DNA of 64,000 nt from the NCBI GenBank assembly GCA_020744425.1, contig JAGMUV010000006.1:1-64000 (forward strand), written 5' to 3'. Below are positions 1 through 64,000 of this stretch, one piece after another. The notes under the pieces are model-generated. The model was not told where the DNA came from, did no database searches, and saw nothing but the letters and a program-made list of their open reading frames with translations. This DNA comes from Dactylonectria macrodidyma (Eukaryota > Ascomycota > Sordariomycetes > Hypocreales > Nectriaceae). Numbering within the stretch: position 1 is the first letter of the stretch; the number at the start of each line of letters is the position of its first letter. Position numbers and translations under genes: made by a program.

Positions 1-2384
1 TAACTTTTACTAAAAGTTTATTAAGTTTTATAATTAAATAGTATAACTATTTATACTATTAATAAAGAAAGGAATTTTATAAAAGTAAATTAAAAAGGAG
101 ATAATAATAATAAAAGCTATAAAGTTAGTAATTTTATTAGCTTTATACTAGGCTTAGTATAACTCTCTTTATAATATAATTATTAAGATTAATATAGTAA
201 AAAGTATAGTAATTATAATATTAATTTAAAAGAGTAAAGATAAAGATTAGTATTTTATAGCTTTCTTGTTTAAAATAATAAATAATATAGAAATATATTA
301 TTTAATTTATAATTAAGAAATACTTATTCAGCTAAAGGCTGACTTTACACTAGTTCTTAACTTGTCTAAATATAAGAATTTAGTATAAAATTAACTAAAA
401 GTTTTTAATTAATCTAAAATTTTATATAAGTAGCTATAAAATATATAATAACTAGATAATAGCCTTAAAAAAGTAAGACTATACTTTAGTAATTAGTATT
501 ACTCCCAGTTTATTTATATTAGATTTTATATACTCCTAGTTTATTTACTTTAGATTTTATATATAATATTACTTAATATCTTACTTTATTAAATAATAAG
601 TCCTCAGCCTACTCTTTAATAGCTATAAGATAATATAATTCTTATTATCTATACTTATTATAATAAGGAGAAACTAGCTAGTAACTTTATTAGTAAAAAG
701 AAATCTATAAATAATACTAAGAATTGCTTAGAGTGCTATAATTAGTATAATTCTTATATTAGCTATCTCTCCATTTTGTAAGGCTTTTAATACTAACTAA
801 ATAAAGAATTCTAAATCTAAAGGCGTGATTCTAATAATAAAGAGCCTTACTATCCGTTCTTCTTCAGTTAAAAGGCCAGCCTTAAAGAGAACTAATACAG
901 ATATTAGCCTTTTGCTTTTAAATAAGAGATCTAAAATATAGCCTACTTTACTAAAGAGACTATAATAACTTTATATAATAAGGAGGTTATTTAAAAAGCC
1001 AATTAGCTAGCTATAAGTAGTATTAAAAACGCTAATCCTACTAATTTAATAAAGCTTATATAACTTCTAGACTCTTACTCTCTTACTGCTTATATAGTTA
1101 ATAATTAATTAAATTGCCTTATATTCTAATCTATTTCCTATTCTAAGTAATATAACTAATACTAAGTATTCTTACTTAGCTTTAAATTCTATAAGAATAG
1201 AAAGGATTTATAAAATAATACTTCTAAAGCTAAAGTAAAAGTAAAGTAAATAGCTATATAATATAACTATTATTTATAGTACTATATAGAGAAGACTATC
1301 TTTCTAACTCTTTTAATATCTTAATTAAGTATCTTTATAGTTCTTTACAAGCTTAAAAAAAGTATTCTTAGTTATAATCATTATTATTATATAAGCTAAT
1401 TACTATATTAACTAATAGTTATAGTGCTTATTTAGAATAAGATAGAATAAATATAAGTAATATAAGATAATTCTCTAAATCTAATATTAATACTAATAAT
1501 TACTTTAATTTACTTCTCTTACTTACTTAATTATAAAAGTATCTTAAGTAATTAGAAGTAAAGTGCGATTTTAAACTAGGGAATAAAGATAAAAATAATA
1601 AGAATAATAATAATATAGTAAGTAAAAGCCCTCTTTACTATTACTTAAAGCAGCTTTTTATATAGCTATCTTATAGTTATTATAATTATTATAGCCCTGC
1701 TCTTAGTATAAGAAAGCGGCTAAGAAAATCTTAAATATAAGCTCAATTTTTATAGCTATTATAATAGTATTAGAGTCTAGTAATAATTTTACTTAAATAA
1801 TTAATAGTGTTATATACATAAGATTTAATATAGAATAAGGACTTTAATACTTATACTTTAACTAATTATAATAAGGCTATTCTTTATAAATTTTAAACTA
1901 TACTTAATAATAACTAAATATAATATTATAATAAATACTAAAAGTACTAGTTCTAAATAAAGATAGATTTAAAAGGCATTTATATATATTACTATTAAAA
2001 GGATAAGGAGTATTATTTTAATAAACTATACTTTTTTCTATAAATAACTAGCTTAATTTTAGTCTTATACTAACTAAATCACTTTAGCTTATACTTATTA
2101 AAGAGTCTTTAATTACTTATATTTATATTTATATAAATATTATACTTATATAAAGCTAGTAATATAAATATTAAAAGTATATACTTTACTTTCTTTATAA
2201 AGTTAGTTTAATATATTACTAGCTCTTACTTTTACTTTATAAGTTAAATACTATACTATTTTAATTTATAAATATATTATTTTATATAATACTTAGCTAA
2301 TAGTTTACTTATTAATTCTATATATACTACTAGCTAATTACTATATAATTTAATTACTTTTAGTATTATTATTCTAACTATTAA
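1..2384. repeat. RIP-degraded AT-rich DNA, no readable gene
   Basis: Very AT-rich, TpA-rich sequence with stops in every frame and no open frame of useful length. Short blocks look like decayed coding sequence on the plus strand (for example around 840-1010), but I cannot assign a family. It lies directly upstream of the Helitron-type relic and may be its 5' part. Nothing else is supported here. Confidence 0.6.
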
Positions 2385-2386
2385 TA

Positions 2387-2828
2387 ACGTACTTAATAAG
2401 TGAGTAAGCTAAACAAGTGAGTAAGCCACTTTGAAATTTCCTAGTATTTACACCTTAAATAAAAATACCTTTAAAATATTCTCTAAAATTAAAACTAAGA
2501 GTAAAATAGCTAATATTATAGAAATAGTTCTATTATATATTAAGAAATAAATATAAATTTTCTTAGATTTTTTTTAAAAATTACTTAATAAGCTATATTA
2601 AAAATGCTTATTCGCACTATATACTTAGCTATTTCTATATAAAGGAATTTTTTTAAAAATTTGAAAAAATTATTATATAGTTTTCTTTTTAATTAAATAA
2701 TTAAAGTTATTTTTATTTTATTTTTAATAATTAGATAGTTAGTTTTAAAAATTTAAGGTTTAGCTCTTTTTAGTGTATAGTATATATAGCTTACTCGCTT
2801 GTTTGGCTTACTCACTTATTAAGTACGT
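2387..2828. mobile_element. Non-autonomous TIR element A (~440 bp, TA-flanked)
   Basis: Flanked by TA on both sides (2385-2386, 2829-2830). Left end is ACGTACTTAAT, then unit AAGTGAGTAAGCT, spacer AAAC, unit AAGTGAGTAAGCC. The right end, read inward, is ACGTACTTAAT, AAGTGAGTAAGCC, AAAC, AAGCGAGTAAGCT. The interior has no coding capacity and holds the conserved core ATTCGCACT at 2610-2618. TA flanks fit a Tc1/mariner-pogo type mobilising enzyme. Nearly the same interior sequence occurs in element D at 11514, which carries more C-to-T and G-to-A changes. Confidence 0.85.
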
Positions 2829-2830
2829 TA

Positions 2831-5690
2831 TATTATTATTAATAAAGAATAGTTAAGTTAATTGCTTTAAGATAGTAATATTTTAAATACTATTCTTTAA
2901 AGTTAAGTAAATACTATAAATATTAGACTTAAGGATAATTAAAAAGCAGAACCAGACTTTAAGGATAAGGTTATAATACTAGATGTTTTAATTAAAAATA
3001 TAGAGCTTAATGCTCTTTAGACTATTCTTATTAAAAGACTAAAAGATAGCTAGAGGCTTTTTTTAAGATCTTAGACTTAAGTGTAATATAAGCTAGAGCT
3101 TTTAAATATATATTATATACTAATTAATAAGTTTAACTAGTTACATACTCTATTCTTTTTAGCCTTTTCTTACTTCTTTTTAAATAGTAAAGCAGACTTT
3201 ATTAAACTTTAGTTATATTTTATTAATTATAAAGATTATATTAAGTATATAATATATTAATATAATAAGCATTTTATATATTACTTAACCTTCTGCTTTA
3301 TTACTTGTAATATATTAATATAATTATAAGTATATTTATAGTTTAAATTCTTTATAAAGTAATATAATAAGAAGTATTAATTACTTATATAAAAGTAACT
3401 TATTTAAGTACTTAAATATAGTAAAGACCTAAAAGTATAAGTATTAATTAACTTAATTATAAAATATATAATTTTTATTTATAGTATATATTTATTTTAA
3501 ATTAAAAAGAAGTAAGACTTTAAAGCTTATATTTATAACTTTAGTTATTTTAATATATTTATTATATTTAGCTTAGTAGATTTATATTAATAAAGTCTTT
3601 ATTAATATATACTTTAATATAATAGCTAATTAATTATTATTAAACTAAAGAGAATAGCTTTATTATATTACTTATTATAATAAAATCCTTATATTATTAC
3701 TTTTTACTTTTATTACTAATACTACTTCTTTTAGAATATTATATTAAGTAAGAAGTTTAGTATTATAAATTATTAAGATTAATATAAATAGTAAGGCTAT
3801 AGTAATTTATATAACTATAGCTTATATTAAATAGATAATTACTTTAAAACTAATATAAAGAAAGAAGCCGCTTATAATATATTTATATATATATAAGGAT
3901 TTTATATTACTATTATTAATCCTAAGCTAAGTAAGACTATATCTTAAAGTAAGGAAAATCCCTTAAGTATAAATCCTTTAAGTATAGAGATAATATTCTT
4001 ATAGCTCTTATAAATTATTAACTATTATTAATACTATAAGTATAATACTATTTACTACTTATATAAGGAAAAGAATTAGTAATTTAATAAAGGATATAAA
4101 AAGTATTATTATAAATATTAAGGCTATTAATATAGCTAATTTAAAAAGAGAGTATTACTTTAACTTCTTTCATACTTTATAAATGCTAGCTATAGTAATT
4201 AAAAAGGAAGGTAAGTTATACTATGTCTTTAAAACAGCTTAGAATAATAGCTTTATAAATAACTTTAATTCTATAATTATTCTAAGCTAGCTAGTTAATA
4301 TTAATATATCTTCTTATATTAGCTTATAAATAGTTATTATATATATTATAAAGTATTATAATAAATTTAAAAAGAAGACTAAGTCTTTTACTAAGCTTAT
4401 AAACTAAGTTTTACTTTATATATTATATATTCAACTCTTATTATCCTTCTCCTCTTACTTAATAAATAAGCTAATTATTAAAAGAGATTACTTAATATAA
4501 GAGATTTCTTATTTACTATTTAATATTTTACTATAAGAAAGTATTTATATAATTATTACTATAGACTGCTATTTATTAAAGTCATAAGTATATTTATATT
4601 ATATAAATAGAGATATTAATAAGGCTATTAATAATTATAGAAAATATTTAAAAAGAAAGGATTAATATAAAAATATAATAACGTATATAATAAGCTTGCG
4701 TAACAAACAAGTAAGTGTGACATTCTGATTTCCACCTTAAACTGCAGTTTTAAAATAATTCTTAAAAATTCAAATTAAGCCTAAAATAAATAAGATTTTT
4801 ACTCTAGCTTATTTATAAAATATATTATTTTTAAGAATTTTTTTAGGTTATATATATTTATAGCGCTAGCAGTATCAAATTCGCACTGTCTATTACACTA
4901 TATTTATTTATAACTAGCTTAATAATTTATTTAAAAATATAGAAAAAAGACTAGCTTATTAACTTTTTAGTTAAATATTTAAAATTAATTTCCTAAAAAT
5001 CTCAGAATTATAGAGCCTGTTTTAGAAATTTTAAAGTTTACACTTTTAGATATATAGTATAAGTATTATACAAGCTTGTTTATTACGCAAGCTTATTATA
5101 TACGTTATATTTTAAATACTTATAATTATATAATCTTAATATATAAAATAGACTTACTATTTATATAAAGAAGAGAGTATTATCTTACTTTCTTTAATAT
5201 AAATTTATAAAAGCTTCTTTTTAATTTAATAACTTTTATTATATTAAATTAATAATAGTTTATTTATATTACTTTCTAAAAGAGTTACTTATAGTAAGTA
5301 GTTAGTAGTTTAATTCTTTTATAATTAAGTATATATATTATAAATAGCTTTATAATATTTATATAAATAATTATTATAAAAAGCTAAATATAAATAAATT
5401 AATAGTAAAGAATAATAAGTTTAAACTTAAGGCTTATAAAGAGCTTATTATAAAAGAGAATTAGTATAAACTTACTTATATATTATCTAACTACTTATTA
5501 AAAGAAGAGAATATTAATATTCTTAACTATTAAAATATTAATATTAATTATAATTAGACTCTTTATATTAAGCAGTATATTAATAATAGTATTTTTAATA
5601 GTAATTATTAAAAGTAATATAAAATAGAAAATACTCTTAACTTTAATATAAATAATTAACTATTAAAGGCTTATAATTCTTTAAATTTAG
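2831..5690 (+). pseudogene. Helitron-type replicase relic, N-terminal/central part (RIP-inactivated)
   Basis: Not an open frame, but plus-strand translation of 4280-4680 gives a long block with stops only where CAA/CAG would be expected. It reads about LINKLIIKRDYLI*EISYLL, followed by an ITIDCYLL segment (about 4457-4600). From memory this resembles the conserved block before the PIF1 helicase part of fungal Helitron proteins (RDWSAQE, then a TVDCRP-like stretch). The frame resumes after inserted element B and continues to about 5690, where a repeat-R copy interrupts it. The helicase half follows at 6.8-8.8 kb on the same strand, which supports one original RepHel gene. The catalytic HUH/Rep part was not recognised. 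Element B is inserted in it and element A at its upstream edge. Confidence 0.5.
4681..5105. mobile_element. Non-autonomous TIR element B (425 bp)
   Basis: TA flanks at 4679-4680 and 5106-5107. Left: ACGTATATAAT, AAGCTTGCGTAAC, AAAC, AAGTAAGTGTGAC. Right read inward: ACGTATATAAT, AAGCTTGCGTAAT, AAAC, AAGCTTGTATAAT. Internal core ATTCGCACTG at 4879-4888. It sits inside the Helitron-type relic, whose reading resumes on the far side. No coding capacity. Confidence 0.85.
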
Positions 5691-5694
5691 AATA

Positions 5695-6375
5695 GTGCTT
5701 AGTATATAATATAGTAATAAGCCACTACTATTAAAACCACTATTCAGACTTTTATTTTTACATTATTACATTCCTTATTACTACATTTTTATATAGTTAT
5801 ATATTTATATTACTTAAGTTATTATAAAACGAAAGATTTAATTAATTAGTTAACCTAATTATAAATAGACTCTTATCCTTCTTCTTTTAATTATTAAGAA
5901 CTTATTAATAAAACCTCTTTTTATTATATCCTTTTATTATTCTCAGTCCTTTTATATATTAATAATAGCTATATTACTTATAACTTATATTATTTACTCT
6001 TTATTAATATTAGCTAATAACTCTAAGAATACTATTTCTTTTAAAGATACTTTAATTACTAGTTTTATTATTAGTTATTTTAAGAAATATTATTCATTTT
6101 TAATTTAGTTTTTAAATTATTAGTTACTTTTAAAGAAGTATAGTCTTAAGAATACTTTAGTCTTAAAAATTACTAAAGTGACTTACTTATTATTAAAGAG
6201 TTACTAAGTTTTAATAGTTCTAATTTCCTTAAGACTATAATTTATTACTATAACCTTTAGCTTATTAAGGGTTTTTATATTCTTACTAAGCTTAGTATTT
6301 AAGTTATATATAAAAAGAGTATAGTAATTACTAAAACCTAAGTTACTAAGAGTATAGAATGTATTATATTAAATG
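5695..6375 (+). repeat. Dispersed repeat R, copy 1 (heavily RIPed)
   Basis: About 680 bp that aligns with 43515-44250 in the same orientation and, for its first part, with the reverse complement of about 56310-56000. The copies differ mostly by C/T and G/A, with this one the most AT-rich. It lies beside repeat Y copy 1 just as copy 3 lies beside Y copy 2, so R plus Y are probably the internal 3' part and the LTR or terminal part of one retroelement. No confident protein reading. Confidence 0.55.
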
Positions 6376-6414
6376 TTTATTATAATATTTATTATAGTTA
6401 GTCTTTAATAAATT

Positions 6415-6800
6415 AAATTATAATTTAGAATTATAAAAAGGTAATTAAATTATAACTTAGAATTGTAATAAGCTTGGAATGTAATAAATACAGAGCCCTT
6501 ATAAGGCTCTTATTATATAACGATTTTGCCTTTTAATATCTAGCTTTTCTATTTAGCTTTTCTATCTAGCTTTTCTATCTAGCTTTTCTATCTAGCTTTT
6601 CTAATAATGCATTTTAAAGGGTTGAATAGAATAGTAAGGCTTGCACCTTAATATAGTAAAAACTCTAGTTATTCTAAGTTACTATTGCCTTAGGCTTGGG
6701 TTTTAGGCCTTCATACTGTTATTTACTATTAGTTATATTTTTCTTTAACTGTTTAACCTCTGGCCCCTCTCTGAGTGTACGCTACTAAAGACTATAACTT
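6415..6800 (+). repeat. Repeat Y, copy 1 (possible LTR), with a 14-bp tandem array
   Basis: Matches the reverse complement of 55290-55613 over its length, including the stretches around GCCTTAGGCTTGGGTTTTAGG and CTCTGGCCCCTCTCTGAG. Near its start (about 6538-6603) are about five tandem copies of the 14-mer CTAGCTTTTCTATC, where the other copy has about two. Position after repeat R suggests a 3' LTR, but I found no clean TG...CA ends or target duplication. Confidence 0.5.
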
Positions 6801-6829
6801 TAATAGTAATAGGCCACTTCTTAACTTAG

Positions 6830-8760
6830 GATCCTTCTTAGTTATTACTCTATATAAATAGTAAAAGCAGTATTAAGAATTTATACTTTATTAACTTATT
6901 CTTAATATACTTTTAAGCTATAATATAAAGAAGAGAGGTATTTATTTAATATACTATACTTATAAGTATTATAAAAAATCAGATTTTAAGTATTACTTTA
7001 TATTCCTTATTATACTTATTAATTAATAAGGACTTTAAGCTTTTTTTAACTATTAATAAGGCCTAGCTTTAAAAAAAGCTTAAAGACATTAAGTATTTAA
7101 TTATTAATAAGAAGAGTATACTAAGACTGTATTAATTATCTTAGATTAATAACTATTTCTAAAAGGCATTTTTAAATAAGAATAAAGAGTTCTTTAGTAG
7201 TTTAAATATTCTATTAATTAGTGACTTTTTTTTTAGCTTCTCTTTATACTATAGAAGCCACTTTATTATAATAAAAAGGTTTAAAGAGTAAAGATTAAGA
7301 GTAAAAATATAAAAAAGCAATTTAATAAATCAGTCTTCTTAAAAGTTATTTAGTAATAGTATAGTAATAATTAAGTAGTATTCTACTTAGCTCTTAGAGA
7401 ATTATAATCACTTTAACTATTTATAAAGTCTTAAAGGCTCTTTTCTAACTATATATAAATAAAACTAAATAATTAAGAAGTTATAAGGTTTATTAATACT
7501 TTATAAGTATATACTGTGTTAAGGCTGAGGGCCTACTAGCTAGAATAACCCGGGATTTTAATTAGCTAACTGATTTAAGTACTAGTCTTAATAAAGCTAT
7601 TAATAAGAATAAGAGGAGTTAGTCTAAGATAAAAGCTAGAGACTATTCAGACATAGATAGCAATCAATTATATTCTTACCTACTTTTATTTTTAAGTTAT
7701 TAAATTATTTTTAATATTATTATAATAAGTATTATTTAATTAACTAGAATATCTGATTTATTTTCTAGCCAGCCGCTTAATTGCAGCTCTGGCCCTCTTT
7801 TTATCTGTTTTATTTTATAAGTCTTATTCACTCTCGCTTTACTACGCATTCCGCTTACCTTACTACATCCATTACTTCAGGTAGCGGTGTCCCTCTTGTC
7901 CCCCTGCTTAATATAATACTACTAAAGATAGAGTAAATAAATATAATTATTATTACTTTAATTACTTTAACTAGCTAATTATTCTAATTATAACTAAGAA
8001 TATTAGCTTTAGTATAGTTATTATACTTAATAATAAGGCAGGTAATTTTATAAAGTAAATTCTTATATATATTAGCTTCTATTTAATACTAATATTTAAC
8101 TTTTAGTAGCTAGTTAGCCTTTATAATAGTATTTATAGTATAGTTTATAATATTAGCTAAGTACTTAAAGCTAACTCTATTTAAGACTCTCTTTATATTA
8201 TTATAATCAAGTTTAATAAATATAGCAGACTAGTATCCTTAACTATTACTAATAAAAAGAAGATTATACTAATTCTCTTAATAAAGAAGGACTTTCTTAT
8301 TAAAGCCACTCTCTATACTTATACTTAGTTCTCTTTAATTATATACTATATAATTATTATATATAAGTTATAAAGCATTACTAAAGATATAATAGTTATA
8401 AATCTGTTTTATTAAGACTTTTAAACTAGTTTAAGCTATATAATTATCTCTTATATAAAAATGCTTAATAGTCTAATATTAAATATACTATTTAATTATA
8501 ATTACTTAATTTATAAGTCTTTTCTAAATAATATAAAGATAAAGATAAAGGATTAAAAGCTTTAAAAACAATAAGTACTTATATAGAATCTATATATATT
8601 ATATAATACAAATAATAGCTATAGTAATAAATCAGTATATAAATAATATAATAATAGTAATAGCTTCCTAGCTTATAAATACACAGCCTTTAGCTAAGGC
8701 TATTCTATATACTTTATTATTATTTTAATATGTATAAAGTAATATAGTATTTAATAAGTA
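6830..8760 (+). pseudogene. PIF1-family helicase relic (C-terminal half of a Helitron-type protein)
   Basis: RIP-inactivated. Readable plus-strand motifs: a Walker B-like LIINKKS at about 7097-7117 (family form LIIDEKS); a GDFFQLPP-like block starting at 7223; an ALREL block near 7387; and at about 8356-8400 IIIYKL*SITKD, matching the family's ITIHKSQGIT, followed by DFQTSLSY...SYIKMLN, the DFQTGLSYVAVSRVKTL block. The acidic Walker B residues now read N and K, as expected from G-to-A changes. A segment of about 400 bp (7520-7920) does not fit the helicase and looks like an insertion. The C-terminal 330 bp recur inverted at 34.75-35.13 kb. No function is possible. Confidence 0.65.
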
Positions 8761-9351
8761 AGTATAGTAAGTAAATAACTTAGTGCTTTATAACTTTAAA
8801 ATTACTTAGTATTTAAAATAAGAAAATATTATAATAAATGCTCTATTTTAAAAGTTATTTAAGTTAGTTATATAAAAGGCATAATAAAAAGCTATAGAGA
8901 ATAAAGTATTATTAAGTTAAGATCTAATAATTAATTCTATTAACTATAAGATTATAAGCAGTTCTTATATTAAGCCTGATTTTAAAGAAGGATTAAAAGT
9001 AGTATTAATTAAGGCTAAAGCTATTAAGTCTTTAATTAGCTTTAAAAGAGAGGCTATCTAGATACTAGAGAGATAGTAATTACTTAATACTATCTTCTAA
9101 ACTAATAAAGCCTCTTTTTAATTATAGCCTTACTAAGAGAATATAGAAAAGAAGGCTAATAGTTAGATAATAAATAAAGGTATAATTTACTAAAATTAAT
9201 GCATTTTTATTCTAAATAATAATATTCTTTAAATGCTAATTATTAAAAAGAACTATTATAAGCTTAATATAGCTTACTTAAAATATAATAAAACTATTAG
9301 ATTAGCTACTAAGAGGTTTTAATAGCTAGGTTTATTAACTAATATTAATTA

Positions 9352-11210
9352 ACGTACTTAATAAGCGAGTGTAATAAATAAGCGAGTGTAATAAAAATCT
9401 CTTAATTACTCTTTCTTCTATTTAATTAATTGATTCTTAATTACTAAACATATCTTAATTTAATAATAAGGCTTCTATACTTCTTACTCTTCAAGCCCTT
9501 TAAAATGACCTAAAATTAAGTCCCTAACGCACTGCAAGTATTTACTAGGTCTATTTTTAGACCTTATATTACTGATAGAAGGGCATTTAATCTTAATACA
9601 ATACTATTCCTAAATTACGCAAGCTATCCGATCTAGAGGAGTAGATCATTATCTAGTTCATCCTCGACCTGGATTTGTGAGAATTTCCCCTATAACTATA
9701 TAGTATTAAAGAAATGGCTAACTGACTGCTTGCTAACTATAATGCATCACTTATTAGCAAGCGCTAGGGTTTTAATTTCATTAGGTAATAACCAGACCTT
9801 AAGATGCGTTTTTTTTATATATATAATTATTAGAGGGCTAAATGCTAAGATCTAATTATTATTTATAATTAGTTCTAGTTCGTAAAGAATATAATTATAA
9901 AATATAGTATTAACCTAGTTAATATTTATAACTTTAATAAGACTGGCTTTATAATAGGTATAATTATAAGTAGAATAATTATTATAAGTATAGATAGGTA
10001 TAGAAACCTGAAATCAGTTTAGCCTAAAAACCGGGAATGGGTTATAGTTATTTAAGCAATTAATACAGAAGGCTAGGCAATCCAGCCATTTATTATAATT
10101 ATAGGCTAATATTACCTTACTAGCTAGTACTAAGAAAGCAACCTTCTAGGCAATTAGGCTATTATAATAACTTAAAATAGCTAGACTGATAATAAAATAG
10201 GTCTTAAGTAGCTTAAGTACTTTAATTAGTATATAAAGAATTAATTAACTGGTTATTATTATCTTCTAATCCTTAATAGGTATAAAAGTCATTACTCTAT
10301 TAACTTTAAAAAATATTATAAAGAGAATAATATTATTATGCTTTATATACTGCTTTATTTATTTTACTTACTCTAGCCTCTTAATATTAAATGCTTTAAG
10401 CCACTTAAAACAGCCTATAGTTAAGAAATTAAGTAATTAATTAAATACTTTATAACTTATGTTATAAAGACTGAGTTCTTCCTAGCCTTTTACATTACTT
10501 ATATAGCTACTATAATAAGGAGTAATATTAAAGGAGGTTTTTAAAGGGCTAGACTTATTCTTTTAAACTCAGAATATATTATATTAAAGCTTAATATATA
10601 GTTATAGACTCTAATACTAGCTATAGAGGAGGTTAGCCTTTCTAACCCTTAGGTTTTAAAGACTCTAAAGACTATGCTTAAGGCTAGTTTATAATCTAAA
10701 TACTTTAAAAGATAAGTAAGAAAGTATTAAAGCAGCTCTTTAGTATCTATCCTTAAGGCATTTAAGTCATTTTCTAAAGAAATAAAGGCAATAATGCATT
10801 AAATAGTATTATTAAAGTCTAAGAACTAGATCCTTTAATAAGCAAATAAGACTCTTAATAAGCAGCATAAAGTAAAAAGAACCTACTTATATTAAGGAGG
10901 GAAGATAATTATAAATAAGGGAAGGGGTGAGATAGATTAGAGAGATATTAATACATAGGTAATAGCTAAATCGTCGAGAAGTGGTGGTCGAGGGAGGTCG
11001 GCGATGCGGAGGGAAAGGCGCTATAGAACTTGTAGAAAGGCTGGTTATAATACAAGGACCTATCAGGCTGTAATTAAGACCTCTGGAGATGAGAATAGCG
11101 ATTAGTTTTAATTGATTGAATGGTTTATTGTGTTTTTATTGAAGTTTTAATTTTAAAGGTTAAGAAAGTGTTGCATTCGCTTGTTTATTACACTCGCTTA
11201 TTAAGTACGT
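9352..11210 (+). mobile_element. Element C: full-length pogo/Fot1-type DNA transposon (1859 bp), RIP-inactivated
   Basis: TA target duplication at 9350-9351 and 11211-11212. Left end ACGTACTTAAT, AAGCGAGTGTAAT, AAAT, AAGCGAGTGTAAT. Right end read inward ACGTACTTAAT, AAGCGAGTGTAAT, AAAC, AAGCGAATGCAAC. The length is like that of fungal Fot1/Pot2 elements (about 1.9 kb, from general knowledge) and the interior encodes a decayed pogo transposase. Its termini have the same two-unit architecture as the ~430-bp elements, making it the only coding-type member here. It is inserted in the Gypsy integrase relic. Confidence 0.85.
9690..11110 (+). pseudogene. pogo/Fot1-type transposase (DDE, CENP-B-like family), RIP-inactivated
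   Basis: Plus strand, frame kept from 9921 to 10400. NIYNFNKTGF at 9921-9950 corresponds to the family's DIYNFDETGF, which holds the first catalytic Asp; D and E have become N and K. Next comes a block like QPGNREWVTVI (NREWVIVI), then PFIIIIG*YYL (PFIIxAGxYHL), then YLL*PLNIKCFKPLK from 10365, equal to HLLQPLDVGCFxPLK with CAG turned into TAG. The N-terminal HTH region is poorly readable. The frame ends near the right terminal repeat. Numerous in-frame stops make it inactive. Confidence 0.8.
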
Positions 11211-11358
11211 TAGTTTTAAGTAAATTATAAGCTATATAAAAGAGCTTATACTAATAAAAATAAGACTCTTAAATTACTATACTTATTAAAAGTCTATATT
11301 AAATATAATAATATATTATAATAGACTTTTATTATATACTTAAGAATAAGAATGAATA

Positions 11359-12158
11359 ATATACTTAATAAGCAAGTGCTATAAATAAGCGAGCGCTATA
11401 CTTATATTATATACTTAAAACTCTAAATCTTAAATTTTTTAAAATAGGCTATATAGCTTTAAGATTTTTAAGATATTAATTTTAAAAATTAAAATTAAAA
11501 AGTTAATAAGCTAACGTACTTAACAAGTGAGTGAGCTAAACAAGCGAGTGAGCCACTTTAAAATTTCCTAGTATTTATACCTTAAATAAAAATATCTTTA
11601 AAATATTCTCTAAAATTAAAACTAAGAATAAAATAGCTAATATTATAGAAATAGTTCTATTATATATTAAAAAATAATTATAAATTTTCTTAGATCTTTT
11701 TTAAAAATTACTTAAGTTATATTAAAAATGCTTATTCATACTATATACTTAGCTATTTCTATATAAAGGAATTTTTTTAAAAATTTAAAAAAATTATTAT
11801 ATAGTTTTCTTTTTATTTAAATAATTAAAATTATTTTTATTTTATTTTTAATAATTAAATAGCTAGTTTTAAAAATTTAAAGTTTACCTCTTTTTAGTAT
11901 ATAGTATATATAGCTCACTCGCTTATTTAGCTCACTTATTTATTAAATACATTAGTATTTTTTTTAAACTTTTTAAAAAATAATTAAACTAGTTATAAAT
12001 AAAAATAGTAAAATAGATAGTGCGAATTTTATACTACTAGCACTATAAATATATATAATTTAAAAGAATTCTTAAAAATAATATATTTTATAAATAAGCT
12101 AATTTAAAAATCTTATTACAGCGCTCGCTTATTTATAGCGCTCGCTTATTAAATATAT
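11359..12158. mobile_element. Non-autonomous TIR element E, split by element D
   Basis: TA at 11357-11358 and 12159-12160. Left: ATATACTTAAT, AAGCAAGTGCTAT, AAAT, AAGCGAGCGCTAT. Right read inward: ATATATTTAAT, AAGCGAGCGCTAT, AAAT, AAGCGAGCGCTGT. Core AGTGCGAAT at 12019-12027. Removing element D (11514-11952) and one TA leaves about 360 bp, shorter than its relatives. It lies in the Gypsy integrase relic, so the order of insertion is Gypsy, then E, then D. Confidence 0.8.
11514..11952. mobile_element. Non-autonomous TIR element D, inserted inside element E
   Basis: TA at 11512-11513 and 11953-11954. Left: ACGTACTTAAC, AAGTGAGTGAGCT, AAAC, AAGCGAGTGAGCC. Right read inward: ATGTATTTAAT, AAATAAGTGAGCT, AAAT, AAGCGAGTGAGCT. 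The interior is close to that of element A (2387), with more C-to-T and G-to-A differences; the core reads ATTCATACT instead of ATTCGCACT. Confidence 0.82.
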
Positions 12159-13450
12159 TATAACTATATATAAGTAATTATTAATTAGCTTAATAAGATC
12201 GCTTTTTCTATACTTTATTACTAAATAGTAATAGTAAAGAACATTATATATATATACTATTATTATATTTATTATATTTTTAAAGTATTAAAAATAGTAA
12301 TATTAGATTAAGGACTATAGTTTATTATTACTTTTATAAATAAATTATATAGGCTTATTTAAGTAAAGTAAAAACTAAGTATAGTAAAGTACTTTTAAAT
12401 AGATAAAAATACTAAGATTTATAATTAGTACTTAAATTACTAATTATAACTATTTATTAAGTATTATTAAAATAACTAAAATGAATTATTACTATTAATA
12501 GACTATATATAAATAAATCTTTATTATAAGTTGCTAAATATAGAACTAGTAAGACTATTATTTAGCTATTTATTCTAATCTTAACTTAATTAGAATACGA
12601 GAACTAATCTTAAAGGTTATAAATTAAAAGCTAAATATTTATTAAAAGAGAATACTTAGTAATATATTAAGCAGATTATAGACTTTATTAAAGTTATTAA
12701 GTAAAATAGTAGATTTCCTATATTAATAAAAAGTGTTAAAAACTGGATTTTATAATTAAAGATAAAGTCTAAATTAATATATATAGACTTATAAGTATAA
12801 GATCTAATTAAGTATTAAACTAAAGAAAGAGAGAGCTATAGATTATTATAAAATAAGTTAAGTATTTATATTATTTAAACTTACTTTTTTTATAATATAT
12901 AAACCTAATTCTATATATAAATTAATTATAACATTATTCTAATAATCCTATATTAAAATAAAATAAAGACTTCCTATTATTTAAAGTTATTAATAATATT
13001 AAAAAGTATAAGGTTTATAAAGTTAAAGAATTATAATATAATAAATATAATAAATAGTTTTAATATAAAGTAAACTAAGCTAGATATAACTTTAATAATA
13101 AATAGTATTTTATTAAAAACTTTAAAAATATACTAATATAACTAAAGAAGTTTTATAAAGAATATTTAGAAGTATTTAAGTTACTAAAGTGATTATAAGC
13201 TTAGGTTAATATAGCTATTATAAATATAGATATATTAAAGCACTTTAATAATAATTAACTAATTAAACTAAGCTAAAAGCTTAAGAAAGCATAATAAAAA
13301 TAAAGAGTCTTTATTATTTAATAATTATAAGAATTTAATAACTTATACTTATATAGCTATTTTAAGTACTTTAAAAAGAGGAGTAATATAATAAAAGTAT
13401 TTAAAGTACTAGACTTAGAATAGGGCTAATATATAATTAGGATGTATAGA

Positions 13451-14180
13451 GCAGGCTATAGGGATTATTAATATATTTATATATTTATATACTTACTTGC
13501 TTTCTCTTTTCTCTTTATTATAGTATTCTTATAATATAATAGCATTACCTTTTAAGTTAATCTTATCTAGCTTATAACACTACTACTCTTATATATTATA
13601 AGTATTTAACTTTATTATCTTAGTAATATTCCTTAATAGTGTCTTTTCCTTTACTTTACTAAGCGTTTTTTATTTTCTAAAGGGTTTTAGATTTTATAAT
13701 CATTCTAGAAATAAATCTCTACATTCTGCATACTACTTAAAGCTATTAAATAAGGGTTTAGCTTACAACTATTAATATAGATCTTATAAATCTATTATTA
13801 CTTTATATTATTATTACTCTTTTTAATATTATAGCTAAATTACTATATCTATAGTAATATAAATATATAGTATTAGAATTATATATAATTAAAAAAGTCT
13901 TTTTAAAAGAAGAAGTCTTATAAGTTTTTACTTTCTTAGTTTAGTAGCTTAAGTATTATAAAGCTAATAATTAGGCTCTTAGCTATTTTATATAATATAA
14001 AATATAGCTATAAGAATATATTTATATAAAGACATTTAAATATAGTACTTTAATATAAAATATCTATAACCTATAACTATTATATTTTATTTAAAGATAC
14101 TTTAATTTATATATAAAAATGCTTAGTATATAAGTACTTAAAATCTCTACTAACTATAACTAAGTTAGTCTATTCAGAAC
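13451..14180. repeat. RIP-degraded AT-rich DNA, unassigned
   Basis: No open frame and no recognisable motif. It follows the chromodomain relic and may include the 3' end and LTR of that Gypsy element, but no repeat partner was seen. Composition becomes balanced at about 14180. Confidence 0.5.
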
Positions 14181-14242
14181 TATAGAGTATTTTAAAGACT
14201 AGGCTAGGATCCTCTTACTAGTCTATACCCCTCCTTCTATTT

Positions 14243-14325
14243 CTATGCATCCATTCTACAGAACCCTAGTATAAATAGATGGATTATATAACGGCCAGCT
14301 CTATAGAATGGATGGAAATAGATGC
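14243..14325. repeat. Imperfect inverted repeat (about 20-bp arms)
   Basis: Left arm CTATTTC, a short bulge, then CATCCATTCTACAGA. The right arm reads TCTATAGAATGGATG, then GAAATAG. The arms pair over about 20 positions with one mismatch and a 3-4 nt bulge around a loop of about 35 nt. It could be a relic of a small inverted-repeat element. No target duplication noticed. Confidence 0.5.
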
Positions 14326-14511
14326 ACGGACCATCCATTTCCACGCCGTGGATGCGTGGACAGTGGACATGGAATGGATCGCTAGCCTGACTGGGTCTGA
14401 CACGGCGGGGGTAAAGCTAGGCAGTTGGGTAGGTAATTGAGACTTGGGGTCAGCGAAATACCTTCACATACTAGGTATATAGGTCACCCATACAGTTAAT
14501 TGAGAGGGGCC

Positions 14512-14592
14512 AATCAAATCAAACAAATCAACTTTGGATCAGAAGCCCATCAAATAAATCAACTTTTACCCCAAAGTTGATTTGATTGATTT
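14512..14592. repeat. Small inverted-repeat element or hairpin (22-bp arms)
   Basis: Arm 14516-14537 (ends CAAATCAACTTTGG) is the reverse complement of 14571-14592 (starts CCAAAGTTGATTTG) with one mismatch in 22. A second copy of AAATCAACTTT lies in the loop, so two alternative hairpins are possible. The outer flanks GGGGCC and GGCCCT may extend the inverted repeat. It may be a tiny MITE. Confidence 0.55.
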
Positions 14593-14847
14593 ATAATGAG
14601 CGCTGGCCCTACGCGAACCACTGATCCCTCGAACGAAGGACGGTGACGTACTTGAAGTTTATGCTGCTTACACTTATTAGTTTTTTCGTCCCTAGAGGGT
14701 TTTCCAATAAGGAGGCTTGAAGTGCAAGATATCTGGTGTTTAAAGGCATTTAGTGGACTATATGATACGTGAAATCACGTGAGGATCATCAGTCACGTGA
14801 GCAATGCCTCAAAAGGGCTTACCTCAGCAAGCTCAGGCCATTACATA

Positions 14848-14899
14848 AGAGGAGTCTAACCGTTTTTGGATAAAATCACATTACTTAGACTACTCCTCT
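14848..14899. repeat. Short inverted repeat
   Basis: AGAGGAGTCTAA (14848-14859) faces TTAGACTACTCCTCT (14885-14899); the arms are complementary apart from a 3-nt insertion in the right arm. The spacer of 25 bp has no other notable feature. Confidence 0.45.
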
Positions 14900-15299
14900 C
14901 ATATATAGCCTAAGGATCCTATTAAATACGCACACTACTCTATAGGAATTTTATATATATTTTTAGTAATACTATATAGAATCGCTGATTTTCATATCTA
15001 TTAACTATAATATTAAAGCTTATTATATTTACCCTTAATTTTAATTAACTATATTAAACTATTCTCTATTTAGTTATAAAAAAAAAATTTATATTCCTAT
15101 ACTTATATTTAGTAGAAAATGCTAATATATGGTAATTTAGACTGTGTTAAAATCAATATCTGACTATTATTCTTAGTATTTATAGATAAATAAGCTTAAG
15201 AAAACTCTATTAAATATCATATAATGCTATTCTCAGTCAGTATTTACGCAAATATCTTATTATTAAGTACGTATTATACTTATACTACTTATATAAAGT

Positions 15300-17380
15300 A
15301 AGGCGAACTTTTGAAAGTAGTAATAAGAGATTGCAGATATTACTAAAGATCCTATTTATAATGCTTATAGTACTATAAGCATACTAGCTATATAGTAACT
15401 AGTTAAAAGGGCAAGGGACTTAATAGAGGAAGTGTAAAAGGGTATTATTCAGGCTGGCTTATAGTACTATCTATACTTATTTAAGCTTTATTAGAAGTAA
15501 GTAAATATAATATAGTATCTAGTATTTAAAAAGGAGGACCTTCTCTTTATAATTAAAACATCTTTTAATAAGAGCATTATATTCTAAGTAATATTATTAT
15601 TTTATTATAATAGTATTAGCCTTATTATTATCCCTTTAAATCGAATTAGATAGGAGTAATATATTAAGATCTAAAAGCTTTTAAGGGCAAGATCTGTATT
15701 TATTAATAGTAAGATGGATAAGACTGATACTTTAGCCTAAGAGATTAAGATAGGTGTATATACTTATTTTATTATAGGTCTAGAGATTATAGCTAGATGG
15801 TTTTAATTAATAGCTAGTAGCCCGTCCTTTAAAAAGCGTGTCTTTATTATAGCTATAGATAAACTGCATTTAGTAGCCCTTTAGGAAAGTAGTATCTATC
15901 TATAGTATGCATAACTCTCTCTCCTTTACTAAAGATTAAGAAGAGGTATTCCTTAGTTTAATTACTCTATTACTCTAGACTAGATAATATTAGAAACTAT
16001 AAGGAAAATAATAGGCTTTAAAGCTAGCTATAAGTTTTTTTAATTATTTATTAATAGACTAAAGATTAAGTTAATTATTAAAATAATCTAGCTATAAATA
16101 ATAAAGAGATTTATAAGCCTCTTTTTTATTCTATAAAGTATTATAATAAAAGGCTTACTAATACTAGAGAGTATTCTAAAGACTATAATATTTATAAACT
16201 CTTAGTAAGATATATAAAAATGTATAGAATGTTTATAAGAGTGGCTATAGAAACTATTAGCTAGGGCTATAGCAGCCTATGACTATAAGCAGATTATCCA
16301 GGTCTATTACTCGCATACTACTCTGAATAATAAGAATACTATATATAATGAGTTTTCTAAAGCTAACTCTTAGATCTGAATTATAGTAGCTATAGAATTA
16401 CTAAGAATAGGAGTAGATCTTTTAAATATTATACGAATTATTCAGTATGGCTTCTCTCTAGAATGACTCTTATGTATTCTTATTTAACAGTTTGGTTATA
16501 TAGCTAGAATGACTAGTATTAAGGGAGAGGCGATCTTCTTAGTAGAAAGCTGGGCTGTGAGTAATAGGATCGTATTAATAAGAGTAGTAATATTCTCTAG
16601 TAGTCAGATACTATTATCCTTAAGACAGCCTTTTAATATAAGCCAGTTAGCTTAATTATACCTTATTAAATAAAGAGTGGATAATAATATACTAAATAAT
16701 AAATCAGATATTACTATAAGCATTATTAATTATAATATACTTAAAGAGTAATATAGACATAAGATAGAGAGAGAGTGCTAAATAGACTTATATAATGACT
16801 GCTTAGTACTATTTAACCTTATTAATTGATTTATATATATATACTAAATCCTAATAGACTGGCTATAAGAGAACTTATTAGACCTAGTATTTAAATTACT
16901 TCCTCTAGAATTAGATAAGTATTATAATATTTATAACCCGAATCTAATGCAGATAGTGCCTTTCCCTTAGGATATTACTCCTAGTCTTTAGAAACTATAA
17001 GCAGGAATAGCATTAAGCGCATTTTATAACTACTTAGTTCTTTAAAGAAATAATATTATTAATTCAGTATATTAAATAGTAAAGCCTAAGCTTATTATAT
17101 AGCTATTTATATAAAAGAGCAAGTGAATATTAATATTAATAGAGTATATAAATATCTACTTAGCTACTAAGTTAGAAAAGTTTATAAAATTAATTTAAAT
17201 AAAAGACCATTCTAATAAGCTATTTAAAGAGTTTAATAAAATTAAGTCTTATATAATAAGGAACTAGCCTGGAAGTAATAGGTTAAGAACTATAGCTATA
17301 GCTTAAGTCTTAATATAGAGAGCGTTATAAGAAAAACGAGTTTGTCTTACTCTTAAGCACTAAATGCTTTAAAAGAGAAG
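15300..17380 (+). pseudogene. RecQ-like superfamily 2 helicase relic (RIP-inactivated)
   Basis: Key motifs share one plus-strand frame over about 930 bp. Walker A reads TSFNKS at 15558-15575 (family TGxGKS). The DExH box reads DKLH at 15858-15869. The C-terminal helicase part reads YYSHTT...IYNEFSKANS, then IIVAIELLRIGVDLLN (family ATxALGMGVD), then QYGFSLE and, from 16488, QFGYIARM, equivalent to motif VI QxxGRAGR. A C-rich stretch near 16770-16800 may be the zinc-binding subdomain. Gln/Trp codons have become stops and catalytic acids or glycines are changed. Families like this include telomere-linked helicases of fungi, but I cannot say whether this one was subtelomeric or part of a transposon. 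Copia1 is inserted at its right edge. Confidence 0.65.
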
Positions 17381-17385
17381 AGTGT
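17381..17385. other. Target site duplication of Copia1, left copy (AGTGT)
   Basis: AGTGT precedes the left LTR and is repeated at 23152-23156 after the right LTR. A 5-bp duplication is typical of LTR retroelement integration. Confidence 0.95.
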
Positions 17386-17636
17386 TGTTGCATCTGATAG
17401 GAAGGGTGCATTGTGATGTAAGTAGAAGCTCTTGATTTCTATCTAACTGAGGGCTCGCGGCAGACCTATTTGTAGGTTGCCCTCATAGCTATGATAAGGT
17501 TCTCGGTAGACCGGATCCCAAGGGATCCGGGTCTTCGAGACCGGCTTGTTAGGAAGCCGGGTCTTTGAGACCGGTTTATTAGAGATCCGAGCCTTTGAGA
17601 CTTTATCTTCAGTCTCAACAGTTGATAGATGTGACA
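17386..17636 (-). repeat. Copia1 3' LTR (251 bp)
   Basis: TGTTGCATC...GATGTGACA on the plus strand. Contains about 2.6 imperfect 30-bp tandem units (17524-17553, 17554-17583, 17584-17601), each built on a CCGGGTCTTYGAGACCGG-type sequence. Same as 22901-23151 by eye. Confidence 0.96.
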
Positions 17637-17638
17637 TA

Positions 17639-17646
17639 CCCCCCCA
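17639..17646 (-). other. Copia1 polypurine tract
   Basis: On the minus strand an AACCTGGGGGGG run precedes TA and the start of the 3' LTR, the expected place for the plus-strand primer. Confidence 0.75.
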
Positions 17647-17783
17647 GGTTGAATGGGGATTCAAACTGAATAGATAGGAAATATAGGAAAATGGCCCTTG
17701 TTGGAAGGACGGTTGTTGCGTAGGCTAGGAAAATAGGGATAGGAAATTGAAGGAAAAGACTGATAGAAGGAAATCGGGCTCTG

Positions 17784-20700
17784 CTAGCCCTCGTCATCTG
17801 TCTCGATCTGTGTCTCGATTAGACTCCTGATATCAATAAGTCCTAGCTGTCTGACGAAGAGTTCGAATTTCTGACCAGGCAGGGGCTTGGTCAGACCGTC
17901 TGCTAGCATCTCTGCTGTTTTCGTGTATTTGACTTGAAATAATCCATTGAAGTAGGACTGCCGGGCCCAACAGCTGTGGATATCAACGTGCCGTAGGGCT
18001 GTTCGGATCCGCGGGATCTGCAGAGTGATGAGCCGGATCGTCTGTTGGTTGTCACACTGAATGACTAGCTGTTGGTCTAGCTGAAGGTCTAGCTGTTGGA
18101 ATAGCCGTTGGGTAGCTAGGGCTTCCTTAGCTGTGTGTGTGAAAGCAAGGAGCTCTGCTTCTGTAGATGAAGTTGTAACTGTATCCTGTTTCCCGGCTTT
18201 CCAGCTAATAGGTCCGCCGAACAGAGTCATGATCATCCCTTGGGACGATTTCCGGGTCTTCGGGTCGTCTGCGAAGGCTGCGTCTGATGCAACTAGGAAT
18301 TCGAGGTCCTGATCCGTCTGATCGGCCGGGCCCGGGGCGGCTGCTGATCCGGCTGCTGATCCGGCTATTGGAATTGCGATTTGAATGATCGGTATTTGAG
18401 AGCTTTGACCGCTGAATTGGATAGCTAGATATCGGGTTGCGTAGAGGTAGATGATGACCCTATCTGCGATCCGGTGATGGTCTTCCGTTGGATTGAGTAA
18501 GTGTTCTGCTAGCCGGGCTGCGGCCTTAGCTACGTCAGGCCGGCTGATGACTGCGATGTAGTTGATCGATCCGACTTTCTGCTGGAATAGGATCACCTGG
18601 TCCTGCTGGGCTTGATACGGGTTTTTCCGTAGGTCGTTGGTTGGTAGAGGGTTTCCTTTGAAATCGTCGGTTAGCTTGACCTTAAAGCGGGCAGCTGTTT
18701 TCTCGATGTATGAGTCCTGACAGAGCCACAGCTTCTTAGCTAGCTTATCCCTTAGAATTCGGATCCCTAGGAACCAGGAAAGGTCCCCAAGGTCCTGCAT
18801 CTGATACCGCTGTTTGAGCCTATTGATCAGGGTCTCAGCAGCTAGCTGATCCTTTGTTCGATATAGCAAGACGATATCGTCAACGTAGAAGAAGACGGTC
18901 AGCCAGCTGTTGTTGCAGATACAAGGGTCTTCTGCACACTGCTGCAGACCTAGCTGCTGGAAGGTCTGAAGGAGGTCTCGTTGCCACAGTAAGGGTGATC
19001 TGCGTAGCCCGTATAGGGCCTTTCGTAGCCGTAGACTCCATCCGTGCCGTTTGAATCCATCCGGGCAGCGGATGTAGACTTCTTCGTCTAGTGGGCTGTT
19101 GGTGAAGGCGTTGATTGCGTCTAGCTGCCTAGCCTCTAGCTGGAATTTAGCTGCTATAGCCATAAGGACCCGGAAGGACCTTCCTGCTAAGGTTGCTGCA
19201 TAGGTCTCTTTGTCGTCAAGGGGCTGAAGATCCCCTCGGACACAGAGCCGGGCCTTGAACTTCGTAAGGAACCCATGCTTATCCGTCTTGTATTTAAAGA
19301 CCCAGGTCGTCGGGATAGGGGTCTTTTTGGCCTGTTCGGATAGAACAGCCTCAAAGGTCCCTTGACCCCACAGGTCTCTCATCTGGATCTCGCAGGCCTG
19401 CTTGAATTGGCGGCCAAAGGGGTGATTTTCTAGCTCTTTGAAAGTCCTAGGTTCCGGCGGAAGGTTCCGTCTGTGGAGCTTTTCTTCCCTTCCGTTGAAG
19501 AAGCTGCTGAAAAAGCTAGCCTTTCGGATTGGATCGATAGCTGGTTCGTCTGCTGGGCCGGTTCCTTGGCCCCTGATGCGGTCTGAGGCTCGAGACGCAG
19601 CAGGCCACGGTCTTCGCGGTCCTCGTGGGCCCCCTCGTCTAGCCGGCTCTGACGTCTGTGTCGGCTCCGGGCTAGGTTGCCTGCTAGTTGGGCTGCCGGG
19701 CTGTTCCGGCGGCGTAGAAAATGGAGGATCCGGGCTTTCGGATGGCGGTGCCGTTGTCTGTGGGGTCGGAAGATAGGGATCTTCGTCATCGTCGTCGTCA
19801 GAGTCCTTGTCTTCCTGCTCGTTGAGATCTAGATCTTGGAACGCTAGGTCTTCCGGATCCGGGCTGCCCGGACTGTCCGGATTAGCTAGATCGGGTGTGG
19901 CTTCGGTACGGTCCGTAGCGTCGTCCGGGTCCGTGTCTTCGGGTCCGTCTGACCTATCGAGGTCATGTTGATCGGGCTGTTCGTGCTGATCAGGGTCATC
20001 GAGGGCTACCTCGATCGTTGACCTGATTTCCTCGTCTTCATCACTATCGCTGTCAATGTGGGCTGGAAGCAGGAACCGCACCCTAGGCTGTCGAATTGGC
20101 TGAGGGATTGGGTGGTTCTTAGGATCATAGAAGGTTTTCTCGTCGAATGTGACGTCCCTGACCCTCCGGACCTCTGACCTTTCCGGGATCCAGATCCTGA
20201 AGATGTTGTTCGAATCGTATCCAACTAGGTAGCCGATTTCTGCGTGGGCGGCTGTCTTTAGGTCCCGTTTTTGAGTGCTCTTCAAAGCTTCCGTAGTCAT
20301 TGGATAGGCCCGGCAGCCGAAGGCCCTAAGGTGCGTTAGATCCGGCTGTCTGGAGACGAATCCGGTGTCCTTTCCTTGGTCTTGAAGCCAGGAAATTAGC
20401 AGCCCTAAGGGGGTCTTCCAGTCTCGGGCCTGTTGGGGCGATCTGTTATATAGGAAGACAGCTGTTTTCCAACCCTCGGACCAGAGATCGGGCGGCAGGT
20501 TAGACCCTAGTAACATAGACCTGTTCTTAGGAGCTATTACCCCCCCAGATCGTTCGGCAGGGCCGTTCTGAGCCGGGTTGTGAGGGCTCGAGGGTTCGTC
20601 CTCGATCCCTTCGTCAGTCATCCAATTGATCGATCGGATGCCTAGGGCCCTGTCGTTGTCCCTATGGATCCGGCAGATCCGGAGCCCGTATTGTGTCCGG

Positions 20701-22718
20701 ATGTAGGATACGAAGGCCTGTAGGGCCCCTAGGACTGAATCCTGTGTCTGATCGGATAGAAGATAGATGTGGATTAGGCCTGTGTATTCATCTTTGATCA
20801 GCAAGGCAGCCTGTTTTCCGTCATAGCTTGTGTGGAAGCTAAAGAGGTCGATGTAGACCCTCCAATAGGGTCTCGGAGCTATTGTCTGCGGGCTTCGTCG
20901 GGAGACCTGTCTGCTAGCCTTGGCAAGGGAGCAGGCTTCGCAGTCTATTGCGATAGGTCCCTTGATACGGACCCCTAGGGTCTGATCCGTAAGATGTTCA
21001 AGAGCCCGGGCGTTCAAGTGGCCTAGACGTTGGTGCCAGAGGATGGATTCGGCTGTCTGAGGCGCCCTAGGGTCTTTGGAAGAGGCTGCGGCTGCTGCTA
21101 GCAGGCCCGTTGGTCTGCCTTGGTCGGCAGAGGCTGCGGCGGCTGCTGTGGCCGAGATCGGTCTGACCTCGTTGAATTCGATGACTTGTTGGCGATGGTA
21201 CCGTCGGGTATAGAAGATAGTCTCTATCCCTTGGAAGACGGCCCCTGTTTTCGGGTTCCAGTTGTATCCGGCTAGGATCATAAGATCTAGCGAGACAACG
21301 TTCGTGTGGAAACCCGGGATATAGGCTGCCCGTCTGAGCTGGAAGAGCCCGTCTTCAAGCCGTAGGTTGACCTGACCGTAGCCTAGGATTTGCAGCTCGG
21401 ATCCGCCTGCAAAGATAGGCTCGGGGTTCCTAGAGGGCTGATAGGATGAAAAGCGTAAGAGGTTATTACAGATGTGTGTGTCTGACCCGGAATCAAGGAT
21501 AAAGGAGTCCCTGAGCGGATAAACCCTCCCTGGAACGGTTATGACGGAAGCCGTAGATAGGATCGTTAGAGCCGGCTGCTGTTCCGGTTGCCGACCTAGC
21601 TGCTGACCTTGCTGTTGGTCCGGCGGCTGTGTGGTCTGAAGGGAAAGGCCGGCAAAGGAGCTGCCCTTGATGTAGCCTTCATCCCTGTTGTCTGTAGTGG
21701 CCTTTGGGGCCCCTGGCTGGGTATCCCTAGGCTTCTGTCTCTGCAGAGCTCGATCTACCCGTTGTTTCGTAGCAGGGTCTTCGAGCTGTTGATTGATCTG
21801 GAATTCTATGTCTTGGTTAGGCTTCCATCCGGCCGGGCGGATAGAAGTAACTAGGTAAGGGCATTTTGAATAGAAATGCTGTTTGCCACAGAGGCAGGGG
21901 GTCTTTGGTCCCTCGGATCCGTTAGATCCGGCAGGCTTAGAAGAGCCGGTTTTCTGGAACGTGGAAAAGGACCCTTTCGGTGCCTTCGTCTCTGTAGCCT
22001 GTTTTTCGAACAGCTCGCTGATCTCAATACCGTCCGGGATCTTAGCTTCCCAGTCTTTCTTGCCCTTTGATGCCTTATATTGGATCTTATTCATCCAGAT
22101 ATCGGCGAAGGTGAGGTCCATCGGTCTGACAGCTTCTAGGAAGTCTAGGGTTGGTCTGAGACCCTTGGAGTCAGGAAGGCCTAGATTACGGGCTTCCGTA
22201 AGGACCTTCTGCCAGCTTGTGACCCAGTCCTTAGTCTTAGTCCGGCCGGGCCCCTTGAGGGCTGTTCGATATCGGTCAAGGACTTCTCTTTCATGGAACC
22301 AGGTAGCTGGCTGGATCCGGGCCCGTAGGAGGGCTAGTTCCTTTGCAACGTCATCTTCATCGTCGATGACATCTCGATAGTTGCCGACGGTCAGGATGAT
22401 CCGGTCTTGGATAGCGGATAGGGCCTTTTGGCGTTTTTCGTAGATTCGGACGTTTTCGAGATACTGTTTCTCAAGGCCATTAAGGTCAATCCTTTGGTCT
22501 GGGGTCAGCTCAGACAGCCTAGTCGCATCAGGCTTGATGTCTGCAGCTGTAGGAAAGACCGGTCGGGCTAGGGACTTCTTGTTTTCCTTAAAAGGGTCAA
22601 TGAAGTCCCAGACGTCCTTCGTAGTAGCCGATTTCCGGATGCTGGCTATCCAGTGTTTCCAATCACTAGGCCCGTTGAGCTTGGCCCAGGAAGAGGCTTC
22701 CGTATCAGCAACGCCCAT
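17784..22718 (-). CDS. Copia Gag-Pol polyprotein, intact (1644 aa)
   Basis: A single frame for all retrotransposon functions; acts in cytoplasmic particles and the nucleus. Gag-like region about 1-270, with a short CxC-x4-H-x4-C knuckle at 275-286. Aspartic protease: LDSGSD at 408-413. GAG-pre-integrase: WHQRLGHL at 561-568 and CEAC at 593-596. Integrase core: Asp 624 (VYIDLF), Asp 687 (HRDND) and Glu 722 (PAERSG). A low-complexity acidic/proline linker spans about 888-1030. Reverse transcriptase (RVT_2) about 1120-1360, with Asp 1200 (LDAINAF) and YVDD at 1278-1281. RNase H from about 1475: VASDAAFADD, SSTEAELLA (1517-1525), CDN. No stop or frameshift, and the usual catalytic residues are present, so it could be active. 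The ATG at 22718 is 182 bp inside the 5' LTR, a normal leader. Gag and Pol are fused without a frameshift, as is usual in Copia. Confidence 0.96.
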   Translation of the reverse strand: MGVADTEASSWAKLNGPSDWKHWIASIRKSATTKDVWDFIDPFKENKKSLARPVFPTAADIKPDATRLSELTPDQRIDLNGLEKQYLENVRIYEKRQKALSAIQDRIILTVGNYRDVIDDEDDVAKELALLRARIQPATWFHEREVLDRYRTALKGPGRTKTKDWVTSWQKVLTEARNLGLPDSKGLRPTLDFLEAVRPMDLTFADIWMNKIQYKASKGKKDWEAKIPDGIEISELFEKQATETKAPKGSFSTFQKTGSSKPAGSNGSEGPKTPCLCGKQHFYSKCPYLVTSIRPAGWKPNQDIEFQINQQLEDPATKQRVDRALQRQKPRDTQPGAPKATTDNRDEGYIKGSSFAGLSLQTTQPPDQQQGQQLGRQPEQQPALTILSTASVITVPGRVYPLRDSFILDSGSDTHICNNLLRFSSYQPSRNPEPIFAGGSELQILGYGQVNLRLEDGLFQLRRAAYIPGFHTNVVSLDLMILAGYNWNPKTGAVFQGIETIFYTRRYHRQQVIEFNEVRPISATAAAAASADQGRPTGLLAAAAASSKDPRAPQTAESILWHQRLGHLNARALEHLTDQTLGVRIKGPIAIDCEACSLAKASRQVSRRSPQTIAPRPYWRVYIDLFSFHTSYDGKQAALLIKDEYTGLIHIYLLSDQTQDSVLGALQAFVSYIRTQYGLRICRIHRDNDRALGIRSINWMTDEGIEDEPSSPHNPAQNGPAERSGGVIAPKNRSMLLGSNLPPDLWSEGWKTAVFLYNRSPQQARDWKTPLGLLISWLQDQGKDTGFVSRQPDLTHLRAFGCRAYPMTTEALKSTQKRDLKTAAHAEIGYLVGYDSNNIFRIWIPERSEVRRVRDVTFDEKTFYDPKNHPIPQPIRQPRVRFLLPAHIDSDSDEDEEIRSTIEVALDDPDQHEQPDQHDLDRSDGPEDTDPDDATDRTEATPDLANPDSPGSPDPEDLAFQDLDLNEQEDKDSDDDDDEDPYLPTPQTTAPPSESPDPPFSTPPEQPGSPTSRQPSPEPTQTSEPARRGGPRGPRRPWPAASRASDRIRGQGTGPADEPAIDPIRKASFFSSFFNGREEKLHRRNLPPEPRTFKELENHPFGRQFKQACEIQMRDLWGQGTFEAVLSEQAKKTPIPTTWVFKYKTDKHGFLTKFKARLCVRGDLQPLDDKETYAATLAGRSFRVLMAIAAKFQLEARQLDAINAFTNSPLDEEVYIRCPDGFKRHGWSLRLRKALYGLRRSPLLWQRDLLQTFQQLGLQQCAEDPCICNNSWLTVFFYVDDIVLLYRTKDQLAAETLINRLKQRYQMQDLGDLSWFLGIRILRDKLAKKLWLCQDSYIEKTAARFKVKLTDDFKGNPLPTNDLRKNPYQAQQDQVILFQQKVGSINYIAVISRPDVAKAAARLAEHLLNPTEDHHRIADRVIIYLYATRYLAIQFSGQSSQIPIIQIAIPIAGSAAGSAAAPGPADQTDQDLEFLVASDAAFADDPKTRKSSQGMIMTLFGGPISWKAGKQDTVTTSSTEAELLAFTHTAKEALATQRLFQQLDLQLDQQLVIQCDNQQTIRLITLQIPRIRTALRHVDIHSCWARQSYFNGLFQVKYTKTAEMLADGLTKPLPGQKFELFVRQLGLIDIRSLIETQIETDDEG

Positions 22719-22887
22719 CGCGATAGATGACTGCGAGCAACAGCGGAAGTTGATAACCTAGTTTGGAAGGACTAGCTTGAAGAAGCTAGGTTGCAAGCCT
22801 AGGCTAGGAAGGAAGGGAGATAGGTTTGATAAGGGTCTGATGATACAGCTTGATCAAAGAATATCGTCCGCTTCAGCTATAGGCAAA

Positions 22888-22900
22888 CCGGGCTCATAAC
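22888..22900 (-). other. Copia1 primer-binding site: half-tRNA initiator Met
   Basis: Directly abuts the 5' LTR. The plus-strand text CCGGGCTCATAAC equals the anticodon-arm part of initiator tRNA-Met (loop CUCAUAA, ending at nucleotide 39), so the RNA strand of the element pairs with a 5' half-tRNA rather than the 3' CCA end. Half-tRNA priming is established for Drosophila copia. Confidence 0.8.
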
Positions 22901-23151
22901 TGTTGCATCTGATAGGAAGGGTGCATTGTGATGTAAGTAGAAGCTCTTGATTTCTATCTAACTGAGGGCTCGCGGCAGACCTATTTGTAGGTTGCCCTCA
23001 TAGCTATGATAAGGTTCTCGGTAGACCGGATCCCAAGGGATCCGGGTCTTCGAGACCGGCTTGTTAGGAAGCCGGGTCTTTGAGACCGGTTTATTAGAGA
23101 TCCGAGCCTTTGAGACTTTATCTTCAGTCTCAACAGTTGATAGATGTGACA
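22901..23151 (-). repeat. Copia1 5' LTR (251 bp)
   Basis: Same sequence as the left LTR; contains the promoter and start of the element's transcript (minus strand). Followed by the second AGTGT duplication at 23152-23156. Confidence 0.96.
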
Positions 23152-23184
23152 AGTGTCTCTTAAAGCAGTACTTCTAATAACTCT

Positions 23185-24714
23185 GATTTCCCCCGCGACT
23201 GTATAATATTAAAGAAATAGCTAACTGACTACTTACTAACCGCAATGCATCACTTATTAGCAAGCACTAGGCTTCTAACTTCATTAGGCAATAACTAGAC
23301 CTTAAGATGCGTTTTTTTTATAAATATGACTATTAGAGGGCTAAATATGAAGATCTAACTATTATTTATAATTAGTTCTAGCTTATAAAGAATATAATTA
23401 TAAAATATAGTATTAACCTAGCTAATATTTATAACTTTAATAAGACTGGCTTTATAATAAGTATAATTATAAGTAGAATAGTTATTATAAGTATAAATAG
23501 GTATAGAAACTTAAAATCAGTTTAGTTTAGAAATTAGGAATGGGTTATAGTTATTTAAGCAATTAATACAAAAGGCTAGGCAATCTAGCCATTTATTATA
23601 ATTATAGGCTAATATTACCTTACTAGCTAGTATTAGGAAAGTAACCTCCTAAGTAATTAAGCTATTATAATAACTCTAAATAGCTAGATTAATAATAAAA
23701 TAAGTCTTAAGTAGCTTAAGCACTTTAATTAGTATATAAAGAATCGATTAATTAGTTATTATTATCTTCTAATCCTTAATAAGTATAAAAGTCACTACTC
23801 TATTAACTTTAAGAAATATTATAAAGAGAACTATATTATTACGCTTTATATACTGCTTTATTTATCTTACTTACTTTAGCCTCTTAATGTTAGATGCTTT
23901 AGGCCGCTTAAAATAGCTTATAGTTAAGTAATTAAGTAATTAATTAGATGCTTTATAACTTATGTTTTAAAGACTGAGTTCTTTCTAGCCTTCTATACTG
24001 CTTATAAAGCTACTATAATAAGGAATAATATTAAAAAAGGTTTCTAAAAGGCCAGACTTATTCCCTTTAACCTAGAAAATGTTATATTAAAGCTTAATAT
24101 ATAGCTATAGACTCTAATACTAGCTATAGAGGAGGTCAGCCTTTCTAACCCTTAGGTCTTAAAGACTTTAAAGATAGTACTTAAAGCCAGTTCGCAATCT
24201 GAATACTTTAAAAGATAAATAAAAAGGCATTAGAATAGCTCTCTAGTATCTATTCTTAAAGCGCTTAAATCATTTTCTAAGGGAATAAAAGCAATAATAC
24301 ATTAAATAGTATTACTAAAGTCTAAGAACCAGATCCTTTAATAAGTAAATAAGACTCTTAGTAAGTAGCGCAAAGTAATAAGAACCTACTTATATAAAAG
24401 AGGGAAGATAACTTTAAATAAGGGAAGGGATAAAATAAATTAGAAAGACATTAATACGCAAGTAGTAGCTAAATCGTTAAGAAGTAGTAGTTAAAGGAGG
24501 TTAGTGCTACTAAGGGAAAGGCACTATAGAATATATAGAAAGGCTGATTATAATATAAGGACCTATTAGATTATAATTAAGACCTCTAAAGAAGAGAATA
24601 GTAATTAGTTTTAATTTATTTAATGCTTTATTATAGTTTTATTAAGGTTTTAATTTTAAAGGTTAGGATTTATAGTTTACTCACTTATTTAGCTCACTCA
24701 CTTATTATATATAT
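23185..24714 (+). mobile_element. Element C2: second pogo/Fot1-type copy, 5'-truncated and RIP-inactivated
   Basis: Aligns with element C from about 9690 to its right end. NIYNFNKTGF is at 23424-23453 and YLL*PLNVRCFRPLK starts at 23868, the same frame and the same CAG-to-TAG change. The right terminus read inward from TA (24715-24716) is ATATATATAAT, AAGTGAGTGAGCT, AAAT, AAGTGAGTAAACT, whose tail (TGAGCT) matches element D rather than C. The left terminus and first ~330 bp of C are absent; no matching piece exists left of Copia1, so the truncation is not explained by the Copia insertion alone. Confidence 0.75.
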
Positions 24715-24716
24715 TA

Positions 24717-27254
24717 TAGGTTTTATTTCTATCTTCTAAGAGCTAGTAATATATATTAGTATAATATTAGAAACTCTATAAGAATGTATATACTAATATT
24801 ACTATTATGTTATTATTAGGATTTAAGTTAGCTATAGCTTCTTGCCTTTTATAAAGCAGTACTATAATTTGATTTTTATCTTTTATAACTTTTATATTAA
24901 ATACCTTTAGTTTTTTTATTATTACTTTCTTAAGCCTGATTATATATATATTAAGTGCTTAATATCTTATCTGCTTACTATTATTATAAAATTTAATTGA
25001 GTTATATACTAATTTAAATGCTAATATATAAATATTATTTATAAAGGAGAGCATAGAATGAGTAAGGTTATTATTCTAAGTAAATGCCTTTTCTATTACC
25101 TTATGTAAATAAATAGTATACTCTACTATTAATAAAGTAGTCTTAAATAGAGTATTTAATCTAAAAGTCAATATTTAATAAGCCTAAAGTTCTCTTTTTA
25201 GCTCTAGATTCAGATATTTAAGACTATGATTAACTTCTTACTAAGTATCCTAATGATTATATAAATTAATAAGGCTATTTAAGAGAATTGCGCACTAAAG
25301 CTCCTTATTATAAGCCTTACTATTAGTAAGCTGCTTTAAATAGAGTATCTTAAAGGCATAGTTTAATTATCCAATTCCTTTAAAGTAAAAGCAATAGATA
25401 CTAATGACTTAATTAATAAGTCCTATATCTCTATTCTTAATACTATACTTTAAAGTCTTATAAATAACTATTTATTAAAGATATTAAGTATAGCTAAGAA
25501 ACTCCTTATTAACTATATTATTAATATACTTCTCCTTAGGTAGTTACTAAGATTATAGATTAAATGCGGACCTATGAATATCTTTTACTAGGTCTATAAA
25601 ATTATTAGTATTTATATCCTAAATTGCCTAATTAATCTCATTTTATTTAGAGGTATTAATGCCTTATTACTTAAAGCGGGTATAGAGTAGTCTAATGATC
25701 TAAGTATTAAAACTATAAAGTACTAGCTCTTTTAGAACTTAAAAGGCTATATAGTCTGCTAGAATACTCTTATGTCTTTAAAAGTTAATATTATAATAAA
25801 GGGTTAAAGTGTCTTACTGCTTTATATTACTATAATGTGTCTTTTGTATAAGCTAGAGGAAATTCATACGCAAGTAAAAGAGAATAGTAATTCTTATTAG
25901 CCAGTCTTTAGAATTATATGCTATAGATGTGTTTACTTATTTAGCTTATATAGATCAGATAAGTATAGATATTTTCTAATTACTAAACGCTAAGAATAGA
26001 CAGTTATTAAATTCTGCATTATCTAGCTAGAACTAATGCTTATAGATACTCTTTATAACCTTATAAGAGCTATTTAAAGTACTTTTATTAAAAAGAATTG
26101 GCTTAAGTATCTTACTATTAATTCATTAAACCTTAAGTAGCTTAATAGTTAGTATAATAAGGAAAGGGATGTTAGAACTAGAGAATATGGATTTAACTGA
26201 TTTTAGATATACTATTTAAATTACCTTAGCTATAAAGTAAGTATTAATCTTAGCCGCAGTCTCATTATATATTGCTATACTAGGAGAGTATAGGAGATCC
26301 TCTATTATAAGTAAAACCTTATAGTATAGTATTGACTTCCTCAATCTACTAAAGGGGATGTTAGTACTTTTAAAAACCTTTCCTATTATTATAGAGTGTA
26401 TTTTTATATAAGTTAAAATGAGCTAATACTTAATACCTTCTTAATAATTAAAATTATTATATATAATACAAGTATCTAGCTACTAGCTATATCGATAGAC
26501 TATTCTCTACTTATTATTAGCTAATGTTTATACTTAAAGATAGTAAGAATGCTTTTGCTTATTCTACTACGGTTTTAAAGTAATTATAGACCCCTTTATA
26601 ACCCTTATAGAGCCCAAACTAGTAAAATAGATCCAGAATACGTCATTTTATACTATTAGAATGCAGAAAGGCACTAAAGATATAAAGGAATTTATTACTC
26701 CCTTCTAAGGCTTAAGAGTAATAGAGAATTAAAGTGATAATTATAATCCTATAATTAAATTTAATAGGATTTCATAGTATTCAATCTTTTCGCTTAATCT
26801 TAAGCGCTATAAGGCTATTAAGAAGTCCAGATAGAAGAGGAGTATAAGTATTAACTTGCTTATATATCTACTTAAACTATATATTACTAAGCATATACTT
26901 ATAATTCTTAAGTTTCTAACTCTCTTTAGGTTATTCTTCTTATACTATACTAATATATAAAGTCTTTTCTTAACTATAATTAACTTAGTAAGTACTAAAT
27001 ATATCTCCAGCTTCTTCTAGTACTTTCATTTCCTTCTTTAAAGCCTTAATAGTAATTATCCCTACTATATAAGAAGTAGAATAATCTTATAGTATATCTA
27101 AAATCTCTGGCTAACTATAAATAGCCTTTATAAGCCGTTTAATGCATATAGTAAGGCATTCCCTATACTTACTAGACCCTTAAGTTATAATATAAATATA
27201 AATAAATTCTTATAATATAATATCTTTTTTCCTTATAAATTAGTATATCTTATC
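24717..27254. repeat. RIP-degraded AT-rich DNA, unassigned
   Basis: About 2.5 kb without an open frame. Plus-strand translation between about 25850 and 26700 gives a long coding-like stretch interrupted by CAA/CAG-type stops, so a decayed gene is likely, but I recognise no family. It ends at element G. Confidence 0.5.
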
Positions 27255-27256
27255 TA

Positions 27257-27684
27257 ACGTATATGATAAGCATGCCGGTCAAACAAGCTTGCCGGTCACT
27301 CATACTGTACGGCTAAAAGTAACAATATTAGATTTTCAAAAACGGGCTATATAACTATTAAAAATATAAAAAAAGCATTTTTAAATATTTAAAGAAAAAG
27401 AAAATAGTATAGGATTTTTCTTAAATTTTTAGCTAGCTTATTATATATAAAAATATGAAAGTACACAGTGCGAATAGGCCTTTTCTTAATAACTTTATAG
27501 AAAAAAATAAGTAAAGTTTTATAAAATCTTCTTAAATATTATATTATATAATTAACCTATGTTTTAAGTTTTAGCTATTTTAGGCCTAGTTCTGATTTTT
27601 AAGAATTTTTTAAAAATTGCGATTTAAGGTATAAAATGCAAGTGACCGGTATACTTGTTTGACCGGCATGCTTATCATGTACGT
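27257..27684. mobile_element. Non-autonomous TIR element G (428 bp)
   Basis: TA at 27255-27256 and 27685-27686. Left: ACGTATATGAT, AAGCATGCCGGTC, AAAC, AAGCTTGCCGGTC. Right read inward: ACGTACATGAT, AAGCATGCCGGTC, AAAC, AAGTATACCGGTC. Core CAGTGCGAAT at 27466-27475. It has the least mutated termini of the set and is the best reference copy. The CCGGTC tail is shared, in RIPed form, with element F. Confidence 0.88.
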
Positions 27685-27686
27685 TA

Positions 27687-28577
27687 CTCTTTACGCCTTA
27701 TTATATCTTTAAGACACTCTTACTTTTTAATAAAGTGCATTAAGTGTATTTAAAGTAGTATTATACTAAGGACTTAGTATAAGTAAAAAGGCAGGCGGGT
27801 TTAATTACGCACTCTAGCGATACTAATTTCATACTAGTATAGCCTAAAATTAAATTAATAGTAGAATAGTAGTAGATAAATCAAAAGAGTATATTTAATT
27901 AATAGGGCAGAGTGTAGTTATAGATAAAAATGGGTTTTAAGTATGGTCTTCTATTTAGTATGAAGTTTCTCTGCATATGCCTAAAAATATTATTAGAATC
28001 CTTAGGCCATTTGGTCGAAGACTGTATATAACCTACTGATTAAGTATAGTCCATTCCGCAGACCCACAAATGGTCTGAGCTTGCTGAGGTAAAAAAGGGC
28101 CTGTAGGGCCCTTCTGACTTTGCTTCTTCATCATCATTCTTCATATAACAATACAATCCATCACCTGCTATTGCAGCTTTCTGGCCCTTCGTGCCCCCTA
28201 GGGCCTCTGGCCCCTGGCCATCGCCTCTTTTCCGTATCACTATAGCACAGTTGGGGTGGAGGAATGTAGGTTGCTGCTGAACCGGCCTCTCTGAAAGCGC
28301 AGCTGCCTTATATGTACTGATAGCTGTAAAAGCTGTAAGAGCTGGATAGTCTCTTGCACGCCACATGCCCTCTGGGAGGCTGGAGCGCCTTGCACTCCCT
28401 TAGCGTTAAATACATCTCTCTCTCTCTCTCTCTGTCAATTTTATCTCCATCAGTCTTACCCCCAACTCTTCCGCCTCCCTCCATTGCGATTACCGCTGCC
28501 AGTAATCGACGACGAGCTATCCAAGACCTCTCCGTCGGCGGTAGGCAATGCCATCCCTGCAATACCGCGTCCTTCCG
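27687..28577. other. Transition from RIP DNA to gene island; no confident gene
   Basis: AT-rich to about 28030, then balanced. A minus-strand open frame at 28040-28366 (108 codons) has no recognisable domain and lies downstream of the Clr5 gene; it may be 3' UTR. A CT dinucleotide run is at 28415-28433. A 24-bp stretch at 28069-28092 recurs inverted at 14819-14842. Confidence 0.4.
28415..28433. repeat. CT microsatellite
   Basis: About nine uninterrupted TC units, 3' of the Clr5-domain gene. Confidence 0.9.
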
Positions 28578-29994
28578 TCACGGGCGACTTTCTTGAAAAG
28601 TCCCTGCTTGTGGCTTGCTCGGAATTCGGAACGCCTTCTCCAGCCTGTCCTTGATAAACTGGGCTTCTACTTGTTTACCCCATTTTGTGAGTGCTCTCAG
28701 GGTAAAAAGCATATCAAAAAGATGACTCAAATTTGATGAAGCCGCCTCTCCGTCCACCATGAACCGCCAATGCTCCATGAATCCATTCTGGTCATCATTT
28801 TTCCAGAAGTCCCGGCAAGCGATTCGATGAATGGGCTTTTCCAGCTTTCGCAAATGGTCCGATACCATTTCGTGTGAAAGGCTAGTTGACGCAGAATCCA
28901 CCTGGCATTTGAGGGCCTCCCTCAACTGCAAAAGCTCTTTGTACCCGTGAAATTCGACAGCAAGAACAATGGTTTGTTCTATGTTGTCGCTGGAGTTGAA
29001 ATACTCGACGTCTCTCAACTGCAATTCTTGGGGATCCTCCCAAGCTTCGACCGCGCTTTCTCCCACTTGGGACTTTGCTACTCCCAAAGCTTGGTTCATT
29101 CTCTTGCAAAGACTGTATGCGAAGGTGTTCTGTCCGAAATGAGCACTTGTTTTGTCGACGAAAACTGTCAAGGCCTTGGCGAATGTGTCAATCTGGGATC
29201 CAGGCTCCTGACGTTCTTGCTCCATTTTGATGACTTCAGCTAGCAGCCGGTGATGAGGAGAGTGGTATTTCTGGGTAAGGTCGAAGCAATGCTTCAGAAA
29301 GGATTTCCTCACTTCCCTAAGCTCTCGGCTCAGCATAATGAAAAGCGCTAGAATGACTTGGACCACCTGGTAAGGCTGTTCGCTACACCAGGCGACGAAC
29401 TGCAAGCAAGTCTCAAACTCTTTAATGCTTTCATAAATAAGCTTCCTTGCCCAATCTGATTGGTCCAAGCTGAAACAAATGTTTGCGCCTCGTAAGTAGC
29501 TGAAAAATTTGAACAAAGGATGTGGGTTATCGTACAGCCAGTTGAGATAATCGCCAATGATGTTCGTGGATACGGCAGCGGCAGTCCAGTCTCCATTACT
29601 AAAAGATTGGTCCACATAGGTAGAGATGTGATTGAGAATATTCTCTTTGTGGCAATCGATATTGGGAGGGGATGGCTGTGTGGCGAGAGAAATTTCGCGT
29701 TCGGCGGCTCTCTTTGTCTGGTACTTTCTCAGGTCCCATCCGCCCAACCTATACTGCAGCATTGCTTCACTAATCTTGCATTAGCGACTTGATAAATAGC
29801 TCAGATTCGGGCAATGATTTGATATACTTGACGTGGAAGTTAAAGTGCTCTCCCAAAATATCGACAATCTCCCTCCTCGTCCGTCGTTCGTTCTTGTAAA
29901 GCTGCTCGATCAACGGACGCAAGCTATTCCAATCCGCTAAAGTATAGCTTTGATCATTCGTCCTCTCGCGGACAACAATCTCGGCAATCTGCAT
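28578..29994 (-). CDS. Clr5-domain protein, 452 aa, one intron
   Basis: Coding sequence is complement(join(28578..29769, 29828..29994)). The intron 29770-29827 (58 bp) begins GTATAT, has a GCTAAT branch-like site and ends ATTAG; splicing restores the Clr5 domain across the joint. That domain, residues 22-72, reads W-x7-IEQLYKNERRTRREIVDIL, then FHV-NEAMLQYRLGGWDLRKY, with the F-to-W spacing of the family. Clr5 domains are short N-terminal modules of fungal proteins, named from fission yeast Clr5; their biochemical role is poorly known. The remaining ~380 residues are helical, without a recognised domain, and could be a TPR-like or other repeat scaffold. A TATATAA-like box lies at 30018-30031 on this strand, only ~30 bp before the ATG. 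The gene is isolated, has normal codon use and no sign of RIP. The intron choice is inferred. Confidence 0.8.
29770..29827 (-). other. Inferred intron of the Clr5-domain gene (58 bp, phase 2)
   Basis: Chosen because it keeps the frame and gives the exact Clr5 spacing (FHV-NEAMLQYRLGGW). Other AG sites nearby break the frame or shorten the motif. Confidence 0.75.
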
Positions 29995-30974
29995 GGCTAA
30001 TTGAGTCTCTCCACTAGTTTTTATATAATAATCAGAGAAGCTCCGTGGAAAAACGTAAGCAAGGAAAAAAGAGCAATTTTTGAAGTAAACAGGGGCTGGA
30101 AAACGTCCGTCTTAATTTGGGGAGCGAGAAAGTGGTCATAAAATTCACAGCAGATAGTGGCATTTGGCACGTCTTACGTCTTCAGTTCTAACAACACTCG
30201 GGAAATGAGAGTTGCGGAGCGTCTCGTACAAAGACAGTCGCCTGATACTTCATTGGCTCGAACAAAGCTCGATTGCAGTAGGGAATCAACAGGCTACTTC
30301 GTATTATCGTTAGCTGACACCCCGCCGCGGGAAATAACTACGTGGGTGGCAAATGGTGGTGGTTACCTGAGACTCTGTAACTGGCTCGTTAAAACTCGAA
30401 TGCAGCGGGTGGCGGATCGCGGAAGTTTAGGCCTCCATCGTAGTGAGGGTTATTATGAACACATGATTCGCGGGTCAAAACTCGAATGCAGGAATAGCGC
30501 CAACTCAAACGATGAGAGCCCATTGACACCAGTCAATGGTTACGCACTACCGACATGAAGAGCGACATAAGAATATCATTCTAGTCCAAAACGGTGTACG
30601 TCACATGGAGCGAGACAGCGGGTTGAGGACTAAAGATATGGGATGCTAGCATGTGACCGGCTTCTGGTTCGCCTGATGCTAGCCTTCGTACTGGTATGTC
30701 TAAGACGAAGCCATGGTACTCAGCCATCGCAGACTGGTGCAATTACCTATAAAAAAGGCAAATCCTTCAGCGAGTTTCCAATGCCCTTCTCAAGCTTTAC
30801 TCAACCTCTTGTTGTCGAGTTTCTCTGGAGACAAGCCTTTAGCGCCGTTTCGCTTCTAGTTTCAAGTTGCCCCCCTACTTCCATTGGATCGTTCCAAGAG
30901 CATCACCTCATTAAGATCCCTCAAGTAAGTGACCATACAGTACGTGAAACATTACAGATGCTCAAATTCTTAGG
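29995..30974. other. Intergenic region, no confident gene
   Basis: Balanced composition. Holds the probable Clr5 promoter next to 29995. A plus-strand open frame at 30157-30558 has no recognisable domain. The short motif CTCGAATGCAG occurs at about 30395 and 30483, with a variant (CTCGATTGCAG) at about 30268. A TATAAAAAA box at about 30748 and a pyrimidine-rich stretch could serve the small secreted protein gene downstream. Confidence 0.4.
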
Positions 30975-31211
30975 ATGAGATCCAAGTTGATCCTCTTTGG
31001 TCTTTTGGCGCTCCTGAATGTGGTCCACGGACTTACGTTACTCCAATGTCAAGAGGCTTGCCGAAGCGGCGATGATACTATGCAGCGGTTATGCCGACAG
31101 GTCTCTCAACCTGCACTTCGAGCTTTATGTTGGTCAGTTTCTGTTGGCCTTCACTTCTCTAGATTGGTTAAGATCTGTGAAAATGCTTGTTGGGTCATTA
31201 CTGGCCACTGA
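30975..31211 (+). CDS. Candidate small secreted cysteine-rich protein (78 aa)
   Basis: Starts MRSKLILFGLLALLNVVHG, a typical signal peptide (Arg/Lys N-region, hydrophobic core, likely cut after HG at about 19). The mature part of about 59 residues has six cysteines in the pattern C-x3-C-x10-C-x11-C-x16-C-x3-C (CQEAC, LC, LC, CENAC), which would allow three disulfides. It resembles, by pattern only, small secreted fungal proteins of the CxxxC...C...C...C family; such proteins are often effector candidates, but nothing here proves that role. The frame is open in one exon. It lies within 4 kb of RIP DNA on either side, a common setting for such genes. An intron between the fourth and fifth Cys cannot be excluded. 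Confidence 0.5.
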   Translation: MRSKLILFGLLALLNVVHGLTLLQCQEACRSGDDTMQRLCRQVSQPALRALCWSVSVGLHFSRLVKICENACWVITGH

Positions 31212-31617
31212 TGGGGTTGTATTGCTGGCTACTGATAGGGTTACGTAACTCAGTGTTGAGGCGCTACAGAGGTTCGGGTGGTTTCGATCGCTTGGTTTGC
31301 AGGAAATCTGATGGAGTCACATACAAATTGAGTGACTATCAAGGACTCAATGCACGTCTTGTACAATGCTATCTAATAAATTGAATCCAAGGCGTCCTTA
31401 TCTACCGATCACAACCCATCATCTAATTCGGCGAAGAATGTGACCGTGGATTTCAAGAAGGCCCCTATCAGAAACTCTTCGCATGGAACTGCCGAGACCG
31501 GTTAATGTCGAGCAGGGACATGTGCATCTCGCTGATGAGGGCCTGGCTCGGGCAGTCGCGGATCTCGACGACGGACTGTCCACCCTTAGAGGCTCGCGCG
31601 GCAAACCGATCAACGGC

Positions 31618-32151
31618 CTAGGAGCAGGCCTGTTCGAGAAACCGGGATAAGTTCTCCAGGAAGGACGCTTTCAAACAGGTGACAGGCTTCTTCGTCTTCA
31701 CGCTTGTGTTCTTTCCATTTGAAGACTTCTTCACCGCCACCGTCTGTGATGGCTTCGCTGCATTCTTTTTCGCCTGCTTGGTCCTGCCAACAACCTTATC
31801 TCGCACTCCCCTTTTCCCCTTGTTCGTATTTATAGCAACCTCAGAAAGATCCACCGCTTCTACCTTACCTTTCCTCTCCACCTTATTTCTTTCACTTTTT
31901 GTAGTAATGATCACTATCACCCTATTTACAGACTTCTTGCTCCTAGTTAAACTTGCCGCAATACTTTTTTCCACTTCACTGCTCTTTACAGCCTTCTTCT
32001 TCTTCTTGGCTGCCTTCGTCCGATTTTCTTCTATATTTATAGGAGCTGGTTTCGCTATCGGCGCATTATTAGGCTTTAGTAGTGCCTGCTGTTCATCGAT
32101 CAGTTTACGGGTGGTATATTCTGTTATTATTACCTGTGTACCTCTAGAATA
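31618..32151 (-). pseudogene. Lysine-rich C-terminal coding remnant, possibly of a DDE transposase
   Basis: Open for 178 codons after a TAA at 32152-32154 but without an in-frame ATG. It reads TEYTTRKLIDEQQALLKPNN, then a run of lysines (AAKKKKKAV) and a basic tail ending FLEQACS. Upstream, 32160-32500 is partly AT-shifted and has stops. A polar segment followed by a lysine run is common at the C-terminus of fungal pogo-type transposases, which is my best guess. An acceptor-like ACACAG lies just upstream, so it could also be the last exon of a gene whose 5' part is lost. Confidence 0.3.
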
Positions 32152-32159
32152 TTAGTATG

Positions 32160-33370
32160 CTATTAATGCTTTCCTTCTTTAACTTATCGCCAGTATATAA
32201 CGATGTCTTATATCCTAAAGGTAGTTATCCATACTGAGGGCTCGTTATACGGCTATATCTTATACATAAAATCAGCGGCTCTCCCTATAGTTAGATAAAC
32301 TACTATAATTTTCTTTATAGCCTGATTACCTAGTTTGCCTTTAATGATCGGCTCTTTAACTGTTTAATAGAATGTCTGCCTAAAAGGATAGAACCGCTGC
32401 AGCAGAGGCTGCTATAGGACGGTTACTAAGTCTCTTTAGGAGATATACTAAGCAAACACGACTAAAGCTCTATGAATATACCTGGCCTACCCTGCTAATG
32501 ATTTTTTAGGGTGGGGACATTCTGGATGGGAGGGTTCTAGGAGGGGACCCAAGGCAGTGGTCAATGTCTGAAAGTCACGTTCGTCGGCCCAGTGCTAGGC
32601 CGCTTCACGAAGCATGCCGCTCTATAGGACCTGCCGGTTTCGGATGCAGGACCTTTGAAATTGCTAATATATGTCTTCAGCTTCTTTAACAGTTAGCCAG
32701 AGTCGGATAAGTTTCTGAATTGGTGATGGCAGCTGCTGTGCATCGAAACTGCCACTATAGCATTGCTGTAGGTCCATACTCTCTGGTGATTTAAATCCGA
32801 GCGGTTTACCATAATTGAGAACGAAGCGATAGCTTGGATCTTATTTTGCTACATAGAGGAGATAGTGATGTAAGAAATTCGTCATAGTAGTACAGTCCCG
32901 TGCAAAAGTTCCGACAATTCCCCGATTTCCCCGCTCTTGCATCTCAACATTTGATGCGACCGCGTCAACAGAGCAACTTCATCCTTCGATAATTCAACTA
33001 CATCATGCCTCGAGAGTATGCAAAAACACATCATAGTCCTCACCAAAGGACGGAGGGTTGTATATTCAGACGCGTAGACTTCCGAGCACGAACATGGAAC
33101 TAACTCTCGGTATGGACATGCTTGATATGCTGAACTATTATTAAAATTCAATGTCAGGTTTTCGCGTAGAAATATTGGAGAAGTGTATTGGAGTCCTCGC
33201 TGTCTCGCTGTTTTCGGGTAACTCTATGGCTGCCTCCTCTCATGGAAACTTCTTGGATAGGATCGTACCAAAATTCTGGTCTCCTCTTGCCTCAAAGTAG
33301 TCGCCGCCGACGTTTTTCTGCGTGCCAGTCCCGAAATTGCTATACTAGCTATTCCCATCGCCGGACTTAA
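32160..33370 (-). pseudogene. Decayed coding fragments, unassigned
   Basis: Minus strand 32660-32880 reads coding-like (LNYGKPLGFKSPESMDL..., then SPIQKLIRLWLTVKEAEDIY) with stops, and 32882-33151 has an 89-codon open frame rich in Cys near its start. Frames shift between them. They may be pieces of one broken fungal gene; I recognise no domain. 32500-32640 shows nothing. Confidence 0.3.
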
Positions 33371-33945
33371 TTAGCACTTTCCTGGCTGTTCGTCCAATTT
33401 GGGGTTGCTCGAAAGTGGTGGATTCCCATGGCGCCTCTCGGCTGTGTCCGCGTCTCTGATCCACCGTTGCAGCTCTCCACAAACAGCCGCCGGCCCAGGA
33501 TCATCCGTACTGGCGAACTTGGTCATACCCATATGGTCGCTGTGGATTCCGAGGGGACTATACCCTGGTAGAATCGCTGAATCTTGTGGCACGACCTGTT
33601 ACCGACCGTCAGCATTTTGGGCCCAGCCTAACTTGTCTGACTTACTAAACCAACTCCCGGCAAAGGCAGTTCCTCGTAGAAGCAGCTGATCTCGATCGGC
33701 GGTAGTCCTTCCGTGGCGCGTGCCTTGACCATGGCGTGAAAGCTGTCCTGGACCCGCGCAAGCACCTCAGAATCGCGTCTGAGGACCTGCACGATGCTGG
33801 GATCTGTCTGCTTTACGAGGCCGATGGATCGGGACACAAGCTCGGCCCATCTGGCCAGACCAGCTCCGTGATGCAGCGCGCCGAGAAAGATAATGCCGCG
33901 GGTTGAACGAAGGATATTCTGAAGATGTCGCCCCGGTCGCTGTTT
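33371..33945 (-). pseudogene. Truncated SERAC1/NLR-type alpha/beta-hydrolase fragment
   Basis: Exons 33945..33646 (exactly 100 codons) and 33595..33371 are joined by a 50-bp phase-0 intron, 33596-33645 (GTAAGT...GCTGAC...AACAG). The upstream exon is preceded by an acceptor CTGACAG. The protein reads RHLQNILRSTRGIIFLG, LHHGAGLARWAELVSRSIGL, then EISCFYEELPLPGVGLVVPQ and DSAILPGYSPLGIHSDHMGM, ending ELQRWIRDAD. From family knowledge this is the second half of the hydrolase-like domain that precedes the NACHT or NB-ARC domain in many fungal STAND/NLR proteins; GTPHHG is the usual motif, here GALHHG. The first half, with the nucleophile (HSLGG), is missing and upstream DNA is unrelated, and the frame stops before any nucleotide-binding domain. 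Hence a fragment. Confidence 0.7.
33596..33645 (-). other. Intron in the hydrolase fragment (50 bp)
   Basis: GTAAGT donor, GCTGAC branch site, AACAG acceptor on the minus strand; removal joins GVGL to VVPQ, as in intact relatives. Confidence 0.8.
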
Positions 33946-34048
33946 CTGTCAGACGAACAGGTTCGAAAGGTCAGATAGGGTTATGATCTAGGTTTCCGGA
34001 ACCGTGGATCATGCCAACCTAGGTTCAAACCCAACAACTTAGATCCTC

Positions 34049-34099
34049 GGCTTCCAACGAGATCTCCGGCTTCCAACGAGATCTCCGGCTTCCAACGGA
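34049..34099. repeat. 19-bp tandem repeat, 2.6 copies
   Basis: GGCTTCCAACGAGATCTCC at 34049-34067 and 34068-34086, followed by a partial third unit. Confidence 0.9.
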
Positions 34100-34380
34100 G
34101 TCAAGGGCCCCGAGATCAGACCGATCCCTAGGGACAAATAGCTAGCTTTCTCCCGACTAGATAGAAGGAATAAGAGAAGAGATTCTATCGTCCCTGTCAC
34201 GTATCGGGATATCGGATTTGAACGGTTATGGCGGAAGTGAAGCTTTTCCTTCATCATCATAGGTGTCCATCGCCACCTGCCTCGTCATCAGCCTCGTCAA
34301 CAGTCTAGCTTTCCCTTCAATCAGGTCAATAGCTAGATAAAGCCAAAGACCCCGAGGCATCCGGAGCGTCTCGGCTGTCC

Positions 34381-34420
34381 GAGGTCATCCGAGGTCATCC
34401 GAGGTCATCCGAGGTCATCA
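34381..34420. repeat. 10-bp tandem repeat, four copies
   Basis: Four head-to-tail GAGGTCATCC units, the last ending GAGGTCATCA. Lies in gene-free DNA between the hydrolase fragment and the AT-rich tract. 33946-34750 otherwise holds no gene I can support. Confidence 0.9.
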
Positions 34421-34749
34421 TCAGTCTCTTCGTCTATAAGACTGACCCAAAGACCCTCATTAGAATCAAGAGCTTCTCGCACACATGATCATTTCCATCT
34501 GCTAGATGCAACACCTCAGTTCCTCTAATTAATAGATGATGAAAATGGGGCGCGTTTCGCGTCTTAGTCGTGTTTAGTGAAAATAGGTGCGCTTTAGTGG
34601 AAATGGGCCCCATTTCGGTATGTAATGCTTGAGTACAACTCGGGCGTGTCCGCCGCCCGGATCGCGTGCGATGAGGGTGTTTCCCGATATGCGATTTATG
34701 GTATCTATTGAAAGCTAGCCGCAGCAGCATGCATAGGAATTGTGTGTTA

Positions 34750-35131
34750 TGATTGATCTGACTAGCTAGAAAAAGGGGAGACGCTGCGGTCGGCTTTGTG
34801 ATCAGCGATGTTAGCTATTGCTTTAAAATACTACGTCACCCCATGCACATTAGAGCGGCGATGGGGTGTATAGAGTAGCCTTAGCTGAAGGCTGTGTGTT
34901 TACAGGCTGGGAAGCTTTTACTATTACTACATTATCTACATACTGATCTATTACTATAGCTATTATTAGTATTATATAATATATATGGATTCTATATAAA
35001 TACCTATTGTTTTTAATGTTCTTAATCCTTTATCTTTATTTTTATATTATTTAGAGGAGACCTATAGACTAAGTGATTATAATTAAATAGTGTATTTAAT
35101 ATTAGACCTTTAAGCGTTTTTATATAAGAGA
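34750..35131 (-). pseudogene. PIF1/Helitron C-terminal fragment, inverted copy
   Basis: The minus strand from 35131 downward aligns with 8460-8760: the same ...GLILNTLFNYNHL segment and the same AATAAAGATAAAGGATTAA stretch. This copy is less AT-shifted toward its 3' side (34750-34880). It is cut at 35131 by element H. Whether the 3' end here is a genuine Helitron terminus (hairpin plus CTRR) could not be established; a TCTAG is present near 34765. Confidence 0.6.
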
Positions 35132-35133
35132 TA

Positions 35134-35557
35134 ACGTATATAATAAGCGAGCGGCGCAGACAAGCAAGCGGCGTAGTAAGATTTTCACTTTAAATCACGA
35201 TTTTCAAATAATTCTTAAAATTTCAAACTAGGCTTAAAATAGTTAAAATTCTGAACTTAGCTTATTTATAATATATATTATTTTTAAAAAAATTTTAAGC
35301 TAGAGATACTTATTGCGCTAGTACTATAAAATTCGCACTGTTTTTTTTACTATTTTTACTTATAACTAGCTTAATAATTTTTTTAAAAGTCTAAAATAAA
35401 TACTAGCTTATTAACTATTTAATTAAAGATTTAATATTAAATCTCTAAAAATCCTAGAGCTATATAAGCTATTTTAAAAAAATTTAAGTTTAGAGTTTTA
35501 AGTGTATAGTATATGTGCGCTGCTCGCTTGTTTATGCCGCTCGCTTATTATATACAT
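35134..35557. mobile_element. Non-autonomous TIR element H (424 bp)
   Basis: TA at 35132-35133 and 35558-35559. Left: ACGTATATAAT, AAGCGAGCGGCGC, AGAC, AAGCAAGCGGCGT. Right read inward: ATGTATATAAT, AAGCGAGCGGCAT, AAAC, AAGCGAGCAGCGC. Core ATTCGCACTG at 35331-35340. Inserted in the PIF1 fragment. Confidence 0.85.
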
Positions 35558-35660
35558 TAGTTATATAGCTTAAATTAGTTTAAAAGTCTTAGTAAAATAG
35601 ATCTATAACTATTATATCTTTAATAATGCTTTATAACTTATATATAGTAATTATATAATA

Positions 35661-36083
35661 ACGTATATAATAAGCGAGTAGGACAAATAAGCGAGCGTAA
35701 CACTTATATTATACAGCTAAAAGTATAAACTTTAAAATTTCTAAAATAGGCTATAAAGCTCTACAATTTTTAGGAAATTAATTTTAGATATTTAACTAAA
35801 TAGTTAATAGGCTAGTCTTTTTTTTATATTTTTAAAAAAATTATTAAGCTAGTTATAAATAAAATAGCTAAAAAACAGTGCGAATTTAATACTACTAGCG
35901 CTATATGTATATATAATCTAAAAAAATTCATAAAAATAATATATATTATAATTAAGTTAAATTTAAATTTTTAGCTATTTTAGGCTTAGTTTGAATTTCT
36001 AATAATTTTTTAAATATTGTGATTTAAAGTGAAAATCAGAGTGTCACGCTCGCTTGTTTGTCCCACTCATATATTATATATGT
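35661..36083. mobile_element. Non-autonomous TIR element I (423 bp)
   Basis: TA at 35659-35660 and 36084-36085. Left: ACGTATATAAT, AAGCGAGTAGGAC, AAAT, AAGCGAGCGTAAC. Right read inward: ACATATATAAT, ATATGAGTGGGAC, AAAC, AAGCGAGCGTGAC. Core CAGTGCGAAT at 35876-35885. Here the outer and inner units carry two different tails (GGAC type outside, CGTRAC type inside), each conserved between the two ends. Confidence 0.84.
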
Positions 36084-36085
36084 TA

Positions 36086-36519
36086 TCTTTAGTATTACTA
36101 GCCTTATTATATTAAAAAAGACGCACTTTTTATACAGAGTAAGTACTTAGAATACTAAGACCTATAGTATATTACTTACTTAGATCTTATAAGCTGGCTA
36201 TTAGAACTAAAGCGTATTTTATTAAGCCTATCTTATATACTTACTTTACTAGTTTATATATATTATTACTAGCTTCTTAGCATCCTTAGAGGACTACTTT
36301 TTTATATATATAGCCTATAAATCTCTATATATCTTATAAAAGCAGCTCTGGCTATAAATTAAAGAGTAAGAGCCTTACTTTAAAGCGCGAGCATACTAAT
36401 AATACTAAGTAAAAGGCGGCCTTAATAACAATGACCTAGCTATTAATAGCTTTCTTAAGCTTATATAGTGCTTATATATAGTATTCTTATAAAGCCTAGC
36501 TATCTTATAGCTTTACTAT
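36086..36519. repeat. RIP-degraded AT-rich DNA
   Basis: No gene. Target DNA of the 572-bp-LTR element; a few GC-richer patches near 36390. Confidence 0.5.
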
Positions 36520-37091
36520 TGAAACGACCTTGGCGGACGAGGAAGAAACCCTACCTAAATAGCTAGCTATCTTTCCGGGGCCACTGGGCCAATCGCGACT
36601 GGCGCTGTCTTGCCGCCTCTAGCAGAGGTCGGCAGCGGCTGCTTCTAGCACTACTATAGGTAAAGATGACGGGCCGGTCTCTTTAAGATAGCTAGGAAAG
36701 CGTCTAATTAGACACTTTATTAGGTTGGATCGCTACTGCGGATTGTGGTAAGGCTCAAAAGATAAAGGTTGTAGTAGTAGATCCGGGCTTGGGTAGAAGA
36801 CTGTAGATATAGTCAGTCAGCTTATAGGAAAAGGGCGTATTCAATTAGATTAAAAGAGGTTTAATAGAAAAGTAGGAAACTTATAATAATATTAATAGTT
36901 ATATAATCTAGAAAATAATAGTGCTATCTAGTCCTATAGCTAAGAGGCTTTTCTGCCTCCTTAGCTATTAAAGCTAACATTCTTAATAATAGTCTTATTC
37001 TTTAAAAAATCCTCTAGAAAATCCTAAGACCTAGAGAGTTAAATCTCTAGTCTTTATAACTCTATCTAACCCCTATCCCGCTATAATTGCA
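36520..37091. repeat. Element Z left LTR (572 bp)
   Basis: Less RIPed than the right LTR: where this copy has CCGGGGCC and GACGGGCCGG, the right has CTAAGGCC and AATAGGCCAG. Confidence 0.8.
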
Positions 37092-38387
37092 TTACTATTT
37101 ATTACTACCTTTCTTTACTTATACTTCTTTTAATAAGCTTAAGTAAAATAAATTTACTATTATTATATACTTTAATATAATAAGAGCTATAGAGCTATTA
37201 AGTCTAATTATATAATATATATTACTAGAGCTAAGCAGGGTCTTAAAGAGTATATATAAAGCCTTTTTATAGAATAGTTAGTAGTTTAGTATTTAGCTAA
37301 AGGCCTAGTTAGAGAGGATTTAAAGTAGCTTTAATACTCTTTTCTAAAGAAAGGTTCTTATTATTTTTACTAATTACTTTAAAGCCAGGCTAGTAATAGT
37401 ACTAGTATTATTAATAGCTCTTATTTTAAATCTTAATATAGCTCTAGCTCTAGCTCTAGTACTAGCTTTAAAGTCTTTAGTATTAAGTATACTTATTATT
37501 ATAGCTCTAGCTAGAGTCTTTATAGTACGGGATATTTAAAAGGAATAGGAGGAAGGGATTATTAACTAGCTAGTTATATAAGTATTAAAAGAGATATAAA
37601 AAAGCTACTAGTGCTTAAAGAACGGGGTTAGAGTATAGTTCTATTATTAGAAAGTGATTTAGGATAAGCTCTTAACTTATATAGCATTTAGTAAGAGTAA
37701 AGAGGAGACTATTATAAAGCTAGAGCGCTTATATACTAACTAGAGCTTAAACTGGCTTATTAATAAGCTTAAATAATACTACTAGTAAAACTAGGGTTAG
37801 AGCTAGAGTTAGAGCTAGATATAAGTATAAGTAAGAACTCTAATGCTTAATAACTTAAGCATAGGCTTAGGACTAAGTCTAACTTAAGACTAAAGCTATT
37901 AAAAATACTAGACTTAGCTAAAGAAAAAGCAGACTGTCCTTTATTAATAATAAGCTAATTATTTAATAAAGTCTTTATATATAACATATATAATAAGCAT
38001 GCCAGTTAAATAAGTATACTAATTACTTATATTTTATACTTTAAATTACAATTTTTAAAAAATTCTTAAAAATCTGAACTATACTTAAAATATTTAAAAC
38101 TTAATATATAAGCTAATTATATTATAACTTATATAAAAACTTTTTATAAAAGATTTTTTATTTTTTTAATAAAGTTATTAAGAAAAAACCTATTCACACT
38201 ATGTACCTTCTTAATTTTATATATAATAAGCTAATTAAAAATTTAAGAAAATTACTATACTATTTTCTTTTTCTTTAAATATTTAAAAATGATTTTTTTT
38301 ATATTTTTAATAATTATATAACCTGTTTTAAAAATCTAATATTATTACTTTTAGCTATATAGTATAAGTGTTTAATAAGCTTATTTA

Positions 38388-38392
38388 ATTAG
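38388..38392. other. Target duplication of Copia2 (ATTAG)
   Basis: ATTAG before the left LTR, repeated at 43449-43453 after the right LTR; both lie in the right terminal repeat of element F. Confidence 0.88.
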
Positions 38393-38570
38393 TGTTAAAT
38401 GTTAGGATGTAAAAATTGTGTATTCTGTGCTTACTGCCTATGCCTTGAGGTTTTAGAGCAAGCTTTATATACTCTTTCTCTTCTATATAGAATCAGCTAG
38501 AAGCTGATTGCTAAGCCTCGTAGCAATAGGTGGCAATAGGTGGCAACTTTCGCCTCTGATATATCTGACA
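38393..38570 (-). repeat. Copia2 3' LTR (178 bp)
   Basis: Contains two direct copies of GTGGCAATAG-like sequence near its right end. Pairs with 43271-43448. Confidence 0.88.
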
Positions 38571-40505
38571 CACCCCCTTAGATTCAATGACTTCTTATTA
38601 AGTCTGAAGCCCTTCTTCGTCCTTCTAGAGCCTCTTCCTAACGTCTTCTAATTTAAGTTAATGTAAAAAGCGGTTCTATCTTCCGGCTGGAAGTGCTTTC
38701 ATCAGGCCATCTGTAACTATGTCTGTTGATTTGATGTATTTGACTTGAATTTTCCCTCTTTGAACCTCCTGTCTGAGCTAGTGATTGTGGATATTAATAT
38801 GCTGTAACTTAGTCCTCAAAGTAGCTATCTTAGCCGTCACGAGGTTAATAGTCTGAGTATTATCACAGTCAATCTAGATAGTTAAGTCATTCAGTTAAAC
38901 TGTTAGCTCTTTGAGCAGTTAGCTTATAAAGAGAGATTCTTTAGCTGCCTATACTAGAGCTAGGAGCTCTGCTTCTATTATTAATGTTATGACTGTGTCT
39001 TATTTATTAGCTCTCTATCCGATCAGTCCGTTAAACAGCTTGATAGTATATACTTACGAGCTCTTCCAATCAGTTATATTATCAGCAAAAGAGGCATCGC
39101 TAGTAATACTAAGACCGCCGGGCCCTCCGAAGGATAGGGCTAGGTTCTTTGTATATATAAGGTAGTGGATGACGCGGTCAGCCGCTTCTTAGTGGATTTA
39201 ACTTAGATTAGTAAGGAATCTGGCCAATCTGGAGATAGTAAAGGCTATATTAAGTCAGGTATTAACTATAATATAGAGGATTAATCTGATCTTACGTTAG
39301 TATTATTGAATTTCTATTAGGGTTACTAGCCTTATTATAGGCCATAGCTCTAATTGAGTTATTAGTACTATAGCTATTCCTTTATTAGCTAGGTTTGCAA
39401 TTTTCTTAATATAGGCTGCTTAGGATAGCTAGATCTTCTTCGTAGGTCGGTCCTATATAACTTCTATTCTAAGGAACCATTATACGGGGTTACTACCTAT
39501 TAGTTTATATCTCAATTAGAGTTATCTGATCAGGTCCTTAGCTTTATTTTCTTATATTTTCCTATAGGCTAGAATGATATTATTAATATATATAAAGAAG
39601 AGGATTCCTTCTTTTCTAAAGCAGTAAGGCTTATGTAGAACTGGTTTATAGCCCAGCTCTAAGAGGGTCTTAGAAAGCTCCTTCTACTATAGTAAGGGAG
39701 AGACTCTTAGTCTATATAGAGCTTTATTAAGCTTTAGGATAGTTCCTGCCTTCTTATAGCTAGGAGGCATCTATATAAAGATATCTTAATTAATTAGGGC
39801 ATGTATGAATGCATTAACTACATTATATTAAACTATTTCTAGATCAAACTTTACTATAATAGCTATTAAGGTCCGAAAGGACCTTCTAGCTAAGGTAGCT
39901 GCGTATATATCTTACAGCTTCCTTTTTGCTTATTAGTCTCCTCAAACCACTAGCCAGGCCTTGCATTTCTGAAAGTAACTGTATTTATCTGTTTTATAGA
40001 CGTATACCTACATATAGCCTAGGACCTGTCGATTAGATGCTTAAGGGTCCTTAGCTCGGATCTTAGTCTATGACCTTATTTCCTTATGACTTTAAAGATG
40101 GATTTCTTTAGCCTTCTAGAAGAGGTTTCCTAATAGATATCCTATAAGATCTTAATGCTTCATTAATGCTAGAAGTAGTGCATTTCTATATACTTTTACT
40201 CCTTTATGGATCTTCCATTCTGTTAAGATTTATATAGGAGATTTAGTTCTAGCTAGAAAAGCTGCTTGCCATATGATAGTTCTATTCCCTTGTTCTAATA
40301 CATTTTAAAGTAATTGTGCGAGTAGGGCAGATAGTGGCGTATCTAGAGGCGTGAGGAAGTCTTCGTATTCTACCCTCTTTGCCTATGAGATTTTATTAAT
40401 CGCTACTATAAGACGATCTCCTGTGAGTTCATTTGAGTCTTCCTCTTCAGGAAAATCCACCTTAATGCAGTCTTCAGTCTCTAGCTGATTAATCGGTTCG
40501 TCTTA

Positions 40506-40718
40506 TTAAAGGGATGCAATTCGTGCGATTTCTTCTAGGTCTGCTTCTAAAAGGTCATCCTTAAAGTTTTCCCAGTCTCCGTTACAGCCCTTGTCTTTAT
40601 TAAAAATGACGTCTCGGGTGCTCACTATTCGATTAATCGTAAGGACCCAGATCCTATAGATATTTAAGGATTTATATCCGACTAAGAAGCCGATCCATCC
40701 TTTCGGCTTAAGCCGCAT
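40506..40718 (-). pseudogene. Surviving pol fragment of Copia2 (70 codons)
   Basis: Longest open stretch left: GWIGFLVGYKSLNIYRIWVL, then STRDVIFNKD. It corresponds to the region after the integrase core of Copia1 (residues about 828-862, EIGYLVGYDSNNIFRIWI, then RRVRDVTFDE). Flanking DNA continues the same protein with stops (integrase on the right, RT and RNase H on the left). Confidence 0.8.
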
Positions 40719-43260
40719 CTTGCGGTTAAACTTTTGTTATGCCTTAGGGGTTATAGCATAGGCCTTATAGCTAAATGCTCTTAGATGTGTTTGGTTAGGC
40801 TATTTCGCTAGTTATGGAATTCCTCTAGCTCTGGCTATTATAATATGTAATTAATCGTATGGTGTTTTCCAGCCTGATTTATAGTTTGGCGTTCAGTTAT
40901 ATAAATAAACTGCCGTTCTGCTAATTTCTGGCTATAGCTGATGAGGGAACCTAGCGCCTGTTCGCATAGCTCTTTCCTTATCCTTTATTACACCCCCTAA
41001 GCTTTCAGCACTGCCGTTTTGTGTTTGGCTATATAGTGCTGAGGGCTTAATAATAATGGCTCTGTTCTATATAAAGTTTCTAACTTATGGTTTAACCTCT
41101 ATAATCTTATTATCGCATTCGATAACTTTGACCTTAATATTATATTAAACTTCTAAGTATTTAAAGAAGGATTTAAAGACTATAATCATAGCCTCTGTTG
41201 TCTGAGATATAAGGTAATAATCCTAAATATAACCTATTGATCAGCAGGTAAGTAATATCTGCAAGGTATAGCTACTTATCCCTTCTTTATAGTTATAGAA
41301 ATCAATAGTAATGCATTTACTAGCTCTCTGGTCAGACTGCTTTAGAGCCCGTCTAACTTATCTCTTGATCTTTAATAGGCTATAGGCATTATATTTGACT
41401 ATTATTAGTCTTTGAATTCGCACTCCCTAAGATACTAAGATAAGGTATTTAAGAGCTTACAGTCCTAGATGCCCTAGGCAGTTATGCTAGCGGATGGCTT
41501 CTCTTACTAAAGGAGCCCTCTTAGTATAAGAGGTGAACTTATAGGCTGCTTAAACCGCTAGGGTCATCTCTGCTAGTTAGTATTTAATAATATATTAACC
41601 GTATAGGTCCTTAATCAAGTAGGCGATTATCTGATCGGAATGACAGAAGGTCATTAGATTATATCTGTTATCCTAATAGAGTCCTTTCTTCCGTAGCTAA
41701 CGTAAGGAGACTAGAGTTATAAGGAGTTAGGGACAGTAGGCTATATCTTTAAGCAATAGGGCTTGAGTTCTTATTAGCCTGACTATTATTATTCTATATC
41801 CTAAAATTAGTAACTTTCAGTTACCTGACTAGATGAAATCGCCTGGAAGGGCTGGCTGGAGATTAGCTAGTCGATTGGGGTTATTTATAATTAAGATTAT
41901 TATTTTAGGGTTTAGGATTTGAGATTTTCATAAGGGATAGTTGTTACTCTGGGCAGCAAATGCAGCATTAACTTTAGTAATAAGCTAGCTATATAGTTAT
42001 TAGTCAGAGGTTTCCTCAATAGCTAGTTTTAGTAGGTTCTTAGACTTCTTCTAAGTGAGAGCTTTTACTTGTGCCTAGAGGCCTAGGTCTTCTTTAAGGG
42101 CTTCTCTTACTTTTATCTGAAATTTTTCTTAAGGCCTAAACCCTTTCTAAGCTATATTTAGAAAAATATAGAAGCATCTCTTAAGGATATAGGGTAGGCC
42201 GCATGCCGGGCATTTATCCTATTCTTTAGGAGGCCTCTGGCGCTTCGTCCTTTGCCCTTCCTTCTTTAAAGAATAGTACTGACCTTTAATAATGTGAGCG
42301 TCCTTTAGTTCATTATTCTAGGGGTCCTTCTTAGTAAAGCTCGTAGAGAATGCACCTTAGGAGAAATTCTCTATGCAACCTAGGCCCTGTAAGGCCTCTG
42401 CATTTTTAAGCTTATTCTAGAAGGCGTTCGCTAGATCTCGATAGATAAGAGATTTATCTTAGATTAGGTTTTGTTAGCTAATTTCATAGGCTGCTGTCCA
42501 GATAGGGAGAAGTTATAAAGAGATGTTGAAGAAGTCATATGCCCAGGAGCTGCAAAAGAGGGTCTCAGGGACCTTTTGTTGTTATCCTTTAGCCAAGGCT
42601 TCCTCCCACTCTTCTAACCATTTGAGTGCTTGAGTTGTGGTCTTTGGAGGTGTTTTCATAAGGGTTAAGTATGTGTTTCGAGCATTTCGTATTTCGTCTG
42701 CTTCTGACCTTCCGTACTGGGCATAGAGATTGTAATGCTATTCGTAGATCGACTTGCGCGGCTAATAACAGGTCCGAATGTAACTTAGAGAGACAGTTCG
42801 GATAATCCAGTCTTAAAGGGTTCTTAGAGACTTCCTCTATCTTTCTAATGACTTTTCTTAAAGCTAATAGAAAGAGAGGTCCTGTTAGAAGCTCTTCTGA
42901 CTTTATTCAGTTAGGTTAGATAGAGACTATATTCTATTAGTTATCTCCTGTATATCATCTGAATTAGTCCCTTCAGTCTTAGGTATTTCTAATCGAATAG
43001 TCCGTTATACTACTATTATCTTAGTGTATTTGCGTCTTCTGATATCTAGGAAGGCCGGTTCCTCTTCAAGGAAAATCTTCCTTTTAAGGTGCTATTACAG
43101 ACCTAGAAGGTTAACCTAAAGAAGGAATTCGTGCTCCCAGTCCGGGAAGTCCCCAGGTTTTATAAGAGTAGCTATAAGACCTTCTTTCTAGGATTTTCTA
43201 TGCAGTATCATATATATAATAGAGGGATTTAAAAGATATTAAAATGGGTTAAGGTAGTGA

Positions 43261-43270
43261 GACTCTTAAT
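43261..43270 (-). other. Copia2 primer-binding site: half-tRNA Lys(CUU)
   Basis: The plus-strand text next to the 5' LTR is GACTCTTAAT, equal to the anticodon loop of tRNA-Lys(CUU) (CUCUUAA plus nucleotide 39). As in Copia1 the match ends at nucleotide 39, but the tRNA differs. Ten bases match; the bases further left fit less well, partly from RIP or my memory of the tRNA. Confidence 0.6.
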
Positions 43271-43448
43271 TATCAAATGTTAGAATATAAAAATTGTATA
43301 TTCTATGCTTGCTGCCTATGCCTTGAGGTTTCAGAGCAAGCTTTATATACTCTTTCTCTTCTGTATAGAATTAGCTAGAAGCTGATTGCTAAGCCTCGTG
43401 GCAATAGGTGGCAATAGGTGGCAACTTTCGCCTCTGACATATCTGACA
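43271..43448 (-). repeat. Copia2 5' LTR (178 bp)
   Basis: Same length as the left LTR. Ends CTGACA on the plus strand, followed by the ATTAG duplication. Confidence 0.88.
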
Positions 43449-43514
43449 ATTAGTATGCTTATTATATATATTATATTAAAAAAATATATTTTTAAAAATT
43501 AAAGAACTATAAGA

Positions 43515-44250
43515 ATAATACTACTATTAAAACTGCTATTCAGACTTTTATTTCTATACTTGTTAAATAGCTCACTGTAGTAAAAGTGTAGGTCGCCTTA
43601 CTTATATCTTAGTATAGTAACTATTCTAAACCATAGGTCTCTAATTTAACAATACTACCGCATTCCTCATTACTACATTTCTATATAATTACATATTTGC
43701 ATTACTTAAGTTATTATAAAACAAAGGACTCAATTAATTAGTTAACCTAATTATAAATAGAGTCTTATCCTTCCTCTCTTATATTAATAGAACCTCCTTT
43801 TATTATATCCTTCTATTATTCTTAATTCTTTTATATATTAATAATAGCTATATTACTTATAACTTATATTATCTACTTTTTATTAATATTAGCTAGTAAC
43901 CTTAAGAATACTATTTTTTTTAAAGATATTTTAATTACTAACTTTACTATTAGTTATTTTAAAAAGTATTATTCATTTTTAATCTAGTTCTTAAATTATT
44001 AGTAACCTTTAAAAAGGTATAGTCTTAAGAATACTTTAGTCTTAAAAATCACTAAAGTGACTTACTTACTATTAAAGAGTCATTAGGTCTTAATAGTTCT
44101 AATTTCCTTAAGATTATAATCTGCTATTATAGCCTTTAGCTTATTAAAGGTTTCTATATCCTTACTAAGCTCAATATCTAAATCATATATAGAAAGAGCA
44201 TAGCGGCTACTGAAACTTGAGTTACTAGGAGTGTAGAATGTGTTATACTA
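43515..44250 (+). repeat. Dispersed repeat R, copy 2 (inside element Z)
   Basis: Aligns with 5695-6375 in the same orientation, apart from a 91-bp insertion at 43561-43651. It immediately precedes the right LTR of element Z, the place of the 3' internal region. Intermediate RIP level. Confidence 0.65.
43561..43651. mobile_element. 91-bp insertion with TG...CA ends and a 5-bp target duplication
   Basis: Begins TGTTAAAT and ends ATTTAACA (8-bp inverted ends), flanked by ATACT at 43556-43560 and 43652-43656. The other two copies of repeat R (near 5755 and 56265) have the empty site with a single copy of the target. It resembles a solo LTR of a very small (TRIM-like) element, or a tiny MITE. No other copy noticed in the window. 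Confidence 0.7.
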
Positions 44251-44251
44251 G

Positions 44252-44823
44252 TAAAACGACCTTAGTAAATGAGGAAGAAACTACACCCAAATAGCTAGCT
44301 ATCTTTCTAAGGCCACTAGGCTAATCGCAACTAGCGCTGTCTTACTGCCTCTAGTAGAAGTCAGCAGCGGCTGCTTCTAGCACTACTGTAAGTAAAGATA
44401 ATAGGCCAGTCTCTTTAAGATAGCTAAAAAAGCGTCTAATTAGACACTTTATTAAGTTAGATTACTGCTGCGGATTATAATAAGGCTTAAAAGATAAAGG
44501 TTATAGTAATAGATCCAGGCTTAAGTAAAAGACTGTGAATACAGTCAGTCAGCTTATAAGAAAAGAGTGTATTTAACTAAATTAAAAGAGGTTTAATAGA
44601 AAAGCAGAAAATCTATAATAAAATTAATAGTTATATAGTTTAAAAAATAATAGTACTATCCAGTCCTATAGCTAAGAGGCTTTTCTGCCTCCCTAGCTAT
44701 TAAAGCTAATATTCTTAATAATAGTCTTATTCTTTAAAAAATCCTCTAGAAAATTCTAAGATCTAAAGAGTTAAATCTCTAGTCTCTATAACCCTATCTA
44801 ACCCCTGTCTTACTATAATTATA
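44252..44823. repeat. Element Z right LTR (572 bp)
   Basis: Same length as the left LTR and alignable throughout; carries more C-to-T and G-to-A changes. Confidence 0.8.
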
Positions 44824-47800
44824 TTATACCTCCTCCTATAAGATAATTACTATCCCTAGCCAGCCTTAAGCTTATAGCTATAAACTCCTTCTACTTTACT
44901 TTTATATATCTTAATCTACTTCTTTTATAACTAGAAGTGTCTAATTAAATACTTCTCTTACTTTATACTCTCTTATTCTTTATATTTACCTTCTTATTAG
45001 TAATAACGCTCTTCTTAACTTATCTTAAGTAATAGCAGCTAGAAGACTTATTTATAAGCAGTATTAATAATAGCCTCTTATTAGTTTAGTATAACTAATC
45101 CCTTAGGAATATACTTAGTATATATACTTAAAATTAGTAAATACTATATGATTTAATTAGGAATTTATAATAACTCTATTATATTTATAATAACTATTAT
45201 TTTTCAAACTCTCTTTTCTATCTTTAAATTAGTATAGAAGTTCTAGCCTTATATAATTATCTTATTAATTACTATAACTAGCTTTACTTTATAAATATAA
45301 GTATTAAGAGCTTATTATAGCCCTTTTTAAAGAAAGCTAGAAAAGCCTAATCTATAGCTCTTTAATAAGTATATATCTTATATAGATTGGTTATTAATAA
45401 ATAGTATATATATAAAGAGTGATAAAATACTGCTATTATTACTTCTAGTAGTAGATTAAGTAATAAGCTTCTTCTTACTTACTTCTAAAGCTGACTAAAA
45501 TAGCTAGTTCAGTCTAGTAGTTATAATCTTAAGTAAGTGTTAGCTATTTAGCTTTACTATTATTAGTAGCTCTAAAGCAGATACTTATACTTATATATAA
45601 GAAGGAGTCCTTACTATACTACTTATAGAAGAGTCAGAGAGTGTTTATTATAAATAGCTATTTATAATAACTATATTACGCTACTTATAAGTATTAGTAA
45701 TTATCTTAAGGATCTAGTTATAAACCCTCTTAGCTATAACTAGAATAAGACTAAAGCATTAGTATAAAAGCCTAAAAAAGCAGTCTGGCTTTCTAATTAT
45801 TTAATAATTATTACTAATTATAAAGTTATTAATATTCTACTAATTAACTACTTTTAGCCTTTTTATATTAATATAAAAGTTAGATATTCTTCAGATTATA
45901 ATAAGATTAAATAGTATATAAATAGTACTATAGTTATTTAAAATATTAATAAGTTATCTATTTTAAATAACCTTATTATTCTATATACTTAGTTTATTTA
46001 GAATAGTATATTTAATAAACCTTAAGACTCTATTAATACTTAAAGTATATAATTCATCCTACTTCTTCCTTAGACTTATATACTTTATTACTTAGTTATA
46101 AGCTAATAAGTTAAAGGAGTTAAATTTAGTACTTTTATAAGAAGAGTCAAACTTAATAGTTTTAATTAGTATTACTTCTACTATTTACTAGTAAAATAGC
46201 CTAATTATTCTTTAAAGACTTTAAGTAAGTAAGAAGATATAAAAGTAATCACATTCCTAGCTATCTTTTTAGTAAGTGGCTAGTATTCTATAGACTTTAA
46301 AGTTCTAAGGCTTTCTATTTTATATAAGAATCTCCTTTTAGGCTACTACTAAAGCTTAGAACCGCTCTATTTTCTTATTTTTTAATATATTAAAAAGGAA
46401 TAACTACTTATATTTAATATCTTAAATAAACACAGACTAGTAGTAGTAGGCCTAGTAGTAGAATAACTTAATATAGAATCGCTAGTTATAGAATCAATCT
46501 ACTATTAGTTAAAAACCCAGTTATAAGCAGTTATTATTAATAATCATCTTTTATAAAAACTACTAATAAGAAAAGGGGCTGGCTTTCTTTCAGTTACTCT
46601 TAATAGTAGAGGGTTTAAGCATAATCGAGCTATTAGCTATAGTTATAACATTCCGGAGGCTATATATAAGTATATTTATAAAAGTAAGGAGTTAGTTATT
46701 ACTTATTAAGTCCTGCTTTTCCCCAGTCTTTAGAAGAGATTAGAGAATCCTATAGTAAAACGCTTAGCTTATACTATTAGATTCATTAAAGTCAGAAGGA
46801 GAAAGTACTAGAAAGGCCTAGTATTAAATAGATTCTTTATTATTAAAGGCTGGCCGCTTGTCTTAGTACTAGTCTTAGTATAATTAGTTTTTATATTACT
46901 AAATTATAGTAGCTTGGTTATTAATTAGAATAGCTGTTTTTTAAATAGAGATAATGTCTTTAGGGTATAAGAAGCTGCTATTACTACCTTTATTTTTAAT
47001 TAGTCCTTACTAGAGTTCAATATCCTTATTTAAAAAGAAGAGGCTATTCTCCTTTTCTATAGCTATAAGCATTGTATTTAGTATTAATCGGTTAGTTATA
47101 GTAATAGGAAATTAAATATAGTTATTAAATAGTATATAATAAGATAATATTATAGAAATTAAAAAGATAGAGCTTATATTATAAGTATAACTATAAGAAA
47201 GCAGTAACTTAGTAATATTATAAAGGATTAAAAAAAAGAGAGGTTAGTTATATAATTATAAGATTATTACTTTAAAGTGGGCTATAGGCCCTGCCTTTAT
47301 AGTTATTATATATTTATTCTAAGTCTTTTAATATGAATTATACTAAACTCTCTAGTTATAAGAGACACTGTTCTTAGAGCTCTAGCGCTTATATAGTAAA
47401 TACTTAGGCTTTTTAAGCCTAACCCCCTCTTTTTCTTTCTTCTTATATTTCTTATAGCTTTCTTCTTTTCTTCTTTTATTATTATTATTACCTTTATTTT
47501 TTCTGTCTTTTCAGACTGCTATTATAATATTAATACAGTTAACTTCTTCTTATAGCGCTTCTAATAAGGATAAGCTTACTATTCTTTAGAATATCCCTCT
47601 TTAATGCCTTTCTAATATGCATAGCCTAGTTAAGTATAATATGAATGTTAATGCCTTTAACTTACAGTTCACTACTTATTAGTATAACCATAATGCTCTC
47701 TCTCTCTAAGCATTTCCTATTTCTGGACTTTTAACTCTAGATTAACTTATAAGTATTCTCTTTCTTTAGCTTTTTCTAAGATCCTTTATCTAATTAGACG

Positions 47801-49033
47801 CTTTCTTAGATAATTACTAATTTCTAAGTCTAGTTCTATAACTATCTTACTCTTAACTGCCTTAGTTAATCGCTTTATATTAAGATTAAGCTCACTCTCC
47901 TATTTAGAGTTAACTTATATAACTATTTAACTTAGCTTCTTATTAAGATTAAACAATTTAAAGATTTTACTATTAAGGCTAATATCCAGTTACTATAGAC
48001 TATATTAGCTCACTTAGTATATATTCTTACTAAATAGTCTTACTTTACTAACTACTTTTTTATAACTCTTAATAAAGCTTTTTATTATATTAAAGCCTTA
48101 CTTATAGCTCTTATTAAAAATACTAATCTAATTATATATCGTTATTACCTTTCTAGCTATTTTTCTTATATAATATGCTTTTAGAGCTATATTCTAATCC
48201 CTTTTTATACTTATATCTTATATCTTACTTTTATAAGTAGTTAGTATACTAATTGCATTTAGTATAACTATTCTAGCTATAACTAGAAATAGCTGACTAG
48301 CTATATTCTAATTAATTACTATTAGAGTCTTTATAATCACTCCTTAAGTAGTGCTATAACTACTAAGTCTTATACTCCTAATTTCTAAATAGCTAATATA
48401 CTTAATCCTATGTCTTACTCTTGAATTATTACTAGTTACTTAGCTAAAGGAGGCTCTATAGTTAATTAAGCTACTATATACTAAGTAGCTACTTAATCTA
48501 CTTAAGTTTTAAAAGATAAGTTCTATCCATTTTAAATACTATTTATAATGTTTTCTTTATTAGAGTCTTTCTATTTTTAATATTATTTAAGTCTTTTAAA
48601 AAGGATAGTATAGAAATCTAATAGTTCTTTTACTCTATAGTATTTCTATTTGCTTTCTTACTCTTATCTTTATAATTACTTCTAGACTTTACTATACTGT
48701 TTTATCTGCCTTTTTATATAGAAGCCTAGCTATTCTTAGTATACTTTTTATATTCTTAAGTATTTAATTAGATACTTTTCTAATTAATATACTTATTCTT
48801 TTAATCTTATAGTATTTTAAGGATTTATACTTTTATATTTATTTAAAGTCCTTTTTATAATTAGATAAGCTCATTCATTTACTCTTCCTAAGCCTTAGTT
48901 TATAAGTTCTATAGTTTTATCTCTATTTACTAATAGTTAAGTATTTTATTAAACACTTTCCTATTAGTTCTTATTTAAAAACCCTAATTAAATAGCTCTA
49001 GAATCTTATTATCTTTATTACTAACTTACTATC
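44824..49033. repeat. RIP-degraded AT-rich DNA, unassigned
   Basis: 4.2 kb without an open frame. A coding-like plus-strand stretch interrupted by CAA/CAG-type stops runs through about 46600-47150. I recognise no family. A pyrimidine-rich section lies at 47420-47520. Confidence 0.5.
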
Positions 49034-49282
49034 TGTGAAGGCTATAGCAGTGGAAGGAGTGGAAGGAGTGGAAGGTTATTAGTGGAACTCGGCGATTGTG
49101 GGTCAAGGAATTGACCAATCAGAAAAGGGATTGAAGATTCAGAAAGAGCAGGAAAAGACGATCAGAAGGATAGTCAGTTTGATGTGATTGGTTGAGAAAA
49201 TGCATGTGTATTCAGATTATAATCCTTCTGGACTGGCTAGAGAAAAGCCCCAGCTTTATAGAGAGATTGCTGTCTAGTCACA
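49034..49282. repeat. Unmutated 249-bp segment with TGTGA...TCACA ends (possible solo LTR)
   Basis: Balanced composition inside RIP DNA; normal composition continues to about 49340. Begins TGTGAAGGC and ends GTCTAGTCACA. Contains three tandem GTGGAAGGA-like 10-mers at 49050-49075. No target duplication seen (CTATC left, TGTCC right) and no second copy in the window, so the LTR call is tentative. Confidence 0.35.
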
Positions 49283-49340
49283 TGTCCAATCTAACAGGGG
49301 ATTTGGACAATTTGTCATAGTAAAACCGGGTAAGACGTGT

Positions 49341-52300
49341 CCCGAGTTTTAGGACTGTTAGACGTATATCTGATGCTTGAACTCTAACCTTATTGAAGGT
49401 TCTTATTATAGATGTCTTTTGTAGTTATAGTATAAGGAAGATAGGCTTTCTGAGGCATAATATATACTATTATAAAGCTAAAAATCAGTAGATTTTGAAT
49501 ATATTATTTATAGTCTTATCTAATAAGAACTAAAGGAGATATTTCCTTATCAGTTATATATTTTATATATAAGGACTTTACACTATCCCTAGCTATCCTT
49601 AATAAACTGCTTAAGTTAATTGCTATTATTTACTCTTAGGATTCTTATACTATTTAAAGTCTTAATAATATATGTTTTTTTATCTTTAAAGGCTTTTTTA
49701 ATTCTAAATAGTTTTAGCTATTTAGGCTTAAGTTTAGCTATAGTAAACATATTATTATAGTTTTAAATATTATACTATAAGACTAGGTCTCCTTTCTTTA
49801 GAAGTGACTTATAGAGCCTAAAAGCATTCTTTTTAATAGCCTTTTGAGTATTATTATATTTATAAGCTGTAACTTTCTCTCTGGCTTTTTCTACATCTTC
49901 TTATTATCTCTTTAGGATCTAGATCCTAGCTAGAATTACTTCTTCTATTATTTTAATATTATCCTAGTCAATTAGTTACTAAGTAAGGACTTTGACTTTT
50001 ATTAAAAGGATCAGTTCCTATCTATAGAATAAGAAAAAGGGCAATCTCTTATAAGATCCTTAGACTATAGACATATTTATTAATAGTACTTTTTTAACTA
50101 AATAGACCTATTTATCTAATATTTTAATCTTTTTAAAGTAATTAATAATAGATATATAGCTAACTTTAATAACTTTATTAGCTTTTAAGTTATAGACTGT
50201 GATTTTTACTATAGTAATACTAAGCTTATCTAAATCCTTTAGAATACCTTTCTGGATTTCCCTTTTATTATTTATAATAATTCTTAATAGTATAACGTGC
50301 ACGATAAGCGAGTGCACCAAACAAGTGAGTGCACCACTTATACTGTACAGCTAAAAGTCATAATTTTCAATTTTCTAAAATTAGATATATAATTCTAGGA
50401 ATTTTAAGGAATTAATTTTAGATCTTTAAATAAAAAAGTCATAACATAGTATTTTTTCTAGACTTTTAAAAAATTTACTTAGCTCTTTAAAAATAAAAAT
50501 AAGAAAAAAAACAGTGCGAATAAGATTATTTTAAATAACTTTATAAAGAGTTTTTATAAAAACCTAGAAAAATAATTAATTATTATAAGTAAATTAATAC
50601 ATCTATTTTTTAAATTATAGCCATTTTAAGCCTAGTTTGAATTTTTAAGACATTTTTTAAAAATCGTATTTTAAAGTGTAAACTTGCTTTAGTGCACTCA
50701 CTTGGTTAGTGCACTCGCTTATTATATACGTTACTATAATAATAAATAATTATTTTTATAAACTTCTTAATATAGTAAGCTAATAGATATAGTATTATTA
50801 TAGCTTTAATCTATTTAATAAAGTTATATTTTGCTTTTAGTAAGAACTTTATTCTACTATTTAAAAGTAAGTACTAACTATTTATATAGATCTTTATTAT
50901 TAAATACTAAGAGGCTATTAGTATTAACTCTTTAGTAACTTATTATACTATATAAAATTAATAGGTTAGATAAGCGTTTATTATTTTTTCTAAATCCTAT
51001 CTTATACTTTATTAGAAATAGTAATATCTAAGCAGTTTCTAAGTAATTAATCGTCCTTTATAACCTCCTTTTAAATAATAGGATCTTATTAGATGCTTTT
51101 AAACCTCTTAGGAGTTAATAATAAGTACTAGGTCCTTTCCTTCTTTTAATTCTTTATATTAAATCTAACTTCTTTAAATAAAATATTAAGTAGCTTTCCT
51201 AGCTAGTTATTAATAGTCTTTAGTAACTATTCCTTCTAGTCTTTATAATATTATAAGGAATTTAGCTAATACTAGCTACTGATTAATATAATTATTTTCT
51301 AAAGGTATCTCTTTTAGTCTAAATAGAATAGTATTAAAGTAAGTATTAATAAATTCTTTTACATTCCTTTTAGCTTCTCTATTCTACTAATTAGATTCGT
51401 TTACTAGCTTTTTAAAAAGCCTATTAACTATACTATTCTTTTTACTAAGAATATACTTAATTATAATATTAAATAATAGGATATAGCTAATCCATCTTAT
51501 TATTATAATAATAAGAATATTATCTACTTTATTATTAATTTAATTAATTAGAATATAAGAATCAGTCTTTAAAATAAAAGAGATGTTATATAAATGCATT
51601 TATAAGCATCTAATAGTATAAAGCACTTCTTTATACTCTAGCTTAGTTATATTATAGCGCTTCTTAATATTAGTTTAAGAGCTAGATTTATAGTATACTA
51701 AATAACGCTTTCTCTTCTAAACTCTTATAAAGATAGTACTCTAGCTAAAGATTAATAAGTCAGTTATTAAGATAATTAGCCTACTTTTTACTAATAGATC
51801 TAATAAGATAAGTATAAGGGCGGTTATAACTATAGATTTTAAAGAATCTATTACTTTTTATTATTCCTTGCCTTACTCCTAGAGTGTGTCTTTCTTTAGT
51901 AGTTAAGTCAGTAGTAAGACTATTTATATATAGTATAAGATCTAAATTTAATAATAGCTAGAGATTTTTAAGAAGGCTCTGACTTATATAAGGTCTTTAT
52001 ATAGTTTCTACTCTAGAATTTTTAGAGTTTTAGCTTCTATAGGTTTCTAGCTGCTTATACTATAGACAAAGCCTACTATCTCTACAGTTTTCTAGTAATA
52101 GCTGGACTTCTTTATAAAGATTATACAGTCTGTAAGCTCTACGTTTAATAAGACCTTATTTAGGTTAATTAAATGCTTAAGGATATAGTGTTTAATATTA
52201 AGAAGGGATTCTTCTCTTCTATAATCAGTTTCCAGTCCTTTAATCCCTATATTATTAATAAAGGCTTAAGTAATATCTAGTAATAAGTTAAAGAGGATTC

Positions 52301-55140
52301 TTATTATTATTTATAAGAACTAAGCTATAGAGTTAGTAGCTTCTTAAAGGAGTTTATAAAGACAGAGCAGCCTTAAGGAAGTGTTAAAAGTAGTTAAATT
52401 ACAGCTTTCCTTTATTAAGATAATTTAATTATAGCTAGAGAAAAAATCTAATACTAAAAGCATTTAATATATTCTGAATTCTATAGAGAAATTATTAATA
52501 GCCAGTCCTATTAAGCTATCTTTAATAGTATAAGCATTATATCTCTTTATAAAGTTAATTGGCTATAGATCCTTATTCTTTTTAACTATAAGTATCTATA
52601 GGTTCTTATAAGTAGTATGACTTTCTTTTAGAATCCCTCTCTTTATTCTTATTCTTAGTAAATTAATAACCTTCTTTTTAGCTTTATAAGGAATTAGTAT
52701 ATTTCTTACTTACTAGGCTATATAAGGGACTACTTTGATTACTTATAAAGAGGCTATTTATTAGTCTAGCTTTCCTATCTCTTTAAAAGTCTAGGCTAGA
52801 GCTGCTTCTTAGTTAAATAAGATCTGCTTAAAGATAGCTTATTCTTCTAGAGATAGAGTCTCTATAGTTTATAAGAGGATCTTTTCTAATCATTTAAGTA
52901 TAAGTCTTAAGCCAGTCTCTAGCTTTAAGAACTTAAGCGTAATATACTTATTATAAGGAGTATTTACTTTTAACTCACCCTTTACTTTATCCTACTTCTT
53001 TTCTTTTTAAAAGGGATTACCTTTTAAAACTGATCTATCTAAAGGAATGTTATTCTTAAAGTAAATCTTATTAGCTTTATATTTATATATAGTATTAACT
53101 TATATATAAATTCTTTTTAAATTAAGTAAAGGATTTAGATTGCTTATTTAGTTTTCTTTATTATTTATTAGAATATTATTATTAATCTAATCTTTTAATA
53201 TAATTAGGAAGATCTTTTAAGCTATTTATTTATTAAAGTATCTTATTAAATACTTAATATTATTATCTTCTAAACTATAATTAGCTATTAGTAATAGTTT
53301 AAAAAGTCTTTTATTACTTATAATAATTTACTTAAAGCCTCTTAAATAAAGTCTAAGTATTTCTATTATAAGTTATTAGTAATAGCGCTTATTAACTTAA
53401 TATTCCTTAGTTAGTATATTATAATCATTTTACTTAGTATAATATTATAGTTAAAAGTGACTTTAGTACTTTTAAAAAATAGTATTCTAAGGATAAAGGG
53501 AATTAAAATAGCTTTAATTAAGGCTATATATAGCCTCTGTTTAATATAGATATTACTAAGGAAAATGCTTATATTAACTACTCTTAATATTACTATATAG
53601 TTATTTAAAAAAGATATAGTCTTAGTAGAAGAGAGCTATACTAACAGCTTATATTTATAAACTATTATATTAAAAATAATATTTCTCTCTACTCTAGAGT
53701 TTAGAATAGCTTTCTAAGTCTAACTATTAGTATTTTTAATCCTTATTTATAGCTTTAGTAAGTCTTAATAAAGAGAGAGTTTTTACAGTTTCTTTATAAC
53801 TATAAAGTTAATATTTATTTAAAAGAGTGTTTTATTAAATACTTCTAAGTTATTTAGAATTATCTCTCTTCTTATTAAAACCTTATTAGTAGAATTACTA
53901 TTTATAACTAAGTAGTTACTAAGTATAAGTAAGGAGTTTGTTATAATTAGTTAGTCTTAATCTCCTTCTTCTAGAGCTATAAAATTAATACTATAACTTA
54001 TAGAGATCTCTTTAAAATAGTCTTTTAAAAAACTATTTAAAGCTTAAGCTTATACTATATTAACTTTTATAGCTTTCTTTTACTATTTCTAGTTTAATTT
54101 AAGTAATTTAATCTATTATATAACTATAACCCTATTAGCTAAGTCTTTTAAGGTTTTAACTATTATTTTACTAAACTTAAGGTTATATTTAATAATTTAT
54201 AGAATTATAATTTAAACCTTAGCCTTTAAAAACTTCTTACTTAAGCTAGAATGTATTAGAAATGTATTAATATTTATCTCTTAGTTCTCTTTTAAGACTA
54301 AGTAACTAAAAGCACAATCCTTTAAATTATTATAATTAAGGATTTTTAAGACTATAATCTTACCTTTCTCTTCTATTTATATATTATTACTATTTATTAA
54401 ATCTTCTACTTATTAGTATTTACTAATATTAGTATAGAATGTATTATTATTAATAAGGACTTTATAAGAGTTCTCCTCTAGTTTATTTAAGATTATAATA
54501 ATATTAGTAAAGGTTAATTCTCTAATTAGTCTTCTAATCTTCTTACTTATGCTTTAGATAATAAGGTTATTAAAGAGTAAGCATTTATTATGCTTTTAGA
54601 AGTTAGAGATAAAGTCATACTCTTTTTATAAAAGGTTCTAATTCCTTATAATAGAGTTCTCTTTTAGCTTTAGAAGGAATTCTATTATAAGAGAGTTTAG
54701 AAAGAAACTGATCTAAGCTATAGCTAGCTTCTTAACTCCCCTTAGTTAAGCAATTTTTTATATAACCTTTAGAAGTAGTATAGCTTTACATTTCCTAATT
54801 TACATTACTCTTAACTTAGAATTATAGTCTAAGAATTTAATATTCTAATCCCTTTTTAGTTTAATATATTAAGTAAGAAAATAGTCTAATACTTTATAAT
54901 ACTAGCATTTTATATCTAAGTTCTTTATATAGCTAGTATTAATATATATCTTATTATTATTAGAATAAGTATTTAAATTATAAGAGTAACTTTATTAAAT
55001 TACTAGATTTACTTAAAAGAACCTTAACTTATCTTATTAAAACTATAAAGCTTATTTAAGCTTTTTATTTAGATTATTAGTTTTCTTTATAAAGTTAATA
55101 TTCATCTCTTAAATTATCTTTATTAACTCTTCTATAGGAT
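49341..55140 (-). pseudogene. Ty3/Gypsy retrotransposon relic (minus strand), RIP-inactivated
   Basis: Minus-strand reading of about 52870-52000 gives a reverse transcriptase: KKKVINLLRIRIKRGILKES, then YNAYTIKDSLIG, then VLDFFSSYN*IIL (LDFFSGYDQI), then AFINNIGIKGLETDYRREES at about 52268-52210. The last is the catalytic box, where family members have DD; both Asp have become Asn by G-to-A change. Downstream KKSSYY*KTVEIVGFVYS matches the Gypsy segment after the catalytic box. Protease and gag would lie at 53-55 kb, RNase H and integrase at 50.7-52 kb, but are not cleanly readable. Ends are not defined; element J interrupts it. Confidence 0.6.
50295..50731. mobile_element. Non-autonomous TIR element J (437 bp)
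   Basis: TA at 50293-50294 and 50732-50733. Left: ACGTGCACGAT, AAGCGAGTGCACC, AAAC, AAGTGAGTGCACC. Right read inward: ACGTATATAAT, AAGCGAGTGCACT, AACC, AAGTGAGTGCACT. Core CAGTGCGAAT at 50512-50521. Inserted in the minus-strand Gypsy relic. Confidence 0.87.
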
Positions 55141-55289
55141 CTTACGCCCCTCAGGCTAGTAATAACTATATAAAGGATTGGGTTCTTAGAGCAGGCTCTA
55201 TAAGGTCTACTCTTTGCACAGTCTTTAAAGCAGCCAGTTTCCTTTTAGTATTATTTATTTTTAAGGTTATGGTCCTTAGCAGCGCACAC

Positions 55290-55613
55290 TCAGAGAGGGG
55301 CCAGAGGTTAAATAGTAAAAAAAAAAACAACAACCAATAGTGAATAACAGTATGAGGGCCTAAAACCCAAGCCTAAGGCAATAGCAACTCAGAATGACTA
55401 GAGTTTCTACTGCATCAGGGTGCAAGCCTTACTGTCCTAATTAACCCTTCGAGATGCGTCAAGCAGCTGGAAAGCTAGATAGAAAAGCTAGATGTCAGAA
55501 GGCAAAATCGTTATACAATAAAAGCCCTGCGAGGGCTCTGCATTCATCGCATTCTAAGTTACCTCGTCGCAATTCCAATTACTGCTTTATAATTCCCGTC
55601 ACATTACAATTCA
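55290..55613 (-). repeat. Repeat Y, copy 2 (possible LTR), little mutated
   Basis: Reverse complement of 6415-6800, with much higher GC. On the minus strand it is preceded by a GTCGGGGGGGG purine run at about 55617-55627, as expected before a 3' LTR. Useful as the near-original sequence for measuring RIP in copy 1. Confidence 0.55.
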
Positions 55614-55629
55614 AAATGACCCCCCCCGA

Positions 55630-56310
55630 CTAAACAAATAACACAATGCGCGTGTAGTATATTGCGCGACAGCCTGGCGGACCCTCGCTGATACTAGCAT
55701 ATGAGAATCGTCTTATATATATACTAGCCAAAAGAATCGAAGAAGATCGAAGCCTGCTTCTTAGGCTATAAAGAGCATCTTGCCTATCTGGCCTAGAACG
55801 CATAACAGAGGCTGAGTTTAGCTGGCCTGGTCGTAAGAGGCTTATCCAGTTTGCGATCTTTAACTGCTGCATCTTCTAAGAGAACCTATTCCTATAAGCC
55901 CTACTAAATAAGGATACAATCCGATAGATTAAGATAGAGCAAGTCTCATTAGAGGAATTAGCTTAAAGAGAGGCAAGGAAGGAAATAATAACTATTAATA
56001 ACGCCTTCCTTAATAACCTAAAGAGCTATAACGCATGGGTCATGCAGTTATAGGCCGACCTTGTGCTGATCAATATGCAGCCAAAGGAGTGATGACCGCG
56101 TTAGAAACCAAGGGAATCCTACTGGGTTGAAGGATTTGGCGGAGGAAGGTTTAAGAGAGGAGGGATAAGAGTCTATCTGTAACTAGGTTGACCAATCAAT
56201 CGAGTCCTTCGTCTTAAGACAACTCAAGCAATGCAAACACGTGATACAGAAACGCGGCAACGAGGAACGCGGCAGCGTAGAAACAAAAGTCCGAACAGCG
56301 GTTTCAACAG
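55630..56310 (-). repeat. Dispersed repeat R, copy 3 (least mutated), partly divergent
   Basis: The portion 56000-56310 aligns inverted with repeat R copies 1 and 2 and keeps C and G where they have T and A. 55630-55872 holds an 80-codon minus-strand frame with no recognisable domain. 56310-56640 has no gene that I can support. Confidence 0.5.
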
Positions 56311-56639
56311 CGCTAGTAACTTATATATTACTGCTCCTAGGCTAAATACAATACTAGAATATAGCAGTCCTCCAGCCCCAGAATAGCCTCGATTAAGCCA
56401 CTAGCTATTAAGTTATTAATATGCACAGCGCTAAGCACTTATCAGATAGTAGTTATATAATCACATACGATTTCCCGAAATTACTCCGCAAAACAACCCT
56501 ACGATAAGTTCTGCTTATTATTGTTACTAACCTATCATCGATCCTCAGATTCTGAGGTGAGCCCTAGATCTGGGACCACTATAAGCCATCATGCAGATCG
56601 AGATAAGTGCGGTTTTCAGCCCCCGCTAGGAAGCGGCCA

Positions 56640-57233
56640 AGGCAGTTGTGTGGCCAAGGCAAAGGCCTCTTTAATAGGGTACTAGGCATTGATGTTCATG
56701 CCCAGAGCGGCTTCTGCGGCAACGCTCTCCAGGCTGTGTCACTTGGAGGCCACACCGAGATTGTTTAGCTACTTCTTAACAATAAGGCCAGCATTAATGC
56801 CTAGGGTAGCCAGCTTAGCAACGCTTTCTAGACTGCATTATGTAAAGGCTATACTAAGATTGTTTAGCTGCTTTTTGCTAACAAACCTAACCTTAATACC
56901 CAAGGCGGCTTCTATAGAAACGCTCTCTATGCTGCATTATTCAAAAGCCATACCAAGATTTAGCTGCTTCTTGCTAAGGAGGCTAATGTTAATGCCTAAG
57001 ATAGCGAGTACACCAACGCTCTCCAGGCTGCTTTATCCAGAAGCCATACCGAGATTGTTTAGCTGCTTTTCGCTAAGGAGGCCGCCGTTGACGCGGAGGA
57101 TAGTTGTGGTCTAACTGCCATTCAGCTGGTCGTCTTCAGTTCTAATTTGGCGGCGGAGCGGGTTTTGGTGGGATGTGGTGCCCTGTGCCTAGGGATTGGT
57201 ACGGATTTGAAGCCTTGTTCAACAATTCAGTAG
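56640..57233 (+). pseudogene. Decayed ankyrin-repeat gene fragment
   Basis: In frame from 56688 to a stop at 57231-57233 are about four ankyrin repeats of the fungal type GNALQAxSxGGHTEIVQLLL-DKGADVNAQG. Seen: CGNALQAVSLGGHTEIV, then a stop, LLLNNKASINA, and so on, ending AVDAEDSCGLTAIQLVV. In-frame TAG/TAA occur at the CAG/CAA positions of the repeats (for example IV*LL for IVQLL), and one Val codon is deleted in the third repeat. The 3' end is better preserved. No start or N-terminal domain remains. It converges on the intact ankyrin gene, 10 bp from its stop. Confidence 0.75.
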
Positions 57234-57243
57234 TATAGTCAAT

Positions 57244-59651
57244 TCAACTCCCGGGTCTCTGCATCCTGCGGTCCTCCGCTTCTGAGAGGGCATCAAACCA
57301 CTCATCAACGCTAGCATTGTCCCAAGAATCGTCAGCCAGACAAATATGAAGCAGACATCGGCACATCTCTTCTGTCGGCTCATCTTGCCTTTCCTGGAGC
57401 ACCGCCATCGCAGTATTGCCATCATGATCCTGGGCTTCGCCATCCATCCCTCTTAGGTTTGCGGCGAGAAACCTGAGCATGTTAGCATCCGCACACCCGG
57501 CTGCGGCGTGGAGCAGCGAGTCTCTATGAAGGTGTGGGTTGGCCCCAGCGCCAAGCAGCGCCTGAACCATGTCGATATTGTTCCGCGCCACGGCCAGCTT
57601 GAGCGGAAACTCGCCCTCCTTGGTGAGGCAATCCGTCTCAGCCCCGTGTTCCAGCAGCATCTTCAACTGCGGCAGCTTTCTGTGGACGACCGCCTCGTGG
57701 ATAGCACGGCTGGCACCGTGATCCTCGGCATCGACGTCGGCCCCGGACTGCAAAAGCAGCCAGCACATCTCGCCTTCGTCGGCGATGCGGCACGAGTAGT
57801 GCAGCGGCAGTCGACCCCGCTTGTTCTCGTGGTTGACGTCGGCGCCATGCTCGATCAGCAGGCGCACGCACTCGTAGGTGCGCCCTTCGATGGCGCGGTG
57901 CAGGGGGGAGATCTCCGTCGGCGTGCAGATATTTGGCGACGCACCGTACGCAAGCAGAGTTCGCACCGATGTCGCGTCGCCGCGCCATGCGGCCGCGGAA
58001 AGGGTTGTCCGGCCGAGGGAGTCGGGCGTATCAATTGAAACCGTCGAGGCAGCGAGTTGCATTTGCAGGCAAAGGGGACTGATGCCTAGTAGGCTTTTGT
58101 GTAGTGGCGAGAGCTGGAAGCTCTCATAGTCATTAAGCTCGTCGAAGATGGTGTCGAATTCTTCCTTTTGCTCTTTGTCGACCTTACCGTTGATGACTTC
58201 GTCTCGTACTATGTCTATGACCGAGCTAGTCGAGTGGTCAGTATCTGCAGCACCGTACGGGTTGTATCCGTTTCTTGGTTGCACTGTACTTACCGTCGAA
58301 GGGTCGTTTCGTAGTAGGCGTCTGCGCCCTGTTGCATGAGAAATCGGCATATTTGAATGTCTTTGTTAACGAATGCGATCTGGTAACGGTTAGTGAAACG
58401 GCGAACTGAAACATCCTCTCTCAGCCAGATGGCCAACCGTACATGTAGTGCAGTTAACCCGTACGAATGTCCAACGTCAGCGGGAGACGCCAGCCCACTA
58501 CTTATCAGTGACTGGATGGACTCTAAATCCCCAACCGCAGCTAACTGAAGTATAGGAGCGTCGTCGGGCACAATCCTTGGCATACGGAGCATCATTTGCA
58601 AACAATTTCCATAGGTAAATGACATCGAGAGGATCCGAGACGACAGCCACTGCGGTAGTTTGTAGGCGACCCTAGCCACATGGTCACGCTGCCTCCGGCA
58701 CTGTGTCTCGCTGCAGAGGTCCCTCGATCTACCCGCGGTGGTGTATCTTAGATGGAACTGTCCGAGTAAGGCGTTCAGATAGGCCGGTGTAGCTACTTTT
58801 CGAGGTCGGTGACAGACGCAGCTGCAAGCACTGCTGCATCGTCCATCTGCCAGCGCCGTGATGTCCAGAGTGCCAGAGGTGATGTGCTGGGATTCCAGTT
58901 GCGTATGTGACAGTGACGACAGTGCTGGCGCCTTTGACAAAGCTTTAGTGTTGGATGGGCAGTACTGGGGGGGCATTGAGCTAGATGTGGTCATGGTGTA
59001 ACCAGCGCTCGGGCTGACTGTGAAGGGTCGAAGGTTGTCAACAAGCATGAGCTGCTGACAAGCAATGCTTTGCAGCAATAATTCATTTTTTCGTTGGCAA
59101 TTCCGAATTTCAGAGAGGGGGCCGTCCTCAAGATGTGCAAGCTTCTGCTGCGTTCCGGACTGTGAGGACCTGTATTTGTGTGAGCGTCAAACGCGTCATT
59201 GGGAAGGTACGAATCCGAGACTTCCTTACACCACAATAGCTCCATTAACCACGGCAAGGCTACTTTGTAGCTCTTGCAGCTTTTCGCAAATCTTCTTGAT
59301 ACTGTTGCCGTGTCGTAGCCAAGCAGAAAACTGGATTCGGGCGTCGCCGCCACTCGGTCTTGTAGAGATGATTTTCTCGTCTAGCAGGTGACGCAACTTA
59401 TCGATTTCATCCTTGGCAGTGGCAGCAATTAATGATATTGCTTCCTTTGACTGAACCGACAAGTTCGAGTAGACTTGCGGCTTGGTGAATACTTCTTCGG
59501 CCTGACTGAAGACGGAACAGAACTTCTCCAGGACTTCCACCGCTTCTCGCACGTCCGCAGCAGTATTTCGGAGACGCTGGAGGAATCTGAAGCTTTTCAG
59601 TGTTGCCTCCGTTATAGCTAAAACACTGGCAATTATCGATAATGGATCCAT
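57244..59651 (-). CDS. Helo-like N-terminal domain/ankyrin-repeat protein, 759 aa, two introns
   Basis: Coding sequence is complement(join(57244..58225, 58294..59169, 59230..59651)), 2280 nt in total. Intron 1, 59170-59229 (60 bp, GTAAGG...TACAG); intron 2, 58226-58293 (68 bp, GTAAGT...CTGAC...CTAG); both phase 2 and both restore the frame. Residues 1-110 (MDPLSIIASVLAITEATLKSF...) form the helical N-terminal domain of fungal NLR-like and ankyrin proteins (helo-like/azaphilone-cluster type). A Cys cluster CSSACSCVCHRPRK is at 252-265. A degenerate ankyrin unit is at about 341-386, and five to six repeats lie at about 498-696 (LHRAIEGRTYECVRLLIEHG, then ADVNHENKRGRLPLHYS). No NACHT or kinase domain is present. 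Related N-terminal domains act in heterokaryon-incompatibility signalling; here the role is inferred only. Codon use is normal. The exon joints are my inference. Confidence 0.82.
58226..58293 (-). other. Inferred intron 2 of the ankyrin gene (68 bp)
   Basis: GTAAGT donor, TACTGACC branch site, GACTAG acceptor; joins TTLR to SVIDIVRD. Confidence 0.75.
59170..59229 (-). other. Inferred intron 1 of the ankyrin gene (60 bp)
   Basis: GTAAGG donor and AATACAG acceptor; joins NGAIVV to SSQSGTQQKLAHLED. Confidence 0.72.
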
Positions 59652-59798
59652 ATCTTCGAGGTTAGAAACTCACAGCAGGCTGCAGGCTTGGGTTTGAACA
59701 TTTCCCCATCTTATCAACGCACATGGCGCTAGAGAGTGGCTGTGCTCCGCGAAATCTCGGGCTGCACCTCCACACAACCCGGGTGTGTGACCAGAGAA

Positions 59799-60053
59799 TA
59801 GGCCAGGCAGCAGCCTAGAAAGAAGCTTGCGACGGAAACCGAAAGGACAGCGGAGGAGTTCCGCCGCGACAAGGCCGACCTCGATAATGACGGCCGCTAC
59901 TTCCGCTTCAATGTCAACCGCGGCCTCGAGAGCATCAGCCTAGAGGAGTCGAAGAGGAAGGCAGAGATCGCGGCAGCTACGGGTCGGTGTGTCGCGTCAC
60001 AAGAGGTGTTGAAGCACATGAGGGCGTGTGCCAGCGGTCTTGTAAGGAGATAA
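59799..60053 (+). pseudogene. C-terminal fragment of a patatin-like phospholipase
   Basis: Open from 59799 to a stop at 60051-60053. Reads TAEEFRRDKADLDNDGRYFR, FNVNRGLESISLEE, IAAATGRCVASQEVLKHM. From family knowledge this is the C-terminal tail of fungal patatin-like proteins (FxVDxGLExVxLEE...AATxxYxxSQEV). The catalytic GxSxG and DG(G/A) parts are absent and upstream DNA is unrelated, so it is a detached 3' fragment. It lies 150 bp from the start of the ankyrin gene. Confidence 0.6.
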
Positions 60054-60557
60054 TGTTAGCCGTTCCGATCATAGCTAGTAATGTTCTTTTGCTACGGCCC
60101 ACGAGCTGACCCGTTACCTCACTACAGAGGCAGGGCCCAAAAGTTTTATCCTACTAAGATGCTAGCAGGCGCTATAAAAAAAGCAGGAAACTGTATTATT
60201 AACTTCCTTACTTAAATTATATAATAGCCTTCTTAAGTAGCTTTCTATTTTATTTCTAATTATTTTAAATCTTAATTATAATTCTAAATATAGATATTAT
60301 AATATAAGCCTTTATTATAATATTTAAAGCTCTTTATAATTATAAGACCTTTTTTAAAGTAATTAAAATTATAAGGCTTTTAATTCACTAAGTTAACGTC
60401 AAGAGCAAGGTCTAAAAGTATCCTTTACTTTTAGTAGTGGGGAACACGCTATTTTGGCACCTGACTGGGCTGGCATCGGATTATTTGTGGGTCGCCTGCC
60501 CGGCACGTTAGCTGGAGCAAGCAAATTCTGCTCCTCCTAAGCACGTCCTATCATAAT
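60054..60557. other. Intergenic region with a 250-bp AT-rich patch
   Basis: 60160-60420 is AT-rich and TpA-rich, a small RIP-like patch inside the gene island. The last 120 bp before 60558 are balanced and probably hold the promoter of the next gene. No gene. Confidence 0.45.
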
Positions 60558-61457
60558 ATGGATCTAGAAACCTCAGTCCTCAGCCCGGATCCGGATGTGA
60601 TCTCTGACAGAGAGATCGTGACTAACCTGTCGAGCAGTACCCCATCCTGGCCCCAGGTCGCGAAGGTGGGCGACATTGCCGTCTCCATTTACCACCATAC
60701 TATCCCCAACAGTAGCTTAGACGATGTGTCCTGTTGGACCTATGTCTCGTCAGGCCTCCAGAGCGTAGGGCAACCCGAGCTCGTCATTACTCTCCGGCGC
60801 CGCAGCAATGAGCGTCCCCTGGACTGGTCCCGCGAACCACTAGATTGGTTCAAGATTGTGGCTTCGTGGGGCCGCTCGGGGAGGATTATCGACGCATTTC
60901 ACACCCACCTCTTAACTTCGCACCACTGGTTGGGTAGTAAGAACCTGGAGACCGTCACGTACGGCCAGCCACATCGGTGTCTTCCTAACCTGCCCCCGGA
61001 CGCCCTACCCCATGTCCGACTACACGGCATTGCTCTCACAGCAAACGAGACCTTAGTCGCAAAGGCCTATGGGTGGACCCGAGCCATTGGCCATTACGGG
61101 TTGAGCAATCGGTGGTGGCCCTACACCCCCTGGATCGACCGAGACCGGAGCGACTGCATCACCTTGGACGACATGCAAGGCACTATGCGCCTACGGACAT
61201 TTGACGTTAAAAAAGTCCGCGGCGTTAGCTTCCGGTGGATCGACTCGAGCCTGATCCTTGAGATCCCCACAGCGCGGGCATTGGAGATCAGGGCACTTGT
61301 AGCGGCCCTGCGTGATGAGGAGGTGCTGGCCCTGGATTCATGTCTGCATCCGGAATCCGATTTTTGCGCGACATGGAAGGCCGGGCAGAGCAAGGCGTTA
61401 CATGGCTACGGCACCGGGTTTGGCATCCCATCCCCTATTCGTCAACTATGGAGGTGA
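60558..61457 (+). CDS. Unassigned fungal protein, exon or gene of 299 aa (possible SARA/DUF3480-like motif)
   Basis: One open frame starting MDLETSVLSPDPD. Residues about 60-85 read CWTYVSSGLQSVGQPELVIT, and farther on HWLGSKNLETVTYGQPH. The CW-x-[YF]-x3-G-x3-VGQ-x-E-[IL]-V pattern resembles the C-terminal domain of SARA/endofin (DUF3480) from memory, but the rest is not clearly alike. A trafficking role would be speculation. The tail after about residue 285 is doubtful, because another frame (LFVNYGGDDCL) opens at the same place and a second coding block follows at 61.6 kb; this may be the first exon of a longer gene. No signal peptide or membrane segment. Confidence 0.55.
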   Translation: MDLETSVLSPDPDVISDREIVTNLSSSTPSWPQVAKVGDIAVSIYHHTIPNSSLDDVSCWTYVSSGLQSVGQPELVITLRRRSNERPLDWSREPLDWFKIVASWGRSGRIIDAFHTHLLTSHHWLGSKNLETVTYGQPHRCLPNLPPDALPHVRLHGIALTANETLVAKAYGWTRAIGHYGLSNRWWPYTPWIDRDRSDCITLDDMQGTMRLRTFDVKKVRGVSFRWIDSSLILEIPTARALEIRALVAALRDEEVLALDSCLHPESDFCATWKAGQSKALHGYGTGFGIPSPIRQLWR

Positions 61458-61576
61458 TGACTGTCTGACAAAACACGAGTCTGCAGAACCACGGACGTGA
61501 AGAACTTTGCCTTTGTTGTGTTCTGCCCTCAGCAAGAGAGTGATTCTTGGCTCTGTGTAGAAGATGGGTGCGCATG

Positions 61577-62227
61577 TGAGCAAGCCGTGCTCTGCCAGGC
61601 GGTGGTAGAAACCCTGCTAACGCGCAGAATACCGATGAAGTGCTTCTTACAGACTCTAGCTGGGCTGTCATCCGAAAAGTATTAGCATCTAGCGAAAGCC
61701 CGCAGACCCAGATACGCTTGGGGAGTAATTTTAAAGAAACCCTGCAGATCGACTTTTCAACAACACCATATTACGATCACTTCATTCCTCGCCCTCTTGC
61801 GCCAAGCCCGGACCAGCCACTTCACGGGGACGAAGCCCACGTAGTGCTCAAACTTTTGTTTCTGCCTAACTACCCATTCACCGACAACAGCGGTCAAAAC
61901 ATCCTGATGAACTACCTCAATGGCATCACACGGGCGCTACGCAATGTTATCCCACCAGAGAATAGGGGGTTTACACCTAAGGGGCTTATCTTGTCGGTGG
62001 ATTTCCCGGGTTCGAACGGGAATTGGCTGACCATAACTGCTAATCCGGATGAGGCGGGCCTTGATATGGATGCCCTTAGTGATGCGGCGACGGGGGTTGC
62101 AATACCTATGGAGTGGGTTGGCCACACGGTTCGGTTCGCTCCCGTATTCTCGATATGGGGTGCAGGAGTGTCCGTGGACAATTATGAGCAGGAGGAAAAC
62201 GGTCAAGTAGTCCCACTGAGAGTCTGA
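61577..62227 (+). CDS. Second coding block, probably 3' exon of the same gene (195 aa clearly coding)
   Basis: The frame is open from about 61577 but has no ATG; clear coding begins near 61640: LLTDSSWAVIRKVLAS, SGQNILMNYLNGITRALRNV, ending NGQVVPLRV and a stop at 62225-62227. Lack of a start codon, the same strand and a gap of under 200 bp argue for splicing to 60558-61457. A candidate acceptor is TTCTTACAG at about 61642-61650. I could not find a donor that keeps both frames, so the joint is left open. No recognised domain. Confidence 0.5.
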
Positions 62228-62314
62228 GCCAAGCAATTCTCATATTGTCCCAGGCAGGTCATCTCTCTTATGGCTACCTCTATGTATCCAGTATTTAAGA
62301 ACACTTTGAAATAT

Positions 62315-64000
62315 CTAGGAAATGAACACTGCCTCGCTTCTTGAGTGGGTAAACCATGCGTGCGTTGTTTGCTCATCTGTGATCAAAATCCCGACGCGGG
62401 TGTACGATCCGGGGGGGCTAGCAATACTCTTCAATACTAGCGCGGCGGAGGTGGATATCTGCAGACACAGCACTCGGCCTGACTTCTTGACCTCTGCGGA
62501 TTCTCCCCTAGCCGATACTAGGGGCACATCTAACAAACAAGTCCCATGTATGTGGCCGTGCTTCCCCACGAGCTCGGCGCATGTGTCTGCACCGGCTCGG
62601 TCATTCGCGCCCGCAGCGCGTACCTTAGATACGGTGGCTTCCTCTATGGGCCCTCGGATGCGGAGATAGCCCCCTTTGATCCGGCCTCGGACGTCGATCC
62701 CCTCAGGCGTGCAAGAAACGGCAATGACAGTCGCTTTCGGCTTGGCGTTATCATCACTTCGGTAAGACGACGCTGCGAAGTCCTGGACGTGCGTGATATG
62801 GCCCTCAATCGACGCCCACGACCACGACGGCGCCCGGTATGTAGCTGGCCGATACGCCCTCCGTTCCGCGCCCCGGCGAGAAGGCGACCAGTGCAGCGAC
62901 TCTATAAGCATGCTCCGCCACATCCCGGCAAGGTACTCGTCGTGTGGCCGCCCAAACGTGATTCCCGACAGTGCCGGTAGGCGGTCAGCGTCGTTTGTGA
63001 TGTCCAGGTCCATATATTGCTCGACGAGGGTGCGGTAGGCTTCGAAGTCCTTGGAACGCTCCAGGGGCTCTGCCGCTTTTGCAGCCATCGCCGTCGCGGC
63101 CAGGCCGCCTCCACGGCGATGCCGGTGCCTCAGTTCGACCAGGCGTCCGTGGGCCTTGCGCAGCCGCGTCTCGGACTGCAGTGTCTCGGCGCGCCGCTCC
63201 CACCCGCGGCATTCGCAGGCGACGTGCGATACACACTCCCAATACAGCTCACCGCAGGCAAAGTGCAGCAGCCGCGGGCTCAGTACCTGCTCCTGCAACA
63301 CCCACGCCCGCTGCAGCAGCGGTGCGCGGGTCAGGCCATGCTCGATCTGCGGGCCGATGCGTAGGCGGCGCGTGGCCCCGTCGCGGTCCGTCGTGGCCGG
63401 CGCCGGCACGAAGGCCGCCCAAGCGCCGGGGTCGGTCACGGCCCGCACCTGCCCGTCTGTCTCCACCAAGGTGAATGGCTCTGATGCGTACCGTGTGAAG
63501 CAGCCACCGGCGCCGTCGGCGGCCCGCGACGCGGCGATGGTGAGCTGCGCGTTAGAGAAGACCTGCGCCATGCGCGAGGCCTGCTCGGCCCAGTCGTCCG
63601 GGTCGTCCTGGATGATGCACAAGCTGTCGATCCAGAGGTAGTGGAAGCCCAGCCTCCAGGTAAGTATGATGGCATCCTGGAATGTCTTGGACAGGGCCGG
63701 CCAGGGGATGTTCTCCTTGTGGTCGCGGATGTTGGCCCGGAGCGTGCGGACCACGGGGTTGCGACCCCAGCAGTGGCTAAGGGCCACATAGCGCCCGATC
63801 TCGCCCTTGGTCTCGCGTAGGATGACTTTGTGATTCGACACCACCAGAACACGCGATGGGAGTTCCGTTCTCGCGGGTACCAGACAGTCTCCGTGGTGTT
63901 TAGTGCAGGTGCTGAGCCATTCCTTGGCCCGGCTGACCGTCGCAAAAGTTGATGTGTCGGGAATCCAACCCCCAACGGCGCCCGAGCCACCGGACTCATC
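62315..64000 (-). CDS. HET-domain (heterokaryon incompatibility) protein, 5' end beyond the window
   Basis: 561 codons are visible before the stop; the frame is open to the window edge, so the start lies outside. It opens with WIPDTSTFATVSRAKEWLST and LPSRVLVV. The HET domain holds ALSHCWG at visible residues 73-79, TFQDAIILTWRLGFHYLWID at about 106-125, SLCIIQDDPDDW about 126-137, and FSNAQLTIAAS about 148-158: the three conserved blocks of the family. The C-terminal ~350 residues include RAWVLQEQVLSPRLLHF, ELYWEC and PSWSWASIEG, also typical. HET proteins trigger cell death after fusion of unlike hyphae; the partner is not visible. No RIP signature. This single-exon part overlaps nothing and is convergent with the gene to its left. 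Confidence 0.93.
   Translation of the reverse strand, partial: DESGGSGAVGGWIPDTSTFATVSRAKEWLSTCTKHHGDCLVPARTELPSRVLVVSNHKVILRETKGEIGRYVALSHCWGRNPVVRTLRANIRDHKENIPWPALSKTFQDAIILTWRLGFHYLWIDSLCIIQDDPDDWAEQASRMAQVFSNAQLTIAASRAADGAGGCFTRYASEPFTLVETDGQVRAVTDPGAWAAFVPAPATTDRDGATRRLRIGPQIEHGLTRAPLLQRAWVLQEQVLSPRLLHFACGELYWECVSHVACECRGWERRAETLQSETRLRKAHGRLVELRHRHRRGGGLAATAMAAKAAEPLERSKDFEAYRTLVEQYMDLDITNDADRLPALSGITFGRPHDEYLAGMWRSMLIESLHWSPSRRGAERRAYRPATYRAPSWSWASIEGHITHVQDFAASSYRSDDNAKPKATVIAVSCTPEGIDVRGRIKGGYLRIRGPIEEATVSKVRAAGANDRAGADTCAELVGKHGHIHGTCLLDVPLVSARGESAEVKKSGRVLCLQISTSAALVLKSIASPPGSYTRVGILITDEQTTHAWFTHSRSEAVFIS

What the first reader, a model, noticed from the sequence alone, without database searches (positions are those of the whole stretch)
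2387..50731. A terminus architecture with a variable, element-specific hexamer tail repeated four times
Ten elements (A-J) and the right end of an eleventh (C2) share 11-bp ends (mostly ACGTAYWTAAT) followed by two 13-bp units whose starts are 17 bp apart. The first seven bases of the unit are nearly constant (AAGCGAG type). The last six differ: GTAAGC (A), CGTAAC/TGTGAC (B), TGTAAT (C), TGAGCY (D), CGCTAT (E), CCGGTC (G, and RIPed in F), CGGCGY (H), TGCACY (J). In most elements all four units of the same copy carry the same tail. Element I has one tail in both outer units and another in both inner units. This is what a two-site recognition signal with diversifying specificity would look like, perhaps keeping relatives from cross-mobilising. 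I know of direct repeats inside inverted repeats in Tc1/mariner elements, but not of such a swappable tail.
Basis: seen in the sequence. Interest (0 to 1): 0.87.

Follow-up and report, generated by a model that had tools for sequence, protein, structure and literature searches.

The report
Jumping genes with interchangeable address tags
Closely related jumping genes in a fungal genome each end in their own six-letter DNA tag, and the enzyme that moves them varies most in the few amino acids expected to read that tag, so one genome appears to hold many jumping-gene families kept apart by matched tag-and-reader pairs.

Summary
The elements are a pogo/Fot5-like transposon and its MITEs. Each end is TA, 11 bp, then two 13-bp units 17 bp apart: a near-constant core plus a six-base tail. 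The two-unit pattern occurs 950 times in the genome, 6 times reversed. In an alphabet that RIP cannot change, 87 of the 100 listed places have one tail in both units; shuffling gives 16.6. Some window tails are RIP forms of one class.

Full-length copies encode transposases that vary most at the third helix of the N-terminal HTH (aa 35-42). Helix and tail co-vary beyond backbone relatedness (0 of 20000 permutations), and the peak of 545 protein windows lies there. I read 16 tail classes with a helix. Body trees reject 3 of 3 same-tail clades tested, similar MITE bodies carry different tails, and 3 of 28 copies with both ends read have mixed ends.

The 17-bp repeats and Fot5/mFot5 were known; I did not find the helix-tail covariation in print. 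Linkage explains part of it. Binding and transposition are untested.

The parts
2385..2830 (.). Element A: 446-bp MITE, TGAGCC tail class, RIP-damaged
   Evidence: both ends paired; body 99% R/Y-identical to D
4679..5107 (.). Element B: 429-bp MITE, AAGCTTG core, CGTGAC class, RIP-damaged
   Evidence: same core and tail as full-length L066 and L075
9350..11212 (+). Element C: 1863-bp full-length RIP-damaged autonomous copy, TGCAAC class
   Evidence: tblastn aa 5-551, 55% to L066; helix region read
11357..12160 (.). Element E: MITE of the CGCCGC class, interrupted by D
   Evidence: body 97% R/Y-identical to the L001 CGCCGC MITE
11512..11954 (.). Element D: 443-bp MITE, TGAGCC class, nested in E
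23187..24716 (+). C2: 5'-truncated RIP-damaged full-length copy; right end at 24716 with TGAGCC-type units
   Evidence: tblastn aa 79-551 at 23187-24605; end
27255..27686 (.). Element G: 432-bp MITE, CCGGTC in all four units
35132..35559 (.). Element H: 428-bp MITE, CGGCGC class
   Evidence: transposase copies with that tail have helix KEQRLRRR (L082, L083)
35659..36085 (.). Element I: 427-bp MITE with outer tail TGGGAC and inner tail CGTGAC at both ends (RIP-damaged in part)
   Evidence: same arrangement in full-length L078 and L126
37982..38386 (.). Element F: RIP-damaged CCGGTC MITE, right end degraded (end approximate)
50293..50733 (.). Element J: 441-bp MITE, TGCACC class
   Evidence: transposase copies with that tail have helix DYHALRRR (L049, L057)

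Best explanation
The elements are pogo/Fot5-like cut-and-paste transposons and the MITEs they mobilise. Each end holds two transposase-binding sites 17 bp apart. In each site the conserved second HTH (Tc5 type) probably holds the near-constant core, and the third helix of the N-terminal HTH (aa 35-42) reads the six-base tail in the major groove. The transposase lineage varies most at that helix, and the tails at both ends change to match, so one genome carries at least 16 parallel tail classes. The 5' end plus HTH1 often behaves as a cassette that recombines between similar backbones, and MITEs change ends likewise. Shown: the architecture, the within-element tail concordance, the hypervariable helix, the helix-tail covariation, the mosaicism. 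Inferred: direct base reading by the helix, mobilisation only of matching tails, and selection against cross-mobilisation or titration by relatives as the driver.
For: Tail concordance: 87 of 100 places in RIP-proof letters, shuffled mean 16.6, max 32. Both ends of one copy: of 34 copies looked at, 25 carry one tail class at both ends, 3 are mixed, and 6 have no readable 3' end. Variability: mean entropy at aa 35-42 is 1.69 bits against 0.32 in the Tc5 HTH (18 own proteins), with the two highest positions at aa 37 and 35 there and in 112 proteins including 111 relatives. Association: partial Mantel r 0.53, 0.49, 0.41 for aa 35-40 in sets of 28, 23, 18 with backbone distance removed, 0 of 20000 permutations as high in each; the best of 545 windows along the protein starts at aa 36, r 0.66, and the best starting beyond aa 60 is 0.31 (18 proteins); 0.60, 0.62, 0.55 after removing distance in the linked flanks (aa 35-41). 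Prediction: inner tail as predicted in 33 of 37 copies read later, shuffled maps mean 2.8, max 16. Minimal pairs: the 4 helix pairs whose tails differ only at base 3 differ at exactly aa 35 and 37. Structure: aa 36-43 is the third helix of a trihelical N-terminal domain in both models. Mosaics.
Against: No binding or transposition data. Helix and 5' tail lie close together, so shared ancestry of that segment explains part of the covariation: flanks alone still correlate with the tail after removing the helix, partial r 0.44-0.45, 0 of 20000 permutations. Module and body identity are themselves correlated (r 0.49), and only 2 of 6 same-tail pairs are more alike in the module than in the body. 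dN/dS at the most variable residues is 0.65, not above 1, with dS near saturation. Three helices go with one tail (CGGATC) although they differ at 35, 37, 38 and 40, and in the 8 helix pairs that share a tail aa 35 differs in 4 and aa 37 in 2, so the code is not one-to-one. The outer TGGGAC of class I is not what its helix predicts. A few positions outside HTH1 (155, 294, 498, 505, 527) are also variable among the 18 own proteins. The DBD model has modest confidence (mean pLDDT 63.6) and its CENP-B match is weak.
Confidence: 0.84

Rival explanations
1. Hitchhiking: helix and tails co-vary only because they sit in one 5' segment inherited together, and the tail is not read by that helix.
For: Flank distance correlates with tail distance after removing the helix, partial r 0.44-0.45. 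The first ~300 bp behave as one block in L061/L066 and L063/L066.
Against: The 3' end about 1.76 kb from the start codon carries the same tail class in 25 of 28 copies with both ends read, although bodies do not group by tail in the three groups tested. The helix effect is larger and remains after removing the flanks. Variability peaks on the third helix of the HTH, and the 4 base-3 pairs differ at exactly aa 35 and 37 (three of the four pairs come from one trio).
Confidence: 0.11
2. RIP plus copy history: the apparent tail classes are products of C-to-T damage in a few MITE families.
For: True for part of the list: A versus D and C's TGTAAT are RIP derivatives.
Against: Nine purine/pyrimidine classes remain among the concordant ends, and open-frame full-length copies carry clean, different tails.
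Confidence: 0.02
3. Relaxed constraint: HTH1 is dispensable, so its third helix and the tails drift; concordance of the four tails comes from gene conversion between the ends.
For: dN/dS at the helix is below 1. Inverted arms are exact over about 40-55 bp in most copies, as end-to-end conversion would give.
Against: Drift does not give a helix-to-tail map that fits further copies or the minimal pairs; residues L39 and R42 are invariant.
Confidence: 0.03

Closest known systems
Fot5 and mFot5 of Fusarium oxysporum (PMC3599309, passages read)
   Same: pogo-like; a source names a relative 75% identical to L057 'Fot5 transposase' (P0059); MITEs under 500 bp with similar TIRs
   Different: treated as one family in the passages seen; no tail classes or helix variation mentioned in them
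Trem, Aft1, Tan1 fungal Tc1/mariner-pogo elements (PMC2836289, passages read)
   Same: about 1.85 kb, TA target site, 42-49 bp TIRs with a 17-bp internal direct repeat, psq HTH + CENPB + DDE; the repeat was suggested there as the HTH/CENPB binding site
   Different: no matched diversification of tail and recognition helix in the passages seen
pogo superfamily, Fot family (PMC7386202, passages read)
   Same: HTH_psq and/or HTH_Tnp_Tc5 DBD, DD35D, 40-60 bp TIRs, TA sites in clades FotC/D
   Different: within-family specificity not treated in the passages seen
mariner families that lost cross-recognition (Lampe et al. 2001; recalled; one search lists only papers holding that title phrase)
   Same: idea that diverged transposase-end recognition lets several families share a genome
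   Different: recalled as whole-protein and whole-TIR divergence, not one helix and one hexamer
Sleeping Beauty / Tc1 IR-DR ends (recalled)
   Same: two transposase sites per inverted repeat
   Different: recalled as long TIRs with widely spaced sites; here sites are 17 bp apart
PRDM9 zinc fingers; HsdS target-domain shuffling in restriction systems (recalled)
   Same: DNA-contact residues diversify or shuffle on a conserved body
   Different: unrelated proteins; here the target sites lie on the same mobile element

Membership tests
pogo/Fot (Fot5-like) | DDE_1 catalytic domain | tested here: met
   PF03184, E 1.1e-31 to 1.6e-30 in 3 of 3 proteins scanned
pogo/Fot (Fot5-like) | HTH_Tnp_Tc5 DNA-binding domain | tested here: met
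   PF03221 over cut-off at aa 62-120 in 3 of 3
pogo/Fot (Fot5-like) | N-terminal HTH_psq domain | tested here: inconclusive
   no PF05225 hit at E 0.001 in our three; many listed relatives carry PF05225; the model shows three helices 6-19, 25-31, 36-43
pogo/Fot (Fot5-like) | DD35D triad | tested here: met
   D276 invariant, D163 and D312 nearly invariant in 62 sequences; the assignment as the triad is mine
pogo/Fot (Fot5-like) | TA (or TAA) target site and 40-60 bp TIRs | tested here: met
   TA precedes 16 of 16 window ends printed without asking for it; three fetched copies (L054, L055, L097) lack it; exact arms about 40-55 bp in most copies. Empty sites not seen
pogo/Fot (Fot5-like) | 17-bp direct repeat in the TIR | tested here: met
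pogo/Fot (Fot5-like) | transposition activity | not testable with these tools
   needs an experiment
Tc1 IR/DR elements (definition recalled) | long inverted repeats with widely spaced sites | tested here: not met
   exact arms about 40-55 bp, sites 17 bp apart
CENP-B-type bipartite DNA-binding domain | same fold as CENP-B 1-129 | tested here: inconclusive

The most novel reading that the evidence does not exclude
A transposon lineage that speciates inside one genome by exchanging address cassettes: a recognition helix and the matching hexamers at four sites are switched by point changes and by recombination onto similar backbones, non-coding MITEs switch their ends to follow, and the result is a set of mutually insulated transposition systems with a natural, readable helix-to-base code that may be shared across Fusarium and other ascomycetes.
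Probability: 0.5. Interest if true: 0.92.

Novelty: new variant of a known kind. Interest (0 to 1): 0.85.

Why it matters
How many related transposons can share a genome without moving or titrating each other is an old question. Here one genome offers at least 16 natural variants of the same enzyme that vary most at one helix, each with its matching site written four times on the element. That makes the specificity code of an HTH domain, and the evolution of new transposon families, directly testable by swapping a few residues and bases. It also gives a way to pair orphan MITEs with their transposase, and a set of candidate orthogonal transposase/end pairs for genome tools.

Tried and rejected
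RIP alone as the source of the classes: rejected (open-frame copies), though it explains A versus D and C. Localised hypermutation of the helix: silent divergence at codons 21-40 (0.58 at same-residue codons) is near the top of the range elsewhere (about 0.22-0.62), so not exceptional. Positive selection with dN/dS above 1: not shown. A PDB sequence match for the DBD: none at E 0.1. Naming the organism: the nearest named proteins are from Fusarium, but transposons are repeats and one ankyrin gene is no proof; left open. An autonomous partner for the CGACGC tail: by eye, no place with that tail lies at a transposase start listed; one search scored only 150 of 720 candidates. The first pattern search found nothing because it asked for a gap of at least 2 bases that is not there.

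Choices that affect the counts. In some searches I set four tails by hand: L051 (outer unit has an extra base), L054 (inner reads TGCCGC, set to CGCCGC), L055 (5' end used; its 3' end reads TGGGCC), L107 (one unit left; only). L058, L065 and L073 were left out for broken frames or ends. The seven residues in the dN/dS row were picked as the variable ones. In one search the map uses only the copies fetched first (L048-L074), but I wrote it after seeing all copies. With the noted pairing five more of the 37 would be misses (28 of 37). 14 of 60 copies were skipped as unreadable. The four inner-tail misses (L076, L088, L100, L120) have lost or shifted units and still contain the predicted hexamer out of register; I counted them as misses. 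One search lists only the first 100 of 950 places, all on contig C1. Not all of 847 and 720 candidates were scored. In one search three of four same-tail groups were tested; the pair L051/L068 (CGTCGC) was not. The scan asks for TA in front of an end, so TA there is no evidence; one search is. The CGCCGC-type end of L054 has one unit left at its 3' side.

Literature searches: open-licence library only. Papers seen as passages only: PMC4188875, PMC3599309, PMC3072357, PMC7386202, PMC2836289; all others as search listings.

Full report
What is there. The window lies on contig C56 of a 77-Mb genome in 77 contigs, probably fungal by its genes. Its first 55 kb are mostly AT-rich. Each end reads TA, an 11-bp terminus, then two 13-bp units 17 bp apart. 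The 11-bp terminus alone is in excess over chance (32 against 12.5). The two-unit pattern, asked for without the terminus, occurs 950 times in the genome and 6 times when read backwards.

Tails agree within an end. RIP changes only C to T and G to A, so I compared tails as purine/pyrimidine strings. In the first 100 listed places (all on contig C1) the two units agree in 87 (28 letter for letter). Shuffling inner units among ends gives 16.6 on average and never more than 32 in 10000. Eight of the 13 exceptions have the purine/pyrimidine pattern of element I. Nine purine/pyrimidine classes remain among the concordant places, so RIP cannot have made them all.

The autonomous partners. A family search lists 154 DDE_1 transposase matches in the genome, of several families. 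Full-length copies of about 1863 bp have the same ends as the window elements and encode transposases of about 551 aa; three scanned have DDE_1 and HTH_Tnp_Tc5 domains. Element C of the window is a RIP-damaged copy of this kind. Of 22 full-length copies fetched, 18 have one tail class at both ends (14, with single-base differences in L048 and L074; L058, L065 and L067; L054, with one unit left at the 3' side), L055 is mixed, and L051, L070 and L073 have no readable 3' end. Of 12 further 3' ends, 7 match their 5' end, 2 do not and 3 were not found. Element I's arrangement, TGGGAC outside and CGTGAC inside, recurs at both ends of full-length L078 and L126, so it is a class of its own.

The hypervariable helix. 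In 19 aligned N-termini, aa 56-170 vary little while aa 30-55 vary much. Mean entropy is 1.69 bits at aa 35-42 against 0.32 in the Tc5 HTH and 0.41 in the catalytic domain (18 proteins). In 112 proteins (111 database relatives of 530-560 aa out of the 120 listed, many named Fusarium, plus L066) there are 64 different octamers at aa 35-42, and aa 37 and 35 again have the highest entropy. Both predicted models make aa 36-43 the third helix of a trihelical N-terminal domain. In an HTH that is the recognition helix (general knowledge).

Helix and tail go together. Read from 5' ends: DYHALRRR-TGCACC; H[YF]W[AT]LYRR-TGCAAC; DERRLRRR-CGCCGC; NEHRLRRR-CGTCGC; KEQRLRRR-CGGCGC; SRRTLERR-CGCGCA; GRMxLWRR-CGTGAC; xxKKLGRR-TGTCCC; CHQKLGRR-TGTCAC (outer unit TGTCGC); HRNTLRRR-TGGGCC; DRTTLRRR-TGAGCC; KYSTLFDR-CCGGTC; HYSTLLDR-TCGGTC; PPSTLYDR-TCGGAA; three helices-CGGATC; SNATLRRR-YGGTCA. 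That is 16 classes. With backbone distance removed, the partial Mantel correlation of aa 35-40 with the tail is 0.53, 0.49 and 0.41 in sets of 28, 23 and 18, with 0 of 20000 permutations as high. Scanning 545 six-residue windows in 18 proteins, the best starts at aa 36 (0.66); starting beyond aa 60 nothing exceeds 0.31.

A test on further copies. I took 16 helices from the copies fetched first with their 5' tails, and scored the 60 5' ends fetched later. Forty-six were readable; 37 had a helix within one residue of a known one; the inner tail was as predicted in 33, allowing RIP changes. Shuffled maps gave 2.8 on average and at most 16. The four misses have lost or shifted units. The outer tail also differs from prediction in the two class I copies. 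The map was written after all copies had been seen, and one pairing (CNKKLGRR) had been corrected from my note; with the noted pairing the score would be 28 of 37. Many later copies are relatives of the earlier ones, so this is not 37 independent events. Helices two or three residues away (KEQRLRRR, SRRTLERR) carry new tails.

Hints of a code. The four helix pairs whose tails differ only at base 3 differ at exactly aa 35 and 37 (the trio DERR/NEHR/KEQR gives three pairs, HRNT/DRTT one). The eight pairs that share a tail differ at aa 38 in 5, at 35 in 4, at 36 in 4, at 37 in 2 and at 40 in 2, so aa 35 can also change without a new tail. The three helices with aspartate at aa 41 have tails of the form [CT]CGG[TA][CA]. 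CGGATC is reached by three unlike helices, so the code is degenerate.

Linkage is a real confounder. Helix and 5' tail lie close together. Removing distance in the 5' UTR and flanking codons leaves a helix-tail partial correlation of 0.55-0.62, but the flanks also keep 0.44-0.45 after removing the helix. The argument that this is function and not only descent rests on the far 3' end carrying the same tail class, and on where the variation sits.

Cassettes that move. L061 and L066 are 80-100% identical over the 25 middle windows of 60 bp, but 48-73% over the first five windows (end, UTR, HTH1) and 68% over the last; L063/L066 is similar (63-82%, 78-100%, 65%). L049/L057 and L051/L068 share a tail and are more alike in the module (0.93, 0.90) than in the body (0.88, 0.83), but the other four same-tail pairs are not, module and body identity correlate at 0.49, and L064/L070, whose tails differ by one base, are alike in both (0.94, 0.93). 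A tree of the bodies rejects a clade of the CGGATC copies (p-AU 2e-36), of TGCACC (0.012) and of CGCCGC (0.001); the fourth same-tail pair was not tested. MITEs behave alike: bodies of B, H, I, L001, L002b and L005 are 87-95% identical in R/Y letters and carry six tail arrangements, while L005 and L009 share CGTCGC on different bodies (79%, the level of unrelated bodies in that table). Three copies have mixed ends: L085 (TGGGCC with a CGGCGC type) and L123 (CGCGCA with a CGGCGC type), and L055 (TGTCCC with TGGGCC). Mixed ends are what a single crossover in the shared body would leave.

How it probably works. Domain order in the protein (HTH1, Tc5 HTH, catalytic) mirrors the order on the DNA read from inside outward (tail, core, terminus). 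I infer that the Tc5 HTH holds the core next to the cleavage end and HTH1 holds the tail, two transposases per end. Changing the helix creates a new tag; elements and MITEs whose tags match are moved, others are not. Why this is favoured is open: escape from titration by MITEs, or avoidance of mixed-end synapsis. I could not test either.

What was known. Internal 17-bp direct repeats in fungal pogo TIRs, and the suggestion that HTH and CENPB domains bind them, are in print (passages of PMC2836289). Fot5 and mFot5 are described (passages of PMC3599309). Searches for matched helix/TIR diversification found no such report by their listings. That library is open-licence only, so absence is weak evidence.

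Generality. A second pogo family in this genome shows a like plan with n = 2: L052 and L053 share a CCCTTT core with tails CGCCA and CGGTCA and have different HTH1 helices.

Noticed in passing
window 17784-22718, minus strand: 1644-aa open frame with copia-type reverse transcriptase and GAG pre-integrase domains: a Ty1/copia-like retrotransposon ORF.
   Followed up: no
window 57244-58350 and 62315-63844, minus strand: An ankyrin-repeat protein 96% identical over 91% to a Fusarium oxysporum f. sp. vasinfectum protein, and a HET-domain protein, in the GC-rich right part.
   Followed up: partly
L016-L033 and L034-L046: Other DDE_1 transposon families in the genome with AGTCGCCC and AGTCAG ends, many open and near-identical copies.
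   Followed up: no
L065 (3' end) and L055 (3' end): Ends with three tandem units instead of two (TGCAAC x3; TGGGCC x3).
   Followed up: no
L116: A telomere-like TAACCC repeat directly upstream of a truncated transposon end, inside a contig.
   Followed up: no
genome-wide, for example G000:C1:2851350-2851765: Tail CGACGC seen in pairs of ends about 400 bp apart (MITEs) and some single ends; no transposase start listed lies at one of them by eye.
   Followed up: partly
L052, L053: A second pogo family with two 17-bp-spaced units, shared core and different tails and helices.
   Followed up: partly
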